A DNA stretch of 41,121 bases from a bacterium (lineage in GTDB: Bacteria > B130-G9), in contig DATLAJ010000141.1 in the NCBI GenBank assembly GCA_035527515.1, positions 1 through 41,121 of the forward strand, read 5' to 3'. Every line of letters starts with the position of its first letter. The first letter of the stretch is position 1. Both the position numbers and the translations under genes were made by a program. The notes under the pieces are model-generated. The model saw nothing but the letters and a program-made list of their open reading frames with translations, did not search any database and was not told the origin of the DNA. Shown here piece after piece: positions 1 to 41,121 of this stretch.

Positions 1-1112
1 CGAGGCGTATCATAGGCGGCCACCCCAACTCGGTAGTGGGACTCCATCTGAGCGACTAGAACCGGCGTTTCCGTAACGTCGCCCACGTCGGTCTTCGAAG
101 CGTTTGCCAGCCACTGCTCCTCAGTAGTTCCCGGTTGCCAAGGCCCCGAGTACAGATAGTAGCCGGCAGCATCCGCAAGTGGCACTGCGTTCCACCTAAC
201 GACTATTGCATCTTCAGTCTGGACCGAGACGTCTCCGGGTCTCGCGGGAGGCGTCTGATCGGTCTCATTTCCCACCACAAACAACCTGTGTGTGGGTGAA
301 CTTGGGCGGTTCCCGTAGATGTCCACGACCCCAGTCGAGACCTCCAGACTCAAGAAACCGGGCTGAAGAGATGAATCCGGCGTGAACTCGACTCGCGTCA
401 GACTGTCATCATACTCGTAAGTACCCAGAATCCTCCCGGAGGGCTCGGCGTCGAGTGTTATGGTTTCCGCGTTGAGGGTGGACGCGTCCATGGGCGAATC
501 GAATGTTACGAAGAGGTGGTCATTCCCGGCCTTAAGGTTTGATATGGACTCGACCTGCACCGGCACGTCAACCACCGTGCGGATCATCGCGTTACCGCCG
601 TTACCACCCCATCCCGTATAATGGATCCCGTTCTCTGAATCCCAGTTCTTAGTGTAAACGGTAGTCCCCCCATTTGGCTCATAAGTCGTTCCAATGCCCG
701 GTTCCGGTGGCTTCGTGATCTCCGCGATGACCCAGAAGCCATCGCAGTCAACTTCTACCTGATATGGCAGAACGTAAGTGGCCCAGGAACGCGGCTTCAC
801 AGCCCCGATCGTAGCAACCTCGCAGAGCTCGACCTGGTCGAAGTCCACGATGTGAATCCGGAACTCAGCCGTGGAGTTGACGAACACGGATACCTCACGA
901 ACGAAACACGGGAAACCGGACGGCTCGAACTGCACGGCGAGACCTTGTGTCTGGAATGGATTCGCATAGGCCTCCCAGTAGGCCATGACCTGCCGCGGCC
1001 CGGCATCGTGAAGGAGCTCAACCCTCCCCGCGAGGCACACATCAGGTCCAAAGAAAAAGGCCGAAACCAAGAGCACCAGCCACAGTATAGTGTCAATGTC
1101 CCTATTGACCAT
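1..1112 (-). CDS. Secreted multidomain protein with Big_5-like and fibronectin III-like domains (partial, C-terminus beyond window)
   Basis: Reading the minus strand from an ATG at 1112 gives an uninterrupted frame of 370 codons that runs off the left edge. A strong Shine-Dalgarno site (AGGAGGT, within 1121-1128) lies 8 nt upstream and fixes the start. Residues 1-29 form a signal peptide (hydrophobic WLVLLVSAFFFG core, then CLA). Residues 30-180 look like an all-beta domain. Residues about 190-285 resemble the bacterial Ig-like Big_5 (SbsA) family, with an 'FDSPMDASTLNAETI' stretch typical of it. A Pro-rich linker leads to a fibronectin III-like domain (about 290-370; 'VVRWNAVP', 'YYLYSG', 'YRVGVAAYD'). 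It is exported and probably a surface or extracellular adhesive or scaffold protein; no catalytic residues are visible. It may be cotranscribed with the small gene at 1244-1615. I am confident that it is a gene and unsure of its role. Confidence 0.85.
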   Translation of the reverse strand, partial: MVNRDIDTILWLVLLVSAFFFGPDVCLAGRVELLHDAGPRQVMAYWEAYANPFQTQGLAVQFEPSGFPCFVREVSVFVNSTAEFRIHIVDFDQVELCEVATIGAVKPRSWATYVLPYQVEVDCDGFWVIAEITKPPEPGIGTTYEPNGGTTVYTKNWDSENGIHYTGWGGNGGNAMIRTVVDVPVQVESISNLKAGNDHLFVTFDSPMDASTLNAETITLDAEPSGRILGTYEYDDSLTRVEFTPDSSLQPGFLSLEVSTGVVDIYGNRPSSPTHRLFVVGNETDQTPPARPGDVSVQTEDAIVVRWNAVPLADAAGYYLYSGPWQPGTTEEQWLANASKTDVGDVTETPVLVAQMESHYRVGVAAYDTP

Positions 1113-1160
1113 TGAATCAGACCTCCTTATTCTCTCTTACAGCTGAATGTGTCGTTTGTT

Positions 1161-1184
1161 GCGGGGAGCCCGAAGACTCCCCGC
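1161..1184. terminator. GC-rich hairpin between two minus-strand genes
   Basis: 8-bp perfect arms (gcggggag / ctccccgc) around an 8-nt loop. It lies downstream of the 1244-1615 gene and just ahead of the RBS of the left-edge gene. There is no clear T-run on the minus strand, so it may be a weak terminator, an RNA processing site or an mRNA-stabilising stem. Confidence 0.4.
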
Positions 1185-1204
1185 AAATGTCTAGAGGGGG
1201 GCCC

Positions 1205-1228
1205 GGGCGGCGGCAACCGCCGCCGCCC
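1205..1228. terminator. Very GC-rich 10-bp-arm hairpin
   Basis: Perfect inverted repeat with arms gggcggcggc / gccgccgccc (minus-strand sense) and a 4-nt loop, 16 nt past the stop codon of the 1244-1615 gene. The position suits a transcription-end or attenuating stem for that gene. The tract after it is C-rich rather than U-rich, so intrinsic termination is uncertain. Confidence 0.45.
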
Positions 1229-1243
1229 GCCTACAGCGCCCCC

Positions 1244-1615
1244 TTATGGGCACTCATACACATAAGGCCCGCTCCCCTCCGTTTCGTCGTCATCGGTCCA
1301 CATCTCAAATGTGTAGGATCCCGCCGGCAGAGTCGCGTCATACTTGTAGTCGACGAGGATGCTCTGTTGTTGATCGATGTACATCATCCGATCCCCACCA
1401 TACAAGTCACCGTCTTTGTATACGTGCAGGTAGACCTCCGGAGCGCTCTCACCTGGCCCCTTAGCATACGTAACGTACCAATGGAACGGCGTGTCGTCTG
1501 CACAGCCCGAGGTGGGCAATACCATGCCATTGCCGTAAAACTCACCGGCAAAGACCAGGACGGCAAGGGCTACGATCAAGACAGACAGCCCGATAATCAC
1601 ATTTCGTCGCTTCAT
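1244..1615 (-). CDS. Small exported beta-rich protein of unknown function
   Basis: A 123-residue protein. The ATG at 1615 is preceded by a good AAGGAGA site about 7 nt upstream. The N-terminus (MKRR, then a hydrophobic stretch to residue 23 ending in VFAGEF) is a signal peptide or signal anchor. The rest is short and beta-rich ('FHWYVTYAKG', 'EVYLHVYKDGD', 'GSYTFEMWTDDD'), with alternating aromatic and hydrophobic residues like a single Ig-like sandwich. It has two cysteines, at about residue 38 and next to the C-terminus, which could form one disulfide after export. I do not recognise a family. It lies upstream of, and on the same strand as, another exported protein (131 bp gap with two hairpins), so a shared envelope role is possible. 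Confidence 0.7.
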   Translation of the reverse strand: MKRRNVIIGLSVLIVALAVLVFAGEFYGNGMVLPTSGCADDTPFHWYVTYAKGPGESAPEVYLHVYKDGDLYGGDRMMYIDQQQSILVDYKYDATLPAGSYTFEMWTDDDETEGSGPYVYECP

Positions 1616-2030
1616 TCGTGTATCTCCTTTTCTTGCGTTTCAGAAGCTCATTCGTGAACTCGCTGAATCATCTAGAATTGATTTCGATTTGCTTGCGAAA
1701 AAGTGAACGATGCGCGCTAGGAATACGGGTGGGTCTCGTGCGCGGTGGTATGCTGCCCCCCCCCAATAGAGAGGCCGGAGGGGCCCGGGTATGTCAGTAG
1801 TCAGGATTACGCGGCTGTTATCCTGCGATGGCAGTCGTCTGCTGCGAAACTCGCCTTCGTCCCCCATCTTCTCATCCTTCGGCGCTCCGAGACAGCGCCA
1901 ATTAACTTCGCGAGATTATTCGATAACGCTCACGAATAATCCCCAAGGCTCATATTTTAAGCCACGTTCAACCTCACAAAAAGCAATTTACTGATCTTAT
2001 TCTGCACAATTCAACACGTCTGTCAAGCTG

Positions 2031-2055
2031 TTTCCGCAAGGAGTTTTCGTAATCG
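2031..2055 (+). repeat. 25-bp repeat, copy 1
   Basis: tttccgcaaggagttttcg followed by taatcg is identical to 2528-2552. Here the left flank has no complementary arm, so this copy is only half of the hairpin seen at the second copy. Confidence 0.7.
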
Positions 2056-2169
2056 GTCGATGTTGTCGCTTTGATGCTCGCAGTCTGGGCTTGAATTAGG
2101 GGTCATGGGCTACAAAGCCTCAACAATCTGAGAATCGGCCTCGATGAAATTCGACGGCATTGCCTGAAT

Positions 2170-2196
2170 GCCCTGAAAGGGCAGAACGTGACATCG
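2170..2196 (+). repeat. REP-like palindromic repeat, partial copy
   Basis: The first hairpin (ccctgaaaggg) is followed by cagaacgtgac. This matches the first half of the fuller copies at 2230-2276 and 7701-7747 but lacks the second hairpin. Confidence 0.5.
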
Positions 2197-2229
2197 CACA
2201 TCGTAATGCCACCAAAACAGTCCTGAACG

Positions 2230-2276
2230 CCCTGAAGGGGCGGAACGTGAGTAGCCGCAGGTGCAACCTGCGGATC
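2230..2276 (+). repeat. REP-like double-hairpin repeat
   Basis: Hairpin 1 (ccctgaagggg) is followed by the conserved spacer 'cggaacgtgagtagcc' and then hairpin 2 (ccgcaggt / acctgcgg around a 4-nt loop). The same order recurs at 7701-7747 and, inverted, at 2371-2420. Confidence 0.6.
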
Positions 2277-2300
2277 GAAATGCGCGACAACCAAGAAATC

Positions 2301-2345
2301 CCTTCGCCATCCGCCAATCGCAAAGCGATTGGCGGATGGCGAAGG
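2301..2345. repeat. Perfect palindrome, 21-bp arms with 3-nt loop
   Basis: The arms at 2301-2321 and 2325-2345 are exact reverse complements separated only by 'aaa'. It does not sit next to a gene end and has no T-run. It is either a single-strand-origin-like or transposon-end structure, or a member of the local palindrome family; the sequence does not decide. Confidence 0.75.
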
Positions 2346-2370
2346 TAGCTAGGAGCAGCGTCGTCGGCTA

Positions 2371-2420
2371 GATACCCCGCGTTTCACACGGGGCTACTCA
2401 CGTGGCCCCCTTTCAGGGGA
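2371..2420 (-). repeat. REP-like double-hairpin repeat, inverted copy
   Basis: Read on the minus strand it has hairpin 1 (cccctgaaagggg), the spacer 'gccacgtgagtagcc', and hairpin 2 (ccccgtgtgaaacgcgggg). It is in opposite orientation to 2230-2276, making an inverted pair around the perfect palindrome at 2301-2345. Confidence 0.6.
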
Positions 2421-2512
2421 CTCAAGCAATAGGCACCAGAACTCAATCCCACCTTTCCCATACCCTGAAGCCCTTCATATAGCCACATTACCGGTCAACC
2501 AGCACAGGGGAA

Positions 2513-2548
2513 TACGAAAACTCCTGGTTTCCGCAAGGAGTTTTCGTA
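2513..2548. repeat. 13-bp-arm hairpin containing the second 25-bp repeat copy
   Basis: Arms tacgaaaactcct (2513-2525) and aggagttttcgta (2536-2548) are perfect complements with a 10-nt loop. The right arm and loop are the same 25-bp sequence as 2031-2055. Confidence 0.65.
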
Positions 2549-2759
2549 ATCGTACCTGGACCTGCTGTGCTGAAGACGTTCTTCGTGCTTCCCTGAAAGT
2601 GCTGAACATAGCCCCGTGGATGGGCTGTTCGACCCCCTTTTAAGATCGCGAGGATACCGACGTGAACGGATTCCGCAGGTTGCACCTCGTCGTCGAGGTG
2701 CGGAAACTTCTGATGAATGTGCATGGTGAGTCTATTGATGCACGCCGCCCTGGGCTGAT

Positions 2760-2957
2760 ATGCTCCCTGACGTCATGCACAGTCAATTGCGCAAGGAGAA
2801 CATCCGAAACGCGCCGCAGACGCGCCTGCATCCGGTCCTGCACTGGCTTCGGAGGTCTCTAAAATTCGCCGCCGCACTGGTGCTGATCCCGCCGGTCCTG
2901 CTCGGCGTTCTGGTGTTTTTCTCAGCTTGGAAGGCGATCGCCAAATGGCGCCGATAG
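2760..2957 (+). CDS. Possible small single-span membrane protein
   Basis: A 65-codon frame ending 10 nt before the next gene's GTG. Residues about 35-56 (FAAALVLIPPVLLGVLVFFSAW) are a convincing membrane helix flanked by basic residues (RRSLK before, KAIAKWRR after). This polarity is typical of small inner-membrane proteins. The ATG at 2760 is the first start after an in-frame stop, but the Shine-Dalgarno site is weak. Close spacing to the 2968 gene suggests translational coupling if real. No family is recognised. It could be a chance frame, so confidence is low. Confidence 0.35.
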   Translation: MLPDVMHSQLRKENIRNAPQTRLHPVLHWLRRSLKFAAALVLIPPVLLGVLVFFSAWKAIAKWRR

Positions 2958-2967
2958 GTTTCTATAA

Positions 2968-4635
2968 GTGGCGGCCATGGTCCAGCCTGGCTCAAGCCGT
3001 GCGCGGGCTCGCAATTCTCTGCGAAGCACGGCCAAAGGCGGAACTGAGGCTTCAATGAGGCCCCTCGCAACCTACGTCGGCGTCTTTGCATGGATGGCTC
3101 TCGCGCAGGCTTTACTGCCGATCTATAACACGCTCCCCGACCTGCTGCTATTCACCGCGGCGCTCGTCCCCGGCGTCGTCATGCTCGCCCGAAGGCGTGT
3201 CAGAGACCGTCTCTCGGCGCTCGGCATCGCGCTCTCAGCCATGGCGCTTGTCTATCGGTTCGCAAACAGGCTTTTCGGGCTTATCGAATGGGACGGGCAT
3301 GCCGCCATCAGGCTGCTCTGCCTCGCTCACCTGGCGGCGTTCGTGCTGGCCTTGCTCCTGACGTTCGCCGTCTTCTCGCACCGTGGATTCAGAATCCGCC
3401 TCGCATCAGCCCTCTCTTTTGGCCTTTTGCTCATTCTCAGTGCGGGCATCGCCGCCCCGGACTCTGCCGTTGATGTCCAGATAAAGCTCGCAATCGGGAA
3501 CGGCATCCAGGCGAGGCGCCAAGTTGAGGCGCTCGCAGGATTCTGGGGTGATGCTCGCGGCGGCGCAGAGCTCGACCGCGCGGTTCGCTCCTGTGCTCGC
3601 TCTGGGCTGTTGAGCCTGCCTCGGCTCCAGCTCAAGAGTCTCTCTGAGCGCTTTTTTGACAGCCCATTCGCCGACGACGCCAGACTAGTTGCGGAAGTCC
3701 TTCTGGGGCCGAAATCGGAGCGACAGGCGCTCGCCGACCTTGAGCAGGAGCTGCTCTCTCGGAGGTTTGACTTTCACGTCGAGAGCTGGACGGCGATTGC
3801 GCTCAGGCCCTGGCGGCGGCTTTTCCGCACGCAATTCGTATCTAATGCAATGCTGCTTGCCATCGCTAAACGCAGAACACAGGCGGGCCAGCTTGCGGAC
3901 GCCGAGGCGGCGCTCAATGCCTTGATAACCTCCAGAAACGCCCCCTACGGCGCCATGGCGGTTGGGCTTGTGCTGGACATATATGACGGAGAACTGGGCG
4001 ACGTCGAGGGTGGGCTGCTCTTCGTAAGCCAACTGCTGGACGCTGCTGCTGAGTATGCCTTCCTGCCAGCCGCCCAAGACGCCATGGGACGCTTGAGCGA
4101 TGACACGCGAGCGCGGGTGTCCGCAATTGCGTCGAGCAGTCGAGACGATCAGACCAGGGCTTTAGCTCATCTGAGGCTTTTTTTCTTGGCCAAACGCTGC
4201 TCGAACGATGCGAGCGCTCTGTCCCAGTTAGATGCGGCCTTGCGGCTTTCCAGAGGGAAGCTGGCGAGGGTCTGCCTCGGCCTCATGCTCTACGAGGAGG
4301 CGCAGCGAGCGGGCGGCGCAGAAGGCCTCAGCCTGGCCAGGGTCGGGCTCGAGCTCTGCGACGGCCTTGCGCCTCCCTTCCTTCTGCTTGCCTCGCAAGT
4401 TGCGGCGCGGGGAGAGAACTTTGAGGTCTCTGAGGTCGCCCTCCGCAGGCTCATCACGCTCCACCCCAAGAGCATATTCTGGGATGAGGGACTCCGCCAG
4501 CTCGTCGCGCTATTGGACGCCCAGGGGAGACAGGATGAGGCCAATGACATTATATTGACCAATCTGACTCAGTTGGACCTTTTGTCCGACCACGACTTGG
4601 CGAGGCGCGGAGCCAAACTGCTCCGGCGGCGTTGA
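2968..4635 (+). CDS. Membrane-anchored helical-repeat (TPR-like) protein of unknown function
   Basis: 555 codons from a GTG at 2968. The ATG at residue 30 (3055) is a credible alternative start because it immediately precedes the first membrane helix. Four or five hydrophobic helices follow (roughly residues 36-52, 57-74, 83-97, 116-136 and 146-163), with 'RRRVRDR' as a cytosolic-side loop. From about residue 170 to the end the protein is a soluble alpha-helical array rich in Ala and Leu ('AEAALNALI', 'ALSQLDAALRLS', 'FEVSEVALRRLITLHP'), resembling degenerate TPR repeats. Such proteins usually act as envelope scaffolds, but no specific partner can be named. It stands alone apart from the small ORF upstream, and a tandem repeat follows 36 bp after its stop. 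Confidence 0.8.
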   Translation: MAAMVQPGSSRARARNSLRSTAKGGTEASMRPLATYVGVFAWMALAQALLPIYNTLPDLLLFTAALVPGVVMLARRRVRDRLSALGIALSAMALVYRFANRLFGLIEWDGHAAIRLLCLAHLAAFVLALLLTFAVFSHRGFRIRLASALSFGLLLILSAGIAAPDSAVDVQIKLAIGNGIQARRQVEALAGFWGDARGGAELDRAVRSCARSGLLSLPRLQLKSLSERFFDSPFADDARLVAEVLLGPKSERQALADLEQELLSRRFDFHVESWTAIALRPWRRLFRTQFVSNAMLLAIAKRRTQAGQLADAEAALNALITSRNAPYGAMAVGLVLDIYDGELGDVEGGLLFVSQLLDAAAEYAFLPAAQDAMGRLSDDTRARVSAIASSSRDDQTRALAHLRLFFLAKRCSNDASALSQLDAALRLSRGKLARVCLGLMLYEEAQRAGGAEGLSLARVGLELCDGLAPPFLLLASQVAARGENFEVSEVALRRLITLHPKSIFWDEGLRQLVALLDAQGRQDEANDIILTNLTQLDLLSDHDLARRGAKLLRRR

Positions 4636-4671
4636 CGCGCCCCGGATGCCCCTCGCACTGGGGAATGAGCT

Positions 4672-5391
4672 GCCCGGCATCGAATCGCCTCCGGCGATGA
4701 GGCGTGCAGGGTCTCGGAGCTCCTTCCTCCGAATCACTGCGTTTTAACGCGGTGATATAGATACCTCTAATTATACTAACACCCGACTTTATTCGGGCGG
4801 CCTGAGGATGGGAGGCATTTGTCTCCTCCCTCCCCAGGACCCTGATCTGAAGAGGAAAGAGGGGATGTGTGTGACGGCCCCAATTCCCCCGAATGAATTC
4901 GGGGGCTAGTATTATAGTAGCCCTTCTGGATCGCCTCGACTAAAGTCGGGCGATGGCTGGAGTCATCAATTCATCGCGTATCGCAGATCGCGACGACTGT
5001 TGCCTGCTTCTTCAGTAGATAGTAACGCCCGGCATCGAATCGCCTCCGGCGATGAGGCGTGCAGGGTCGCTGGGCTCCTTCCTCCGAATCACCGCGTTTC
5101 AACGCGGTGATGTAGATAGCTCTAATTATACTAACACCCGAAGTTATTCGGGTGGCCCTGGAGATGGCTCCGCGACTCCCCCTTCCTCCCCAAAACCCTG
5201 ATCTGAAGAGGAAAGAGGGGATGTGTGTGACGGCCCCAATTCCCCCGAATGAATTCGGGGGCTAGCATTATAGTAGCCCTTCTGGATCGCCTCGACTAAA
5301 GTCGGGCGATGGCTGGAGTCATCAATTCATCGCGTGTCGCAGATCGCGACGACTGTTGCCTGCTTCTTCAGTAGATAGTAACGCCCGGCAT
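4672..5391. repeat. 355-bp tandem direct duplication (two copies)
   Basis: 4672-5026 and 5027-5382 are near-identical copies (offset 355/356 bp). A 9-bp sequence, gcccggcat, occurs at each boundary (4672, 5027, 5383). The right copy overlaps the last codons and stop of the 5368-7500 gene, and the left copy carries a detached replica of those codons. Each unit holds several palindromes: a caccgcgtt/aacgcggtg stem (in the right copy), a cacccgaa/ttcgggtg stem and a cccccgaat/attcggggg stem. Differences are few and mostly scattered near 4790-4850 versus 5145-5200, so the duplication is recent. Microhomology at the joints suggests slippage or unequal recombination. Confidence 0.9.
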
Positions 5392-7500
5392 GCCATCAAT
5401 GCGCCAGAACAGTTTCTGCGCTTCCTGTCCGGGCGGGTATTCAAGCGAAGTGATGGCCATCGAGACGACCATTCCAATCAAACCAGACGGATGCCTGATG
5501 GGGCTGGAAAGCCCGATGATCGCGCGCGGGTAATCGTAGTATCTCGCCCAATTCGCCACATTCTGGACAGTGTTCAGGCTCTCATGCGCTTGGCGCCTCA
5601 GCTTGTTCGGTAGAAGCTGCAACTTAACCATGTCAGCAAGGCCAGTTCCAGCTACTCGGCGTGAATAAAGGACCTCCAGTCGAACGTCAGAGGCCTCTGC
5701 GCTTCGCGTAACCCTGGCCGCGCCGACAACGAGCTGTGGGGGAGTCCCCATGATCTTGGGTATGTATTGGAAATACTCCGGCAACCTCATCGGCAGGGGC
5801 ATTACGCCGGCCCAGGCGTATATGTCTGCGCCGTGATTAGGCTGCGTGTCTGGAAACGACGAGGCCTTCAGGAAGTTGAGTTCTGGAGGGTTTTCCGGTA
5901 GGAGGATGTTCAAAGCGCGCTGGTCGTTCTCAGTCAGACCTGCGGAGCAGTAGTACCAAGAACCGATGGGATAGGATGGGAAGCTGCTAAGTCCACGGCA
6001 GAGGAGTGCGATAACGATGAGAAGCGAGTAGCTGGCCACTCTTAGCGTCCGTCCCCTGAGTGCAAGAGCGAAGCGCTCCGCCGGTTTCTTGAACGTGAGA
6101 ACCACAAGCAGCAGCGCCAATGTTATGGCAATGCCATAGCGATATGGCAGCAGAAACTGTATAATAATGGAGGCGAGGCGTTCTTTCCCGGGTAAGCGAC
6201 ACCCAACGAAAGCCGTGAGGGCGAAGACAAATGATGCGCCGACTAGGGTGAACCTGATGCTGCGCCTCAGGTCGCGTCGCCGTGTGAAGAAAGCCAGGCA
6301 CGCCAAAACGGCAACAATTATCACTGACTGTAGGTCTAGTTTTGGCTCCGAGATCGGCCCAGAGGTCCAAACGATAAATCCAAAATCAGGGCCGAGCAGA
6401 ATAACGGCAACAAGTCCGGCCAGCACCCAGAATCGCGCCATCCGAAACCAGGGTCTAGCCAATTGTTCGCCCTTTGGAAGGACACGGAGACTGAGCACCA
6501 ACGCCACGAGCAGTGCAGCGAAGGCAAGTGTTAGATAATTGGTGAGATATGCAGTAAAATGGACTGGCTGTGGCGGATGGAGAGATGCGAACCACCCGAG
6601 AGGCAGGACAAACTGAAGGACGATCATCGCGCTAAGGACGTTGCCGAACAGTTCTCTCGGGCGCTCGGCGATCTCACTTTGCGGCGCTCGGTTGAACAGG
6701 CAAATTGCGAGCAGCAGCGCTTGGATGAGCGGTAGGATGTTGTTCTGGCCAAGCTCCGGTACGGCCCGCGTTGCGAGAATCAGCATGGAGCCAAACACGA
6801 CGAGCAAGACGAAATCCCAGCGCTTGAAGTAGCGAGCGCCCTTGAGGTCCGGCTCGGGGCTCTCCTGAGTCGCCTTCAGCGCCTCGCGAGTGGGCAGGAG
6901 AAAGCCAACGCCGGCTGGGATGCCGAGAATCAGAAGCTGGACGACGAGCCAGCCAAGCGACGTCTGAGGCGGGAAATCAACTACCCAGAGTAACGAGGCG
7001 CAGCCAAGAGCAATGACGAAGCCGGACGCTTTTACAGCGGTTTCTGATCTGCGCATTGGCAAGCGACCCGAGTCCCGGCTCTTGAAGCTTGAGAGTGATA
7101 GGATGAAGAGCGCTGCGCCGACGATTGCGAGGACTGCTGTCCAGATGATTGCGACGCCGCTTGAGATTGGCAAGCGACTAAGGTCGATGGCGGCCACGAC
7201 CAGACAGAGCGCGGCCACAGCGGACCAAAGAGCTCCCCATACGCGGCCAGCTCTTAGCAGCATAGCGCCGAAGCCCCTTCTGGCAAACTGTTTCCCGTAG
7301 CTCATGGCGAGGCTTAAAAGCAGGAATCCCAGCCCAAAGAACGCTAGGTCGGACAGGAAATGCCCGGCGTTCACCTGAGCCCAGTTGAAACGGAGCAGGC
7401 TGGCTGAGACCTGCTGAAGGGGGGTAAACGTCGAGTTTGCGGCCAGCTTGGAAAATAAGGGTATCTTGCTTGCAAACAGCGATTGCCCAGTAGGAAACAT
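5368..7500 (-). CDS. Polytopic membrane protein with C-terminal soluble domain, function unknown
   Basis: 710 residues from the ATG at 7500, with GAGG 6 nt upstream. About 14 hydrophobic segments are visible between residues 50 and 510 (for example 'FFGLGFLLLSLAM', 'VAIIWTAVLAIVGAALFIL', 'LVVQLLILGIPAGVGFLL', 'ILPLIQALLLAICLF', 'GIAITLALLLVVLTF'), with short charged loops. Residues about 510-710 are soluble ('YFQYIPKIMG', 'DVRLEVLYSRR', 'VANWARYYDYP') and probably face outside. No catalytic motif of exosortases, O-antigen ligases or glycosyltransferases could be identified, so no function is assigned, although the layout recalls large envelope polysaccharide or lipid-handling proteins. The final codons lie inside the tandem duplication at 4672-5391, so the native C-terminus is retained in the copy nearest the gene. 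Confidence 0.85.
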   Translation of the reverse strand: MFPTGQSLFASKIPLFSKLAANSTFTPLQQVSASLLRFNWAQVNAGHFLSDLAFFGLGFLLLSLAMSYGKQFARRGFGAMLLRAGRVWGALWSAVAALCLVVAAIDLSRLPISSGVAIIWTAVLAIVGAALFILSLSSFKSRDSGRLPMRRSETAVKASGFVIALGCASLLWVVDFPPQTSLGWLVVQLLILGIPAGVGFLLPTREALKATQESPEPDLKGARYFKRWDFVLLVVFGSMLILATRAVPELGQNNILPLIQALLLAICLFNRAPQSEIAERPRELFGNVLSAMIVLQFVLPLGWFASLHPPQPVHFTAYLTNYLTLAFAALLVALVLSLRVLPKGEQLARPWFRMARFWVLAGLVAVILLGPDFGFIVWTSGPISEPKLDLQSVIIVAVLACLAFFTRRRDLRRSIRFTLVGASFVFALTAFVGCRLPGKERLASIIIQFLLPYRYGIAITLALLLVVLTFKKPAERFALALRGRTLRVASYSLLIVIALLCRGLSSFPSYPIGSWYYCSAGLTENDQRALNILLPENPPELNFLKASSFPDTQPNHGADIYAWAGVMPLPMRLPEYFQYIPKIMGTPPQLVVGAARVTRSAEASDVRLEVLYSRRVAGTGLADMVKLQLLPNKLRRQAHESLNTVQNVANWARYYDYPRAIIGLSSPIRHPSGLIGMVVSMAITSLEYPPGQEAQKLFWRIDGMPGVTIY

Positions 7501-7700
7501 TCCTTACCTCATTCATAGGCCCATCACTGGGGCGCATAATACTTGCACACTCGACTAGAGCGAGCATTATTCATAAAAATACCGTCAGTTGAGGTGCGTG
7601 TCAACTGGCGGGCATTGAGGAGTTTCCTCATTCTATCTTGGAGTGGTTCATGGCGCCGTTTTCGGTTCCGGCGCTTGGCAGCTGCTACGAATCCGCGAAT

Positions 7701-7747
7701 CCCCTGAAAGGGGATAATGTGAATAGCCGTGGGTGCAAACCCACGGA
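7701..7747 (+). repeat. REP-like double-hairpin repeat
   Basis: Hairpin 1 (cccctgaaagggg), spacer 'ataatgtgaatagcc', then hairpin 2 (ccgtgggt / acccacgg around gcaa). It has the same layout as 2230-2276. Confidence 0.65.
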
Positions 7748-7845
7748 TCAGGAACGGCGAAAAACACCTTCCAGCCCTGAAGGGGCTGCACAACGTCCGT
7801 GCGCCTCATAATTGTTCGACCCCTCCAGGGTCGGGGACGTGTGTG

Positions 7846-7918
7846 GGGCCAGATTCCGTAGGCTGGGCCTTCGGCCGGCGCCTACGGCTACTATTGTGGC
7901 CCCCCTGCGGGGAGCCGA
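7846..7918 (-). repeat. REP-like repeat, inverted diverged copy
   Basis: Read on the minus strand: a ccccgcagggg stem, the spacer 'gccacaatagtagcc', and a long second stem ccgtaggc / gcctacgg (arms 7846-7853 and 7870-7877) with an internal ggcc/ggcc pairing. The order of parts matches the other copies, while hairpin 2 is longer and different in sequence. Confidence 0.5.
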
Positions 7919-8188
7919 ACGAAGCATCACCTCAATCTTAATTCCACTTGTTCTCGCACAAAACACCGTGCCGCGTCAAGCCGCGGCGAGCCAAAGCGGT
8001 GTCAAGCCACCGCACTCCAAAAAGGCGGTCGCCCACCCGGTCCATCTGATGTTTGGGCTGTTCCGGCAAGCAGCGCCCCTACGGAATGCTGTCCCGGGAC
8101 TTTTGCGCCAGCGTTTTCAGGTTGCAGCCTACAGGTGGCGACTGATAACTTGTGCGCCGTAGCATTGGCGGTGGCGTAAGCGTGAACC

Positions 8189-8216
8189 TTGACCTGCCGT
8201 TGTTTGATAGTAATAT
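8189..8216 (+). promoter_or_regulatory. Predicted sigma70-type promoter of serS
   Basis: TTGACC (8189-8194), a 16-bp spacer, then TAATAT (8211-8216). It lies about 100 bp ahead of the serS start in an otherwise repeat-filled gap. It would give a leader of about 90 nt. Confidence 0.5.
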
Positions 8217-8254
8217 GTTAGGTGGTGCCGAAAAGGCGCCTCCACTCGACCCTT

Positions 8255-8280
8255 CGCCCCGGGGCTTAGTCCCTGGGGCG
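8255..8280 (+). promoter_or_regulatory. Hairpin in the serS leader (possible attenuator)
   Basis: Arms cgccccgggg and ccctggggcg (10 bp with one G-U pair) around a 6-nt loop, followed by only 'tttggg'. It lies between the predicted promoter and the RBS. No T-box signature was seen. It could be a weak attenuator or just another local palindrome. Confidence 0.35.
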
Positions 8281-8313
8281 TTTGGGTCAAAATGATCTGA
8301 GAGGATTTCGGAA

Positions 8314-9636
8314 TTGCTTGATTTGCGGTTTGTGCGCGAACATCTGGACTTGGTTAGACGTAAGACCGAGGAGCGGCAGAGCGAGCTTGATTTCGGCCTG
8401 TTCGCGTCGCTTGATGCGAGGCGAAGGGACATGTTGGCGAGAGTTGAGCAGCTCAGGCGAGACCGGAACGAGGTGTCGCAGCGTATCTCTAGGAAAGACG
8501 TACCACAGGGCGAGCGGGAGAGAGTGATCGACAGGATGCGGAAGGTCTCCGACGAGGTCAAATCGCTTGAGAAGGAATTGCGGGCGGTCGAAACGCAGCT
8601 CAGCGATTTCATGCGGGTTATTCCTAATCTGTCGCATGACGATGTGCCGGTCGGGAAAGACGAGTCCTGCAACGTCGAGGTCCGCACGTGGGGCGAGATA
8701 GCGAAGTTCGATTTTGAGCCGAGGGCTCACTGGGACTTGGGTACTGCGCTTGATATTTTAGATTTTGAACGTGCGGCGAGGATGTCTGGCTCCCGATTTG
8801 TGGTCAACAAGGGTCTTGGGGCGCGCCTGGAGCGAGCGTTGATCAATTTCATGCTCGATTTGCACGTGAACGAGCATGGTTACAGGGAGATTATCCCGCC
8901 GTTTCTCGTTAGCTACGAGACCTGCTTTGGCTCAGGTCAAGTCCCGAAGCTCGAGGACGACATGTATTATTGCCTCGGCCCGGCACAGATAGCGGATCGG
9001 GCTAATGAGCCGTTCCGAAGCGACGAATGGCCTGGGCTGTTTCTGGTTCCAACGGGCGAGGTCCCGCTTGTAAACCTGTTCCGGGAGGAGACGCTCGAGG
9101 AGGGCCAGTTACCCCTGAACCTCACGGCATACACCCCGTGCTTCCGCCGCGAGGCTGGGACTTACGGCAAGGACCAACGAGGTCTTGTGCGCCTGCACCA
9201 GTTCAACAAGGTCGAGCTAGTCAAGATAACGACGCCTGAGGCGTCCTGGGATGCGCTCGAGCAGCTTACGAGCGACGCAGAGGTAGTGCTAAAGAGGCTG
9301 GGGTTGGCATATCGCGTTGTCTCGTTGTGCACGGGCGATCTTACGTTTGCGTCCGCCAAGACCTACGACCTTGAGGTGTGGTTCCCGTTTCAGAAACGGT
9401 TCCGAGAGATATCGTCTTGCAGCAATTGCACCGATTTTCAGGCGAGGCGGGCAGGCATCAGATATAAGCCGAAGGACGGGAAATCGCGTTTTGTGCATAC
9501 CTTGAACGGTTCGGGACTCGCGGTCGGGAGGACATTGGCGGCCATTTTGGAGAACTATCAGCTGCCCGACGGCTCGGTCAAGGTCCCAGAAGTATTGGTT
9601 GCCTACATGGGAGGTGTCGAGACCATCGGACGGTAG
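8314..9636 (+). CDS. serS: Seryl-tRNA synthetase
   Basis: A 440-residue class II synthetase that charges tRNA-Ser (and tRNA-Sec where present) with serine. The start is a TTG at 8314 with GAGAGG about 8 nt upstream; the encoded LDLRFVREHLDLVRR is the usual SerRS N-terminus. Residues about 25-100 form the charged antiparallel coiled-coil arm that contacts the long variable arm of the tRNA. The catalytic core shows the serine-binding 'PTGEVPL' (TGE where TAE is commoner), motif 2 'YTPCFRREAGTYGKDQRG', the 'CSNCTDFQARRAGIRY' stretch, and motif 3 'NGSGLAVGRTLAAILENYQ'. The loop before the TxE motif (around residues 220-242) is roughly ten residues longer than in E. coli SerRS. The gene stands alone behind its own predicted promoter. 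Confidence 0.98.
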   Translation: MLDLRFVREHLDLVRRKTEERQSELDFGLFASLDARRRDMLARVEQLRRDRNEVSQRISRKDVPQGERERVIDRMRKVSDEVKSLEKELRAVETQLSDFMRVIPNLSHDDVPVGKDESCNVEVRTWGEIAKFDFEPRAHWDLGTALDILDFERAARMSGSRFVVNKGLGARLERALINFMLDLHVNEHGYREIIPPFLVSYETCFGSGQVPKLEDDMYYCLGPAQIADRANEPFRSDEWPGLFLVPTGEVPLVNLFREETLEEGQLPLNLTAYTPCFRREAGTYGKDQRGLVRLHQFNKVELVKITTPEASWDALEQLTSDAEVVLKRLGLAYRVVSLCTGDLTFASAKTYDLEVWFPFQKRFREISSCSNCTDFQARRAGIRYKPKDGKSRFVHTLNGSGLAVGRTLAAILENYQLPDGSVKVPEVLVAYMGGVETIGR

Positions 9637-9638
9637 CG

Positions 9639-9652
9639 GCGGCGCAAGCCGC
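9639..9652 (+). terminator. Small GCAA-tetraloop hairpin after serS
   Basis: gcggc / gccgc stem with a GCAA loop beginning 2 nt after the serS stop codon. The stem is short and no T-run follows, so it is only a weak terminator candidate between the convergent serS and HDOD genes. Confidence 0.3.
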
Positions 9653-9769
9653 ACCAGCCAAGCGATGGTGAAACGCGATTCGACCTTAGGGTCCTGAGTG
9701 TGAGCAAGCGTGGCGTTTGGGTGTTGTGCAGGCGAGGGCGTGTGAACGGCCAGAAGCCAGCGGCTAGTC

Positions 9770-10837
9770 TTAAAGGTCGAAGGTCTTCCTGTCTCTCTCG
9801 ACCGTCTCTTGAACCTCCTTGACGATCTCCTGAAAGGTGTCTATGTCAAGTTCCAGGAACGCGCTTGACTCGAGCTCCAGTATGTCCGCTTCGCTTTCAG
9901 GCTGGTTGACCGGAGGCGTCGAGAGGTGATAGGAGATTGCGTCGGATACGCAGGCTAAGTGGGACAGAATAGGTTCTTTTTTGTTGGAGCTTGGGTGATG
10001 GTGGAACTGAATGGCCTTCTCCAGAATCTCCGGGAAGTTCCACTTGTGGCACAGGATCGCGCCAAGTTCGGAGTGGTTGATGCCCAGGACCTGCTCCTCG
10101 ATCTCCTCGAAGGTTAGGTCGCCTTTTTTCTTCAGGGCGATCAGCTCCCTAACGTAGCCGGGCAGCTTGCTCTCAATGATGTTCTTGCCGATGTCGTGCA
10201 GCAGGCCCACAATGAAAGCCTCTTCCACCAGGTCCTTTCTCCTCTGTTTGGCCAAGAGTCGCGCCGCGATGCCAGACTCGATCGAATGTGCCCACAGTGT
10301 CTTGCCGGCGGCGGAATATCCGTGGCCAGGAGAGGGGTGCATGCTCTTGACGGACGAGGCGATGACAATCGTTTTGACCGTCGAGAAGCCGAGAAGCACG
10401 AGGGCGTCTGTCATGCTCGTTATCTGGCCGGACCGCCCATATAGGGCAGAGTTCGAGTACTTGAGGACCTTGGAGGCGAGCGCCGAGTCCTTTAGGATGA
10501 CCTCCTCCATCTGCTTCATTGTGGTGTTCGGCGAGGTGGTGAGCTGCATCACCTTCGTTGCGACGAACGGTAGGCTGGGCAAGTCCTTGACTTGCGTGAG
10601 CATTTTCTTCGCCTCTTGGGGGCTGGATGGCGCGGTCGTCTTGACAGCGGGTTTGCTGGCCATACGAGAGGTTACCGGCCCGGCCGCCGGCCTCTCCTTG
10701 CCGGAAGCGTCTGAGTTGGGCACCAGCACCAGCTGGCCTACCTTGCACTTGCTGCACTTGAACTTCACCTTGGGATTAGGAATCTTACGGGCGTCGGCTT
10801 GGAACTCTGCGCCGCAGTGATCACACCTAAAAAGCAT
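9770..10837 (-). CDS. HDOD-domain signalling protein with N-terminal zinc ribbon
   Basis: 355 residues from the ATG at 10837 (CGGAG 5-6 nt upstream). Residues 1-35 form a zinc ribbon with Cys5-x2-Cys8 and Cys28-x2-Cys31, of the MJ0042/zinc_ribbon type. A Ser/Pro/Ala linker follows (about 40-75). From about residue 78 to 300 lies an HDOD domain ('LPSLPFVATKVMQLT', 'SKVLKYSNSALYG', 'DALVLLGFSTVKTIVIASSV') in which an HD motif is kept ('VGLLHDIGKN', about residues 209-218). HDOD proteins are non-enzymatic or HD-like modules in signalling, chemotaxis and stress pathways; the ribbon suggests nucleic-acid or protein binding. It lies 60 bp downstream of the PP-loop gene on the same strand and may be the last gene of that unit. 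Confidence 0.92.
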   Translation of the reverse strand: MLFRCDHCGAEFQADARKIPNPKVKFKCSKCKVGQLVLVPNSDASGKERPAAGPVTSRMASKPAVKTTAPSSPQEAKKMLTQVKDLPSLPFVATKVMQLTTSPNTTMKQMEEVILKDSALASKVLKYSNSALYGRSGQITSMTDALVLLGFSTVKTIVIASSVKSMHPSPGHGYSAAGKTLWAHSIESGIAARLLAKQRRKDLVEEAFIVGLLHDIGKNIIESKLPGYVRELIALKKKGDLTFEEIEEQVLGINHSELGAILCHKWNFPEILEKAIQFHHHPSSNKKEPILSHLACVSDAISYHLSTPPVNQPESEADILELESSAFLELDIDTFQEIVKEVQETVERDRKTFDL

Positions 10838-10897
10838 GGTTGCTCCGTTTAAGTGGCTCGTTATACATCAACAGTCCATATCGTAGCTGCTACGTCG

Positions 10898-11677
10898 TTA
10901 AACGTCCTTTAACTCTGATAGCAATCTTATTCTATCAGAAACGTTCTGGCCCACCAGCTCAAAATGCCGGTGAACGTGCTTTATCAACATTGGCATCTTT
11001 AGCGCTATGTACTCACCAATTGCCTTATCGGAGACAGGCAGCGAGACCTTAAAGAGGGATTCACGAAGAAACGTCAAAGTATCCCCGTAGTAGCAAACCG
11101 GCTGCGTGCCCAAGTCCCGGCCCGCAACCTTCCGGCCCGTCCTGATGCTAAGCTGCCTGAGCGCCTCGCGTGCATGTTCTCTGTCAGTGATCTCCACGAC
11201 GGGATTAGAATAGCGGATAGCAAAGGTCTCGTGCAACTGCCTATACCCCTCGAGCGTTACGGGTGCCTGGTCCGACATCCACACTGTCGCGCCCGAAGCG
11301 CCGTCAGCGATGTTGGGTATCCCGTGCTCGAGGCAGTAGATCGTGCCGATTGTGTGCATCACGAGCTTGCAGCCGACGCAAATCACGAACAAGCCCCTGA
11401 ACCTGACGATGTCCTTCGCAAGAGTGCGCAGGACTATTGTCCTGAAAAGCTCTTTGCCCGAGATGATTGTGTGGGTGAACTCTGCGCCATCTACCCGGCT
11501 TTTCAGCTCCTCGAGCCGCGCGGCGGTCCTCTCGATCTTCGTGTGGCCGTATCCCCTCGAGACCGAGATCAGATGGACAATGTCGTAACTCCTTCCCAAG
11601 ACCGTTGCCGCGAGCGTGGAATCCAGCCCACCAGAGAATAGCAGCGCCACGGAACTGTCCGATGCTTGGTGTTTCAT
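10898..11677 (-). CDS. PP-loop (N-type) ATP pyrophosphatase family protein
   Basis: 259 residues from the ATG at 11677, with AAGGA 6 nt upstream. The N-terminus carries the PP-loop 'LLFSGGLDSTLAA' (SGGxDS), which binds ATP and adenylates a substrate; families with it include QueC, TtuA/TilS-type tRNA modifiers and ThiI. A Cys pair 'CVGC' lies at about residue 100 and another Cys at 'QPVCYYGD', which could bind metal or take part in sulfur transfer. Length and motifs do not clearly match QueC (its Cys4 zinc site was not found), so the substrate is left open; a tRNA or small-molecule thiolation or amidation role is possible. It begins 17 nt after rsmA ends, indicating an rRNA/tRNA maintenance operon. 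Confidence 0.85.
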   Translation of the reverse strand: MKHQASDSSVALLFSGGLDSTLAATVLGRSYDIVHLISVSRGYGHTKIERTAARLEELKSRVDGAEFTHTIISGKELFRTIVLRTLAKDIVRFRGLFVICVGCKLVMHTIGTIYCLEHGIPNIADGASGATVWMSDQAPVTLEGYRQLHETFAIRYSNPVVEITDREHAREALRQLSIRTGRKVAGRDLGTQPVCYYGDTLTFLRESLFKVSLPVSDKAIGEYIALKMPMLIKHVHRHFELVGQNVSDRIRLLSELKDV

Positions 11678-11694
11678 GTATGGTCCTTCTCAAC

Positions 11695-12546
11695 TCACGT
11701 AGGGTCGGCTCGAGTCAATCTGTTCACGAGATTGACGTAGTCGCGGACAGGAACCTCCTGTGCCCTGCATGTTGCAGGAAAGCCAAACTCGGCTAACAGC
11801 CGTTCGGGGAGCTCTTTGTGGTCCCGCAAGGTCGTGCTTCGCATCAATGAATTGAGCAGCGTCTTTCGCCTGTGCGCAAATGCAGCGGTCACGAACACGT
11901 CGAACGTATCCAGCAGCTCTTTAGATGCAAATGGCGGCTGTTTGGGCGTTATGGCGAGGAGGACCGAATGAACCTTCGGCATGGGCCAGAACGCCTGTGG
12001 AGGGAGCGTAAGAAGCCAGCGCACGCGCGCCCTAGCCTGCACCGTAACGCTCAGTCGGCCATATTGCGCCGTGTTCGGGACCGCCGTCAGCCGCTCGGCA
12101 ATCTCCCTCTGAGCCATTATGCGAATGTCTTCGATCCGCTCCATCTGATTCATCAAAGTAAGCAGAATCCTGACGAACGAGCAGTAGGGAAGATTGCCGA
12201 CAACTTTGACCTTCTTGCCCCAAGTATGTGTAAACACATCGTCTGAAAGATCGAGTTCTTTGGCGTTCCTGCACAGCGGGATGACAGTAGGGCTACCGTC
12301 GAAACGTTCCTCGAGTCGCTGAAACAGGCCTCTGTCCATCTCGACAGCATAGACGAGCTTCGCATCACGAGCGAGGCGCTCGGTGAGCCGGCCGTCGCCA
12401 GCCCCGATCTCGACCACGATCTCGTCGCGAGCTTCGGCGAGTTCGGCGACTTTCTCGAGAAGGTTCCGGTCGTTAAGGAAGACCTGGCCGAGCGATTTTT
12501 TTGGTTCGAGCGCAGTTGGAGCTCTCAATAGAATAGATGCCTCCAC
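11695..12546 (-). CDS. rsmA: 16S rRNA (adenine1518/1519-N6) dimethyltransferase RsmA/KsgA
   Basis: About 283 residues. The enzyme dimethylates the two adjacent adenines in the 3'-terminal hairpin of 16S rRNA, using S-adenosylmethionine, during small-subunit assembly. Features: 'KKSLGQVFL' near residue 16 (family N-terminus), SAM-binding motif I 'VVEIGAGDGRLTERL' (44-58), acidic motif II 'AVEMD' (67-71), and the catalytic 'NLPY' (118-121). Further on are 'FWPMPKVHSVLL' and 'AFAHRRKTLLNSL', all typical. The longest frame starts with GTG at 12546, but GGAGG overlapping it sits 11 nt ahead of an in-frame TTG (12528), which may be the true start. It lies downstream of two tRNA genes and upstream of the PP-loop gene. 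Confidence 0.95.
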   Translation of the reverse strand: MEASILLRAPTALEPKKSLGQVFLNDRNLLEKVAELAEARDEIVVEIGAGDGRLTERLARDAKLVYAVEMDRGLFQRLEERFDGSPTVIPLCRNAKELDLSDDVFTHTWGKKVKVVGNLPYCSFVRILLTLMNQMERIEDIRIMAQREIAERLTAVPNTAQYGRLSVTVQARARVRWLLTLPPQAFWPMPKVHSVLLAITPKQPPFASKELLDTFDVFVTAAFAHRRKTLLNSLMRSTTLRDHKELPERLLAEFGFPATCRAQEVPVRDYVNLVNRLTRADPT

Positions 12547-12601
12547 CTCTATATGGTTCCTCGGCAGTTGGTGCGGGCTGTAGTTTTAATATGTTCAATA
12601 A

Positions 12602-12629
12602 TGCCCTGCTCACCGCTACGCGCAGGGCA
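12602..12629 (-). terminator. Predicted terminator after the tRNA-Gln/tRNA-Glu unit
   Basis: Arms tgccctgc / gcagggca (8 bp, 12-nt loop with possible inner cgc/gcg pairing), 24 bp past the CCA end of tRNA-Glu. On the minus strand it is followed by ttattgaacatatt, which is AT-rich but not a pure T-run. The position fits the end of the tRNA transcript before rsmA. Confidence 0.5.
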
Positions 12630-12653
12630 GAATGCGCCAACGCCGAGAGTCAA

Positions 12654-12728
12654 TGGCGGCCCCTAGGGGAATCGAACCCCTGTTTAATGGCTGAGAACCA
12701 CTCGTCCTTACCACTAGACTAAGGGGCC
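12654..12728 (-). tRNA. tRNA-Glu (anticodon CTC)
   Basis: Complete cloverleaf: acceptor GGCCCCT/AGGGGCC, D-arm gtc...gac, anticodon stem AGTGG/CCATT with loop TTCTCAG (anticodon CTC), T-arm AGGGG-TTCGATT-CCCCT, discriminator G, and an encoded CCA at 12654-12656. It reads GAG codons. It lies 12 bp downstream of tRNA-Gln and is probably cotranscribed with it. Confidence 0.97.
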
Positions 12729-12740
12729 ACACCAAACAGT

Positions 12741-12814
12741 TGGCTGGGAAGCAGGGATTCGAACCCCGGTTCCGTGATCCAGAGTCACGTGTCCTACCCC
12801 TGGACGACTTCCCA
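12741..12814 (-). tRNA. tRNA-Gln (anticodon CTG)
   Basis: Complete cloverleaf: acceptor TGGGAAG/CTTCCCA with the U1-A72 pair typical of tRNA-Gln, D-stem GTCC/GGAC, anticodon stem CGTGA/TCACG with loop CTCTGGA (anticodon CTG), T-arm CGGGG-TTCGAAT-CCCTG, discriminator G, and encoded CCA at 12741-12743. It reads CAG codons and is the first gene after the predicted promoter at 12868-12897. Confidence 0.97.
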
Positions 12815-12867
12815 GCACGCATTTTGATAAACCGACTGTGCGACCATAACAGCGTCAATCCGGCCTA

Positions 12868-12897
12868 ACAATATGGGCTGGCCGGCGCAAATGTCAA
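12868..12897 (-). promoter_or_regulatory. Predicted sigma70-type promoter of the tRNA unit
   Basis: On the minus strand: TTGACA (12897-12892), an 18-bp spacer, TATTGT (12873-12868). A start near 12860 would leave about 45 nt before tRNA-Gln. Confidence 0.6.
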
Positions 12898-12991
12898 GCT
12901 CGACAAGCATCCCGCAGAATCAGATTGCCTATGCAGCCGGCAGAAGTGACTTGGACCGTAGCGCGCAACTTGGCGGCCCGCGGCGGTTGAC

Positions 12992-14128
12992 TTGCTCCCA
13001 ACGGTTGCCTATTGTTCACCTCAAAGCTTACCGAGTGCTTATTTGGTTCAACTGGGGCGAGCAGTGCAGGCCTGGGTTAACAGCAATTTCCTTTGGACGC
13101 AATTCGCTGTCTGTGGTGTCGCAATCTTCATCGCGGGGACGAGGCTATCCCGCTTTGGCGACATCATCGGCAAGAAGCTCAAGATTGGCTCAACCTGGGT
13201 CGGTCTTGTGCTGCTGGCCGCCATTACCTCGATGCCGGAGATGATAACGAGCTGCACGGCCGGGGGTATCGGGGCTCCGGACATGGCCGCCGGCAACCTG
13301 TTCGGCAGCAACCTCTTCAATCTGGCAATACTTGGCATCCTGGGCCTCGTGATGCCTCGCAGGGCCGTTTGGGCCGGCAAGGGCACCAGGCACTTGCTCT
13401 CCGGCAGCCTCAACGGCCTAATGATGCTTGTGGCTCTTCTTGTGATCCTGCTTTACAAGCTCGCATCATGTGAAACCTTACTCAACGAGCTCATGCGGCT
13501 GCCAGTAGGAGTCGGCAGCATCCTGCTACTATTCCTATACTTCCTATGTATGTTTCTTATTTTTCTCGACGAGCGCCACAAGAGCGCAGCGAGCGCCGAG
13601 TCGCAGTCATACAAAGAGGAGAATCTCCCAAACATCTGTGTCAAGTTCGGCGTCGCCAGCGCGATAATCGTGCTCGCTGGGTGGCGGATGGTAATGCTGG
13701 GCCACACACTCGCTCAGGTCCCCATCCACCTGTTCGGCGCACAGCTCGTTCTGGGACAAAGCATAGTCGGCACTCTTTTTCTCGCGGTCGCCACGTCACT
13801 GCCGGAGCTTACTGTGTGCTACGCTGCGGTCAAGATCGGTTCTGTTGACATGGCGATCGGGAACGTCTTCGGGAGCAACATATTCAACATCGCCACCTTT
13901 TTCCTGGCCGACCTGTTTTTTACAAAGGGACCCATTCTGGCCTATGTGAGTGAAGTGCACGTCCTGACCGGACTGTTGGTTGTGGTCATGAGCGTGTTGT
14001 TCATAACGGCGAGCACATACTCTCGCATGTTCCGGGGGTTCAGGCAGGTCCCGTTATCAGCGGCTATTGTGGTGCTTTGGCTCATTGGCTGGCTATTTAT
14101 ACTTGCTTTCACCGGCGCTCCTGATTAG
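12992..14128 (+). CDS. Calcium/cation antiporter (CaCA superfamily, sodium/calcium exchanger type)
   Basis: Up to 378 residues. The longest frame starts with TTG at 12992; an in-frame GTG at 13064 (residue 25) is just ahead of the first helix and may be the real start. The two alpha-repeats that define the family are clear: 'AITSMPEMITS...DMAAGNLFGSNLFNLAIL' (about 77-114) and 'VATSLPELTVC...DMAIGNVFGSNIFNIATF' (about 265-303). Each has the PE helix and the GNxFGSNxFN segment that line the ion site. About ten membrane helices are visible, with a hydrophilic central loop (about 192-215, 'DERHKSAASAESQ'). Proteins of this family exchange Ca2+ (or another cation) for Na+ or H+ at the inner membrane. 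The gene stands alone and diverges from the tRNA unit. Confidence 0.92.
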   Translation: MLPTVAYCSPQSLPSAYLVQLGRAVQAWVNSNFLWTQFAVCGVAIFIAGTRLSRFGDIIGKKLKIGSTWVGLVLLAAITSMPEMITSCTAGGIGAPDMAAGNLFGSNLFNLAILGILGLVMPRRAVWAGKGTRHLLSGSLNGLMMLVALLVILLYKLASCETLLNELMRLPVGVGSILLLFLYFLCMFLIFLDERHKSAASAESQSYKEENLPNICVKFGVASAIIVLAGWRMVMLGHTLAQVPIHLFGAQLVLGQSIVGTLFLAVATSLPELTVCYAAVKIGSVDMAIGNVFGSNIFNIATFFLADLFFTKGPILAYVSEVHVLTGLLVVVMSVLFITASTYSRMFRGFRQVPLSAAIVVLWLIGWLFILAFTGAPD

Positions 14129-14530
14129 CTCTTTTGGAATCGCAGCCGGCCGGGGCATAAATGAGGCGATGAACGGATGCGCGAATCCTGGGAGCGAGAC
14201 GCGACGAGGTGTCGCTGGCTGCCGGTTTTTTGCCCGGCCCAAGTCGCTGGGGCAAACAGGCGGCATCGTAAACAAATCCTCTGTTTGTTACGATATGCAA
14301 TCAGCAGCATTAAGCCGTTTACCGAGTTATTTGCTCGCTTGGGGATTTGCGCGACTGATCATCATTCTGGTTGAAAACATGGGAATAGATAGTGTATTGT
14401 GTTATTGGTTCTACAAGATGTTGCGGGTTTAGTATGGCTGAGCGCGACTGATAGCGCCTCGCAGGCATAGGCTCTTGCGAGTGGATGCGCAGTAAGTGAG
14501 TCTAGTAAACATTCTGGGGATGGTTGGTAA
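14129..14530. other. Intergenic region upstream of pheT
   Basis: About 400 bp without a credible gene. It contains a GC-rich stretch with a six-T run near 14225, the predicted promoter at 14371-14400, and a small ctcgca/tgcgag stem (14458-14481) in the pheT leader. No pheS and no phenylalanine-rich leader peptide were found. Confidence 0.5.
14371..14400 (+). promoter_or_regulatory. Possible promoter of pheT
   Basis: TTGAAA (14371-14376) with either TGTATT (16-bp spacing) or TATTGT (18-bp spacing) as the -10 element, in an AT-rich patch about 130 bp before pheT. Confidence 0.4.
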
Positions 14531-16663
14531 TTGAAGGTTACGGTTTCGTGGCTCCGGGAGTTTGTGGATTTTGCTCTTGGTGTGGAGGAGCTCTCTAGGG
14601 GGCTGACCTTTCTCGGTCAAGAGGTTGAGAGCGTGCATTCTGAGCGGGAGTCGGCGGAGGCTGCGTCGCTCGTCAAGCTCTCTTGTGATGAGGGGTTCGA
14701 GCTAGATGATACGGTTCTGGACCTCGAGATCACGCCGAACCGTCCGGACTGCCTCAGCGTGCTCGGGATAGCACGAGAGGTCTCGCTTTTGGTTGACAAG
14801 CCGCTTCGGGTCAGGAAAGTCAAACTGTCCGAGGCCGGTCGCGCTGTGGAGGATGCAGCGATTCTGGAGGTTCGCGAGGCTGAGGCCTGTCCTCGGTATA
14901 TAGGCCGTGTGATAACCGGTGTTACAGTCGGGGAGTCGCCAGTTTGGCTGAGGCGGAGGCTCTTAGCGGTAGGGCTACGTCCGATCAACGCAGTTGTTGA
15001 TCTCTCCAACTACATCATGCTGGAGACGGGGCAACCGACACACTGTTTTGACCTGGGCAAGCTCGCTGACAAGGCCGTGGTGGTTCGATTTGCGGGGAAA
15101 GGCGAGCGCATTGTAACTCTGGATGATGAGGAGCGCGAGCTTTATCCTGACGTGCTAGTAATCGCCGATTCAAAAAGGCCGGTGGCGATCGCGGGTGTGA
15201 TGGGCGGGCTTGACACCGCCATAAGCGATTCTACCACGAGCGTCTTTCTGGAGTGCGCCCACTTCGACCCGCCTTTGATAAGGAGAACCTCGAGGCGGCT
15301 CGGGCTCTCAACAGAATCTTCCTACCGTTTTGAGCGTGGGGCGGATATCTGTGCGCTTGAGAAGGTCAGTCGGTTGGCGGCGTCACAGATTGCGAAGCTG
15401 TGCGGTGGGAGCGTTTTGGCAGGGTCGATTGAGTCGTATCCGGTGCCTTATCGGCCGAGGTGTGTGACTTTTCGGCCGGAGCGGGTTAATCGTGTTCTTG
15501 GGACGAAGATCGAGCCGCATGCGATGGAGAAGATACTTCTTGCGCTCGGATTTGGCATTGGCAAGGATGCTGACGTCGAGCAATCAGACCAGATCTGGGT
15601 TGAGCCACCTTCCTTCCGTCCGGATGTTAGCCGGGAGGAGGACCTGGTTGAGGAGATCGCAAGGGCCTACGGATACGACCGGATACCGGCAGAGCTCCCG
15701 AAGGCGAGGCTGTTCACTGGGCGGCTGAATCCCGATGTCCAGCTGATGAGGCAGGTCAAGCATTCGCTGAAGAGCTTGGGCCTGTGTGAGGTCTGGACAT
15801 TGAGCCTCATGGGGGAGGGTCTCCTGGACCGATGCCGCATTGCCCAAGATGATCCCTTAAGAGCCGGGGTGCGGTTGATGAACCCGCTTAGCGGTGATCA
15901 GGACATGCTAAGGACATTCATGCTGCCGGGCGTCTTGAACTGCGCCTCGCACAATGCGAGGCATAAGGAGCTTGACCACTGGCTTTTTGGGCTTGGGAAT
16001 GTATTCATTGATCGAGGCGAGGTGACTCCTGATGAGCAGATGCATGTGTGCATAGTTGGCTGCGGCGACCCCCTGCCGTTCAACTGGGCCCGGAGTGAAG
16101 GTGATGGGAGCTTTTATCACCTTAAGGGGATTGTAGAGAGGATGCTCGAGGACCTTCATCTGCCGTCGGCTAAGATCGAGCCGCACGAACTTCCGTTTGC
16201 CGAGCGGGGCGGGAGCTTTTCCGTGAGCCTTGGGTCGGAGCCAGTCGGTTTCTTGGGCAAGCTGGGGCCGGATGTTGCCGAATCGTTTGATCTTTCGCCT
16301 GAATGTTACTTTGCCGAGATCGATCTTCACATTGCGAAGGACATGACCTTGCCGTCTAGAGAATACAAGCGTTATGCGGCATTCCCTGCGGTGGTTTTGG
16401 ACCTTGCAGTTACGCTGCCAAGGGGGACACAGGATGCCGAGGCGGAGGCCATAATTCGAGAGGTCGGTGGCGAGTTGCTGGAGAATGTAACGCTGTTCGA
16501 TCGGTATCAGGGGGAACAGATTCCGTCTGATCGTATCGGCCTTGCCTATTCGATCAAATACCGATCGAGGGACAGGACGCTTACGGTGGGAGAGGCGTTC
16601 GAGCAGCACCAGAAGATAATTGACGAGCTGTCGAGGCGCCTCGGCGGCAAGCTGCGTGAGTGA
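14531..16663 (+). CDS. pheT: Phenylalanyl-tRNA synthetase beta subunit lacking the EMAP-II-like tRNA-binding domain
   Basis: 710 residues from a TTG at 14531; the encoded KVTVSWLREFV is the usual PheT N-terminus. With PheS it forms the (alpha-beta)2 enzyme that charges tRNA-Phe; the beta chain edits Tyr-tRNA-Phe and binds tRNA. Seen in order: a B1 start (1-32, ending 'FLGQEVES'), a linker of only about 25 residues, B1 resumed at 'LDLEITPNRPDCLSVLGIARE' (63-83), B3/B4 editing domain (about 118-290, 'CPRYIGRVITGV', 'VVDLSNYIMLETGQPTHCFD'), B5 (about 307-385), the catalytic-like core, and an FDX-ACB domain (about 612-710, 'FPAVVLDLAVTL'). The usual B2 OB-fold (about 110 residues) is absent, which explains the short length against roughly 795 residues in E. 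coli. pheS is not adjacent. Confidence 0.96.
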   Translation: MKVTVSWLREFVDFALGVEELSRGLTFLGQEVESVHSERESAEAASLVKLSCDEGFELDDTVLDLEITPNRPDCLSVLGIAREVSLLVDKPLRVRKVKLSEAGRAVEDAAILEVREAEACPRYIGRVITGVTVGESPVWLRRRLLAVGLRPINAVVDLSNYIMLETGQPTHCFDLGKLADKAVVVRFAGKGERIVTLDDEERELYPDVLVIADSKRPVAIAGVMGGLDTAISDSTTSVFLECAHFDPPLIRRTSRRLGLSTESSYRFERGADICALEKVSRLAASQIAKLCGGSVLAGSIESYPVPYRPRCVTFRPERVNRVLGTKIEPHAMEKILLALGFGIGKDADVEQSDQIWVEPPSFRPDVSREEDLVEEIARAYGYDRIPAELPKARLFTGRLNPDVQLMRQVKHSLKSLGLCEVWTLSLMGEGLLDRCRIAQDDPLRAGVRLMNPLSGDQDMLRTFMLPGVLNCASHNARHKELDHWLFGLGNVFIDRGEVTPDEQMHVCIVGCGDPLPFNWARSEGDGSFYHLKGIVERMLEDLHLPSAKIEPHELPFAERGGSFSVSLGSEPVGFLGKLGPDVAESFDLSPECYFAEIDLHIAKDMTLPSREYKRYAAFPAVVLDLAVTLPRGTQDAEAEAIIREVGGELLENVTLFDRYQGEQIPSDRIGLAYSIKYRSRDRTLTVGEAFEQHQKIIDELSRRLGGKLRE

Positions 16664-16732
16664 TGTTGGTTGTGTGAGTTGAGGACTTTTACAATAGCGT
16701 TCAAGTGCGGTTGGTGCTCAAGGTGAAAACCC

Positions 16733-16761
16733 TTGACAGGCCATTCTTGAGTCCGTAGTAT
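16733..16761 (+). promoter_or_regulatory. Predicted sigma70-type promoter of the giant-protein gene cluster
   Basis: TTGACA (16733-16738, consensus -35), a 17-bp spacer, TAGTAT (16756-16761). It lies between pheT and the first giant gene. A start near 16768 gives a leader of about 208 nt. Confidence 0.65.
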
Positions 16762-16779
16762 TCTGGCTGGTAGAGATAG

Positions 16780-16816
16780 ATTGGGCAATCTGTGTGTTTG
16801 GCGGGTTTAGCCCAAT
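16780..16816 (+). promoter_or_regulatory. Stem in the long leader of the giant-protein cluster
   Basis: Arms attgggc / gcccaat (7 bp) enclose a 23-nt loop near the 5' end of the predicted leader; a smaller alternative stem agattg/caatct overlaps the left arm. No known riboswitch consensus (including cyclic-di-GMP GEMM) was recognised. Confidence 0.3.
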
Positions 16817-16975
16817 AGAAGGCACTTGATAGGGGCTTGTTGCATGTGTTGAAGTTTTTTTGCTTATGTAGGGTAACTGGGGACGTTTTAAATCGAGATC
16901 AAGTATCTGACTTCCTGTTTGGCTATGACAAAGGTTTTCGCTTCGCCTAAGAGGCCCAATATAGGAGAATATGGG

Positions 16976-19900
16976 ATGCGGGGACGAGTTTGTTTTCTTG
17001 TGGCTCTGATTTTCACATTGAGCGTTGCGGCTGCGGGGTTCGCAGAGTGGATAAACTACTCTCAAACTTGTGATGTTCGCCATATAGCTGTTCAAGGCAG
17101 CAAAGTGTGGTGTGGGACAACTAATGGCAACGGGGCCGCCCGGATTGATTCGGCCGGCAACGTGGCATTCTATACTCAGGCCGATGGGCTACCTTCCGGA
17201 GACATTACTGCTCTGGCGTGCGATAGCCTCACGGTTTGGTTTGGGACGGATGTTGGCCTCTGCATGTTCAACGGCGAGCAGTTTGAGACGTTCACCCGCG
17301 ATGACAGCGGCCTTTTGACCAACAGCATTAGCGCGATCGCGATCGATCCGCGAACGCTGGACAAATATATTGGCACCGAGATCGGGGTGTCGGTTTACGA
17401 TGGTGTCAACTGGAAATCCTACACACCCTACAACAGCGACTTAGCTTCGCCTCACGTCTTGTCGCTTTTCGTTGATCCGGATACGGACGAGCTGTTCGTC
17501 GGCACTGACTTCGGCGTGAGCGTCATGAACATCAGCGACGAGAGCTGGCACCAATACAAGGTCCAGCACGGACTTGTCGCTAACAGGGTTTCCAGCATTG
17601 CCAAGGACGTCGATGGCAATTACTGGTTTGGGACCTATCAGGGCGCAAGCCGCTTCGACGGGAGCAGCTGGTATTCTTACACGGGCACCAATGGTCGCCT
17701 GAGCTCTGACTACGTAACGGACATCGTTGTCTCTTCTGATGGCTATGTCTGGATATCGACTGATAAGGGTCTTAACAGGATTCATGGCTCGGAGACTCTA
17801 GTATTCAATGTCGCCTCTTCCGGGGCAGTTGGCCTGACGACCGATATGGGCTACGCACTTGGCTGCGCCGCGTCCGGTAACGTTTGGATCGGCACTTCCG
17901 GGGGCGTCTTGGCCTTTGATGGTGATGAGTTTGAGTTGCACTTGGGCGACGGACTTGGGAGCAACTACATAACGAGCATTGAGACGCAGGGGAGAGCAGC
18001 GTACTGGTTTGGGACCCGGGATTCCGGCGTCAACAGGCTCGATTCGAGCGGAATGGTCGGCTACAGCGGCCTCGTCTCCGATGCCATCTCCGACATCACC
18101 TCACACTTCGAGGCAGGCAGATGGTATGAGTGGTTTGGCGGCGCCAATGGCATGACCATCTTTGATGGAACGAACTGGTGGAACCCGGGCCTGGTGATGG
18201 CGCCGTTCAGAATGGCGGTTGAGTTCGTTGATCCTGATCCGGAGATTGCGGGCGATGAATACTGGAACAAGTGGGTATGCACTCAGGATAACGGGGTCTT
18301 CGTAATCGTGGGCGCGCTGCCCTCGACTGTTACTAACTACACGGTGGCCAACAGCGGGCTGGTATCGGACACAGTGAACTCAGTCTCGGTTGACGAGGGC
18401 CATGTCAAGTGGTTTGGGACTGATCAGGGTGTCAGCATACTTGGTCCGGGCGGTTCTTGGTCAGCAATATCTGTGCTTGACGGCTTGCCAAGCAACAACG
18501 TCTCCGCTATTGATTTCGCTTCAGATGGCGTGTGGTTTGGAACTGATCAGGGAGTCGCTGTTAGAAAGAGCGACCTATGGACGACCTATCAACACATCGC
18601 TGCCGACGAACCAATGATTGAGGACGCCTTCGCCGCGATGGTTGTCGAGAACGTTGGTGGGAAATGTATTCACTGGTTCGGCGGACAAGGCGGCCTTCTG
18701 GCGTTCGACGGCGATGATTGGACGATTTACAAGGAGGTCAATTCTGCACTTCTTTCGAGCGACGTTCGGGACATAGCGATCGGTTCTGCGGGAACTAAGT
18801 GGGTCTGCACAGCTGGCGGGATTGCGAGCATTGATTCTGGCGGGAGTTTCTGGGTGACGGAGTCAACGATTGTCGGTCTTCTGTCAAATGACGTTCGCGC
18901 GGTCCTGATCGACCCTGACGACAACAAATGGTTCGCAACGGGCGGCGGCGTTTCCAAGTTCGACGGCGCCGGCTGGACCAACTTCGATGTTGCCGGCGGT
19001 CTTTGCTCGAACGACGTGCGCGACGCTGCAATCGACAGGGTTGGCCGCGTCTGGGTTGGCACGGGGAACGGCGTATGTGTGATTGACGGTGGTGCAGTTA
19101 CGCTCAGCTATAACACCGGCAATTCGGGGATAGCCAGTAACGATGTTAGAGCTATCGTTATCGACCGGAACGGTATCAAGTGGCTCGCGACCGACGCGGG
19201 CGTCTGCAAGTTCGATGGGAGCTCGTGGCGGACTTATGACTCCTCAACGTCAGTGTCTGGCCTGCCGTCGGACGACGTTCTGAACCTCTACATTGATAGC
19301 GATTTCAATCTCTGGGCTGCCACTGCGCTCGGGACTGCCAAGTATGACTACGCCGAATGGGACGTGTTTGGGGCAGAGTTCGGGCCGCTTGGTCATAAGG
19401 TCAGTTTCGTTGGCGAAGACTGCCTGGCGAGTGCCTTCTGGTTCGGCACGGAATACGGGCTGGTCGAATATAAACTAGGCAACTGGCATCTTTATTCAGG
19501 AGTTGGGATCGGCTCCAACGCCGTCAATGATTTGAAGGTTGACGGGACAGGCAAGGTCTGGGCTGCGACCGATGGCGGTGTGTCGGTGTTCAGCGATGGC
19601 CTCTGGGCGACGCTCAATCGCGCCACTGGTGGTCCCTCGCATGACGTTGTCAACCGCGTAATGGTTGATTCGGACGACAACAAATGGTTTGCCACGGAGG
19701 GTGGCGGCGCGAGCCTCTACCTTGAGAACCATGATTCTGGCCTGTCAGAGCCTGAGCTTGCGCCGCATTCCGGGCTTCCGGCGACCCCGAAGTTCGAGGG
19801 CACAGGCACGGAGTTTGAGTACTCTGTCTATTATTTTGATCCCGATGTCGAGTTCTCGCCGCTAGGCTATTCGGTGGACGCATATATATATATTGATGGC

Positions 19901-22534
19901 GTTCCATACGATATGTCTCTGGCGTCGGGCGCGGGCTATAACGGGAGGTATTCGTTCTCGGTCGTTGATCTTGCTGAGGGCTCGCACACATACTACTTCT
20001 ACTTCGTGAAGGCGTCCGGCAACATCGTGAAGCTCCCTGCATCTGGCGTGTTTTCGGGCCCAGTCGTTGACGGCTCGCCCCCGACGTCGGCCGTGTATGC
20101 TGACGAATCCCTTCTTCCGTACACGAGGTACAGCCCGTTTCCGCTGCATTTCTCGGCCGAGGATTTACAGAGCGGCATTGCGTCGGTTGCACTCTACGTG
20201 AGACAGCCGGGGGACGATTGGGAGAACACGGGTCTGTCGTCAACGAAGCGCTACGGCGTCTTTGAATACCCTACCTATGTCTCTGGAACGTTCGAGTTCT
20301 GCACTATCGCGGCGAATCATGCTGGCCTTGTCGAAGCGCTTCCGGACGAGGCAGAGTGCACGGTGGTCTATGATCGCCGGGCGCCAAGCTCCTATATAAC
20401 GGCTCAGTCCTACAGGGCGCACGACACGCCGGTTATGAGAATTCCCTATGGGGCGAGCGACGGCGAGAGCGGGATCGACTATGTTGAGCTGTGGCACCGA
20501 CATGAGGACGACCCAGATTTCGGGCGATTCCCGGTAGCGACGCTAGAGCAGGCCAGTGGGCTGTTCATCTACACGGCCGAGAAGGAGGGCTGGCATTACT
20601 TCTACACCATAGCGGTTGACAAGGCCGGAAACCGGCAGTCTGTTCCTCCCACATATTACCACTTCTCCGTTTCTTATGACGGCACGCCGCCTGTCTCGAG
20701 CTGCTCAACAGTCGAGTTTACAGGCACGAACTTCGACGTAAACTTCACTGCGGATGATGCACAGAGTCGGGTCAGAAGTGTTGACCTCTATTATAGGCTG
20801 AACGGCGGGCCAATGTTCCATTACGATGTAATACGCTATAGTGCTGAGGGCGCCTTTCGTTTCGTTGCCCCTCAGGATGGCACCTATGAGTTCTACACTC
20901 AAGCAACAGACTGGGCTGGTAACCAAGAAGAGCTGCCAGCGGCGCCGGACGCAAGCTGTAAATCCGATATTACCCCTCCAACGGCGACAACAAGCTGTCC
21001 AGAGGCAACTCACAATCGCTCTGTTAAAGTGACCTACAGTGTTTTTGACGAGACCTCTGGCGTCAAGGAGGTCACGCTTTGGATTAAGTTCAAAACGGGC
21101 GAGTGGCTTAAGACGGCCTACTTCTCCGAGTATCGGGAGGGAGAGTTCACATTCGACTTCCTCCAAGGAGAGGGATCCTATCAGGTCGCGGCTCTCGGCC
21201 AGGACAATTCCGGCAACCTTACGCCGCTTACCGGTGATTCGGGAGTTTCAGTCTATTACGAGACAGTGCCGCCTCAATCGATTTCTTGGTGCGAGTCGGC
21301 TGGGGAGCTTTCGCCATTCAGGGTTGAGTTCTCATCGAGTGATGAGGGAAGCGGGCTTAAGACCATATTTCTCTATTATCGCTACAACCAGGGCGATTGG
21401 ACCGAGTCGGAAGACCAATACCTTGGGACCCCCGCGGGCGGCTCGTTCTTCTTCTTCCCGATCGAGGGCGGCGGATACTACGAGTTCTACACGCTTGCAG
21501 TTGACAGGGCTGGCAATATGGAGCTTCCGCCTCAGTATGCGGACTGCTCGGCGGTGCTCGACCTCGCTCCGCCGGAATCATCGGCCAGCGCTCCAGGGAC
21601 GGTGATGTTGCAGCCGATTCTGGTTGATTTCGAGGCGAGTGACGACGCCTCTGGCGTGATGTCCGTTGGGCTTTGGTATTCGTTCGAGGACGGTGAGTAT
21701 TCTCGCTTTGACACTATTTGGGGCAACGAGACGGGCACTTTTGAGTTCACGCCAGACGAGGGAGTGGGCGTATACTCGTTCTATACTGTTGCGACTGACA
21801 GAGTAAGCAGGAAAGAGGCAGTCCCGTCGCAGGCAGACGCTATCGTCCTGTACAATCCTGCTGGGCCGGCTCTTGCGCTCCTTGAGGATGATCACGACTT
21901 CGGAACTGTGCTGATCGACAAGACAAAGGCCTGGAATATGCGGCTGGTCAACACCGGCAATTCGCCGGTGAGCGTTGAGAGCGTCGCGACAACAACGCAG
22001 TGCTTCGAGGCAGATTTCAGAGCGCCGGTTGTGATCGGTGCAGGCGAACATCTGGATGTCCCGATCACTTTTGCGCCGGACGAGAGCGGCGCCTTCCAGG
22101 ATACCGTTACGGTCCAAAGCGACGATCCGGACGCCGCGAGCCTCGTTGCTACTGTCAGTGGCGAGGGGGCAAGCGAGACACCGCCCACGATTAGGCTGGC
22201 GAGCACTGGCTCAAAGGTCAGCACCGACGACCGTCTGATTGTCTCCGGCTGGCTAGATAACCCCGGCGATGCCAAGACGGCTGACGTCTATGTGGCTGTT
22301 CGGCTGCCCGGTTCGGACACGCTCTACTTTTACTCCAACTGGGGGTCGTCTCCACAGGCCATCACGGTCAACTTAGGCGAGGCTTCTCAGCTTGGTCCGG
22401 TTGCGCTTCTGGACTTTTGTGTTGGTGATGGCGTTGAGCGTGGCGAGTATGTAGTTTTTGGGGCAGTCGTGGCCCCTGAGACTCGATACGAGTTTCTTTC
22501 TGATATTGCCATATTGAGCATAGTTGTAGAATAA
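16976..22534 (+). CDS. Giant secreted Reg_prop beta-propeller / Ig-module protein, paralogue A
   Basis: 1852 residues from the ATG at 16976, chosen because AGGAG lies 8 nt upstream and a signal peptide follows at once (MRGRVCFLVALIFTLSVAAAGFAEW); a longer TTG frame from 16919 lacks both merits. Residues about 25-919 hold about 21 Reg_prop blades with a recurring 'GLxSNxVxxI...WFGTxxGvxxFDG' pattern, consistent with three seven-bladed propellers. Then come a Y_Y_Y-like beta domain (about 922-1030, 'SHTYYFYFV'), six Ig-like modules of about 95-100 residues (1031-1627, each with 'SGV..V.LYYR' and 'YxFYTxAxDxAGN'), an ASH/HYDIN-type domain (1628-1732, 'DFGTVLIDKT'), and a C-terminal domain (1733-1852) shared with paralogues B and C. 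No membrane helix, kinase or sortase motif follows. It is exported, and its role is unknown. Reg_prop propellers in hybrid sensors bind glycans, which makes ligand binding plausible. Confidence 0.9.
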   Translation: MRGRVCFLVALIFTLSVAAAGFAEWINYSQTCDVRHIAVQGSKVWCGTTNGNGAARIDSAGNVAFYTQADGLPSGDITALACDSLTVWFGTDVGLCMFNGEQFETFTRDDSGLLTNSISAIAIDPRTLDKYIGTEIGVSVYDGVNWKSYTPYNSDLASPHVLSLFVDPDTDELFVGTDFGVSVMNISDESWHQYKVQHGLVANRVSSIAKDVDGNYWFGTYQGASRFDGSSWYSYTGTNGRLSSDYVTDIVVSSDGYVWISTDKGLNRIHGSETLVFNVASSGAVGLTTDMGYALGCAASGNVWIGTSGGVLAFDGDEFELHLGDGLGSNYITSIETQGRAAYWFGTRDSGVNRLDSSGMVGYSGLVSDAISDITSHFEAGRWYEWFGGANGMTIFDGTNWWNPGLVMAPFRMAVEFVDPDPEIAGDEYWNKWVCTQDNGVFVIVGALPSTVTNYTVANSGLVSDTVNSVSVDEGHVKWFGTDQGVSILGPGGSWSAISVLDGLPSNNVSAIDFASDGVWFGTDQGVAVRKSDLWTTYQHIAADEPMIEDAFAAMVVENVGGKCIHWFGGQGGLLAFDGDDWTIYKEVNSALLSSDVRDIAIGSAGTKWVCTAGGIASIDSGGSFWVTESTIVGLLSNDVRAVLIDPDDNKWFATGGGVSKFDGAGWTNFDVAGGLCSNDVRDAAIDRVGRVWVGTGNGVCVIDGGAVTLSYNTGNSGIASNDVRAIVIDRNGIKWLATDAGVCKFDGSSWRTYDSSTSVSGLPSDDVLNLYIDSDFNLWAATALGTAKYDYAEWDVFGAEFGPLGHKVSFVGEDCLASAFWFGTEYGLVEYKLGNWHLYSGVGIGSNAVNDLKVDGTGKVWAATDGGVSVFSDGLWATLNRATGGPSHDVVNRVMVDSDDNKWFATEGGGASLYLENHDSGLSEPELAPHSGLPATPKFEGTGTEFEYSVYYFDPDVEFSPLGYSVDAYIYIDGVPYDMSLASGAGYNGRYSFSVVDLAEGSHTYYFYFVKASGNIVKLPASGVFSGPVVDGSPPTSAVYADESLLPYTRYSPFPLHFSAEDLQSGIASVALYVRQPGDDWENTGLSSTKRYGVFEYPTYVSGTFEFCTIAANHAGLVEALPDEAECTVVYDRRAPSSYITAQSYRAHDTPVMRIPYGASDGESGIDYVELWHRHEDDPDFGRFPVATLEQASGLFIYTAEKEGWHYFYTIAVDKAGNRQSVPPTYYHFSVSYDGTPPVSSCSTVEFTGTNFDVNFTADDAQSRVRSVDLYYRLNGGPMFHYDVIRYSAEGAFRFVAPQDGTYEFYTQATDWAGNQEELPAAPDASCKSDITPPTATTSCPEATHNRSVKVTYSVFDETSGVKEVTLWIKFKTGEWLKTAYFSEYREGEFTFDFLQGEGSYQVAALGQDNSGNLTPLTGDSGVSVYYETVPPQSISWCESAGELSPFRVEFSSSDEGSGLKTIFLYYRYNQGDWTESEDQYLGTPAGGSFFFFPIEGGGYYEFYTLAVDRAGNMELPPQYADCSAVLDLAPPESSASAPGTVMLQPILVDFEASDDASGVMSVGLWYSFEDGEYSRFDTIWGNETGTFEFTPDEGVGVYSFYTVATDRVSRKEAVPSQADAIVLYNPAGPALALLEDDHDFGTVLIDKTKAWNMRLVNTGNSPVSVESVATTTQCFEADFRAPVVIGAGEHLDVPITFAPDESGAFQDTVTVQSDDPDAASLVATVSGEGASETPPTIRLASTGSKVSTDDRLIVSGWLDNPGDAKTADVYVAVRLPGSDTLYFYSNWGSSPQAITVNLGEASQLGPVALLDFCVGDGVERGEYVVFGAVVAPETRYEFLSDIAILSIVVE

Positions 22535-22589
22535 GGACATAATTCGATAACAACCGCGTTCTAACCAAATCTGCGTTGGAGGATTTGTA

Positions 22590-25500
22590 ATGCGAGATAG
22601 ATTACTAGTATTGCTCATCGTGCTGTTTTGCCTAGGGGGATCGGCGGCCCTAGGCCAGGAATGGTATGTTCGCGTGAACAGTGACGACATCAATGCCGTC
22701 TCTGGCGAGGGTGACTCGCTTTGGGTAGTAACCAACAGCGGGGGGACTCTCCTCTGGGACCTTGGTTCCTTTGAGCTTGACAAGTTTTTGAAGTCTCAAC
22801 CTGACCTTTACTCCGACGAGGAGGACGCGAGCGCCACTGTGCGCGTCTGGGTTAGGGAGGAGCTTTTGACGAACTCGTTCACCTCCGTTGCGGTTGGGCC
22901 TTCGGACACGGTTTGGCTGGGCTGCAACGAGGGCATCAACGTGGTCGATACGTCGTCTCACAATGCGTGGGAGTTTGGCATTTCGACGTTCACGGTCTGG
23001 AACTCGTCGCTTCCCTCCAACCAGATTACGACGATCGAGGCGCGCCCGGGCACCGACGAGGTGTGGATTGGGACGCAGGACGCTGGGATTGCTGTTTATG
23101 ACGTGGATATGGGCACGTGGCATGTTTACAGCACTGCGGATGGGCTTGCCTCAAACAGCATAAACTGCATCTACTTTGACGATCACGAGCGGGCTTGGAT
23201 CGGGACCGATTCGGGCGTTACGCAGATCAATATGAACTTTGACCCGTGGACCTACGGGACATATACAACCGCCGATGGCCTTCCATCGAACTTCGTGACA
23301 GGCATTCTTGAGGTTCCATGCTGCTGGATATGGTTCACGACCGACAACGGCGCGGCGCGGGTTGACCTGAACGACAATTGGGACACTTACGGTACCTGGA
23401 CGGATGCGAATTTTGTCTCGAACGACCTGCGGGGGATAGTTGGGGTTGATGACGAGCTCTGGATGTGGTCTGAACTTGGAATAATTGTGCATGACATCAC
23501 CGGTGGGGGATGGAGCTGCTACACGACCGCCGACACCGGCGGAGACCTCTGCTCGGACGACGTCAGGGACGTCTTCGACACCGGCGGAAACCTCGTCGCT
23601 GGGACGCACGGTGGATTGTGCGAATATGACGGCGGGTGGTACTGCTTCTGGGAAGAGCACCTCGCCTCAAACGACCTGCGTGCAATCGCCTGTCAGGAAG
23701 GCGAGATATGGTTCGGGACCTATGGAGCGGGCGCCAACCTGCTCGGCGGCTGGGATGTCAACGAGGGCATGCCCGGCGCGTGGGAGACTTACTCTTACGC
23801 TGCGAGCAATGCGATCGCCTCCAATTATATAAATGACATAGCGCTGGATGACAGGATCGGTGAAGGCGTCGTCTGGTTTGCGACAAACTTGGGCGTCAGC
23901 TTCTTTGATAAGGGGTCGGTTTGGGAGACCTTCGATACGACCAACACGGGCGGTGCGCTGCCGTCTAACCACGTGATGGCGGTTGCGCTTGACCCAAGAC
24001 CTGCGACCGGCGGCGTCATAAGGACTTGGTTTGGCACGGACAATGGCCTGGCATGTTACACGACCGGCTCGACCGTGTGGGATACATATACGACGGCGAA
24101 TAGCGGCCTTCCTTCCAATTACGTAACGAGCCTCGCGGGTGAGGTCAGAGGTAACGGCTATTATCTCTGGATTGGGACCAACTGGGGCGTTGCGGTTCTG
24201 GACGTTGTGAACGACACCTGGACTACTTATGACACTGGTAACAGCGGTATTCTCTCTGAGAACGTGCGCAGCCTCTTGGTCGATGGGGAAGGCTCGGTCT
24301 GGATCGGTACCACTAATGGCATCAGCATCCTTGACCTGCCCAATACTTGGACGTCAATCAGGACGAGCACGCCGGGCTCTGGCCTCGGTAGCAATACCAT
24401 CAACGCGGTGATTCAGGGCTCTGGCAATTGGTTTTGGATCGCCACAAGCCGCGGCCTGACCAAGTTCGACAAATGGAGCATGACGGGCACGCGATTTCTC
24501 CCCACCAACAGTGGACTTATCAATGGCAACGTTTACGACCTGTGTTATCAGTCGTGCGTAGGCATCTGGGCCGCAACCAGAGGAGGCGCCTCGGCGCTGA
24601 GGCAGGGGATGCCGATTCTTTCCGACGAGTCGGTTGAGCCGGCGCTGGGCGGGCCGCTTGATGATTATACATTCACGGTTCATTTCGAGGACTTCGACGG
24701 GTTTGCGCCGTTATCAGGGACGCTGACCGTTGGCGCGAGGGAATACACGATGACGCTGGGCTCGGGCACACCTGACAACGGGGATTACTCCGCGACGATC
24801 AGCCTCGAGCCGGGACATTGGACTTTCTTCTTCGAGTTCGTGGATTCCGACGGCTGTCTGGTTCGGTATCCTACTGGCAGTGGCGTCTTTGAGGGGCCTG
24901 ACATCTACGATGCGTTCGAGCCAGACGACATGTGCATTGACGCTCGCCTCATCTGGGCAAATGGCACCGTCTATGGCGGCCACAACCTCATTCCGCTCGC
25001 ATCAGACGTGGACTGGTTCTACTTCAGGGGCGAGGCTTATATTGATTACACGATTACGATAGCGCCCGCGACAGACTCGTCAGTCGTGGTCGAGATATAC
25101 GAGAGCGACTGCACGACTGGGCCGCTTGAGACCGGCGATTCGACTGCGCCGTTCGTGTTCACACCTGATGAGGGCGCCTATTACTTCCTCAGACTGCTGG
25201 ACCAAGGCTCGAGCACAGCAAGCGGCGGAGCATACTCGCTGAGCATTTCAGGCAACCAGTGGCCGATGATGGGGCACCTCTACACCAGGGTCGCAACCAT
25301 CTCGGCGATCGGTCCGCAGGGCTATTGCGATGTGTTGACCTATTCGACTGGCCCGACAATCGCCTCGAGTCCGGCCGTTGACCCGGCGGGGAATCTCTAT
25401 TTCGGTGCATCATACGGCCGGCTGGTGTCGCTCGATCCCTCGTTCAATGAGCGTTGGGTCTTTGAGTCTGGGGATTCGGAGCCAGTGATGGTCTCGCCAG

Positions 25501-28500
25501 CGCTCTCGCCTGACGGCTCGGCAGTCTATTTCGGCGCCCAGGACGGCTACTTCTACGCTGTGAACACAGCGACAGGAGCCATGGATTGGGACTTTGGCGC
25601 CGGCGCGGAGATACTGTCTTCGCCCGTTGTCGATCCTGATGGCAACGTCTATTTCGCGTGTTACGACGGCGTGGTCTATTCGCTTAACGCTGCGGGAGGT
25701 TCTAGATGGTCAACTTCCGTAAGCTGTTCGTTCCTGAACTCATCACCAACGCTGTCGCACACCGGCGTTCTCTACATTGGCTCAACCGAAGGGATACTAT
25801 ATGCGCTTGCAACAAGCGATGGCGACATCAACTGGAGCTACGACGTGAGCTACCCAGTTCGCTCGACGCCGACCGTTGACGGGGACGGGAATGTCTATTT
25901 CGGTGCTGATGACGGTAATCTTTACTGCCTGAACCCCGGCGGGATGCTCAGGTGGACTTTCGAGACACAGGGTGCGATCGAGGGGCACGGGGCACTTGGT
26001 GAGACGGGAAGATACTACTTCGGCTCGACCGATGGCGTCTTTTACGCGCTTGACTGCACGGCAACCGTGGCCGTTGTCGGCTGGTCGAGAGATGTAGGAG
26101 GCGCAGTCTTAGGGCCGGCCGTTGATGGTAAGGGAACCGTGTTTTTTGGCTCCGCCTCGGGCATGTTATACTCATCGACGGCAGTCGGTGTTCTGAGTTG
26201 GTCTCACGACGTAGGTTCGCCGATCACGTCGTCGCTCGCGATTGGCCAGGACCACCAGCTGTTCTTCGTGGCGGGTTACAACACTGTCTATGGGGTGCAC
26301 TGCGACAACGTTGATCCAGCGCTGAGCTTTCCAGGCGTGTCGCCAACGATGGGCATGTTCGGAGAGATGTTCACCTATTCCGTCTATTATTCGGATGTGA
26401 ACGGCGATGACGCATCCAAGCACTTCGTGGTGATAGATGGTCAGCCCATTATTATGAGTTATCAGACAACCACGGGCGGCTACATATATAGAACCGAGTC
26501 GATGGTTGTCGGCGCGCACACCTACTACTTCTATTTCGAGGACGGTTATGGCGGCAAGGCGCGCGCTCCTGATACTGGTGTGTACTATGGGCCGATTGTT
26601 GACGATGCACGACCGAGATCGCAGTGTTCGAGCCCCATCGGAACGAATCAGCCGATGATCGAGGTCGATTTCGTGGCCGCAGATGACGGAAGCGGCGTCA
26701 GCTCCACGAGCCTTTACTACGCGTTCAGTGCGGACGGCGGTAATTGGCCCTCGATCGGCGATGCGACCGACACGGGGCAGTCGCTTGTTGGTGACACGGG
26801 GACCTTCGTGTTCGTGCCGCCAGACGGTGCGGGTTACTATGCATTCTACACCGTGGCGACCGACAGGGCGGGCTTTGTTGAGGACACACCGCTTTACTAC
26901 TACGACACGATAACTCTTTACGATCCCGATCCTCCCGAATCCGAAGTAGTGAACCTTCCGGGTGCGTTCGGAAGCACGCCGTTCGACGTTACCTTCCGGG
27001 TTCGGGACAACTTCTCCAATACGTTTACCATCAGGCTTTATTACAGATACGACAACGGCAACTGGGTCGATTCTGGGCTCGACACGTTCACGATATCGGG
27101 TTTCGACCCTGGGTCTGCCTACTGGAACGGCAGCTTCCAGTTCGACGCAACCTATGGCCAGGGCCGCTACGAGTTCTTCACGGTCGCGAGCGATGAGATG
27201 GGCAATACGCAGGATTACGCTGCCGCGATGGCTCTGTCCAAGTTCACGTATTATGATGTCATCACGCCCGAATCGAAGGCGAGCTGCCAAGCCTATACCA
27301 GGACGTTGCCGATATCCGCGACGTTCACCGCAAACGATGACCTGTCCGGCGTTGAGGGTCTCACCGTCTATTATCGATATAAGGGCGAGACGGATTGGAC
27401 AGAGGCGACCGAGTTCGACCTCGGCGGGCCCTGGCAGTCGATCTCGGGGTCTTTCACGTTCAATCCGGCTATTACGGGCGGCTATTATGGTGAGGGCACC
27501 TACAGCTTCTACACTACCGCCCGAGACGCCGCCCAAAACAGCGAGCCGATGCCTCAGGCAGACAACGATCCAGACTGCGCTATCGTCTATGATGCCACCG
27601 CGCCGAGGTCGCACACATCGGCCTCGGGCCTTTACACCGGCGGGACGATTCCGGTCGCTTTCTACGGATCGGACAACGTGGCAGGGCTTTCCGAGGTTCG
27701 CCTGTTCTACAACCACGGGGGCGACGCTTACGTCAGGAGCACCTACGTCTCCTCGGACGATGTGGGCGTATTTGACTTCACGCCGGCCAACGGTGACGGC
27801 GCCTATCACTTCTATACGATAGCTACCGACAAATGTGGCAACGTCGAGGCGCCTCCTATTACATTTGATTCGATGATAACGTTGGACAGCTTGCCGCCGA
27901 CATCCTACTCCTATTGCTCGGGGAACAGTTTTATGGTGCCGATCCCCGTCTATTTCAGTGCGAGCGACGTGGTGAGTGCTGTTACGAATGTGGCGCTTTG
28001 GTTCAGATTTGGGGACGGCGCTTGGGTCGATTCTGGCATGTCTATGGAGGGGACGAGCGGGATGTTCGAGTTTGTGCCGTTTTTTGGTCGGGGGCGCTAC
28101 GAGTTCCAGACTATATCGACGGATGCAGTCGGGCATACCGAGGCGTTCAAGGACGAGGCGGACTGCTACACGGACCTGATCTATGGCAAGCCGAGCTCTC
28201 GAGGTTCGTGTGACCCATATACGAACGAATCGCCGATAGTAGTGAGCTATTCGACCAGCCCGAACGCGGCTTCCATACGCCTCATTTACCTGTATCAGTA
28301 CAATGATGACTGGGAGGACGCTACTGTTGCGACTGTGGGAACGCCCTATACTCTGGAGTTCGAGCCGAAGGAGGGCGAGGGAACATACTGGTTCAGACTG
28401 CTTGCCAGCGATGCTTCGGGCGACGAGGAGGGCATCAAGAGCATAGACTGCCAGACGATATATGACGTTAGCATTCCAGAGTCGTCTTGCGCGGCTCCGG

Positions 28501-30200
28501 AGGCCACGTGGAAGCACTATGTAGATATACAGTTCACGACGGATGACCTCTGGAGCGGGGTTGACATAGTCGATCTGTGGTATAGATACGAAGACCCGAG
28601 CGACGCGACGCGAGACGTCGGTTGGACGAAGACGGCCCAGAAGCAGACCGCCGAGTCGGGGACCTTCAGGTTTGTCTTTATGCACGGCCTAGGTATCTAT
28701 CGTTTTTATACCCAGGCGACTGACAGGGCGGGCAACCTGGAGCCTACGCCGCTGACACCGAAGGCGACTGTTCGATACGAGATCGGCGCTCCCACATCGC
28801 GGTGTTGGGTTGAGACGAGGCCGTATTCGACGCATATTACAAATGAGAAGGACGCCCCGATTGAGGTCCTGTTCGAGGCGAGCGACGCGAATGGCAACTC
28901 CAGCGGCATTCGAGAGGTCAAGCTGTACTATGCATATCTGATGACGCCGCCGGACCCGATCGACGATTGGACGGCAGACAGCATAGAGTGGCGCTACACC
29001 GGCCAGGCTGTTGCACCGGATGCGGGCAGCATTTTCTTCTATCCGCAGGACGGCAACGGGTTTTACGGATTCTACACCCAGGCGGTTGACTTTGCGGGCA
29101 ACGAGCAGGAGCGGCCGCTCCTGAAGTTCGATGTGCCGCTCGGTGTGCCATTCTGGGATGCTTATGTTACGTATGACGTGATAGCGCCGGTCTCCGAGTG
29201 TGCGACGGCGCAGGGCGCGGTAGATAGCGGCTCGATCGTTATTACATATCAGGCGGACGACGATCCGTTCCTGTCAGATTCATGGCCGGAGCTCGATTAT
29301 GACACATCGGGGATAGCGATTGTCAGGCTCTGGTATAACTTCAACGGTGGTGGCTGGACCGAATGCCTCGACCCGAGTTACTGGGGTTACGGCAAGCAGG
29401 GCACCTTCTACTTTGTGCCGCCTTTGGGCGATGGGACGTACGGCTTCTGCACCGTGGCCGAAGATGTTGCGGGCAACGCGGAGAACCTACCGCAGACGCC
29501 GGACTGCTCTGTGCTTTACGGCGAGTTCGCGCCTCAGATTGATTTCTCTGCCACGAGCCACGATTTTGGCGTTCTTTCAATCGGGGCAAGTGCTGATTGG
29601 CAGCTGCGCGTGTTCAACGTGGGCACAGCGGACCTCGTTGTCACCAATATGTTCGTTGACAATCCTGACACGTTCTCGGTCAGCCCGACAAGCATGGTTA
29701 TTGCGGCTGGCGACTGGGGGAACGTGACGGTGAGCTTCGAGCCCTGGGCAACGGGTGTTACCGAGGCAACGCTGACGATCGCGTGCAACGATGACAACTC
29801 GAGGACCAACACCATCAGCCTGACAGGCACAGGTGTTGCGCCGCTCGGGCCGACTCTGGTTCTTAGGACACCGGCACGGGTTGTGAGGCCGGGCGAGGAG
29901 CTCCAGATGTCGATCGGGCTGGCGGGCATCTACGAGGAACTGGACGCGGACCTGTATGTTGCGGTCCAGTTGCCTACCGGCGAGCTTCTTTACTATCCTA
30001 GCTGGTCATTCGAGCCGTCTGGTCTTTCGGTGTCGCTGCCGGCTGGTTTCAACCTGGCTCCCACACCGTTCCTTCGGATGCAATACACTGAGGGCTCGCT
30101 GCCGAGGGGCGAATATAAGCTCTTCGCAGGGCTTGTGGAGCCGGGGACACAGTTTGAGCTCATAAGTTCTATCGCAGAGGCCAGTTGGGTTCTGTATTAG
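22590..30200 (+). CDS. Giant secreted Reg_prop / PQQ-propeller / Ig-module protein, paralogue B
   Basis: 2536 residues; the ATG at 22590 has GGAGG 7 nt upstream and a signal peptide (MRDRLLVLLIVLFCLGGSAALGQ). Domains in order: about 14 Reg_prop blades (24-670), a Y_Y_Y-like domain (674-772), a PPC-like domain (773-889, 'FEPDDMC...DVDWFYF'), a PQQ-like propeller of about eight blades (890-1240, 'NVYFGADDGNLYCLN' type, opened by 'QWPM'), a second Y_Y_Y-like domain (1241-1337), nine Ig-like modules (1338-2310), an ASH domain (2311-2419, 'DFGVLSIGAS') and the shared C-terminal domain (2420-2536). Several modules have a Cys near each end, pointing to disulfides outside the cytoplasm. It lies 55 bp after paralogue A on the same strand, so it is probably cotranscribed. 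Ligand and role are unknown. Confidence 0.92.
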   Translation: MRDRLLVLLIVLFCLGGSAALGQEWYVRVNSDDINAVSGEGDSLWVVTNSGGTLLWDLGSFELDKFLKSQPDLYSDEEDASATVRVWVREELLTNSFTSVAVGPSDTVWLGCNEGINVVDTSSHNAWEFGISTFTVWNSSLPSNQITTIEARPGTDEVWIGTQDAGIAVYDVDMGTWHVYSTADGLASNSINCIYFDDHERAWIGTDSGVTQINMNFDPWTYGTYTTADGLPSNFVTGILEVPCCWIWFTTDNGAARVDLNDNWDTYGTWTDANFVSNDLRGIVGVDDELWMWSELGIIVHDITGGGWSCYTTADTGGDLCSDDVRDVFDTGGNLVAGTHGGLCEYDGGWYCFWEEHLASNDLRAIACQEGEIWFGTYGAGANLLGGWDVNEGMPGAWETYSYAASNAIASNYINDIALDDRIGEGVVWFATNLGVSFFDKGSVWETFDTTNTGGALPSNHVMAVALDPRPATGGVIRTWFGTDNGLACYTTGSTVWDTYTTANSGLPSNYVTSLAGEVRGNGYYLWIGTNWGVAVLDVVNDTWTTYDTGNSGILSENVRSLLVDGEGSVWIGTTNGISILDLPNTWTSIRTSTPGSGLGSNTINAVIQGSGNWFWIATSRGLTKFDKWSMTGTRFLPTNSGLINGNVYDLCYQSCVGIWAATRGGASALRQGMPILSDESVEPALGGPLDDYTFTVHFEDFDGFAPLSGTLTVGAREYTMTLGSGTPDNGDYSATISLEPGHWTFFFEFVDSDGCLVRYPTGSGVFEGPDIYDAFEPDDMCIDARLIWANGTVYGGHNLIPLASDVDWFYFRGEAYIDYTITIAPATDSSVVVEIYESDCTTGPLETGDSTAPFVFTPDEGAYYFLRLLDQGSSTASGGAYSLSISGNQWPMMGHLYTRVATISAIGPQGYCDVLTYSTGPTIASSPAVDPAGNLYFGASYGRLVSLDPSFNERWVFESGDSEPVMVSPALSPDGSAVYFGAQDGYFYAVNTATGAMDWDFGAGAEILSSPVVDPDGNVYFACYDGVVYSLNAAGGSRWSTSVSCSFLNSSPTLSHTGVLYIGSTEGILYALATSDGDINWSYDVSYPVRSTPTVDGDGNVYFGADDGNLYCLNPGGMLRWTFETQGAIEGHGALGETGRYYFGSTDGVFYALDCTATVAVVGWSRDVGGAVLGPAVDGKGTVFFGSASGMLYSSTAVGVLSWSHDVGSPITSSLAIGQDHQLFFVAGYNTVYGVHCDNVDPALSFPGVSPTMGMFGEMFTYSVYYSDVNGDDASKHFVVIDGQPIIMSYQTTTGGYIYRTESMVVGAHTYYFYFEDGYGGKARAPDTGVYYGPIVDDARPRSQCSSPIGTNQPMIEVDFVAADDGSGVSSTSLYYAFSADGGNWPSIGDATDTGQSLVGDTGTFVFVPPDGAGYYAFYTVATDRAGFVEDTPLYYYDTITLYDPDPPESEVVNLPGAFGSTPFDVTFRVRDNFSNTFTIRLYYRYDNGNWVDSGLDTFTISGFDPGSAYWNGSFQFDATYGQGRYEFFTVASDEMGNTQDYAAAMALSKFTYYDVITPESKASCQAYTRTLPISATFTANDDLSGVEGLTVYYRYKGETDWTEATEFDLGGPWQSISGSFTFNPAITGGYYGEGTYSFYTTARDAAQNSEPMPQADNDPDCAIVYDATAPRSHTSASGLYTGGTIPVAFYGSDNVAGLSEVRLFYNHGGDAYVRSTYVSSDDVGVFDFTPANGDGAYHFYTIATDKCGNVEAPPITFDSMITLDSLPPTSYSYCSGNSFMVPIPVYFSASDVVSAVTNVALWFRFGDGAWVDSGMSMEGTSGMFEFVPFFGRGRYEFQTISTDAVGHTEAFKDEADCYTDLIYGKPSSRGSCDPYTNESPIVVSYSTSPNAASIRLIYLYQYNDDWEDATVATVGTPYTLEFEPKEGEGTYWFRLLASDASGDEEGIKSIDCQTIYDVSIPESSCAAPEATWKHYVDIQFTTDDLWSGVDIVDLWYRYEDPSDATRDVGWTKTAQKQTAESGTFRFVFMHGLGIYRFYTQATDRAGNLEPTPLTPKATVRYEIGAPTSRCWVETRPYSTHITNEKDAPIEVLFEASDANGNSSGIREVKLYYAYLMTPPDPIDDWTADSIEWRYTGQAVAPDAGSIFFYPQDGNGFYGFYTQAVDFAGNEQERPLLKFDVPLGVPFWDAYVTYDVIAPVSECATAQGAVDSGSIVITYQADDDPFLSDSWPELDYDTSGIAIVRLWYNFNGGGWTECLDPSYWGYGKQGTFYFVPPLGDGTYGFCTVAEDVAGNAENLPQTPDCSVLYGEFAPQIDFSATSHDFGVLSIGASADWQLRVFNVGTADLVVTNMFVDNPDTFSVSPTSMVIAAGDWGNVTVSFEPWATGVTEATLTIACNDDNSRTNTISLTGTGVAPLGPTLVLRTPARVVRPGEELQMSIGLAGIYEELDADLYVAVQLPTGELLYYPSWSFEPSGLSVSLPAGFNLAPTPFLRMQYTEGSLPRGEYKLFAGLVEPGTQFELISSIAEASWVLY

Positions 30201-30261
30201 GTTGGATTGATGGCAAATTGCGAATAAGGGTAACTCAAATATGGGACGGAGGATAATCGGC

Positions 30262-33200
30262 ATGCTAAGGTCGCGCATTGTAGCGGTTGGGTTAGTTTTT
30301 GCGTTGATGTCCGTTCTTGTTTTCGCTGGTACGGGAATGGCAAAGATAAAGGGGGGTTCGGGCCCGCCGCCTCCACCGCCGGGAGATTCAGGATGGCGTG
30401 CGTACACGGACATGAATCACACTACTTGCGCGGTCGAGGTTAGCGGCCGTGTGTGGGTAGGCACGGGTTATGCGGGGTTGGCCGTATATGATGTCACGAC
30501 GGCCGCCTTGCTCGCCAAGTATCACGGCGTCAAGGACGCGCTTTCGGCCCCGGAAACGATAGTGCACCTAGTAGACCTACCATCTGACTGCATTCTGGAC
30601 ATCACCACGCAAAACGGTATTGTCTGGGCTGCGACAGACCAGGGGCTTGTGAGAATTAACCCAGCTGGCCCGACGTTCAAAACCTATACAAGGCTTACCA
30701 GCGGGCTTTCTTCCGACTACATCAGAAGAATCATGCTCGGCGCAAATCCTGATGAGCCTAGCAGGATCTACTTTATGACCGATTACGGGGTCTGCTCAGC
30801 CACCTATGACTACGGGGTTGATGATTGGAACGACGACTGGGAGTATTTCAACAGCTGGCGCTATCCCGAGTTTGTGTCGGACAATGTGTTCTGCATAGGG
30901 TTCGAGCAGTGTGCTGACGAGCGCGTATTCTTTGGAACAGACTGCGGCGTTATGGTCTTCGATCCATCCATGCCGGAGGCTGATCCGATGCGCTGGTTCT
31001 GCTGGGATTCCTCAAACAGTGGTCTCCCCTCGAATCTCGTCATCGATGTGGCCTTTGCCGAGTGCAGGGAGCTTTTCTTCGCAACTGATGACGGCCTTGC
31101 GGCGCTTGAAGACGGCCAATGGCGGGTCTATACGCAGGCGAGCACGGCCGCACTGGGGCTTTTGGATGACCAGATCGCCCGTATGATCGTCGATCCCACA
31201 GATGACACGGTCTTTTGGCTTGCGACCGGTCGCGGCGTAAACACCTACGACAGAGTGGGTGACGCATGGACAACCTATGTTTCTGGCGAGACCGGCCTCT
31301 GCAACAATGAGGTTCGGGACATCGAGTTTGTGAGTTCGGTTCCGTACTTCGCGACCGAGTACGGTGCTTGTAGGAAGGTCGGTGGTGTCTGGAGGACATA
31401 CTTGGACCCACTAGCATTCAGGGGCTGCGTTTCCGCATTAGGTTTCTATGCTCATGAGGACCTGATGTTCTTGGGGACCTATGGCGGGGGCTTGTATATC
31501 CTCAGTGACTCCAATCCCGCATCGCCAGATTGGACGCATTATTTTGCTGGCGACGGCTCTGGGCTTCCCAGCAACTTCATTACAGCAATTGATATGGTCG
31601 ATGACGAAGATTACGTCATGTTTCTCGGCACTGACGAGGGGTTCGCGGTCGGCGAGGGTGACTACGATGACCTGGACTTCACGACCTACAACATGTCGAA
31701 CACAAGCGGCGGACTGATATCGAACGCTGTTACGGCAGTTGCGGCATACGAGCAGGACGATGAGCTGGCGCTGATCGGCACGCAGCATGGTCTTGCGGTT
31801 TACGACAACAGGTTTCCTTCCCAGGGCTTGAGATGGACGTTCGACACGGTTGAAAGCAGTGATGGCGGCCTGGCTGATAATTGGGTGAACGATATTGCTG
31901 TCTCTCGGGACGGCTCGACGTTCTGGCTGGCCACGATGTGGGGAGCCTCATCCTACGATCCGATTGCTGATGTCTGGCAGACCTTCCGGACAACTAATTC
32001 AGGACTTATCTCGGATATCGTCTTCTGTGTAGATGTTGACCCCGAGGGAAACCCCTGGTTCGGGACGATGCGTGGGGTCTGCACCTGCGCGCCGGACGGG
32101 ACGAATTGGCACAGCTATCGGAAGAACAACACCGGTCTTGCCTCGGACATCGTGCTTAGCATTGAGGTTGACTACGCGGGTTACGTCTGGGCTGGGACAG
32201 ACGCCGGCCTTTCTTGTCTCAATCCCGGGTTGGGCGTGTGTGACTACAACTATTTCGCTGATAATAGCGGCCTGTTCAGCAGTCGCATCTGCTCGATTGA
32301 CGTTGACCCCTATGGGAACAGGTGGTTTGGGACGCAGGTTGGCGTTTCTGAGCTCCTGAATCAGGGGCCGAGCCTCTACGGTGGAGTGGTTACGCCCGAT
32401 ACGGGCGACAGGACGACGGTCTTCGTCTATTCGGTTCATTACAGCGATCCTGAGTGTGAGGGGCCAGTTTACATATTCGCCAGAGTGGATGACACCAACT
32501 ACGATATGACGCTCGTTGATGGCGACTATTGCGACGGCACGTGGGAATACTCCACGACGCTCAGCGCCGGCAACGGTCATAGCTATAGCTTCTTGGCGGT
32601 TGAGGCGGATTGGAACATTGCGGTGGACGGGCCGTATTCAGGCCCGACAGTCTCCGCCGCGCCATACTCGCCCGATCCTTATGAGTGGGACGATTCGTGC
32701 ATGGCCGCAACGCTTCTTCCAACAGACGGCACGTGGCAGGACGGGCACAACCTCGAGCCACCCGGCGATGAGGACTGGTTCGCTTTTGACGCGGAATACA
32801 ACATAACTTACGTTATCGATGTTGAAGATGACGCCGATCCTGACTATGCGGGCAACGTGTATCTCTATGATCTTGGCGACCCGTGCCCCGGAGCGCTTCT
32901 GCGACAGGACCTCGGCGGCGACGAGGCACACATAGTTTTCCCGTGCCTTGTGACGGGACGGTATTATTTGAAGGTTGAACAGGCCAACCCCGCCGAGATG
33001 GGCGCGTATAAGATCAGGGTCTATGGCCCGCAGTGGCCGATGGTTCAGAGGGACCTTGAACGGACGGGCAGCGCTGTCGGCAGCGGCTCGGCGACAACGA
33101 ATCTTCTATGGATATATACGATACCTGACGACATCATCACGACCGCGCCGGTTGTCGATGGTCAGGGGAACGTCTATTTCGGCACGAGCGATAACAGCCT

Positions 33201-36200
33201 CTTCGCCGTTGCGACGGATGGGACGCTGAAGTGGTCCTATCATACGCCGGACGCGGTCTCTGCAACGCCCGCGCTGACATACGACGAGAAGATATTTTTT
33301 GGGACAGAGGGTGGCCAGCTCTATGCCCTGAACAGCGATGGGACGCAGGCCTGGGTTTATGACGGAGCGCTAGGCAGCGCGATCCACGCCGGAGTTACTG
33401 TCAACCGAGTGGAGAACTACACCATCTATTTCGGGGCCGACGACGGCACACTCTATGCCGTCAACGGAGACGGCACTGCGAAGTGGCAATATGCGTGTCC
33501 TGTTCCGGATGAGATTACCGGCACAATCATGGTGGGCGAGCTAGAAAACATCTATTTCGGCGGCGGCTGCGGCACGTTCTACGTATTGTTCCCTGACGGG
33601 ACGCTGGCCTGGAGCTACAACAGCGGCCTTGCGGACAACAGGATGGCCGCGGCTATGGCCACGGACGGCTCCATCTACTTCGGGACCTCGACGAGGCGCT
33701 TTTGCTGCGTTGACCCTCCTGCGCCTCCTGACATGCCCACTTCGGGCACACTTCGCTGGGAGGTCATCATGCCGGCGAGCGTCTATTCGGTGCCAGTGAT
33801 CGCTCCGGACGGGACTGTGTTCTTCGGGTGCGACGACGGCATCATCTATTCCATAGACCAACACAGCACAGCGACAACGATTGTCTATGATGTTGGAGCT
33901 CCCATCCGGTCTGCGCTCGTCATGGACGGTGCGGGACATATTTATTTTGGAGCGGACAGCAACAGATACTATTGTATAACGCAGGCAGGGGACCTGGGCT
34001 GGGAGACCGAGGACCTGAACGAGCCGCCGGCGTTTTCTTGCGCGATCGACAGGAATGGGACGTTCTATTGGGCGAAGCCGGACGGCAAGCTGGTGACCTA
34101 CAACGACATGGTTGTGGCAGATATTTATGCGCCTGCCTCGGACTGCTGGTCTCCGACGTTTGCGAACGCCTCAACTGTCCCGATAGTGGTTGGTTTCAGT
34201 TCTTGGGATGTGGGAGTTCGCAAGACGGGGATCGCCTACACGGAGCTTTGGTATTCTCATGATGGCGGGCCGTGGGCTGCGAGCGGGCTGGATGCCAAGC
34301 TTGGGACGAGCGGGCAGTTTGTGTTCATGCCTTCAGCCGAGGGTGTGTTCGGTTTCGCGACGGTGGCGTACGACAACGCCACTCCCCCGAACGCCGAGAT
34401 TGTGTTTCTGCCCAAGACCACAACGGTCTTTGACGCTACGGTCCCGACATCGCTTTGTGCTGTGGAGCATTACGTGGTCAGCAAGGATGATATTGATGTT
34501 GGCTTTACGCTTGAGGACTACCTGAGCGGGCCGGCCAAGACGAGGCTTTGGCTGCGGTTTAATGATGGAACGTGGTTCTACACTGGCCTTGAGGAGACGG
34601 GCGGTTCGGGCAGCTTTGTTATCACGCTGCCGGAGGATGCTAACGGCAGCTACTACTTCTTGACTCAGGGCGTCGATAACGCTGAGAACTGGGAGCAGGC
34701 GCCCTCGGGGGCGAGCGAGCCGGAGACATGGCTGATCTACGACACGGTGCCGCCGACCTCGGCTTGCACAGCGCCGCTTGATGCGGATACCGCGCCGATT
34801 GCTGTGAGCTATACATCGGGGGATGCGGGCAGCGGGGTGGACAACGTGTCGCTCTACTATACGTATAATAGTGATGGTTCGGACCTGAGCGCCTGGCGTC
34901 GGTATCCGGCGACTGGTGCAGCCCCGGCGGGCACAATTGAGTTTACTCCGCGGGCACAGTCTCCCTGGAACGAAGGTCCTGGGCAGTATCTGTTCGCGTC
35001 CTCTGCGCAGGATAAGTGCGGCAATGTGGAGGATTTCGGCAGGGCGATAAGTGAGGGCAATGTTGCAACAACGAGTTACACGCCCGAGCTCCCGACAAGC
35101 ACGGCCTCGTGTGATGCTTACACGAGCTCGCTGCCGATCACGATAGATTACGTGGCGACGGACAGAAGCGGGATGGGCATTGCAAGCGTCAGCCTCTACT
35201 ATGCGCTTGAGGGTCAGATAGAGCTGTTCACTGGGCGGACTGATTATGGTGTTGACCATGGGACGTTTGCCTACAGCGGTCCTTCCGGCAATCCGCTGTT
35301 GGACGGGGCTTACAGGTTCAGGGTCAAGGTGCAAGACATGGCCGGAGGTGTGCAGAATGACGGTCTTGGTACATGCACAATACTTCTGGACCGGAATGCT
35401 GGGACTTCGAGGGCCAGCGGGCCAGCGTACTCGACCGGCGGGATTATTCCGATCGAGTATACGGCTTGGGACGATTTCTCCGGCGTTGATACTGTTACGG
35501 TGTTTTATCGTCAACCGCCTGGTGGCTGGATGAGCCCGATGGTAGTTGGCCACGGGGAGTTCGGTGTGATTGATTTCGACCCCAGCGCGGGTGATGGTCT
35601 ATATGAGTTCTACTCGATGATGCAGGACAAGGCCGGGAACGCTGAGGCTGTGCCTGACGTTCCGGATTTCACCACGATTCGGGATACGGTTCCGCCCTTA
35701 ACGTTAGCAGTTGTGCCTCTTTTGGTGAGGGAGTCACCAGTCGAGGTTCAGTATCAATCAGAGGCAGATCTTTCGGGGATTGCGAGAGTTGACCTGCTCT
35801 TCGTGCCGCCTGGCGGAAGTGGCTGGATTGAGTCGGGGCTTTCGAGCACGGCCCCAGCGGGCTTCTTCTATTTCGATTTGGGCTATGGAGAGGGGCTTTA
35901 CAAGATAGTTACGAGGGCGACCGATAATGCGGGCAACTTGGAGCTACTGTCGTCCTGGGCTGAGGTAAAGTTCGATGCTACGGCTCCTTTAAGCAGCTGT
36001 TCAGGGCCATACGCAACGGCAAGTGCGCCTCTTAACATTGACTTCAACGCTAGCGATGCCGTCTCTGGTGTGCTCGATGTCCAGCTCTGGTATCGATACG
36101 CGCCGATGATCGGCCATGTGACGGGCGATTGGACGGCGCTTGCGACTCCTGCGACGGTAGCCAGCGGGACATTTTTGTTCGCTGCTCCGCTTGGGGCGGG

Positions 36201-38205
36201 GATTTATGATTTCTACACGCTGTCGCATGATGTTGCGGGCAATTGCGAGCCAGAGCCTGTTGCCTTAACGCCGCCAAAGGCGACAGTTCGCTATGACACG
36301 ACGCCGCCGGTCTCATACAGTCAGGTCTGCGTTATCACTGGGGCGGATGAGCGAGAATGCTCAACGGTTCGTTTCGTTAGGGGACTGCCGTTTATAGTCT
36401 CGTTTTCGACAATCGACGACATTAGCCGTGTGGACAGCACCACGGTTTATTATCGTTTCAACGGAGGCGTGTGGACGGATATTGGTTGGACGGCGTACAA
36501 GCCGATTGGCGAGTTCGTATTCGATATAGACCGGGGTGTTGGGGCCTACGACTTCACAACCATCAGCACGGACGCGGCCGGCAATCAGGAGCTTCTGTCA
36601 GAAGAGGCGGAGTGCACGGCGCATATTGATCTTCACGCGCCCTCCTCATCGTGCGCTTCGGATGAGTATGCTTCTGGTGCGACCATAGACGTGCGTTACA
36701 GTGCTGAGGACGACAGTGGCTTCGTTGATACAGAGCTTCATTTTAGAGAGAACGGGGGACAGTGGGGCGATTCAGGTTTGGTGGGCCACGCTACATTAGG
36801 GACGCTATCATTTGCACCTGAGGAGGATGGTACGTACGACTTCTTCACGCGCGCGGTCGATCTGGCGGGTCGCCCGGAGATCATGAAGAACGAGGCTGAG
36901 TGCACTACGATCTACGACACAACCGATCCATTCTCGTTCGTGAGCGTGCCGGCTTATGTGTCAGCAGCGACCATAACGGACCTCGAATGCACCGGCACTG
37001 ACAACCTTTCTGGGATCGCCGATATGCGGATATATTCCCGGTTTGAATCGGACGACTTCGCGTTCACCGGGCTCGAGACAAACGCGGCTCACGAGACGTT
37101 TACGTATCACTGGCCTGAGGGCGAGGGTAGATATGAGTTGTTCTCGATTGCGAAGGACAAGGCCGGGAACGTTCAGGCGACGCCTCCTTCGGTTATGCCT
37201 TGTTACGTTGACATGACGCCGCCATCGAGTTCATGTATAGAAGTTCGCATCTATGGCGCGATAATGATGGTTCAGTATACGGTCGTGGACAATCTCGCCG
37301 GCGTCGGGCGAGATAAGGACCTTCAGTTGTGGTTCAGCCATGATGGCGGCGATTGGCAGCAGGCCACGAAGGCTACGACTGCGTTCCCGATTAGTAGGTG
37401 GTTTATGTTTACACCACCTGAGCAGGGCGGGCAGTATTCGTTCTACACAATCGCGGTGGACAGAGCCGGCAACGTTGAGGCAGCGCCGGCAGTGGCAGAT
37501 ATCAGTTATACTTTTGGCGAGCTGAAGCCATTTCCCACCTCGTTGGACTTTGGTAAGGTGATTGTTGGCCGAAGCAGCATCCGGAACCTACAGCTGATAA
37601 ACGTCGGGGAGAGCGACGTAAGCGTTACGGCTGCGGTTGCGGTGAGCCCCGAGGGTGTTGTGTCGGAGCAGTTCAAGGTGATCAGCAGGATTCCATTCAC
37701 CGTGCCTGCCGAGGACTACAGCATCATTACCGTGAGATTCACCCCAGCAACCCTGGGCACCATCAGTGCGGTTCTGCGGGTGAGTTGGCAAGAGATCGGG
37801 TCCTTCAGAGGCGGCGCGACCTATGTTGACATGGTCGGTTTTGGCGACGAGCTCTCAGAGCCGACGATCGCCATCGAGGCGACTTCCGCCGGCGAGAAAG
37901 GCGATGAGGAGATGGTTCTTCTCGCCTCGCTGAGAAACCCCGGCGCGAGCCGCGAGGTTGAGGCGTTTGTTGCTGTCGAGGACACTGCGGGGAATCTCTG
38001 GTTCTGGCCAGAATGGAGCACTGAGGTGTCCGGCGTCCCGCTATTCCTTTCCGAGGGCTTCGAGGTGTCCGGTTACGAGCTTCTGAGGATTCCACTTGCT
38101 AGTGTTACACCGGGCAGCTACACGTTCTATGCGGCGCTTGCTGTGCCGGGGACGAGGTTTGAGTTTATTGGTTCGATATCGACTTCGCATTTTCAGGCCG
38201 ATTGA
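30262..38205 (+). CDS. Giant secreted Reg_prop / PQQ-propeller / Ig-module protein, paralogue C
   Basis: 2647 residues from the ATG at 30262, preferred because GGAGG lies 9 nt upstream, as in its neighbours; an in-frame ATG at 30241 would add seven residues. A signal peptide (MLRSRIVAVGLVFALMSVLVFAG) leads to a Gly/Pro linker with six consecutive prolines. Then follow about 14 Reg_prop blades (47-698), a Y_Y_Y-like domain (701-801), a PPC domain (804-923, 'DPYEWDDSC...DEDWFAF'), an eight-bladed PQQ-like propeller (924-1288, 'YFGTSDNSLFAV', 'YFGADDGTLYAVN'), eleven Ig-like modules (1289-2418), an ASH domain (2419-2530, 'LDFGKVIVGRSS') and the shared C-terminal domain (2531-2647). Unlike B, the PQQ propeller passes straight into the modules without a second Y_Y_Y-like domain. 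The gap after B is about 60 bp. Function is unknown. Confidence 0.92.
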   Translation: MLRSRIVAVGLVFALMSVLVFAGTGMAKIKGGSGPPPPPPGDSGWRAYTDMNHTTCAVEVSGRVWVGTGYAGLAVYDVTTAALLAKYHGVKDALSAPETIVHLVDLPSDCILDITTQNGIVWAATDQGLVRINPAGPTFKTYTRLTSGLSSDYIRRIMLGANPDEPSRIYFMTDYGVCSATYDYGVDDWNDDWEYFNSWRYPEFVSDNVFCIGFEQCADERVFFGTDCGVMVFDPSMPEADPMRWFCWDSSNSGLPSNLVIDVAFAECRELFFATDDGLAALEDGQWRVYTQASTAALGLLDDQIARMIVDPTDDTVFWLATGRGVNTYDRVGDAWTTYVSGETGLCNNEVRDIEFVSSVPYFATEYGACRKVGGVWRTYLDPLAFRGCVSALGFYAHEDLMFLGTYGGGLYILSDSNPASPDWTHYFAGDGSGLPSNFITAIDMVDDEDYVMFLGTDEGFAVGEGDYDDLDFTTYNMSNTSGGLISNAVTAVAAYEQDDELALIGTQHGLAVYDNRFPSQGLRWTFDTVESSDGGLADNWVNDIAVSRDGSTFWLATMWGASSYDPIADVWQTFRTTNSGLISDIVFCVDVDPEGNPWFGTMRGVCTCAPDGTNWHSYRKNNTGLASDIVLSIEVDYAGYVWAGTDAGLSCLNPGLGVCDYNYFADNSGLFSSRICSIDVDPYGNRWFGTQVGVSELLNQGPSLYGGVVTPDTGDRTTVFVYSVHYSDPECEGPVYIFARVDDTNYDMTLVDGDYCDGTWEYSTTLSAGNGHSYSFLAVEADWNIAVDGPYSGPTVSAAPYSPDPYEWDDSCMAATLLPTDGTWQDGHNLEPPGDEDWFAFDAEYNITYVIDVEDDADPDYAGNVYLYDLGDPCPGALLRQDLGGDEAHIVFPCLVTGRYYLKVEQANPAEMGAYKIRVYGPQWPMVQRDLERTGSAVGSGSATTNLLWIYTIPDDIITTAPVVDGQGNVYFGTSDNSLFAVATDGTLKWSYHTPDAVSATPALTYDEKIFFGTEGGQLYALNSDGTQAWVYDGALGSAIHAGVTVNRVENYTIYFGADDGTLYAVNGDGTAKWQYACPVPDEITGTIMVGELENIYFGGGCGTFYVLFPDGTLAWSYNSGLADNRMAAAMATDGSIYFGTSTRRFCCVDPPAPPDMPTSGTLRWEVIMPASVYSVPVIAPDGTVFFGCDDGIIYSIDQHSTATTIVYDVGAPIRSALVMDGAGHIYFGADSNRYYCITQAGDLGWETEDLNEPPAFSCAIDRNGTFYWAKPDGKLVTYNDMVVADIYAPASDCWSPTFANASTVPIVVGFSSWDVGVRKTGIAYTELWYSHDGGPWAASGLDAKLGTSGQFVFMPSAEGVFGFATVAYDNATPPNAEIVFLPKTTTVFDATVPTSLCAVEHYVVSKDDIDVGFTLEDYLSGPAKTRLWLRFNDGTWFYTGLEETGGSGSFVITLPEDANGSYYFLTQGVDNAENWEQAPSGASEPETWLIYDTVPPTSACTAPLDADTAPIAVSYTSGDAGSGVDNVSLYYTYNSDGSDLSAWRRYPATGAAPAGTIEFTPRAQSPWNEGPGQYLFASSAQDKCGNVEDFGRAISEGNVATTSYTPELPTSTASCDAYTSSLPITIDYVATDRSGMGIASVSLYYALEGQIELFTGRTDYGVDHGTFAYSGPSGNPLLDGAYRFRVKVQDMAGGVQNDGLGTCTILLDRNAGTSRASGPAYSTGGIIPIEYTAWDDFSGVDTVTVFYRQPPGGWMSPMVVGHGEFGVIDFDPSAGDGLYEFYSMMQDKAGNAEAVPDVPDFTTIRDTVPPLTLAVVPLLVRESPVEVQYQSEADLSGIARVDLLFVPPGGSGWIESGLSSTAPAGFFYFDLGYGEGLYKIVTRATDNAGNLELLSSWAEVKFDATAPLSSCSGPYATASAPLNIDFNASDAVSGVLDVQLWYRYAPMIGHVTGDWTALATPATVASGTFLFAAPLGAGIYDFYTLSHDVAGNCEPEPVALTPPKATVRYDTTPPVSYSQVCVITGADERECSTVRFVRGLPFIVSFSTIDDISRVDSTTVYYRFNGGVWTDIGWTAYKPIGEFVFDIDRGVGAYDFTTISTDAAGNQELLSEEAECTAHIDLHAPSSSCASDEYASGATIDVRYSAEDDSGFVDTELHFRENGGQWGDSGLVGHATLGTLSFAPEEDGTYDFFTRAVDLAGRPEIMKNEAECTTIYDTTDPFSFVSVPAYVSAATITDLECTGTDNLSGIADMRIYSRFESDDFAFTGLETNAAHETFTYHWPEGEGRYELFSIAKDKAGNVQATPPSVMPCYVDMTPPSSSCIEVRIYGAIMMVQYTVVDNLAGVGRDKDLQLWFSHDGGDWQQATKATTAFPISRWFMFTPPEQGGQYSFYTIAVDRAGNVEAAPAVADISYTFGELKPFPTSLDFGKVIVGRSSIRNLQLINVGESDVSVTAAVAVSPEGVVSEQFKVISRIPFTVPAEDYSIITVRFTPATLGTISAVLRVSWQEIGSFRGGATYVDMVGFGDELSEPTIAIEATSAGEKGDEEMVLLASLRNPGASREVEAFVAVEDTAGNLWFWPEWSTEVSGVPLFLSEGFEVSGYELLRIPLASVTPGSYTFYAALAVPGTRFEFIGSISTSHFQAD

Positions 38206-38307
38206 TTCTGTTCTTGGCCAGTTAATGGTTTTCAGTTGTAGATAAGTGTGATGGAAGATATGAAGTAAGTGGACTTCTCGTAACGGTTGATGTAGGAGGG
38301 TTTTCCT

Positions 38308-41121
38308 ATGCTATCAAGGTGGCGGTTAGTCGTTCTTGTCTCGGCGATTGCCAGCATATTGGCTGTCTCTGCGGTGGGCATGTTTTGGCAGCATTTTGTC
38401 AATAGTGATGACATCAGGGCGATCGTTCTAGATGGCGACGAGCTCTGGGCGGGAACGCAGAAGGGCGGCCTGCTGCATTTTTACGATATGACAGGGGCAG
38501 CAGCTTCGATAGAGCGCTGGACTGTTGAGGATGGTCTGCCAACCAACAACATCTCTGCGCTTGCGCACACGATAGACGCGATGTGGGACGAGGAGCTGTT
38601 CTGGCTCGGCACCGATGGTTACGGTCTGCTGGCTTTCGAGCCCATTGCGGGGAACATTGTTGACTCGTTCACAATATCCAACTCGGACATCCCTTCCGAT
38701 AATGTTCAGGCGCTCGGCACGGCAGGGATAGGCTTCATGCACGAGGTCTGGGTCGGAACTGATAACGGGCTTGCCCTTCTTCAGTACATGCTGGGCACGG
38801 ACGCCTGGATCAACTTCACGAGCGCTGACGGGCTTCCCGCGGATGACGTCAGTATCATGTCAGTTTTTGACGATTCATCGGGCGTAATATGGTTTGGTTC
38901 GGTCGGAACGGGGCTCGTCTTTTATAGGCAGATGGGCATGCCTCCTTTCGGGTATTGGGACACCACAAACAGCGAGTTGCCTAGCAACAATGTCAACGCG
39001 GTCGCTCGCACAGGTCAGCCGGGGCTAGGGGACATAGTTTTCTGCGGGATGGATGACTATGGACTCGTGGGGCTGTGGGCGGAGGACAATCCGATAGGCA
39101 GCGCGGGCACAATTGCCAGATACCCACTAGGCGATATGAATATTATCGGGCTTCGGTTTAACTCGATAGACGGTAGGCCAGGTTTGCCCTCCGATCGTGT
39201 TCTCTCGCTTGAGTTCGACGATGATAACAATCTGTGGGTCGGCACTGACGCAGGCGCAGTTTATTGGTGGGTCGTGAATCCCTCCGAAAGCACCATTACA
39301 ACGCAGACGGGTATCACGGGAGTCGTGAATGACATAGCGGCCACCGGTGTTACCTTGCTTCCTTTTGACACAACTGTTTACTTCGGCACGGACTGGCGGC
39401 TTTGGGACCGCTATTTCGACGCCGGTCAGGGCGGCTACACCGTCGGCAGCTTTGAGTATGAGGGTGCACCCCCTAGTAACTATATCCCATCCGTCTATTC
39501 CACAGCTGACGGGAGCTACGAAGATGTCTGGGTCGCCACGGACCGCGGCGCAAGCTCGTTCGATGGAACGAGTTGGACAACGTGGACTGTGGACGATGGT
39601 CTTCCGGCGACGGCGACGGTCGTCAGGCCAGACGGGACTACGGTGTATATAGGGACTGAGGATGGGCTTGTCGTCCTCGATTCTGGGACTGGGGCAATAA
39701 CGGTCTATTCCTCGCCACCACTTCCGGGCAGCTACGTCAATGACGTCGAGGTGAGTGGCGCGCAGGTCCTCGTTGCCACGGATAACGGCGGCGCGAGCTT
39801 CCCTGGCGGCCCGCCATTCACCAATTTCTTACTCGGCTATGACCTCACTTCAATCGCAGTCGATGGCGATGGCGAGCAGTGGTTCGGCAGCGACGGCGAT
39901 GGCCTCTTCAGGGGGACTGGCGGGTTCCGCTACGATATGTCCGGCAGCGGCATTCTCTCTGATAATGTGAGGGATGTTGCGGCCATCGGCGACAATATAA
40001 TTTACGTCGCCACGGATAACGGCGTGTCGCGCCTCAACAAAGACACTCTGGTTTGGACCAATTATCAGATGCTCGATCTCATCTCAGATGACGTGCGTTG
40101 CATCGCGGTCGATCCTCAGGGGCTCCGTCCGTCCGGCTATGACATATTCCCGTTCAGCGAGCACGTCCTATTCGGGACGCCAGATGGTGTGACCAGGCTC
40201 TTCAGATATGCAGACGCATCTGGTTACAGTTACGAGTTCTGGTCGGACTTCGTCCACGATTCCGCCGCTGACCTATCAGAGTCGATTCTGAGCGACAACG
40301 TCTTCGCCGCCAACGTTTTCAGCGGCCGTTTGACCGGGGCAGGTTTTCCCGATGATTTCACAATGAGCTGGTTTGGCCATGATTATGGTGCGTCGTATAG
40401 GGCGCAGGGGCTGCCAGTCTTGTCGAACGGGACGACTTGGGTCTCTGTGGAGGAGAACACCAATCTGAGCGTGGATGTCTATTACGAGGATGAAGAGGGG
40501 CAGGGCCCAATGAGTCCGCCGAACGTTTATCTCTCGAACGATAACGTGAGCGGTCCTTACGATACACGTTGGCCCATGTCCCCGCTGGGCGTTGAGAATC
40601 CGGGCACCTGGCGGAGCACTTTCAGCATGGACCGCGGTCGTTACTTCTACTATTACTATTTTGTTGACGACGACTACACGGTGGCTTGGCTGCCAAGTGG
40701 CAACGGCTACTACAACGGCATTTACTGCCACGACCAATATGAGGACGACAGCTTCTGCGACCTTGCGAACACAATCACCGTGCTTCAGCCGGGCGACTTG
40801 GCGTCTGTGTTCAACCACAGCCTCATTCTCACACCATTGGAGCAGGACCGCGATTGGTTCGTTACCGACATGCCGCTCACCAGCGGTTGGTATTACCACG
40901 TCTGGACGTTCAATCTCGACAGGGCAGATACGGACGTTCAGGTCTGGTCCGGGCCAGACTGCGGCTCAGTCAGCTTTGTCACCGAGGACTTCGGCAACGG
41001 TGGTGCTGTTGATTTCTGGTTTGAGAGCAATGATTCTGACTACCATTACCTAATGGTCAGGGATGGGCATCCCTGGACCTCTGGTCCTGTTCCCATCTCA
41101 TACTATTATGATGTGGCGATC
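38308..41121 (+). CDS. Giant secreted Reg_prop protein, paralogue D (partial, C-terminus beyond window)
   Basis: Reading from the ATG at 38308 gives 938 codons without a stop to the window edge. AGGAGGG lies 7 nt upstream. A signal peptide is clear (MLSRWRLVVLVSAIASILAVSAVG). About 14 Reg_prop blades follow (28-708; 'LWVGTDAGAVYWW', 'VWVATDRGASSFDG', 'IYVATDNGVSRLN'), then a Y_Y_Y-like domain (709-805, 'GRYFYYYYFVDDD') and the start of a PPC-like domain (from about 808, 'YEDDSFCDLAN', 'QDRDWF') that is cut off. By analogy with B and C, a PQQ propeller, Ig modules, an ASH domain and the shared C-terminus would be expected beyond the edge, but this is inference. The gap from paralogue C is 102 bp with no obvious terminator, so it probably belongs to the same transcription unit. 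Confidence 0.9.
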   Translation, partial: MLSRWRLVVLVSAIASILAVSAVGMFWQHFVNSDDIRAIVLDGDELWAGTQKGGLLHFYDMTGAAASIERWTVEDGLPTNNISALAHTIDAMWDEELFWLGTDGYGLLAFEPIAGNIVDSFTISNSDIPSDNVQALGTAGIGFMHEVWVGTDNGLALLQYMLGTDAWINFTSADGLPADDVSIMSVFDDSSGVIWFGSVGTGLVFYRQMGMPPFGYWDTTNSELPSNNVNAVARTGQPGLGDIVFCGMDDYGLVGLWAEDNPIGSAGTIARYPLGDMNIIGLRFNSIDGRPGLPSDRVLSLEFDDDNNLWVGTDAGAVYWWVVNPSESTITTQTGITGVVNDIAATGVTLLPFDTTVYFGTDWRLWDRYFDAGQGGYTVGSFEYEGAPPSNYIPSVYSTADGSYEDVWVATDRGASSFDGTSWTTWTVDDGLPATATVVRPDGTTVYIGTEDGLVVLDSGTGAITVYSSPPLPGSYVNDVEVSGAQVLVATDNGGASFPGGPPFTNFLLGYDLTSIAVDGDGEQWFGSDGDGLFRGTGGFRYDMSGSGILSDNVRDVAAIGDNIIYVATDNGVSRLNKDTLVWTNYQMLDLISDDVRCIAVDPQGLRPSGYDIFPFSEHVLFGTPDGVTRLFRYADASGYSYEFWSDFVHDSAADLSESILSDNVFAANVFSGRLTGAGFPDDFTMSWFGHDYGASYRAQGLPVLSNGTTWVSVEENTNLSVDVYYEDEEGQGPMSPPNVYLSNDNVSGPYDTRWPMSPLGVENPGTWRSTFSMDRGRYFYYYYFVDDDYTVAWLPSGNGYYNGIYCHDQYEDDSFCDLANTITVLQPGDLASVFNHSLILTPLEQDRDWFVTDMPLTSGWYYHVWTFNLDRADTDVQVWSGPDCGSVSFVTEDFGNGGAVDFWFESNDSDYHYLMVRDGHPWTSGPVPISYYYDVAI

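Follow-up and report, generated by a model that had tools for sequence, protein, structure and literature searches.

What do four giant, consecutive genes encode that carry the propellers of bacterial sensors and no recognisable kinase? The question is posed by a contig of 41,121 nucleotides (C141), analysed here at its whole length as the window, from the lineage Candidatus Coatesbacteria, for which there are almost no experimental data. Four consecutive plus-strand open reading frames (ORFs) occupy positions 16976-41121, so the row of giant same-strand genes described in the initial annotation is real. Our preferred explanation, which we give about an even chance of being right as a whole, is that the four genes form one conserved transcription unit for exported, surface-held binding proteins. 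The part that may be new is a short domain shared by their C-termini (CTD); propellers free of signalling, as in this cluster, are already known in kind.

All four proteins have hydrophobic, signal-peptide-like N-termini, as called by a home-made rule and not by SignalP (Table 1). For gene 1, an alternative TTG start lies at 16919, upstream of the ATG at 16976. The genes are separated by gaps of 55, 40 and 102 bp; the first and last agree with the earlier values, while the middle gap, previously put at about 60 bp, reaches 61 bp only if gene 3 starts at its second ATG. The upstream neighbour pheT precedes gene 1 in all four genomes of the phylum (G000-G003) among the 241 compared. Elsewhere in the window, an apparent multi-spanning membrane protein of 710 aa (5368-7500, minus strand) and a protein of 555 aa, hydrophobic in its N-terminal part and repeat-like, by eye TPR-like, in its C-terminal part (2968-4635, plus strand), lack family matches, in Pfam or NCBIfam for the former.

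Table 1. Features of the propeller gene cluster and its upstream flank, in window coordinates.
Feature	Position	Strand	Description or basis
pheT	14531..16663	+	Conserved upstream neighbour in all four lineage genomes; outside the system
Promoter-like site	16733..16761	+	Between pheT and gene 1; consensus match only
Gene 1	16976..22534	+	1852 aa from ATG: signal peptide, 21 Reg_prop blades, six Ig, ASH, CTD
Gene 1 head	17039..19732	+	21 Reg_prop blades; blade profile, Foldseek to BT4663/BT3049/BT4673/PorZ
Gene 1 stalk	20066..21853	+	Six tandem Ig-like domains; AlphaFold2 mean pLDDT 84; OmpL47-type above cut-off
Gene 1 ASH/DUF1573 (choice-of-anchor-D-like)	21854..22180	+	Family match and AlphaFold2 model
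Gene 1 CTD	22181..22531	+	Beta-sandwich in model; CTD profile match
Gene 2	22590..30200	+	2536 aa: signal peptide, ~14 Reg_prop blades, PPC-like segment, PQQ-type propeller, Ig array, ASH, CTD
Gene 2 PQQ/ACSF4-type propeller	25374..26309	+	PF13570, 149.9 bits (cut-off 133); PF13360
Gene 2 CTD	29862..30197	+	CTD profile match
Gene 3	30241..38205	+	2654 aa: layout as gene 2, 14 Reg_prop blades
Gene 3 PQQ-type propeller	33100..34020	+	PF13360 above cut-off; PF13570 below its cut-off
Gene 3 CTD	37873..38202	+	CTD profile match
Gene 4	38308..41121	+	First 938 residues: signal peptide, 13-14 Reg_prop blades; cut by contig end

The truncated gene 4 could be completed from another contig of the same genome (C91), which starts with a 13-bp in-frame overlap to the window end and whose first ORF (L040:1-6241) aligns to the gene 4 orthologue exactly from the window stop onward. 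The joined gene encodes 3013 aa and continues with a PQQ-type propeller region, Ig and ASH-like domains and, at its end, the same C-terminal domain as the other three; the extension past 41121 proposed in the initial annotation thus completes the gene. A GC-rich inverted repeat lies 3' of gene 4, and the next genes stand ~320 bp away; together, repeat and gap leave the four-gene unit fairly well bounded. These next two genes (L040:6564-8102 and 8106-9524, G000:C91) encode two more exported proteins with a CTD, and were not seen behind gene 4 in G002, a genome of another genus. Within the window, the genes flanking the cluster include no recognised dedicated secretion or anchoring gene, which had been suggested as something to look for; in C91 and in G002:C86 the analysis covered a listing of the neighbours. 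The genome does encode a type II secretion gene cluster at another locus.

The propellers called in the initial annotation were recovered by HMM search. Reg_prop (PF07494) scored above the Pfam cut-off in all four proteins, and a propeller-blade profile trained on gene 1 counted 21 blades in that protein and 13-14 per protein for genes 2-4. The head of gene 1 is probably three seven-bladed propellers, an arrangement that rests on the blade count since the model of the head is of low confidence (pLDDT 59). The best fold matches of this model by Foldseek were the Bacteroides thetaiotaomicron sensors BT4663, BT3049 and BT4673 together with PorZ, with low global TM-scores, as expected where the relative placement of propellers in a model is unreliable. 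A phmmer search of PDB sequences likewise returned BT4663, BT3049 and BT4673 as nearest. A PQQ/ACSF4-type propeller was found in genes 2 and 3, as had been claimed. Two further labels appear to be look-alikes by position or pattern: the PPC domain had no Pfam match at E 0.1, and the Y_Y_Y-like domain (PF07495) had none in the four proteins and one sub-threshold match elsewhere in the genome, with beta strands present at the place expected for it in the structure models (pLDDT 59 for the head, 84 for the C-terminal half). Pfam matched no kinase, receiver or DNA-binding domain in complete genes 1-3 or in gene 4 up to the window end; from there on, gene 4 can be aligned throughout with a propeller-Ig orthologue and terminates in the CTD.

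Behind the propellers, genes 1-3 matched the Ig modules (Big_13, OmpL47-type) and the ASH/DUF1573 (choice_anch_D) domain that had been proposed for them. The AlphaFold2 model of the C-terminal half of gene 1 (mean pLDDT 84) begins with an incomplete sandwich, continues with six Ig domains and the ASH domain, and closes with a beta-sandwich. The choice-of-anchor D model NF012200 (cut-off 45) scored 47.0 bits in gene 2, and 37.1 and 39.2 bits, both below cut-off, in genes 1 and 3. When this half of gene 1 was used for a fold search, the only matches were general multi-Ig proteins, with no specific relative of the CTD among them.

The CTD is a beta-sandwich of ~110 aa. Its profile matched genes 1-3, from which it had itself been built, at E 1e-50 or better; the common C-terminus noted earlier is nonetheless real and recurs throughout the genome. 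No family match was found in Pfam, NCBIfam or PDB sequences, one member having a marginal match to DUF4785 (E 0.014). The profile of the last ~110 residues matched 129 places in the genome, and the fetched sequence contained 126 domains in 107 ORFs, some with tandem pairs. The domain lies within 40 aa of the C-terminus in 86 of these ORFs, directly behind the signal peptide in 19 and internally in 2. Among ORFs of at least 330 aa, it is near the C-terminus in 81 of 100, against ~7 expected by random placement (maximum 17 in 2000 simulations). By our home-made rule, 91 of 99 CTD ORFs (92%) have a signal-peptide-like start, versus 175 of 585 other ORFs. The system is not confined to the four genes, given that the CTD is found on ~100 other exported proteins. 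Among 72 C-terminal carriers, Reg_prop was matched in 18, beta-helix in 14, a PQQ-type propeller in 7, FG-GAP in 4 and C25 peptidase in 2. The possibility that the CTD acts as a strict sorting signal of the C-terminus was considered and is weakened by the 19 copies behind a signal peptide and the two internal ones. In being placed at one chain end or the other, the CTD is reminiscent of attachment modules, SLH and carbohydrate-binding domains for example.

Several carriers deserve mention in their own right. The two C25-family peptidases are gingipain/PorU-like and carry the CTD though no type IX translocon is detectable. The largest carrier in the genome is a 6033-aa frame, open at its contig start, with Ig modules and two tandem CTDs (L043:1-18099, G000:C84). 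Proteins with the CTD behind the signal peptide form a second exported class (L044, L046, L048, L067, L070, L073, L074, L082, L086, L099 and others), in which the following regions resemble, by eye, right-handed beta-helices or formylglycine-generating enzymes, and many members terminate in '...DMGYHYPIP' or a close variant.

Across the 241 genomes, the CTD occurs in 12, the four of the phylum and eight others, with many copies in G050, G079, G089 and G221. In sampled loci of these four it is mostly C-terminal, with several copies elsewhere in the distant genome G050. The type II secretin GspD scored above cut-off in 84 of the 241 genomes, comprising 11 of the 12 with the CTD (the exception being G001, 83% complete) and 73 of the 229 others (Fisher p 5e-5, also if the phylum enters as a single count). 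The type IX translocon component SprA (SprA_N model) was detected in none of the 12 CTD genomes, G000-G003 included, and in 65 of the 229 others (Fisher p 0.04, or 0.12 if the phylum enters as a single count). Few lineages underlie the link between the CTD and type II secretion, which may stem from shared ancestry or from the type of cell envelope. On contig C53, the genome under study has a cluster with GspD and GspG above cut-off together with genes of the F, K and M types; it also encodes an outer-membrane Omp85 and contains no Por_Secre_tail, the type A C-terminal sorting domain. The type II cluster (L140:517-11561, G000:C53) also includes a 715-aa protein matching both PilM and PilN, and in this respect GspL-like.

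Our preferred explanation draws on the domains, the lack of a kinase match, the short gaps, the inverted repeat, the conserved gene order, the one-to-one orthologues, the likeness of the heads to glycan-sensing propellers and PorZ, the placement of the CTD, its co-occurrence across genomes with GspD but not SprA, and the presence of type II and Omp85 genes. From these we infer co-transcription, surface location, ligand class, export route and the role of the CTD. The four genes would be transcribed as one unit, and each protein, made with a signal peptide, would pass through the inner membrane by Sec. Ligands, most likely glycans by analogy with BT4663 and PorZ, would be bound by a head of two or three seven-bladed Reg_prop propellers, to which genes 2-4 add a PQQ-type propeller. 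The row of Ig modules and the ASH domain would serve as a stalk, and the CTD would hold the protein at the surface or mark it for export. Export is predicted to run most likely through the genome-encoded type II system, because that system carries folded proteins (PMC7949064) and its genes are present; counting against this route, 2500-3000 aa would make an unusually large type II cargo. A bolder proposal, which we regard as rather unlikely, casts the CTD as a so far unrecognised module for export or surface attachment in a pathway linked to type II secretion. In this lineage ~100 proteins of each genome would use it, the four giants being its largest propeller-bearing clients, and several distant lineages without type IX secretion have it as well.

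The main competitor to any such role holds that the CTD does no more than cap or space the chain, as a generic Ig-like unit uninvolved in export or anchoring, the proteins being simply secreted or periplasmic and adhesin-like. We consider this possible, if somewhat doubtful. It would account for a domain that has an ordinary beta-sandwich fold, sits at either chain end, behind the signal peptide in 19 proteins, and has no recognised partner machinery beside the cluster. It accounts less well for a domain that is almost never internal, that is attached to folds as unrelated as propellers, beta-helices, FG-GAP repeats and C25 peptidases, and that exceeds 100 copies in one genome while being absent from most others.

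The conservation of the cluster bears on what the heads do. The same gene order had been suggested as something to search for in other genomes, and G002 has all four orthologues in the same order, at 57, 55 and 52% identity for genes 2-4 and ~53% for gene 1, which is split over two contigs. The paralogues among the four are 24-30% identical. This one-to-one relationship, with orthologues at 52-57%, indicates that the duplication is older than the genera and that each copy was kept, which fits the earlier suggestion that the paralogues may bind different ligands. A contig search with the orthologues matched only genomes of the lineage itself, and a literature search returned nothing on this architecture in Coatesbacteria. 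Alternatively, the proteins might build a structural layer or matrix, such as an S-layer, sheath or intercellular fibres, with propellers for self-assembly instead of ligand capture. Very large size, repeated stalks, four co-conserved paralogues and ASH domains would all suit such a material. However, the heads are conserved between orthologues at least about as well as the stalks and yet differ greatly between paralogues, a pattern that suits binding specificity, and we judge the structural role to be distinctly unlikely.

Ligand binding by the heads could also serve signalling, if the four proteins were detached sensor subunits acting through separate membrane kinases. Their closest solved relatives are indeed sensor domains of hybrid two-component systems, but the genes next to the cluster in the window include none recognised as a kinase, and a long Ig stalk with ASH domain and CTD is better suited to surface display, so we rate detached sensors as highly improbable. 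That the four are PorZ-like parts or cargo of type IX secretion is barely credible and largely refuted, for while all four match the PorZ model, PorZ likewise joins propellers to a C-terminal sandwich and two CTD proteins are C25-family peptidases, the PorZ scores of genes 1-4 (125.7, 59.0, 55.3 and 57.7 bits) fall far under the cut-off of 260 bits, SprA is detected in 65 other genomes and in none of the four of the lineage, and Por_Secre_tail is missing from the genome.

Taken together, surface-held binding proteins remain the reading we favour, and the CTD is where it has wider reach. One unnamed domain at the ends of ~100 exported proteins of unrelated folds, in genomes with a type II secretin and an undetectable type IX translocon, is a directly testable candidate for cargo recruitment. 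The mechanisms by which type II substrates are recruited have been called 'elusive' (PMC7949064), and, if the proposal were true, the CTD would be one of few domains that label proteins of many unrelated folds as cargo for type II secretion. The cluster itself contributes a conserved case of sensor-type propellers outside signalling, with up to 21 blades and joined to other propellers and stalks.

The closest known systems each resemble part of this architecture. BT4663, BT3049 and BT4673, the nearest PDB matches in sequence and fold, have two seven-bladed Reg_prop propellers followed by a beta-sandwich. In these sensors, a membrane helix fuses the propellers to a kinase, whereas the four proteins here have no kinase match and add a PQQ-type propeller (genes 2-4), an Ig stalk, an ASH domain and a CTD, with 21 blades in gene 1. 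This comparison supports the initial view that sensor propellers have been separated from signalling; its novelty does not hold, given the precedent of PorZ from the Porphyromonas gingivalis type IX system. PorZ combines, at the cell surface, two seven-bladed propellers with a C-terminal sandwich, and its authors compare it with BT4663 (PMC5121618); it binds a specific lipopolysaccharide glycan (PMC8545088). The four proteins can be likened to it as kinase-free propeller proteins with a C-terminal beta-sandwich and a predicted place at the cell surface, but PorZ has ~780 residues and a type IX signal domain, while they are two to four times longer, end in another domain and belong to a genome with no detectable type IX system. 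Choice-of-anchor D proteins (NF012200) share the ASH/Hydin-like domain just before a C-terminal domain, above cut-off in gene 2 and below it in genes 1 and 3, whereas the domain that follows here is absent from NCBIfam. OmpL47-type and Big_13 Ig-array proteins have tandem bacterial Ig modules like those found here, a likeness confined to the stalk, their models being silent on the propeller head.
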